DNA from: Neocallimastix lanati (nom. inval.)
Taxonomy: Eukaryota; Neocallimastigomycota; Neocallimastigomycetes; Neocallimastigales; Neocallimastigaceae
Length of the DNA: 23,212 bases
Direction of reading: 5' to 3'
Assembly: GCA_016946835.1 (NCBI GenBank)
Contig: JACVTC010000496.1
Span: 1-23,212 of the forward strand
How positions within the stretch are numbered: the stretch's first letter is position 1; every line of letters starts with the position of its first letter. Under the pieces are notes generated by a model, which saw only the letters and a program-made list of their open reading frames with translations, did no database searches and was not told the origin of the DNA. Positions 1 to 23,212 of the stretch are shown piece by piece. The translations under genes and the position numbers were made by a program.

Positions 1-687
1 GATACAGGAGTTCAATTTTCAATACCAAATAAAATGTATGATCCATTTTCATTGAAAGAAATTAAATCACCAAAAGTTGAAGGATGTTGTAAATTAGATG
101 ATGCTTATACAGATATTTATTATGAAGGAAAATATTTAGGAGAATGGCAAGATATTTCTAATTGTGAGCCAGAGAATGAATATTCCGAAAATTGTTATGA
201 AGGAAAAAAATGTATCAAAGTTAATTTTAAGGATTGGAATGTATATCAATTTTTTAATAGAATTCAACCAGAAACTAAAAGATACAATGCTATCAAATTT
301 GCCATTAAAACAGAAAAATACATGTGATAAAGTTTAAAAATAAAATTAGATGATTATTCATTTTATTCTATTAGTACTTCAGAAGCGGGTAAATGGGAAG
401 AAAAAGTATTAACATTAGAAGAACTAGGACTTACAAGTTCTACCAAAAAATTTCGAAAATTTATGTTTCAAGGAAGTAAAAAGGATTCTCAAATTATTTA
501 TTTTGATAGTATTAAATTAGTAAAATCAGATTATGATGACCAAGGAGAGTGTAGTATTAATACTATACAAGATTATAATGTTTATAATGATAAAGAAAAC
601 AAAGCTACATCTAGTATAAATATTGAGTCTTTTAAATTATTAATCTTTTCATTACTAATTTCATTTTTATTAATAGGTAGAAATTAA
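1..687 (+). pseudogene. 3' part of a secreted/cell-surface beta-sandwich (carbohydrate-binding-like) protein, two in-frame stops
   Basis: The frame is open from base 1, so the gene begins outside the window. It runs to TAA at 685-687, interrupted by consecutive TGA TAA at 325-330. The same frame resumes at once and still reads like the same domain, so both halves belong to one gene. The pattern of short beta strands, with paired cysteines (GCCKL, SNCEPENEYSENC) and a closing IIYFDSIKLV strand, resembles jelly-roll carbohydrate-binding modules; the family is not firmly recognised. The last ~20 residues are a hydrophobic tail (SFKLLIFSLLISFLLIGRN) after a Ser/Asn-rich stretch, like a GPI-anchor signal. 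A short intron covering the stops is possible (a GT lies at 324), but GTGATA is a poor donor and the apparent domain continues through the segment. Either a recent pseudogene or a sequence error. Confidence 0.5.
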
Positions 688-1077
688 TATTGATGAAACT
701 ATTTAATTAATGAAAATATTTCATTATTGAAATTTTAATATCAAATTATTTACATATTTTATATAAGTGATAGAATTTCCTTTTTCTTATTTAAAATAAA
801 AAAATATTTATTAAGAAATAGTTTATCTTTCTATTCTTAATTTTTATCTTATTTTTATTTTTCATTCTCTTTTTATTTAGTTTTACTTTTTAAAATAAAA
901 ATATTAAATTAATATAGATAGATATAAAAATAATAATTAATCAAAGCAATGTAATACAAAAAAAAAAAAAAAAAAATTAATAAATAAGAAATTAAAAATA
1001 AATAAATAATGAATTTATTTTTGATAAAGTTTATAGGTAAAAAAACATTTCTATTTAATAAAAAGGGAAATAAATAT
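688..1077. other. AT-rich intergenic spacer
   Basis: No coding potential is visible. The stretch is almost pure A/T, with an A run at about 958-976. It lies between the broken surface-protein gene and the 3' side of the tRNA gene, so it holds the 3' end of the former and the Pol III terminator of the latter. A 64-codon frame on the minus strand (909-1103) runs into the tRNA and is not considered real. Confidence 0.6.
1060..1064 (-). terminator. Pol III terminator of tRNA-Trp (T5)
   Basis: On the minus strand the first T run after the tRNA is TTTTT at 1064-1060, about 13 nt past the tRNA 3' end. A stronger T7 backup follows at 1045-1039. Pol III terminates at short T runs, so either fits. Position is the only evidence. 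Confidence 0.55.
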
Positions 1078-1148
1078 GGAGAGTGAGTGATTCGAACACC
1101 CAACCTTCCGCTCTGGAGGCGGACGCGCTACCGTTGCGCCAACCCTCC
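1078..1148 (-). tRNA. tRNA-Trp (anticodon CCA), no intron
   Basis: The minus strand folds as a 71-nt cloverleaf: acceptor GGAGGGT/ACTCTCC with one G-T pair, D stem GCGC/GCGC, anticodon stem TCCGC/GCGGA with loop CTCCAGA, a 5-nt variable loop, and T stem GGGTG/CACTC with loop TTCGAAT. Loop positions 34-36 are CCA, which reads UGG, so this is tRNA-Trp. The base after the acceptor is A as discriminator, and CCA is not encoded, as usual in eukaryotes. The A box lies in the D arm and the B box (GGTTCGAAT-like) in the T arm, so the promoter is internal and survives the insertions. Three retrotransposons sit upstream of it from -12 onward. Confidence 0.95.
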
Positions 1149-1159
1149 TTACCTGTTTT

Positions 1160-1163
1160 CGTA
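1160..1163. repeat. Target-site duplication CGTA, left of E1
   Basis: CGTA directly precedes the TG of the E1 5' LTR and recurs after E1 (9331-9334) and after E2 (16342-16345). It occupies -12 to -15 relative to the mature tRNA-Trp 5' end. Confidence 0.9.
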
Positions 1164-1659
1164 TGATAAGAATGTACTAAATAATGCATTCTTAATTAAA
1201 TCTACGATTTATTTCTAATACATTATGTGTACATTATTATTTTTGTACTTTAATAAATTTTTAAATCCAAAGATCAAAAATTAAATCAAAAATTATATTA
1301 AACTTTATATTTTTATATTAAATCTTATATTAATAGTAATATTTTTATATATTTAAAACTTATATTAGCAATATTAATAATAAATCTTATTTTTTTTATA
1401 TTAATAATGAAAATTTATATTAATAATATTTTTATATATTGATAATTAAAAATTTATATATTATATTTTAACTTTTTATTATAAAATTTTATATCGAAAT
1501 GTTTTATTTTATATTGAAAAATATTTTATTTTATTAAAAACCTTTATATTAGAATAGTATTTTTATTTTTATTTGAATATTTTAACAGATTGTAATAAAA
1601 ATTATAGCCAATTAAATAAATTCTTATTAGTAATATTTTAGATATTTTTAAATAAATAA

Positions 1660-1711
<52 letters not shown>

Positions 1712-2046
1712 TTTTATTAATATTATAAATGTATTTTATTTATATTGTTATAATTAAATTTTATATAATTAATTATAAAAATCAATTTAAATTTAATAGT
1801 TTTTAAAAAAAAAAAATAAATAAAATGTAATTTAGTGGCAAGAACAACTTTTATGCCTTGAAAAAAAAGTATAAATAGTTGTAAATTTTGCTACTAATTT
1901 TTAAATATCATCAAATAAAATAAAATCAAATAAAATAAAATAAAATCAAATAAAATCAAATAAATTTATAAATAAAAATAATAAATAAATAAATAAAATT
2001 TGTGTTTCCTTACTTTATTTTTATTTAATTCTCTAAAACCTTAACA
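1164..2046 (+). repeat. E1 5' LTR (883 bp)
   Basis: Runs from TGATAAG to CCTTAACA. Compared by eye with the 3' LTR (882 bp) it shows one substitution (A here, C at 9065) and three homopolymer length changes (A48/A49, A12/A11, A8/A7). An A48 run lies at 1662-1709. A stretch of CAAATAAAAT-like direct repeats at about 1914-1965 lies between the TATA box and the LTR end. Confidence 0.95.
1870..1877 (+). promoter_or_regulatory. TATA box of the E1 LTR promoter
   Basis: TATAAATA lies 169 nt before the LTR end; the 3' LTR copy is at 9154-9161. The unrelated E2 LTR has the same 8-mer 188 nt before its end (9925-9932) and E3 has it on its own strand. The shared position marks the probable U3/R region. 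Confidence 0.6.
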
Positions 2047-2052
2047 TTTATA

Positions 2053-2070
2053 TGGTGGCGATATCGGGGA
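2053..2070 (+). other. E1 primer binding site candidate
   Basis: TGGTGGCGATATCGGGGA begins 6 nt after the LTR. The TGG start matches the complement of a tRNA CCA end, and E2 has the same 18-mer with one change at the same place. The primer tRNA was not identified; it would need an acceptor beginning roughly GGCGATA or GGAGATA. The 6-nt gap is longer than the usual 0-3 nt. Confidence 0.7.
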
Positions 2071-2134
2071 ATTAAATAGAAATAATAGTAAATAACATAG
2101 ATTTTTTTTTTAATTTTTTTTATTTTATATTGAT

Positions 2135-2625
2135 AAACAAGTAAGTCGTTAATCCTTTGATTAACCTATGGCGCTTGTTTGATATATATATAAAAAAAAT
2201 TTTTTTTAAATAAGTAAAATTAAGATTCTAAAAAAACAAATTTTGTAAAATTATAACAAGGAGCGGATAGAGCTCATACACAGTGTATTCTCAGATAGCA
2301 ACAAATTAACTCTATTCATAGTAGGTTATTGAATAGTAGTTAATTTGGAGATTAATTGGAAAGTAGACGAAGGTATTTGGTTACCGACCCGGTAATAATA
2401 GTTCAGCCTTCAACGTTTCAACACACGAAGGTGCGGGTACTTTCCAAGCACTGGCGAATAAGGAGCTTACGTCACCGAAGGCGTAAGATTGTTTTTTTTT
2501 ATATATATTTTTTTTTACTTTTCTTTGTGCTAGTTATAAGGCACTTTATTATATAAAGTATCAGACTTTGGCTAACTTCGCCATTTAAATTTTTTTTATT
2601 TTTTTTTTTATTACTGATACTTTAT
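2135..2625 (+). promoter_or_regulatory. E1-specific structured leader RNA region
   Basis: A dense series of perfect inverted repeats, much richer in G/C than its surroundings. Pairs: 2135-2141/2174-2180 enclosing 2148-2154/2159-2165 with a 4-nt loop; 2261-2264/2272-2275; 2303-2311/2338-2346 continued inward by 2312-2317/2331-2336; 2357-2365/2438-2446 enclosing 2381-2386/2390-2395 and 2407-2411/2427-2431; 2466-2471/2482-2487; and a 12-bp stem 2553-2564/2614-2625. It lies between the PBS and the conserved leader domain and has no counterpart in E2. No known ribozyme, group I intron core or snRNA motif was recognised. A role in packaging or translation is inference. Confidence 0.6.
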
Positions 2626-2741
2626 TTGTTTAATAATTCCTGTAAAAGAATCTTAATTTACTTTGAAAATATTGTGTTTTTAGTTAATTTTTATTAGTTA
2701 ATAAAAATATTATTGAATACTTTTAAAATTTTTTTTTATTC

Positions 2742-2901
2742 CGTACATAGATTATCGGATTAAGTTTATCCTACATAGTAATTGGGCTAGTGGGCTCTGA
2801 ACTGCTATATTTTATATTGAATATAGTAATCGTGGCACACGCGTGGCATGACACCATTAGGTAAGCTGCACGTCAGACAGTGTGTACTATCAGATTGTAC
2901 G
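2742..2901 (+). promoter_or_regulatory. Conserved structured leader RNA domain, E1 copy
   Basis: About 160 nt strongly conserved with E2 10310-10473, although the flanking leaders are unrelated. The closing stem is CGTACA (2742-2747)/TGTACG (2896-2901) here and CGTGCA/TGCACG in E2, a compensatory pair change. An internal hairpin, CTATATT (2805-2811)/AATATAG (2820-2826), becomes CTATTTT/AAAATAG in E2 with an identical 8-nt loop. A third hairpin at 2853-2862 is lengthened in E2 by two pairs. An 8-nt palindrome CACGCGTG (2838-2845) is kept. The only ATG inside (2849) opens reading frames that differ wholly between the two elements, so conservation is at RNA level. Confidence 0.8.
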
Positions 2902-3073
2902 ACAATAAAGATTATTTTTTTTTTGTATTTAATAATTATAATTAATTAATAATTTTATTAGCTATAACAATACAATATTTATCGTTTAAAAAGAAAAATT
3001 TTTGAAAGGTGAAAATAATAAATAAAACTTTGCTTCTAAATTTATTACTACAAATATACTAAATTACAAAATT

Positions 3074-3345
3074 CAAGTGGTCGATAAAGATTTCGAGCTT
3101 GAAAAATATTCTATTAAGTTGTCGATAAAGATTTCGAACTTAAAATTATTCTATTAAGTTGTCGATAAAGATTTCGAACTTAAAATTATTCCATTGAGTT
3201 GTCGATAAAGATTTCGAACTTAAAAATTATTCTATTGAGTTGTCGATAAAGATTTCGAACTTAAAAATTATTCTTAATAAAGTAGTCGAAAAGAACCTCG
3301 TGCTTTATAATTTCTACTAAGTTGTCGATAAGGATTTCGAGCTTA
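3074..3345 (+). repeat. Seven hairpin repeats before E1 gag
   Basis: Seven copies of a ~28-nt unit, five of them at 40-41 nt spacing (starts about 3074, 3116, 3156, 3196, 3237, 3279, 3318). Each has the core GTCGATAAAGATTTCGA or a variant, flanked by complementary arms (AAGTT/AACTT). Arms change together: copy 1 CAAGT/GCTTG, copy 6 AAAGTA/TGCTTT, copy 7 TAAGTT/AGCTTA. The inner CGA/TCG pairing and a 2-nt GT bulge are kept. E2 has no such array. Confidence 0.8.
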
Positions 3346-3520
3346 TATCTACTAAAGAAAGCAAATAAAATTATTATTTTCAAAAAGTTACTAAAATATA
3401 TTGTTTTAAAAATTGATTCGATATTAAATTACCTATTAAATTATATTTTTAAAGTTGTATTTCCAAATTTATTCTTATTTAATCACCTCATTAATATACA
3501 ACAAGAAATATTTAAACAAA

Positions 3521-4432
3521 ATGTCCAAGGAAACAACTTTGAGCTTTAAAGAATTGAAAAAAGAATTAAGAGATATTGTGAAACTTAGCAAGGACAATTT
3601 AGATATTAAGTCCTGGGCTACTGAATTGAAACTTTGGATCAAGATACAAGGTATCACAGATCCAGAAACAATATTTAATGCTTGTTTACTTACCAGCTCT
3701 GGTGAAGTACAACGCGTTATTGAAGATTTGGGAGAAGATAGTGATGATGAAAGTGATGATTCATCAGATGAAGAAGAAGAACATGATGAAGAAGAAAATG
3801 TTGATGATGATATTAAATTTCCTTCTCTTGGAAAAATTATTTCAAGTCTTGAAAATTTTTACGGTATTAAAGAAGACCAAAATTTACTTCTTAAAGAACT
3901 TCGTGCAATGCGAATTAAAAGAAACGAAAAGATTAAGGACTTTAATGTAAGATATAGAACTTTGTACACTAAACTTGATAAAAAGAGAAGAAAGCGCATC
4001 GGTGTACTAGATTATATTGATTCTATTCAAAATAATTATGAAGCCTGGAAGAAATTATCCCTTAAAGATGATATAAGTATGGAGAAAGCTTTCAAAATTG
4101 CCGAGAAAGTAGATAGACTTTCTGTAAGGAACAATAATATTAATACCTATAATGTTAATAATTCCCAGCATAATCAAAATAATCAAAACAGTACTACTTC
4201 AAGACTTTATCCTAAAAGAAGAAACGAAACTTTCCAAACAAGTCAAACAAATAATAAACTGAAACCTCAAGATATTATAGAAGAATCAACCCAGAAAATG
4301 AGAAATTTATCTGTTAAAACTTGCTTCTTCTGTAAGGAAGAAGGTCATTACTCATACTATTGCCCTCAATTAAATAAGATTATGGAAAAAAATAAAAAAG
4401 AAATATATTCCAAAAAGTCTTTAAACTTCTAA
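3521..4432 (+). CDS. gag: E1 Gag (303 aa)
   Basis: Structural protein of the virus-like particle. ATG 3521 is chosen over the upstream in-frame 3455 because it lies in an A-rich context and because homology with E2 Gag (LSFKELKKEL / LSFRELKKEL) starts just after it. Order: helical capsid-like region with a strongly acidic Asp/Glu/Ser tract (about 69-97); a second conserved half (FNVRYRTLYTKLDKKRR, about 141-157); an Asn/Gln-rich linker (204-250); and a zinc knuckle C268-x2-C271-x4-H276-x4-C281 that should bind the RNA. The gene ends at TAA 4430-4432, inside the frameshift signal, so most ribosomes make Gag alone. Confidence 0.9.
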   Translation: MSKETTLSFKELKKELRDIVKLSKDNLDIKSWATELKLWIKIQGITDPETIFNACLLTSSGEVQRVIEDLGEDSDDESDDSSDEEEEHDEEENVDDDIKFPSLGKIISSLENFYGIKEDQNLLLKELRAMRIKRNEKIKDFNVRYRTLYTKLDKKRRKRIGVLDYIDSIQNNYEAWKKLSLKDDISMEKAFKIAEKVDRLSVRNNNINTYNVNNSQHNQNNQNSTTSRLYPKRRNETFQTSQTNNKLKPQDIIEESTQKMRNLSVKTCFFCKEEGHYSYYCPQLNKIMEKNKKEIYSKKSLNF

Positions 4433-4472
4433 ATGGGAGCAGAAGCACTCCCAATGACAAAACAATAGCTTC
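4420..4472 (+). promoter_or_regulatory. -1 ribosomal frameshift signal, E1 gag/pol
   Basis: TTTAAAC at 4420-4426 lies in the gag phase T TTA AAC, a classical -1 slippery heptamer. After an 8-nt spacer that contains the gag stop comes stem 1 GGGAG (4435-4439)/CTCCC (4448-4452). Its loop GAAGC (4442-4446) can pair with GCTTC (4468-4472), giving an H-type pseudoknot with a 15-nt third loop. E2 has the same heptamer, spacer, stems and loop lengths. The -1 frame is open from 4396 to the end of pol. Confidence 0.85.
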
Positions 4473-7400
4473 ATTAAATAATTTACAAAATAATACTTTT
4501 ACCAAGAATACCCCAATTGATAATAATTCCTTTAATAAAGAATCTGAAGAATCTGATTTTAGTGACACAACTGAAAGTGAGGATAATATCATTATAAATG
4601 CTATAAAAAGAAAAATGAATGATAATAACAGCGAAAAGGAAGAAAATAATTCCAAGAAAGTACATAAAAGTTTAAAAGATAATCCACGTCCTTTCGCAAC
4701 TCCTGCTTTAAGAAAGAAGAAAGAAAATGAGCTACATAATAAACCAAATAAAGTTTATAAAAATCAAATACTTCCTTCAATTTTAACTCAACCAAATATT
4801 AACAAAGAAAAACAAAAAGAAAAGGAATTAAGAAATATAACAAGAGTAAGAGAAAGTAAAGAAGAAAACAACAATTATTCATCAAAAGGAAAGAAAAAAG
4901 TTGAATCTGAAGATATACTTGTAATCGATAATGAAATAGAAGATATAGAAATGAATAAAGATAATCAACAAAATAAAACTAATACTTTGGAAAAATTAAT
5001 TTCAACAAAAACTAAAGAAACTAATAATGAAAATACTCAGTTAGTAAAAAGGAATATCAAAATGATGAATAATAAAGAACCTTACAATATTATGGATGAT
5101 TTAAATAATCTTAAATCCAGTATTACGATAGGTCAACTCTTGAATGCATGTCCGAAAATTCGTTCACAATTAACTCAAGGTTTAAAGTTAGAAAAATCTA
5201 AAATAATTGGAACTGTAGACAATGTAATAGCACGAACTTTATTAGTGAATAACTATGATCATAGCTACATAAGTAAAAGTAATGAAGTAGCCGAAGAAGA
5301 CTTAGCAATGGTTGATGCAAGTGTTGACGGAGTACTAGGAAAACTTTTAATTGATTCTTGTAGTAACCTAAGCATCGTTACTAAGCAGTATTTTGATAAA
5401 TTACCTGGTGAATATGAAACAGTTGGAAAAAGTCGTGGAAGAATCCAACTAGCAACACAAGATGAAGAATACTCGGAAGGAATTATTGTTCAATTACCAG
5501 TAAAAATTAATAATTATGAATTTAATGCGGACTTTAGAATTATTGAGAAAGAAGACTCATTTTATGATATGTTAATAAACTTTAAAACTCAAATCGATCA
5601 TTGTTTATTTATTCATCCGACCTTAAACAGTTTATGTAAACTTTTGTCAGAAAGTGAATACGAAGAAATAGCTAAAATAAATAATCAATATTATGATGAA
5701 GAAAGTATAATTTGCACTATTAGAAAAGTTAAAGAAACGAATAATGAAAAGGAAATTATAAAGGAATTAACTCCAATGGAATTTATTGAGAGTGATGAAT
5801 TTTTAAGTACCTTAAATAAAGATTATAAAGAACAAATTATTAAAATTCTCAAAGAAATGATTGACATAGTTGCCACTTCAACAGAAGAACTAACTCCTTC
5901 TAAACTTTCACCACATAAGATCCGTTTGAAAGCAAATTCAAAGCCAGTAAAATTAAGAAGTTATAGGTTAACTAAATTAAAATCAGATATCTTAAAAGAA
6001 GAACTTACAAAACTTATTAAGAAAGGATTGATAGAACCATCCTGTTCAGAATGGTCATCTCCAGTAGTACTTATTCTAAAACACAATGGAAAGTGGCGCT
6101 TGTGCATTGACTACCGAAAAGTCAATGATATGACAGAAAAAGATTCTTATTCAGTTCCATATATAGATGAAATTTTTGATAGTCTCGGAGGAGCTAAAAT
6201 ATTTACAACTCTTGATTTATTTTCTGGTTTTCACCAAATCTTAATGGATGAAGAAAGCGTTGAAGTAACCACTTTCACTACTAAGTTTGGAAATTATCAA
6301 TTTAAGGTTATGCCTTTTGGACTTACTGGAGCTCCCTCAACCTTCCAAAGAGAAATGAATAAAATTTTATTCCCTTTTATTGGTGAATTTGTTTATGTAT
6401 TTATTGATGATGTTTTGATCTATTCAAAAAGTATCGAAGAACATTTAATTCATATTAAACAAGTATTAGAAGTATTTAAAGAAAACAAGTTAAAAATTAA
6501 TATTGAAAAGTGCCATTTTCTTCAAACTGAAGTTGATGTATTAGGTCACAAACTTACTACTAAAGGATTAAGTCCCATGGAAAGTAAAATAACAGCTATT
6601 AAGAAGTGGGAAGCCCCTTCATCAATTCATGAATTAAGATCATTTCTAGGAGCAATAGGGTATTATCGTGACTTTATCCCTAAATATGCTCAAATTACCT
6701 CACCTTTATGTAAATTATTGAAAAAGAATACTAAATATGAATGGAATAAAGAACAACAAGAAAGCTTTGAACTCCTAAAAGAAAAATTAATCAATGCGCC
6801 TATTCTAAAATTTCCGTCATTTGACAAACCTTTTATCATTAGAACTGATGCTTCGTATAATGGAATTGGTGGAGTTCTTTTACAAAAAGAAGAAGAAACC
6901 GGTAAGGAGCATCCAATACACTTTATAAGTAGAAGTTTAAAGAAAGCTGAAAAGAATTATGGTATTACCGATTTGGAAGGAACCGCTTTGTTTTACTGTA
7001 TGACTAAATTTAAATCTTATATTGAAGGAAATCCACTACCTACAACTATTTACACAGATCATAAACCATTAGTTGGTTTATTTAAGAATAAAGAACCTTT
7101 GAATGCAAGGCAAACAAGATGGTGTCTAACCGCTAGTATGCTTGGAATTAATATAAAATATGAATCAGGCAAAAAGAATGTGTTAGCTGATGCTCTTTCA
7201 AGAATGAAAAGTAAGGAAGAGAGAAAGATATTATTAACAAAAATTACTAATGGAAATAATGAAGAATTATTATCTAAAGTTATAAAGGAATTTATTAATG
7301 AAAAGTTTACTGTTATTGATGGTGAAGATTACTTTATCGACAATGGAAATTATAGAAAATTAATAACGGACGAAAATGAAAGGTTTAAATTAATTTTAGA

Positions 7401-8430
7401 AGCTCATAATATTGGCCACGAAGGATATTACAAAACATATCAAAGACTTAAGAAAAACTTTTATTGGAATCATATGATTAAAGATATCAAAAGAATTGTT
7501 AGTAATTGTGAAAAATGCCAGTTAAATCGTCCTCAACCATATCCAGAACCAACCGAAAACCATCCAACTAAAGTGGAGGGTCCCTTTGTGCATTTAGGAT
7601 TAGATATTATAGGACCGTTACCAAAAACAAGAAATAATAATCAATATATTATAGTAACTGTTGATTACTTTACCAAATGGGTTGAAGCCGAACCCACTGA
7701 AAACATAACTTCCTCTGATATAATTAAATTTTTAATAAACGTTTTTGCAAGACATGGTGTCCCTCAAGTTATTACTACTGATAATGGAGTCCAATTCACT
7801 TCTGATATGACTAAAATCTTTCTTGATCTTTATGATGTATATGTTAAATTTGTAGCTACTTACCACCCTGAATCAAATGGCCTTACTGAAAATCGAAATA
7901 AAGAAATTGGAAAATTACTTCGTTTATTAGGAAGGAAAAATCAAGATTGGGATGAAGTTTTACCTTCTGCTTTATGGGCACTTCGAACTACCAAAAACAC
8001 AGCTACCGGACATTCTAGTTTTGAATTAGTATATGGAAGAGAAGACCAACAGCCTTATGATATAGCCATAAGAACAATTGAAAATGCAGGTAAATCGTAT
8101 GATGAAATTTTAATGGAAAAATTTGTTCGTCATTATCAATGGACTAGAGAAGCATGCGAAAATGTGAAGAATGCTAACAAGTATTGGGCAACAAGACGAG
8201 AAGAACAAATAAGTATGAAAAAAGGAAAAGAATTAAAGGCTGGTGATCTTGTTCTTGTTAGAAACTTTAGCCGCACTAAGCTAGAACCATATTACAATGG
8301 ACCATTTAAAATTTTAAAAATTCAATTCAACACGGCAACCCTAATCGATCAGAAGACTGGAAAGCAACTCGATAGGAATGTTCACTTTAAAAATTTAGTA
8401 AAGTTTAACTCCGCTTACAGAGAAGCTTGA
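4426..8430 (+). CDS. pol: E1 Pol: protease, reverse transcriptase, RNase H, integrase
   Basis: Made as Gag-Pol by -1 frameshifting; the frame opens at 4396 inside gag, so ATG 4615 is probably internal. Numbered from that ATG: a Lys/Glu/Asn-rich linker to ~230; retropepsin-like protease with D247-S-C instead of D-S/T-G; RT ~445-650 with D499 (CIDYRKVN), D534 (LDLFSGFHQ) and FIDD 596-599; RNase H with D745, E788, D815, D859; integrase with zinc finger H931/H935/C965/C968 and DD35E triad D997, D1056, E1092; a GPF motif at 1229-1231. It copies the element RNA into DNA and inserts it. No chromodomain. No frame break, and all RT, RNase H and integrase catalytic residues are present. Its stop is 18 nt before the 3' LTR. 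Confidence 0.95.
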   Translation, partial: LLNGSRSTPNDKTIASLNNLQNNTFTKNTPIDNNSFNKESEESDFSDTTESEDNIIINAIKRKMNDNNSEKEENNSKKVHKSLKDNPRPFATPALRKKKENELHNKPNKVYKNQILPSILTQPNINKEKQKEKELRNITRVRESKEENNNYSSKGKKKVESEDILVIDNEIEDIEMNKDNQQNKTNTLEKLISTKTKETNNENTQLVKRNIKMMNNKEPYNIMDDLNNLKSSITIGQLLNACPKIRSQLTQGLKLEKSKIIGTVDNVIARTLLVNNYDHSYISKSNEVAEEDLAMVDASVDGVLGKLLIDSCSNLSIVTKQYFDKLPGEYETVGKSRGRIQLATQDEEYSEGIIVQLPVKINNYEFNADFRIIEKEDSFYDMLINFKTQIDHCLFIHPTLNSLCKLLSESEYEEIAKINNQYYDEESIICTIRKVKETNNEKEIIKELTPMEFIESDEFLSTLNKDYKEQIIKILKEMIDIVATSTEELTPSKLSPHKIRLKANSKPVKLRSYRLTKLKSDILKEELTKLIKKGLIEPSCSEWSSPVVLILKHNGKWRLCIDYRKVNDMTEKDSYSVPYIDEIFDSLGGAKIFTTLDLFSGFHQILMDEESVEVTTFTTKFGNYQFKVMPFGLTGAPSTFQREMNKILFPFIGEFVYVFIDDVLIYSKSIEEHLIHIKQVLEVFKENKLKINIEKCHFLQTEVDVLGHKLTTKGLSPMESKITAIKKWEAPSSIHELRSFLGAIGYYRDFIPKYAQITSPLCKLLKKNTKYEWNKEQQESFELLKEKLINAPILKFPSFDKPFIIRTDASYNGIGGVLLQKEEETGKEHPIHFISRSLKKAEKNYGITDLEGTALFYCMTKFKSYIEGNPLPTTIYTDHKPLVGLFKNKEPLNARQTRWCLTASMLGINIKYESGKKNVLADALSRMKSKEERKILLTKITNGNNEELLSKVIKEFINEKFTVIDGEDYFIDNGNYRKLITDENERFKLILEAHNIGHEGYYKTYQRLKKNFYWNHMIKDIKRIVSNCEKCQLNRPQPYPEPTENHPTKVEGPFVHLGLDIIGPLPKTRNNNQYIIVTVDYFTKWVEAEPTENITSSDIIKFLINVFARHGVPQVITTDNGVQFTSDMTKIFLDLYDVYVKFVATYHPESNGLTENRNKEIGKLLRLLGRKNQDWDEVLPSALWALRTTKNTATGHSSFELVYGREDQQPYDIAIRTIENAGKSYDEILMEKFVRHYQWTREACENVKNANKYWATRREEQISMKKGKELKAGDLVLVRNFSRTKLEPYYNGPFKILKIQFNTATLIDQKTGKQLDRNVHFKNLVKFNSAYREA

Positions 8431-8438
8431 GTCTTCGT

Positions 8439-8448
8439 CGGGGCATCT
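8439..8448 (+). other. E1 polypurine tract region
   Basis: Between the pol stop and the 3' LTR lies a G run (CGGGG) followed by CATCT. E2 has GCGGGGG and the same CATCT at the same place. The G run is the likely plus-strand primer; the five bases between it and the LTR are unusual. Confidence 0.5.
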
Positions 8449-8944
8449 TGATAAGAATGTACTAAATAATGCATTCTTAATTAAATCTACGATTTATTTC
8501 TAATACATTATGTGTACATTATTATTTTTGTACTTTAATAAATTTTTAAATCCAAAGATCAAAAATTAAATCAAAAATTATATTAAACTTTATATTTTTA
8601 TATTAAATCTTATATTAATAGTAATATTTTTATATATTTAAAACTTATATTAGCAATATTAATAATAAATCTTATTTTTTTTATATTAATAATGAAAATT
8701 TATATTAATAATATTTTTATATATTGATAATTAAAAATTTATATATTATATTTTAACTTTTTATTATAAAATTTTATATCGAAATGTTTTATTTTATATT
8801 GAAAAATATTTTATTTTATTAAAAACCTTTATATTAGAATAGTATTTTTATTTTTATTTGAATATTTTAACAGATTGTAATAAAAATTATAGCCAATTAA
8901 ATAAATTCTTATTAGTAATATTTTAGATATTTTTAAATAAATAA

Positions 8945-8997
<53 letters not shown>

Positions 8998-9330
8998 TTT
9001 TATTAATATTATAAATGTATTTTATTTATATTGTTATAATTAAATTTTATATAATTAATTATAACAATCAATTTAAATTTAATAGTTTTTAAAAAAAAAA
9101 ATAAATAAAATGTAATTTAGTGGCAAGAACAACTTTTATGCCTTGAAAAAAAGTATAAATAGTTGTAAATTTTGCTACTAATTTTTAAATATCATCAAAT
9201 AAAATAAAATCAAATAAAATAAAATAAAATCAAATAAAATCAAATAAATTTATAAATAAAAATAATAAATAAATAAATAAAATTTGTGTTTCCTTACTTT
9301 ATTTTTATTTAATTCTCTAAAACCTTAACA
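8449..9330 (+). repeat. E1 3' LTR (882 bp)
   Basis: Copy of 1164-2046 with one substitution and three homopolymer length differences. It contains A49 at 8947-8995 and TATAAATA at 9154-9161. It is followed directly by CGTA and then by the E2 5' LTR. Confidence 0.95.
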
Positions 9331-9334
9331 CGTA
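9331..9334. repeat. Shared target-site duplication CGTA between E1 and E2
   Basis: This single CGTA serves as right duplication of E1 and left duplication of E2, which is what two insertions into the same four bases would leave. Confidence 0.9.
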
Positions 9335-10120
9335 TAATACAGAATGAACAAATAATACTAATTGTGCTAGAATAATATAAATTATTCTAACCTTATAGAT
9401 TATTCTATTCTATATAATTGGAACTTTCCAATATTCTTCAAATATTACTAAATAGAAATCTTAAGTTAATAAATCACCAATTAACTTATAATTCCTTTTT
9501 GAATTATCGATCCGATTCCATTATAATGTATTAAAAATCTTTAGCCAAGAATATTGTCCTTGCCTACTTAATATATTAATATTATATTTCTTTTGTAATA
9601 TGTTATATTGAAAATAATCAAATCAATTTAATTAGTTATTAAAATTTTCGTTATCAATTTAAATTTATTTTTAATAACTAAATTTAACTAAACCACAATT
9701 AAAATATTCTGTATAATTTCTTTATTTTTATTTTATATATATTAATATTAAACTATTATTAAATGATTAATAATTCAATAATATAAAACTAATATTTATA
9801 ACAATAATATTATTAACTAAAATAATAATTTAATTTCAATTTAAATGTTTTATTTATTAAAATAATTAGTAATTAGTTTATTAAGAAATAGTTAGGCTTT
9901 ACAAGTTTTAATTTGATAAAAAAATATAAATACATGTAATTTTAGTGAAATAAAATATAATCAATAACTTTCTTTTTATTAAATAAATAATTATATTATT
10001 ATTTTTCTTTTATAAATTTAAATAAATAAATATTGATTTTAAAACAAATTATTTTTTTATTGTAATTTTATTATTTGTGTTAATTATTATTATATTCCTA
10101 AAATTATATGAACCATACCA
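9335..10120 (+). repeat. E2 5' LTR (786 bp)
   Basis: Runs from TAATACAG to AACCATACCA and appears identical to 15556-16341. It contains the inverted repeat ATTGGAA/TTCCAAT and a TATA box at 9925-9932. Confidence 0.95.
9925..9932 (+). promoter_or_regulatory. TATA box of the E2 LTR promoter
   Basis: TATAAATA, 188 nt before the LTR end, matching in sequence and rough position the box in the otherwise unrelated E1 LTR. Confidence 0.55.
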
Positions 10121-10128
10121 TGAAAAAT

Positions 10129-10146
10129 TGGTGGAGATATCGGGGA
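10129..10146 (+). other. E2 primer binding site candidate
   Basis: TGGTGGAGATATCGGGGA differs from the E1 site by one base and begins 8 nt after the LTR. Its first nine bases also match the complement of the 3' end of the neighbouring tRNA-Trp (with CCA), but the match stops there, so Trp is not a convincing primer. Confidence 0.65.
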
Positions 10147-10309
10147 ATATAATAATAAATTAATACATTGGGGATAAAATTATAATATTAATAAATAATT
10201 TTTCTAATAAAACAAATATTTTTTTTAAAAAAGAAAACAATTTTTATATTTTTAACTAATTATTATTAATTGTTAAAAATATTAATTAATATTAAATTAA
10301 ACTAATATT

Positions 10310-10473
10310 CGTGCATAGATTTCCGGGTTAAGTTTATCCTACATAGTAATTGGGCTAGTAGGCTCTGGACTGCTATTTTTTATATTGAAAATAGTAACCG
10401 TGGCACACGCGTGGCATGACACCTTTCAAGAGGTAAGCTGCACGTCAGACAGTGTGTACTATCAGATTGCACG
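10310..10473 (+). promoter_or_regulatory. Conserved structured leader RNA domain, E2 copy
   Basis: Counterpart of 2742-2901. Closing stem CGTGCA (10310-10315)/TGCACG (10468-10473); hairpin 10373-10379/10388-10394; hairpin ACCTT/GAGGT (10421-10434, one G-T pair, 4-nt loop); palindrome CACGCGTG 10406-10413. It ends 159 nt before the gag ATG, whereas in E1 the hairpin array separates them. The short frame from ATG 10417 has only six codons, so there is no conserved peptide. Confidence 0.8.
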
Positions 10474-10632
10474 ATTATTATAATTTAATAAGTGATTAAT
10501 AATAATAAATAATTAATAATTTTATTAGTTAAAAGATTTATTTTTTTTTTTAATTTTTTTTATTTTTACTTTTTTATAACAATTTATACATTACGAGGTT
10601 TAGCATTCTATAGATACAATAAATTTTATTTT

Positions 10633-11550
10633 ATGAGAACATCCAGTACTTCCAGTACTCCAACAGAGAGTACTCCAGAAAGTAAGCTTAGCTTCAGAGA
10701 ATTAAAGAAAGAATTAAAAGATTTTGAAAAGCTTACTAAACAAAACCTTGACATCAACTCCTGGGCAAATGAGTTAAAGGCATGGATAAAATACCAACAT
10801 ATCAAGGATCCTGAAACTATTTTTACTGCTTGTATATTAACGGCTTCTGGAGAACCAAGAGAAATTATCCAAGAACTAGAAGATGGAAATGACCTTACTG
10901 AAGATGAAGATTCTGATTTCGATAGCGATAGTGAAGGAGAAGATGATGAAGAAAGTGAATCTACTACCACCTACCCAAGCCTTGATGAAATCATAAATCA
11001 TCTGAAGACTTTCTATGGACTTAAAGAAGATCAAACCAACTTGTTACGAGAATTGCGTTCCATGAAAATAAAGAAGAACGAGAAAGTTAAAGATTTTAAT
11101 GTCCGTTATAGATCTTTGTACCATAAATTGGATAAAAAGAGAAGAAGAAAAATTAGTGTTTTAGATTATGCAGATTCCTTAACCAATAATCCTGACGCAT
11201 GGAGAAAGGTTATGCTTAAAGACAATATTTCTATTACTAAAGCATTCGCTATAGCTGAAAAAGTTGATCGTTTATCTATTAAAAATAGTACTGAATATTA
11301 TGATAAGACTCGTTACAATCTCCTTAACTCTAAAAGTAATTTTAATAAGAACATTTCAAATGATTTTAACAAACCAAAAACCAACAAAAATGTATCTATA
11401 GAAAATATCACTAACAAGATGAAAGAAATGAAAATTAGTACTTGCTGGTTTTGTAGCAATGAAGGACATACCAAACGAAACTGTCCTAAATTAAATTCTA
11501 TATTGGAAAATAACCGCAAGAAGTTTTATGAAAATTATTTAAACCACTAA
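10633..11550 (+). CDS. gag: E2 Gag (305 aa)
   Basis: Homologue of the E1 Gag, colinear from LSFRELKKEL onward. ATG 10633 is the first in frame after an AT-rich leader. N-terminal Ser/Thr/Pro-rich segment (1-20), capsid-like helices, acidic Asp/Glu/Ser tract (about 81-109), conserved KVKDFNVRYRSLYHKLDKKRRR (about 151-172), Asn/Lys linker, and zinc knuckle C271-x2-C274-x4-H279-x4-C284. It ends at TAA 11548-11550 within the frameshift signal, four nucleotides after the slippery heptamer. The acidic tract differs in sequence from E1 but keeps position and charge. Confidence 0.9.
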   Translation: MRTSSTSSTPTESTPESKLSFRELKKELKDFEKLTKQNLDINSWANELKAWIKYQHIKDPETIFTACILTASGEPREIIQELEDGNDLTEDEDSDFDSDSEGEDDEESESTTTYPSLDEIINHLKTFYGLKEDQTNLLRELRSMKIKKNEKVKDFNVRYRSLYHKLDKKRRRKISVLDYADSLTNNPDAWRKVMLKDNISITKAFAIAEKVDRLSIKNSTEYYDKTRYNLLNSKSNFNKNISNDFNKPKTNKNVSIENITNKMKEMKISTCWFCSNEGHTKRNCPKLNSILENNRKKFYENYLNH

Positions 11551-11590
11551 AAGGGAGTAGAAGCACTCCCATCGTCAAAAAAATTGCTTC
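11538..11590 (+). promoter_or_regulatory. -1 ribosomal frameshift signal, E2 gag/pol
   Basis: TTTAAAC at 11538-11544 in the gag phase T TTA AAC; 8-nt spacer with the stop; stem 1 GGGAG (11553-11557)/CTCCC (11566-11570); loop GAAGC (11560-11564) pairing with GCTTC (11586-11590) across a 15-nt loop. Geometry equals E1 position for position. Differences from E1 fall in spacer and loops, none in the stems. Confidence 0.85.
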
Positions 11591-11840
11591 AGTCTGCCAT
11601 CGTCCCAAAACAGTTGACTTAAAAGAAGATGATGATTATGAAGAAATTGCTGATTTCCAAGAAGGTACTACTACGGATTATTACGAAGATTTTGATGATG
11701 AGTCGGATGGTTCCAAAGAATTGGATTACTTAGTAAACGTTATAAAGAGAAAGGCAAATCCTAAAGATGAAGAGACTAGTGACCAAAGAGGAAAGAGGGT
11801 TCACCGTAGTCAAAGAGATGATCCTAAGCAGTTACTCTAG
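11544..11840 (+). pseudogene. pol: E2 Pol N-terminal segment, upstream of a frame break
   Basis: This is the -1 frame entered from the gag frameshift site. It reads GSRSTP, an acidic Asp/Glu stretch and VIKRKANPKDEE, colinear with the start of E1 Pol (GSRSTP, AIKRKMN). It then meets TAG at 11838-11840. The continuation of Pol lies in another frame that opens at 11828. Alignment with E1 puts the break at 11829-11830, where E2 has two bases in place of six. The overlap (11828-11837) has no slippery sequence, so a mutation or a sequence error is likelier than a second programmed shift. Confidence 0.75.
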
Positions 11841-14800
11841 GTTTACGAAAACAAAAAGAAAATCAATTAAGGGGAACATCGCGACCAGTCAAAAAGCCAA
11901 CAACTCAATTACATCCTTCGATTATGGCTCAACCCAGAATAGAGAAAGAAAAGAGGATTGAGAAAGAGCTAAGAGATAAGGAAAGAGCTAGTACTAGTAC
12001 TTCTGTGGAAAATAATAAAAATAGTATTGTTAATATTATTAATGAAGAAACTTCTCAGGAAGGAAATAATTCTAAACAAACTTTAAATAAATTAATTCAA
12101 GAAAAATCATCAGAAAAGTCAACTGAAATTATGCCAACTAGAATTCCAAAAAGAATACAAATGCAAACTGATTGTGATAGTTATGACGTGATCAAAGATT
12201 TAAACTCCAGTAATTGCAATATTACATTTGGACAATTATTGGACGTTGCTCCAAAGATACGGTCTCAAGTATCACAAGGACTTAAATTAGAAAAGAATAA
12301 TACTAAAATTTCAGGTGCAGTGGATAATATGTGTGCTACTACAATAATAACGAACAATATAGATCATACATATAAAAGTAAACATCATGAACCACAAGAA
12401 GATGATATTGCTATGGTTGATGTAATAGTAGATGGAGTTCGTGGTAAGGCTTTAATAGATTCATGTAGCAACTTAAGTATTATCACAAAGCAATTTTTAG
12501 ATAAATTACCTTATCAGTATGAACCTATAGGAGTTAGTGCAGGACGAATACGTTTAGCAACGATGAATGATGATTACTCAGAAGATGTGTTAATCAAAGT
12601 TCCCGTAAAAATTAATGAACTAGAACTACTTGTTACGTGTAGAATTATAGACAAAGAGGATCCATTCTATGATATATTAATCAACCTCAAAACTCAAATT
12701 GATAACCAGTTATTTATACATCCAATTAGATATAGTCTTTGTCGATTTAATGATCAAGGTTTAATTGAAGAAATTGCACCTATTAATAATGAATATGATG
12801 ACGAAGAAAAATTATTATGTGTAATCAAAGCATTGAATCACCAAGAAGCTAAGCAACAATTGAAAACGATTGAAGGATTACCACCCATAAAATATATATA
12901 TGACACAGTTTTTCAAAGTACAATTAATTCAAATTATAGAGAAGCTATTACTAAATTACTTGAAGAATATATTGATATAATTGCAACTTCTTCTGAAGAA
13001 TTAACACCTTCAGATTTATCACCACACAAAATTATTCTTAAGGAAGGAGTTAAACCTATTAAACAAAAATTTTATCGACTTAGTAAATTAAAAACAGATA
13101 TCTTAAAAGAAGAATTAACCAAACTCATATATAAACGATTAATTGAACCTTCATGTTCAGAATGGTCATCACCAGTAGTACTTGTGCCTAAAAAGAACGG
13201 TAAATGGCGCCTGTGTATTGACTATAGGAAAGTAAATGAAGCAACTAAGAAGGATTCTTATTCTTTACCAAATATTGAGGAAATTTTTGATAGCTTAGAT
13301 GGAGCAAAAATCTTCTCAATATTAGATCTTTATTCCGGTTATCATCAAATATTAATGGATGATGATAGTGTTGAAATCACTACCTTTACAACTAAGTTCG
13401 GAAACTACCAATTCAAGGTAATGCCCTTCGGTTTAACAGGTGCTCCAGCTACATTCCAAAGAGAAATGAACCGTATACTATTTCCCTTAATAGGAAAATG
13501 CGTCTATAACTTTATCGATGATATTTTAATCTACTCAAGAACTGAAGAAGAACACCTAGAACATCTTAAACAAGTCTTAGAAATATTCAAGGAACATAAG
13601 TTAAAAATCAATATCGAAAAATGTTCTTTCATGCAAACTGAAGTAGAAGTACTGGGACATAAAGTATCCTCAGAAGGTTTAAGTCCATTGGAAAACAAAG
13701 TTAAAGCTATTAAAGAATGGAAGGCTCCCTCTAACATTCATGAACTTCGATCATTTTTAGGAGCCATTGGATATTATAGAAATTTTATTAAGGACTTTGC
13801 AAAAGTTACTGCTCCTCTCTGCACTCTATTAAGAAAAGGTATTAAGTTTGAATGGAAAAAGGAACAAGAAGAAAGTTTTAAAATTCTTAAGGAAAGATTA
13901 ATCAATGCCCCAATATTAAGATTTCCTAGATTTGATAGAGAATTTATTATAAGAACAGATGCTTCCTATGATGGAATAGGCGGTGTGCTTTTACAAAAGG
14001 ATGATGAAACTGGAAAGGAGCATCCGGTTCATTATATTAGTAGAAGTTTATCTAAATCGGAAAAGAATTATGGAATTACGGATCTAGAAGGCGCTGCTCT
14101 AATTTACTGTATTAATAAATTAAAATCTTATATTATGGGAAATCCTAAGCAAACTATAGTATATACAGATCATAGACCATTAATCGGATTACTTAAAAGT
14201 AAGGAACCACAAAATTCTCGTCATACTAGATGGTGTTTGACTGTCAGTATGTTAGGAATTGATTTACGATATGAAACTGGAAAGAATAATGTTGTCGCAG
14301 ATGCTTTATCAAGAATGAAAAATGAAAAAGAAAAAGTTGTCTTAACAACACAAATTATCAAGGAACAAGATGAAAACCTGCTTTCAAGAACCATTAAGGA
14401 ATTTATTGAAGAAAAATTTACGACAATTGATGGTGTGGACTACTTTGTTGATGGCAATAATTATAGAAAATTAGTTACAGATACAAAAGAAAAACTTCAA
14501 TTAATTTTTCAAGCACACAGTATAGGACACGAAGGCTATTACAAGACATACCAACGTTTGAAAAAGAGCTACTATTGGAACAATATGGTTAATGACATTA
14601 AGCGAATTATAGGTAAATGTGAAAAATGTCAATTAAATAAATCTCAACCATACCCTGAACCAACGGAAGATAAACCAACTGAAGTGGAAGGACCATTTAC
14701 ACACTTAGGATTGGACATTATAGGACCTCTAAGTAAAACCAGAAATAATAATCAATATATAATCGTTGTGGTTGATTATTTTACTAAATGGGTTGAGGCA

Positions 14801-15532
14801 GAGCCCACTGAAAATGTTACTTCTCAGGATGTGATAAAATTTTTAATTAATGTATTTGCTCGACACGGTGTACCTCAAATTATCACTACTGATAATGGAA
14901 CACAATTTACATCAGATATGACAAAAATCTTCCTTGATTTATATGATGTATATGTTAAATTTATCACTCCATATCATCCTGAAAGCAATGGTTTAGTTGA
15001 GAATCGTAATAAAGAAATTGGAAAATTATTACGATTACTAGGACAACACAAAGAATGGGATGAAATTTTACCATCTGCACTTTGGGCTTTAAGAACTACT
15101 AAAAACTCAATCACCAACCATTCAAGTTTTGAATTAGTTTATGGAAGGGAGGACCAACAACCTTTTGACATTGCTGCCAGACCTACTAAGGGTATAAATA
15201 AGTCTTCTGACGAAATTCTACTGGAAAAATTTGTATCACACTACCAATGGGTAATGGAGGCCGCATCTAATATCAAAAATGCTTCGAAATATTGGGCTAC
15301 TAGGAGAGAAGAAAAGACCAGTATGAATCAAGCTAAAAGAATAAAACCAGGTGATTTAGTACTAGTAAGAAACTTTAATCGAACTAAATTAGAACCTTAC
15401 TTTGTTGGACCTATGAAAGTGGTAAAGAAACAATTCAATACAGTCACTTTAGCTGATCCTGCTACTAATATACAAATGAATCGTAATGTTCATTTGAAAA
15501 ATATTGTCAAGTTTAACTCAGCTTCTACCTAG
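11828..15532 (+). CDS. pol: E2 Pol main part: protease, reverse transcriptase, RNase H, integrase
   Basis: Open frame beginning after the frame break; homology with E1 Pol begins at about 11831, and the first ATG (11924) is internal to that homology, so it is not a natural start. Numbered from 11924: protease with D179-S-C; RT with D433, D468 and FIDD 530-533; RNase H with D679, E722, D749, D793; integrase with H865/H869/C899/C902 and DD35E D931, D990, E1026; GPM at 1162-1164 in place of GPY/F; no chromodomain. All catalytic residues are intact. Because the LTRs are identical yet Pol cannot be joined to Gag without repairing the frame, this copy either was supplied enzymes in trans, broke after insertion, or is misread. 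Confidence 0.92.
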   Translation, partial: AVTLGLRKQKENQLRGTSRPVKKPTTQLHPSIMAQPRIEKEKRIEKELRDKERASTSTSVENNKNSIVNIINEETSQEGNNSKQTLNKLIQEKSSEKSTEIMPTRIPKRIQMQTDCDSYDVIKDLNSSNCNITFGQLLDVAPKIRSQVSQGLKLEKNNTKISGAVDNMCATTIITNNIDHTYKSKHHEPQEDDIAMVDVIVDGVRGKALIDSCSNLSIITKQFLDKLPYQYEPIGVSAGRIRLATMNDDYSEDVLIKVPVKINELELLVTCRIIDKEDPFYDILINLKTQIDNQLFIHPIRYSLCRFNDQGLIEEIAPINNEYDDEEKLLCVIKALNHQEAKQQLKTIEGLPPIKYIYDTVFQSTINSNYREAITKLLEEYIDIIATSSEELTPSDLSPHKIILKEGVKPIKQKFYRLSKLKTDILKEELTKLIYKRLIEPSCSEWSSPVVLVPKKNGKWRLCIDYRKVNEATKKDSYSLPNIEEIFDSLDGAKIFSILDLYSGYHQILMDDDSVEITTFTTKFGNYQFKVMPFGLTGAPATFQREMNRILFPLIGKCVYNFIDDILIYSRTEEEHLEHLKQVLEIFKEHKLKINIEKCSFMQTEVEVLGHKVSSEGLSPLENKVKAIKEWKAPSNIHELRSFLGAIGYYRNFIKDFAKVTAPLCTLLRKGIKFEWKKEQEESFKILKERLINAPILRFPRFDREFIIRTDASYDGIGGVLLQKDDETGKEHPVHYISRSLSKSEKNYGITDLEGAALIYCINKLKSYIMGNPKQTIVYTDHRPLIGLLKSKEPQNSRHTRWCLTVSMLGIDLRYETGKNNVVADALSRMKNEKEKVVLTTQIIKEQDENLLSRTIKEFIEEKFTTIDGVDYFVDGNNYRKLVTDTKEKLQLIFQAHSIGHEGYYKTYQRLKKSYYWNNMVNDIKRIIGKCEKCQLNKSQPYPEPTEDKPTEVEGPFTHLGLDIIGPLSKTRNNNQYIIVVVDYFTKWVEAEPTENVTSQDVIKFLINVFARHGVPQIITTDNGTQFTSDMTKIFLDLYDVYVKFITPYHPESNGLVENRNKEIGKLLRLLGQHKEWDEILPSALWALRTTKNSITNHSSFELVYGREDQQPFDIAARPTKGINKSSDEILLEKFVSHYQWVMEAASNIKNASKYWATRREEKTSMNQAKRIKPGDLVLVRNFNRTKLEPYFVGPMKVVKKQFNTVTLADPATNIQMNRNVHLKNIVKFNSAST

Positions 15533-15543
15533 CTTGAGTCTTA

Positions 15544-15555
15544 GCGGGGGCATCT
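15544..15555 (+). other. E2 polypurine tract region
   Basis: GCGGGGG followed by CATCT, between the pol stop and the 3' LTR. Same arrangement as E1, including the extra five bases before the LTR. Confidence 0.5.
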
Positions 15556-16341
15556 TAATACAGAATGAACAAATAATACTAATTGTGCTAGAATAATATA
15601 AATTATTCTAACCTTATAGATTATTCTATTCTATATAATTGGAACTTTCCAATATTCTTCAAATATTACTAAATAGAAATCTTAAGTTAATAAATCACCA
15701 ATTAACTTATAATTCCTTTTTGAATTATCGATCCGATTCCATTATAATGTATTAAAAATCTTTAGCCAAGAATATTGTCCTTGCCTACTTAATATATTAA
15801 TATTATATTTCTTTTGTAATATGTTATATTGAAAATAATCAAATCAATTTAATTAGTTATTAAAATTTTCGTTATCAATTTAAATTTATTTTTAATAACT
15901 AAATTTAACTAAACCACAATTAAAATATTCTGTATAATTTCTTTATTTTTATTTTATATATATTAATATTAAACTATTATTAAATGATTAATAATTCAAT
16001 AATATAAAACTAATATTTATAACAATAATATTATTAACTAAAATAATAATTTAATTTCAATTTAAATGTTTTATTTATTAAAATAATTAGTAATTAGTTT
16101 ATTAAGAAATAGTTAGGCTTTACAAGTTTTAATTTGATAAAAAAATATAAATACATGTAATTTTAGTGAAATAAAATATAATCAATAACTTTCTTTTTAT
16201 TAAATAAATAATTATATTATTATTTTTCTTTTATAAATTTAAATAAATAAATATTGATTTTAAAACAAATTATTTTTTTATTGTAATTTTATTATTTGTG
16301 TTAATTATTATTATATTCCTAAAATTATATGAACCATACCA
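15556..16341 (+). repeat. E2 3' LTR (786 bp)
   Basis: Identical by eye to 9335-10120. It is followed by CGTA and then TG, which together contain the left target duplication of E3. Confidence 0.95.
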
Positions 16342-16347
16342 CGTATG
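16342..16347. repeat. Overlapping target duplications: CGTA (E2) and GTATG (E3)
   Basis: CGTATG contains the right duplication of E2 (16342-16345) and the left duplication of E3, GTATG (16343-16347), which recurs at 22838-22842. The two integration sites are therefore offset by one base in the original target. Confidence 0.88.
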
Positions 16348-17231
16348 TGTAATAATTCTATTAAGAACTAACTCAAAATAGAATTATTAACTACAACTTA
16401 ACGACTAATTCATTAAGTTGAGAAAATAAAATAAAATAAATTTTTTTTTACCTTTAATGTAGAGTTTATTATAAAATTAATTATAATAATAACACAACAT
16501 GTAAGAGAAGAATTGTTTGTATAAATTGATCTTAAATATATGTTTTTGAATAAAATATTTTTATTAATTTATTAAAGTTAAAAATATAAAAATGTTACTA
16601 TTATAACTATGTTTTTTATAATAATAACTCTTGATTTCTCAAAGAGAACTCAAGAGCCTTATTTATATTTTTTTATGAAAATAAGGTTAAATAAGAAAGG
16701 GTTTTCTAATCTTAACAAATCTCTTATCTAGGAAAAGATTAGATAGAAAAACCTAGATAAGTTTTCGATCGATATTCTATCCATATCGATCATCGCATTA
16801 ATTAAGTAAAACCGATTACTTCTAAAAAGTAATTGGAAAAAATCTTAATTAACCGATTTTCTAATCTAATCTAATGATCGAAAATAAAAGAATAAAATAA
16901 TAAAAGATATTTCGATCATATAATTTATTCTTATATTAAAAATATAAAATTAAATAGTTAATAAAATACAGAATACATTATAAAATACAGAATACATTAT
17001 AAAATACAGAATAAAATACAATACAAAACACATTAGTTACAGTAGAGAATTTAACATATTGTAAATATATTATTTAAAATTAATTAAATAAATTTTGTTA
17101 AATTAATGAATATTTAAAATTAAATTAAATAAATTTAATAAATATTATATGTAATTAAATAAAGTTATAGTTATAATAACTTAACTAAGAAAATATAATT
17201 ATTTGTTAGCAAATAATTATAGATTCTTACA
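16348..17231 (-). repeat. E3 3' LTR (884 bp, left copy)
   Basis: Same length as 21954-22837; two substitutions seen by eye (one A/T near 16433, one T/C near 16930). It is built of many perfect inverted repeats, including 16350-16362/16377-16389 and 17195-17205/17210-17220 at its two ends. A tandem ~19-bp repeat containing AAAATACAGAATACATT lies at about 16963-17010. Confidence 0.93.
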
Positions 17232-17244
17232 TTGCTCTGTTTAA

Positions 17245-20200
17245 TTATGATGTTTCCATTAAGTCTTCACTTCTTTTAGTATATGGTTCCAATTGTGAGA
17301 TATGAAATACCGAATGGAGATGTAAGTTCTCTGGAAGTTCCAAACGGTAATTCATTCTTTCCCTTTTCTCGATGATTTTAAAAGGTCCAAGAAATTGAGT
17401 GGATAATTTTCTAGAAGGTTCATTCGTAAAGTAGTATCTTCTAAGCATAACCAAATCATTTACCTTAAAGTCAGGTCCTACAGATTTTTTATTGTCAGCA
17501 TATTTCTTAAAATCTTCTTTGGCTTTAACTAAATGTTGACGAAGGGCATTGAAATGTGAAGACCAATCCCTTGTAAGAACAGAAGCACTATCTTTTAGCA
17601 GAATCGGTGGTGAATCAATAACACAATTTGGGTCAAATCCATAGTTAGCATGAAAAGGAGTTTGAGCTATTGATTTGTGAATGGAGTTGTTGTAGGACAT
17701 TTCACATAAAGGGAGGTAGAAACACCATTCATTTTGAGCAGAAGAACAATAGCAGCGAAGATATTGTTCTATTACAGCATTAGCCCTTTCAACCTGACCA
17801 TTTGATTGTTGGTGGTGAGCAGTAGCAAGTCTTGGTTTAGCACGAATAGCATCGCACAACGAAGTCCAAAATTGAGAAGAGAATTGGGAGCCATGATCAG
17901 ACACAATCACTTTAGGAAAACCATGATACTTAAAGACTTGGAAAAGTAAGAGCTTGGCAGTTAAGTCGGCAGAGGGAACATCGGAGCAGGGTACTAAATG
18001 AATCATTTTAGTTAAATGATCAGAAACAACCATGATACAAGTGCAATCTTGTGAAGAAGGCAATGAAACAATAAAATCGACGCCAATAACTTCCCAGGGT
18101 TTTGTAGGAGTAGGAAGTGGTATTAGTTTACCATAAGGTTTATGACGACGGATTTTATTTCTACAACAAACATCACAAGAAGCCACATAATTTGAAATAT
18201 CTTTTTTCATATTAGGCCACCAGTAGTTCCTTCTGAGTTTTTCAAAGGTCCTATCTACCCCCTGATGGCCACTAGTGGGTGCATCATGGAAAGACTTTAA
18301 AAGTCTAGCCCTGAGACTGGAAGGGATAATAATACGCTTTTGAAAGTGAAGTACGCCATCGACGAAGGAAAATAAAGAACTTTTGATGTTGTTTGACTTA
18401 TCCCTTATTTTTAAGAGGATATTTTTACAATAATTATCAGCTTTTTGTGCTTCAATAAGACTACTAATATTGTCATTTATAGCACAACAGAAAGCATTAT
18501 TGTTAATTACAGGTTGTGATTCAGATGAAGAGTCAGATTTAAAATCTGGGCGTCTTGAAAGAGCATCTGGTTTGCCACTTTTAGTGCCTGATCTGAATGC
18601 AATCCTATAGTCAAACTTTGATAAAAAGAGACTCCAACGAATTTGTCTTTGATTTAAATGTTGGGGTTTCTTAAAATACAATAAGTTCTTGTGGTCTGTT
18701 ATTACTTGAACAGGAAATTTTGCGCCTTCTAAATGATGCCTCCAAGTTTCAAACGCAGTAATTATAGCAAGAAGTTCTTTATCATATATAGTATAATTGA
18801 CTTCTGCTTTATTGAGGGATCTAGAATGGAAGGCTACGGGATGCAATAAGTTATCAGTGTCACTAACCTGAGAAAGTATGCATCCGACAGCAAAGTCGCT
18901 AGCATCTGTTTCAACGATGAATTCTTTCTCTGGATTAGGAAAAATGAGCACTTCATCAGCTTTAAAAGATTCTTTCAATTTATTAAAAGCTTCATTTGCT
19001 GATTCATCCCAATTAAATGTAGTATTTTTCCTTAAAAGTCGACGAAGAGGTTCCATATTTTTGGCAAAATTATTGATAAACTTTCTATAGAAATTACATA
19101 AGCCTAGAAAACTTTGTAATTCCTTTTGATTCTTCGGAATAGGCCAATCCAGAACAGATTTTACCTTATCCTTATCCATAGTGAGACCATCTACAGAAAC
19201 AGTGAAGCCTAAGAAAGTGGTTTTAGTAACATGGAAGTCACATTTCTCTAATTTAGCATATAATCCATTGTTGATGAGAAGTTGAAGAACGATCCTAACA
19301 TGTTTAATATGTTCTTCTTCGTTGTTAGAGTAGATAATGATGTCGTCCAGATAGACTTGCATGAAAGAACCAATGATATCACTGAAGATATCTTGTACAA
19401 AACGTTGAAAAACCGAAGGGGCATTTCGAAGACCAAAAGGCATAACGAGATATTTGAAATGTCCTAAAGGGGTTCTAAAAGCAGTAAGATATTCGTGACC
19501 TTCTTTAACTCTGATTAGGTTATAAGCAGATCTAAGGTCAAGACGAGTAAATATCTTAGCTCCTTGAAAGGATTCAATCAAGTCATTTATTCGTGGAATT
19601 GGGTAGCTATTACGGATTGTGATAGCATTTAATCGGCGATAATCTACACAGAGTCTAAGGGTACCATCGCGTTTCATTACAAATAATATAGGAGCACCTG
19701 CTGGTGATTTTGACTTCCTAATGAATTTCTTTTTTAAGTTTTCCTTAATATAATCCTTTAAAGCTTTCAGTTCTTGTACAGTAAGAGAGTATATTGGACC
19801 AAAATAAAGTTGTCCACCAGGAATAAGCTCAATAGCAATATCATAGTCACGATGAGGTGGTAAGTTCTCAGCTTGTTTCTTTTCAAATACTATTTTAAGA
19901 TCCGAATAGTATTTATTAATAATCTCTTCTTTTCCCTGAACGTCAGTGTGTACTTCTTCTGAATCAATCATTGCAGCACATAAATCAGAATCTGAGATAT
20001 CTGTATCAAAAGCCGAATTTGGTAATACTGAATCTTCTTCTGAATTCTCCAACATTGAAGCAGTAATATTTTTATTTTGATTAAAAAACTTATTACTTTT
20101 GGAGGATGGGCAATGTGAGCCACAGTATCTACCAAGGAAGTAGATTCTATTATTTTTATAATCGATGAAAGGATTGTGAACGGATAACCAATCCCTTCCA

Positions 20201-20910
20201 AGAATACCATTAATGCCCTGAAGAGATAGATTAGCAATGCAGAATTCAAAAGTTTCCTTATGATCCATAAATTTTAATTTAAGAGGCTTAGTAGTTTGTC
20301 TAATATTCATACTTTTCCCATTAGGAAGTTGGATGTTGATTTGGGAATTGAGTCCTAACACAGGTAATTTATTAGAATTTGCGAAGTTTTTACAAATAAA
20401 ACTTCTGGCAGAACCCGAATCAATTAATAGATTTGCCTTAATATTTCTTCCATTAATATCAAGGTAGAAGGTAGTTGTGATTGTTGTTTTAATATTCGGT
20501 GTGTAATTTGCTGAAAGTATGTCGTTTTTAGACTTATTTTTTCTGAAATGAGAATGTTTAGAATTCTTTTCTGATTTTAATAAATCGTTTCTCTTCCTAT
20601 GAAACGACATTTTTCCATTAAATTTATTTTTTTGATTGTGGCGTAGACGACTTTCCAAAAAACACTTCTTATCAATTCCAATAATAATGTTGGTAGCTTC
20701 AAAAAGAGTAGATGGCTTTTCGAGTTTATCAAACTCTTCGCGGACTTTGTCAAGTAGACCCTTACCGATTATATCGATTAAAACTTCGTCGGGCCATCCT
20801 AAACGTCCAGCCAATCTCCGAAATTCAATAGTATATTCAGCAACATTTCCTAGTTGAAGTTGTTTCAATTTCCATAACTTTTCCATAAGCAACTGCGCAA
20901 TATCCAGCAC
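17245..20910 (-). CDS. pol: E3 truncated Gag fused to protease, reverse transcriptase, RNase H, integrase
   Basis: The frame opens after a TGA with GTG at 20910; the first ATG is at 20886, and neither is likely the original start. Residues ~9-75 (MEKLWKLKQLQ, EYTIEFRRLAGRLGW, ..GKGLLDKVREEF) are the second half of a Ty3/gypsy Gag domain; the first half is missing and a basic Lys/Asn/His stretch stands where a CCHC knuckle is usual. Then: protease D164-S-G with GILGRDW (235-241); RT with D423, D458 and YLDD 520-523; RNase H D669, E712, D739, D783; integrase H875/H882/C912/C915 with DD35E D945, D1005, E1041; GPF 1175-1177. Gag and Pol are one frame. The stop is 13 nt from the 3' LTR; no chromodomain. 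The polymerase part looks intact. Confidence 0.93.
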   Translation of the reverse strand: MLDIAQLLMEKLWKLKQLQLGNVAEYTIEFRRLAGRLGWPDEVLIDIIGKGLLDKVREEFDKLEKPSTLFEATNIIIGIDKKCFLESRLRHNQKNKFNGKMSFHRKRNDLLKSEKNSKHSHFRKNKSKNDILSANYTPNIKTTITTTFYLDINGRNIKANLLIDSGSARSFICKNFANSNKLPVLGLNSQINIQLPNGKSMNIRQTTKPLKLKFMDHKETFEFCIANLSLQGINGILGRDWLSVHNPFIDYKNNRIYFLGRYCGSHCPSSKSNKFFNQNKNITASMLENSEEDSVLPNSAFDTDISDSDLCAAMIDSEEVHTDVQGKEEIINKYYSDLKIVFEKKQAENLPPHRDYDIAIELIPGGQLYFGPIYSLTVQELKALKDYIKENLKKKFIRKSKSPAGAPILFVMKRDGTLRLCVDYRRLNAITIRNSYPIPRINDLIESFQGAKIFTRLDLRSAYNLIRVKEGHEYLTAFRTPLGHFKYLVMPFGLRNAPSVFQRFVQDIFSDIIGSFMQVYLDDIIIYSNNEEEHIKHVRIVLQLLINNGLYAKLEKCDFHVTKTTFLGFTVSVDGLTMDKDKVKSVLDWPIPKNQKELQSFLGLCNFYRKFINNFAKNMEPLRRLLRKNTTFNWDESANEAFNKLKESFKADEVLIFPNPEKEFIVETDASDFAVGCILSQVSDTDNLLHPVAFHSRSLNKAEVNYTIYDKELLAIITAFETWRHHLEGAKFPVQVITDHKNLLYFKKPQHLNQRQIRWSLFLSKFDYRIAFRSGTKSGKPDALSRRPDFKSDSSSESQPVINNNAFCCAINDNISSLIEAQKADNYCKNILLKIRDKSNNIKSSLFSFVDGVLHFQKRIIIPSSLRARLLKSFHDAPTSGHQGVDRTFEKLRRNYWWPNMKKDISNYVASCDVCCRNKIRRHKPYGKLIPLPTPTKPWEVIGVDFIVSLPSSQDCTCIMVVSDHLTKMIHLVPCSDVPSADLTAKLLLFQVFKYHGFPKVIVSDHGSQFSSQFWTSLCDAIRAKPRLATAHHQQSNGQVERANAVIEQYLRCYCSSAQNEWCFYLPLCEMSYNNSIHKSIAQTPFHANYGFDPNCVIDSPPILLKDSASVLTRDWSSHFNALRQHLVKAKEDFKKYADNKKSVGPDFKVNDLVMLRRYYFTNEPSRKLSTQFLGPFKIIEKRERMNYRLELPENLHLHSVFHISQLEPYTKRSEDLMETS

Positions 20911-21418
20911 TCAGCATGGCAGTTAAACCTCCAGCTACACAACTAGCACCAGCACTTACAACAGCAGCCCATGTACATCCGGCAACTAGGGTAACTCCGA
21001 TAGCCCCGATACATTCTAAAAAACCTTTAGTATCAGCTCTCTTACCTAATGATAATTCGTTAATATTGGTTATTCCCTTGACTAATTCATTACCGGATTC
21101 TGTATCGGCATAAGTCAATAAAACTGGTAAGTTTACTTTTAATTCGTCTTTGCCTCTAACTTTAATTACATTTTCATCAAAATAACTTAAGAAATTTTTA
21201 AATTCTTTTGGAATTTGTGAGTTAAGTTTTATAATTATGTCATTTTTTTCAAAACTATAATTTGAAACGTCTGAAGCATAAGTATCTATATATCCTAAAA
21301 TATCTTGGGTCAATGTGACATTTTTCAAGTCTAAATCTGATCTTAAAATACTTACATTATAGCTAAATACTATTTTAATTAAAATTAAAGTACCTAAAAT
21401 ATATTTTATAAAGTTCAT
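20837..21418 (-). CDS. Captured small secreted protein with dibasic cleavage site, 193 aa
   Basis: Family not recognised. ATG 21418 follows an A-rich context. Residues 1-20 are a typical signal peptide (MNFIKYILGTLILIKIVFSY). A polar, Asp/Asn-rich region (21-125) looks like a propeptide, ended by LGKR (124-127), a kexin-type site. The remainder is a Gly/Ala/Val-rich hydrophobic core with cysteines at 136, 148, 160 and 174, spaced 12, 12 and 14. The last ~15 residues (from about 178, including CC at the end) are gag sequence read out of frame, so the native C-terminus is lost. The stop at 20837 lies inside the gag remnant, a 74-nt overlap with the next frame. It could be an antimicrobial- or killer-like secreted peptide, judged from shape alone. 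An envelope-like protein is less likely, as env normally follows pol. Confidence 0.75.
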   Translation of the reverse strand: MNFIKYILGTLILIKIVFSYNVSILRSDLDLKNVTLTQDILGYIDTYASDVSNYSFEKNDIIIKLNSQIPKEFKNFLSYFDENVIKVRGKDELKVNLPVLLTYADTESGNELVKGITNINELSLGKRADTKGFLECIGAIGVTLVAGCTWAAVVSAGASCVAGGLTAMLSAGYCAVAYGKVMEIETTSTRKCC

Positions 21419-21724
21419 TTTTTTTTTACTTTTTGAAAATTGTTAATATTTTTTTTTTTTTTTTTATTTTTTAAAATTTTTATTTATTTCTTTATTTATT
21501 TATTATTATTATAGTTATTTTTTTTTTTTTTAATTATTTTCAATTATTATTTCTATTCTTAGTTATATTATCTAAAATTATTATTATTATTCTATACTAT
21601 TAATTCTAAATTATTAAAATAATACTAATCTATTATATATTTATTCTAAAATTATTTTAATTAAATTATTATAATCTAAAACTATTCTAGAATATTAATT
21701 TATTATTCTATTATTAACTATAAA

Positions 21725-21774
<50 letters not shown>

Positions 21775-21953
21775 CAATCAAAATTGCTAATAAAAAAATT
21801 TTTTTTTGCGCCACTCTAGCTATATATTATTATTGTATTCTAATATATATAATTTCAATAGACTAATTCACTAATAAAATTTCCAATGTTACACTATTCT
21901 AAAAATTTTTCACATTTTATCTAACCCTAAGCTAATCTAAGAAGAGTTATTAT
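21419..21953 (-). other. E3 leader: AT-rich, with T46 run
   Basis: Between the 5' LTR and the captured gene. Almost pure A/T, with T46 at 21729-21774 and an isolated GCGCCACTCTAGC near 21808. Next to the LTR, reading on the minus strand, is TAATAACTCTTCTTAG; no TGG-type primer site follows. The part nearest the LTR may be the original element leader and the rest captured host 5' sequence, but no boundary can be seen. No coding frame. Confidence 0.55.
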
Positions 21954-22837
21954 TGTAATAATTCTATTAAGAACTAACTCAAAATAGAATTATTAACTAC
22001 AACTTAACGACTAATTCATTAAGTTGAGAAAATAAAATATAATAAATTTTTTTTTACCTTTAATGTAGAGTTTATTATAAAATTAATTATAATAATAACA
22101 CAACATGTAAGAGAAGAATTGTTTGTATAAATTGATCTTAAATATATGTTTTTGAATAAAATATTTTTATTAATTTATTAAAGTTAAAAATATAAAAATG
22201 TTACTATTATAACTATGTTTTTTATAATAATAACTCTTGATTTCTCAAAGAGAACTCAAGAGCCTTATTTATATTTTTTTATGAAAATAAGGTTAAATAA
22301 GAAAGGGTTTTCTAATCTTAACAAATCTCTTATCTAGGAAAAGATTAGATAGAAAAACCTAGATAAGTTTTCGATCGATATTCTATCCATATCGATCATC
22401 GCATTAATTAAGTAAAACCGATTACTTCTAAAAAGTAATTGGAAAAAATCTTAATTAACCGATTTTCTAATCTAATCTAATGATCGAAAATAAAAGAATA
22501 AAATAATAAAAGATATTTCGATCATATAATTTATCCTTATATTAAAAATATAAAATTAAATAGTTAATAAAATACAGAATACATTATAAAATACAGAATA
22601 CATTATAAAATACAGAATAAAATACAATACAAAACACATTAGTTACAGTAGAGAATTTAACATATTGTAAATATATTATTTAAAATTAATTAAATAAATT
22701 TTGTTAAATTAATGAATATTTAAAATTAAATTAAATAAATTTAATAAATATTATATGTAATTAAATAAAGTTATAGTTATAATAACTTAACTAAGAAAAT
22801 ATAATTATTTGTTAGCAAATAATTATAGATTCTTACA
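21954..22837 (-). repeat. E3 5' LTR (884 bp, right copy)
   Basis: Pair of 16348-17231. On the minus strand it starts TGTAAGAATC and ends with TTATTACA. It contains TATAAATA (22273-22266) and the same chain of inverted repeats as the left copy. Confidence 0.93.
22266..22273 (-). promoter_or_regulatory. TATA box of the E3 5' LTR promoter
   Basis: TATAAATA on the minus strand. Three bases downstream begins a 12-bp hairpin (CTCTTGA/TCAAGAG outside, TTCTC/GAGAA inside), which would overlap the transcript start. The left LTR copy is at 16660-16667. Confidence 0.5.
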
Positions 22838-22842
22838 GTATG
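22838..22842. repeat. Right target-site duplication GTATG of E3
   Basis: Matches 16343-16347. Joined to the sequence left of E1 it gives the original site CGTATG followed by ATACGG. Confidence 0.9.
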
Positions 22843-23212
22843 ATACGGTATTTACCCAAATACCTTAAATTATAATAATTTTAATATTTCTCCATATAAA
22901 TATGTTTTAAATCTATTTTATTAATTAATTATTATCTTTATTAACTTTATCAATATTTCCTTTATTATTATATAAATATATATATTATTAATTATTAATA
23001 TTTTACTATAAAATAAATATTTTATTATATTCTTATTATATTTTTATTATACATTTGATAAATTTTATTTTATATTATAAATTTTTTATTATTTTTATTA
23101 TTAATATTCATATCTAAAATTTTATTATTATTTTATTGTTACACAAAATTATTTTTAACTAATCAATGTATTACCAAAATTTATAAAATATTTTGTAATA
23201 ATATTATTTTAA
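22843..23212. other. AT-rich right flank, no gene seen
   Basis: This is the original upstream flank of the tRNA-Trp gene before the insertions. It contains one hairpin, GGTATTT/AAATACC with loop ACCC (22847-22864), then nearly pure A/T. No reading frame or RNA gene is visible. Confidence 0.6.

Follow-up and report, generated by a model that had tools for sequence, protein, structure and literature searches.

We observed that several families of Ty3/gypsy retrotransposons in Neocallimastix lanati insert at a set position upstream of tRNA genes of several kinds, and also at a tRNA-promoter mimic inside the LTRs of a further element, T. It is very likely that these families integrate at a fixed distance from tRNA-type RNA polymerase III (Pol III) promoters, most likely through a TFIIIB tether, with the T mimic as an additional target. 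The window, a stretch of 23,212 nucleotides that is one entire contig (C441), holds a stack of such insertions beside a tRNA-Trp gene that has at least 40 identical copies at other places in the genome among the matches listed. Its features are as follows.

1077..1148, minus strand: tRNA-Trp (CCA) called by ARAGORN, mature 5' end at 1148; anchor of the stack
1160..1163, unstranded: target bases preceding E1, CGTA in our reading of the junction
1164..9330, plus strand: E1, a Ty3/gypsy element with LTRs at 1164-2046 and 8449-9330
9331..9334, unstranded: target site copy CGTA at the E1/E2 junction; same junction on contigs C211 and C136 (L015, L016)
9335..16341, plus strand: E2, a Ty3/gypsy element with LTRs at 9335-10120 and 15556-16341
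16342..16347, unstranded: CGTATG at the E2/E3 junction, the old target CGTA and E4's first two bases, duplicated by E3
16348..22837, minus strand: E3, of a second gypsy lineage, with LTRs at 16348-17231 and 21954-22837
22838..22842, unstranded: GTATG, right copy of E3's 5-bp duplication, its final two bases being E4's TG
22841..23212, plus strand: E4, start of a fourth LTR, interrupted by the contig end

The first-pass annotation had described E1 to E3 as stacked LTR elements in both orientations with shared or overlapping flanks (CGTA, CGTA and GTATG). Re-reading the junctions confirmed this: the series at the locus is CGTA[E1]CGTA[E2]CGTATG[E3]GTATG, with E1 and E2 on the plus strand and E3 opposite, on the minus strand. 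The nearest LTR end, that of E1, lies 15 bp from tRNA-Trp. The E2 LTRs are identical (786/786), those of E3 match at 882 of 884 positions, and the E1 pair shows 880 matches, 1 mismatch and 3 gap columns. The E1-E2-E3 adjacency is present in three contigs (C441, C211 and C136), although the same reads may underlie all three. C211 and C136 overlap C441 at 0-1 mismatch with some gaps, and given this agreement we set aside the reading of either as a second haplotype in favor of overlapping contigs.

At 22841, TGATACGG... begins the fourth LTR, E4, which matches 39 other listed places (a first look gave 2361 candidates, of which 40 places were scored); among the places listed, roughly ten of the matches form pairs about 5.5 kb apart. 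Because the right flank from 22841 is the start of the E4 LTR, CGTATGATACGG is not an empty allele, as had been proposed earlier, but includes the first bases of this LTR. On C136, E4 is a complete solo LTR (16931-17531) followed by CGTATT and, directly beyond, by an E3-like fifth LTR (17538-18501). The stack is at least five LTR layers deep, a depth missed at first pass.

Target duplications were 4 bp in all ten E1 copies that were read at both ends (one of them the present locus on C211), 4 bp for E2 and E4 at the present locus, and 5 bp for E3. The duplicated bases vary by locus (CGTA, ACTC, ACTG, ACTT, TTAA, TTGT, ATAA, TAAA and TAAG). The E3 duplication, GTATG, joins three bases of the old site (GTA) to E4's first two (TG); E3 therefore inserted after E4, on its tRNA side. 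An overlap of three old bases and two LTR bases recurs at two further loci (TAT+TA and TTC+TA), and in these three cases the older LTR is overlapped by the newer duplication. Among 10 loci assessed for layer order, two were readable and both fit, five had no far end found, two ran into an element interior, and the end found on C37 does not fit and may belong to a different LTR. The order with the youngest copy beside the tRNA gene may hold for every stack.

Next, we turned to 40 sampled tRNA loci. A terminus was scored, with 40-base words, as an LTR end common to another locus and diverging directly beyond. The tRNA targeting claimed in the first-pass annotation was borne out: a shared LTR terminus lies 9-22 bp upstream at 31/40 loci, and 25/40 pass a stricter rule in which loci of the same tRNA are left out. 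Upstream controls ranged overall from 2 to 11 of 40, with 4 at 40-53 bp, 3 at 80-93 bp, 9 at 120-133 bp and 11 at 150-163 bp. In so A/T-rich a genome the test suffers from noise, and an A/T-rich downstream control at 9-22 bp gave 16/40 (7/40 under the stricter rule). With 60-base words the tRNA loci again scored 31/40, with 11 in the downstream control. Words of 24 bases scored 36/40 but also gave controls of 17/40 downstream and of 23/40 and 15/40 upstream, and 40-base words took their place. A terminus was not proven at 9/40 loci, including three (L093, L098 and L102) with none by eye. Where tRNA-Cys and tRNA-Gly form pairs, with only a short spacer between the genes, a terminus lies ahead of the first gene in 9/9. 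Insertion upstream of tRNA genes at a distance of at most about 30 bp, the mark of Ty3-type Pol III targeting, was thereby observed in many copies.

Among other Pol III genes, an E4 end lies 8 bp upstream at one of eight 5S places; the other seven have no terminus, and five of the eight upstream regions are near-identical copies. No terminus was found at any of six U6 places (four above the cut-off). Ty3, in contrast, is described as making use of the full range of Pol III genes (PMC5006619).

The flanks of other copies, a check suggested earlier, were read on a sample comprising 98 outer LTR flanks from E1, E2 and E3. A real tRNA gene (ARAGORN) lies 14-18 bp off the LTR end in 8/98, one being the present locus; the tRNAs are Trp (present locus, on C211), Val, Met, Glu, Ala and three times Gly. 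In a further 15/98, a tRNA-promoter mimic lies 13-18 bp off the LTR end (12 found by pattern; L027, L060 and L082 by eye). The other 75 comprise 55 flagged, by a loose rule, with another LTR terminus starting within 12 bp and 20 with no flag. Several loci are near-duplicates, and the counts overstate independent events.

The mimic sits within the LTRs of element T, near the LTR 5' end, as an A box and a B box spaced 42-44 bp apart, compared with 42-43 bp in two real tRNAs; it has no tRNA match in Rfam. Many E1-E3 copies are aimed at this mimic and not at a tRNA gene, which had escaped the earlier reading. T LTRs are 500-640 bp long, start with TGTAACG and end with CGTTACA (T1 and T2; other subtypes similar by eye), and flank a coding interior as pairs spaced by about 5.2-5.3 kb. 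These ends, the pairing and the coding interior rule out a SINE as the source of the tRNA-like flanks. The T ORF (825 aa at L124) covers capsid, protease region, part of the integrase and a chromodomain (PF00385, E 1.5e-17), which makes T a chromovirus; it lacks RT and is stop-free in 52/55 listed places. Insertions 13-16 bp before the mimic break 10/15 of the 5' or solo LTRs of T (7 distinct junctions) and none of four 3' LTRs. Downstream of the A/B-box promoter, the T LTR has a conserved TATAAATA Pol II-type box. Tentatively, T could have acquired a tRNA-type Pol III promoter on which TFIIIB would assemble in vivo, perhaps to keep silencing at bay, and thereby a landing site luring Pol III-targeted retrotransposons of other families from tRNA genes. 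If so, T is a retrotransposon parasitized, or exploited as a decoy, by other retrotransposons.

The coding content of E1 to E3 is listed below.

3440..4432, plus strand: E1 gag-like ORF of 330 aa between stop codons
4396..8430, plus strand: E1 pol ORF with RT, RNase H and integrase; no chromodomain found
10513..11550, plus strand: E2 gag-like ORF of 345 aa between stop codons
11828..15532, plus strand: E2 pol ORF, 66% identity with E1 pol over 1248 columns
17245..20910, minus strand: E3 gag-pol ORF of 1221 aa with a Tf2-1 SH3-type integrase C-terminus; no chromodomain detected at its end

Each element fits Ty3/gypsy (Metaviridae) by its LTR pair and RT-RNase H-integrase order. Two gypsy lineages without chromodomains had been described, and both points held: pol identity is 66% between E1 and E2 and 32% between E1 and E3, and at E values up to 10 the Pfam profile gave no Chromo match in the final 160 residues of any of the three elements. 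The frames stop after the integrase C-terminal domain. At the sequence level the integrases thus appear to have no detectable chromodomain, although they may have a diverged fold. The E1 gag-like ORF has no Pfam match. Seven of its 56 matches carry a name, all from anaerobic fungi (five Orpsp1_1, which we take to be Orpinomyces, one Piromyces sp. E2 and one Anaeromyces robustus), consistent with the host group suspected from the DNA alone.

We propose that integration occurs at one set distance from the promoter, about 13-18 bp ahead of the mature 5' end, where TFIIIC bound to the A and B boxes would position TFIIIB, most likely the factor to which the integrases bind. Each new copy would enter between the promoter and the preceding copy, giving layered LTRs with the youngest beside the tRNA gene. 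The A-box/B-box promoter in the T LTR takes the same insertions, presumably as an active TFIIIB platform. The integrases of E1-E3 have no detectable vestigial chromodomain, the part that contacts Brf1 in the Ty3 structure, which counts against a TFIIIB tether.

It is unlikely that block duplication of tRNA-LTR units, by segmental copying or as haplotypes, makes one old insertion seem many. Near-copy loci do occur (L019/L022, 99.9% over 1.5 kb; L026/L030; L089/L092; L125/L126; L135/L136/L143), tRNA genes appear to be amplified (tRNA-gene queries gave 98 and 78 candidates at first look) and C441 overlaps C211 and C136, but LTR families, gaps (13 to 18 bp), duplications and tRNA genes vary. Widespread insertion with survival only near tRNA genes, where it is harmless, is highly improbable. 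Although the vicinity of tRNA genes is seen as a safe place for mobile elements (PMC5006619), a survival filter does not fix position within a few bp; moreover, the duplicated bases differ by locus, T LTRs, which are not tRNA genes, show the same distance, and E3-type copies duplicated three old and two LTR bases in three cases. That the stack is an assembly artefact is scarcely credible: the contigs contain highly similar repeats, but the junctions recur in three overlapping contigs at 0-1 mismatch and the duplications are consistent step by step.

Integration at a fixed distance from tRNA-type promoters has several implications. Anaerobic gut fungi are an early-diverging fungal phylum, and Pol III-site targeting extends to it, shared by two or more gypsy lineages and seen at the majority of sampled tRNA loci. 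The layers yield relative insertion ages at a site defined to the base pair, and stacked insertions document highly precise DNA targeting in nature. Integrases that keep the same distance without the Ty3 chromodomain contact would make a minimal TFIIIB tether a directly testable question, and the T LTR is a natural non-tRNA target for asking if A and B boxes alone suffice. A search by title and abstract, incomplete in its coverage of the literature, found no paper on this case.

Ty3-like targeting as such is already known. Table 1 of PMC5911963 lists Ty3, Ty3p, Tj1, Tca8/beta, Tyl3, Ylt1 and Tyl6 as Pol III-targeted gypsy elements, and tabulates such targeting for ascomycete yeasts and dictyostelids. 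Ty3 of Saccharomyces cerevisiae (7q5b) is the best solved match of the entire E1 pol and E3 ORFs, inserts within a few bp upstream of the site where Pol III begins to transcribe tRNA genes and, like E3, makes a 5-bp duplication (PMC8632968). However, the host group differs, E1 and, at the present locus, E2 and E4 duplicate 4 bp, stacking overlaps older LTR ends, U6 use is 0/6, and no chromodomain remnant is detectable in E1-E3; past the stretch aligned to Ty3, 8 residues follow in the E3 frame and 7 in the E1 frame, whereas Ty3 continues for about 100. For the E1 integrase alone, foamy virus integrase matches better than Ty3. DGLT-A of Dictyostelium is likewise a gypsy element without a chromodomain that inserts about 15 bp upstream of tRNA genes, but has 20 insertions in D. 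discoideum (PMC5006619). Here, in an unrelated host group, each LTR query returned 1219-2361 first-look candidates (upper bounds, not copy counts) and 31/40 sampled tRNA loci are occupied. Helenus (TRIMp3), a short, non-autonomous element in fungi of the Pucciniales and several Agaricomycetes (PMC10886601), has a tRNA-like sequence in its LTRs; the T LTR has A and B boxes at tRNA spacing. In contrast, T keeps coding capacity in its 825-aa ORF, has no Rfam tRNA match and receives insertions of other elements. In conclusion, what is new here is the host group, the heavy occupancy, the stacking in layers of known order and, as a second target, the mimic carried by an LTR.

The first-pass annotation had described three LTR retrotransposons stacked upstream of tRNA-Trp with CGTA, CGTA and GTATG flanks, and the LTR pairs and junctions bear this out. 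The window is the entire contig C441, one of 762 contigs in a 199-Mb genome, and holds the following features.

1077-1148, minus strand: tRNA-Trp(CCA)
1164-9330, plus strand: E1, complete LTR element upstream of tRNA-Trp
9335-16341, plus strand: E2, complete LTR element
16348-22837, minus strand: E3, complete LTR element

The E1 LTR ends 15 bp from tRNA-Trp, and the junction series reads CGTA[E1]CGTA[E2]CGTATG[E3]GTATG. The LTRs of E1 differ by one mismatch and three gap columns, and those of E2 and E3 are identical at 786/786 and 882/884 positions; this near-identity suggests that the insertions are recent. The end of contig C211 overlaps the window up to 17237 and the start of contig C136 overlaps it from 5905 to its end; the C136 overlap is free of mismatches and contains 16 gap positions. 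Given these overlaps, the three contigs could be joined into one. The E1 leader carries a tandem repeat of ~40 bp (window 3076-3266; four in-register 70-nt copies spaced 40-41), and between LTR starts E3 is ~600-650 bp shorter in the window than in pairs on C357, C13 and C371.

Directly after E3, from 22841, we observed TGATACGG, which matches at least 39 other places, some of which form pairs ~5.5 kb apart; this sequence therefore begins a fourth LTR, which we call E4. The sequence proposed earlier as an empty allele upstream of tRNA-Trp contains this LTR start and is ruled out. The stack continues on C136.

C136 16931-17531: E4 solo LTR, followed by CGTATT
C136 17538-18501: E3-like LTR after CGTATT, the fifth layer

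By eye, there is perhaps a sixth LTR beyond. The E3 duplication GTATG is composed of GTA from the old site and TG of E4, and E3 therefore inserted after E4, on its tRNA side; the order of E1 and E2 is not readable from their duplications. Where E3-type copies adjoin E2, three bases lie between them, and 10 loci of this kind were followed outward. The far end was readable at two of them (C132 and C2), where the 5-bp duplication (TATTA and TTCTA, respectively) consists of the three spacer bases and the first two of E2, the same pattern as GTA+TG in the window. The far end was not found at five loci, at two the sequence led to the inside of an element, and the end seen at C37 does not match this pattern, although it may be that of another LTR. 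Thus, in three cases including the window, a later copy inserted at an identical offset on the side facing the promoter.

We assessed LTR termini (LTR ends common to more than one locus, with sequences diverging right beyond) at 40 tRNA loci: 20 Trp, 11 Gly and nine Cys-Gly pairs. These were every second of the best 40 tRNA-Trp and best 40 tRNA-Gly matches (98 and 78 first-look candidates), with the C211 copy of the window locus replaced by its list neighbour in the Trp sample. Using 40-base words, a terminus lay 9-22 bp upstream at 31/40 loci, compared to 4, 3 and 11 of 40 at 40-53, 80-93 and 150-163 bp upstream and 16/40 in the downstream flank. When same-tRNA loci were excluded in a strict run, 25/40 retained a terminus 9-22 bp upstream; upstream controls gave 4, 3, 9 and 2 of 40 (40-53, 80-93, 120-133 and 200-213 bp) and downstream controls 7 and 8 (9-22 and 40-53 bp), all seven of the former ending in A-rich hexamers. 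The terminus precedes the first gene in 9/9 Cys-Gly pairs, as expected if the mark is the Pol III start and not the tRNA itself. Many top-scoring tRNA matches on C555 (170000-400000) share one orientation, several ~540 bp apart, forming a long tRNA array.

The first-pass annotation had also proposed measuring the distance from LTR flanks of the three families to tRNA, 5S and U6 genes. Among 5S genes (eight of nine listed matches read), an E4 terminus lies 8 bp upstream of one, L144, and the DNA upstream is near-identical at five of the others; none of six U6 places, four of them over the cut-off, showed a visible terminus. For the elements, samples of 30 of 40 scored LTR places for E1 (including the window locus on C211 and C136) and 20 stretches each for E2 and E3, from the upper part of 40 scored places each, yielded 98 outer flanks (32, 31 and 35). 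A real tRNA lies 14-18 bp away at eight, one being the window locus, and an A box plus B box 13-18 bp away at 15 (12 from a pattern match, and L027, L060 and L082 from inspection by eye). At 55 of the other 75, a loose rule flagged another LTR terminus starting within 12 bp; several of the 20 unflagged flanks, by eye, start with TG after 3-5 bases or begin LTRs of T, a separate chromodomain-bearing element. The E1 LTR adjoining the promoter is the 5' LTR in 15 cases and the 3' LTR in one, and 10/10 E1 copies with both ends read have a 4-bp duplication.

A/B-box repeats sit near the 5' end of T-family LTRs (TGTAACG...CGTTACA), which gave 955 first-look candidates, with pairs ~5.2-5.3 kb apart. 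We term these boxes a promoter mimic because no tRNA is recognised in them by ARAGORN or by Rfam at E up to 1 across 10 loci. The A and B boxes are spaced 42-44 bp apart in six T subtypes, compared to 42-43 bp in two real tRNAs. Across five aligned subtypes, conservation is 0.77 in the B-box window, 0.89 in the TATAAATA window and 0.56-0.67 in the A-box windows (mean 0.49; a few other windows reach 0.7-0.77). From 40 listed T LTRs we sampled 19, judging 15 by eye as 5' or solo and four as 3'. In 10 of the 15, LTRs of E1, E4 or others break the sequence 13-16 bp ahead of the mimic, forming seven distinct junctions; the 3' LTRs are intact in 4/4. No tRNA was seen by eye in the bases read of five intact 5' flanks, so T itself appears not to target tRNA genes. 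The T copy examined for coding content was the following.

L124, LTRs of 644 bp: T copy with an 825-aa ORF at L124:2663-5137

In this ORF, Pfam identifies a Ty3-type capsid and, at E 1.5e-17, a chromodomain, and alignment to E3 places a protease region and part of integrase; gag, these regions and the chromodomain share one frame, from which RT and RNase H are absent. With the RT-less form as query, the ORF lacks stops in 52/55 listed places, and T looks like an amplified deletion derivative whose frame still looks kept open.

RT, RNase H and integrase are present in E1, E2 and E3, with pol identity of 66% between E1 and E2 and 32% between E1 and E3. The earlier description of both orientations without chromodomains holds: E1 and E2 lie on the plus and E3 on the minus strand, Pfam found no chromodomain in any of them, and their reading frames end directly past the integrase C-terminal domain. 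Named relatives make up 7/56 E1 gag matches, from Piromyces, Anaeromyces and Orpsp1_1, which we take to be Orpinomyces; on this basis the host probably belongs to the anaerobic gut fungi. E3 has an extra 201-aa ORF (window 20837-21442, minus strand) upstream of its gag-pol ORF, with a start resembling a signal peptide by eye. A protein search gave two matches in all, one being the ORF's own copy and the other an ENA-source protein of 47% identity; the ORF is possibly a captured host gene.

Distance, A/B boxes at both tRNAs and mimics, and the Cys-Gly pairs suggest that E1, E2 and E3 use TFIIIB. In Ty3 integrase, passages of PMC8632968 describe contact of the C-terminal domain with TBP and of a vestigial chromodomain with Brf1. 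The E1, E2 and E3 frames stop directly after the corresponding C-terminal domain, and these elements would use TFIIIB without a recognisable form of the chromodomain-Brf1 contact. The reported use of other Pol III genes by Ty3 is also stronger than our 5S and U6 result. Known Pol III-targeting gypsy elements tabulated in PMC5911963 (Table 1) are Ty3, Ty3p, Tj1, Tca8, Tyl3, Ylt1, Tyl6 and DGLT-A, with no entry in that table from the phylum of our host. LTRs with tRNA-like promoters are known from Helenus (PMC10886601). However, Helenus is described as short and non-autonomous and the passages on it in PMC10886601 make no mention of it as an integration target, whereas T has an 825-aa ORF and is hit by other elements.
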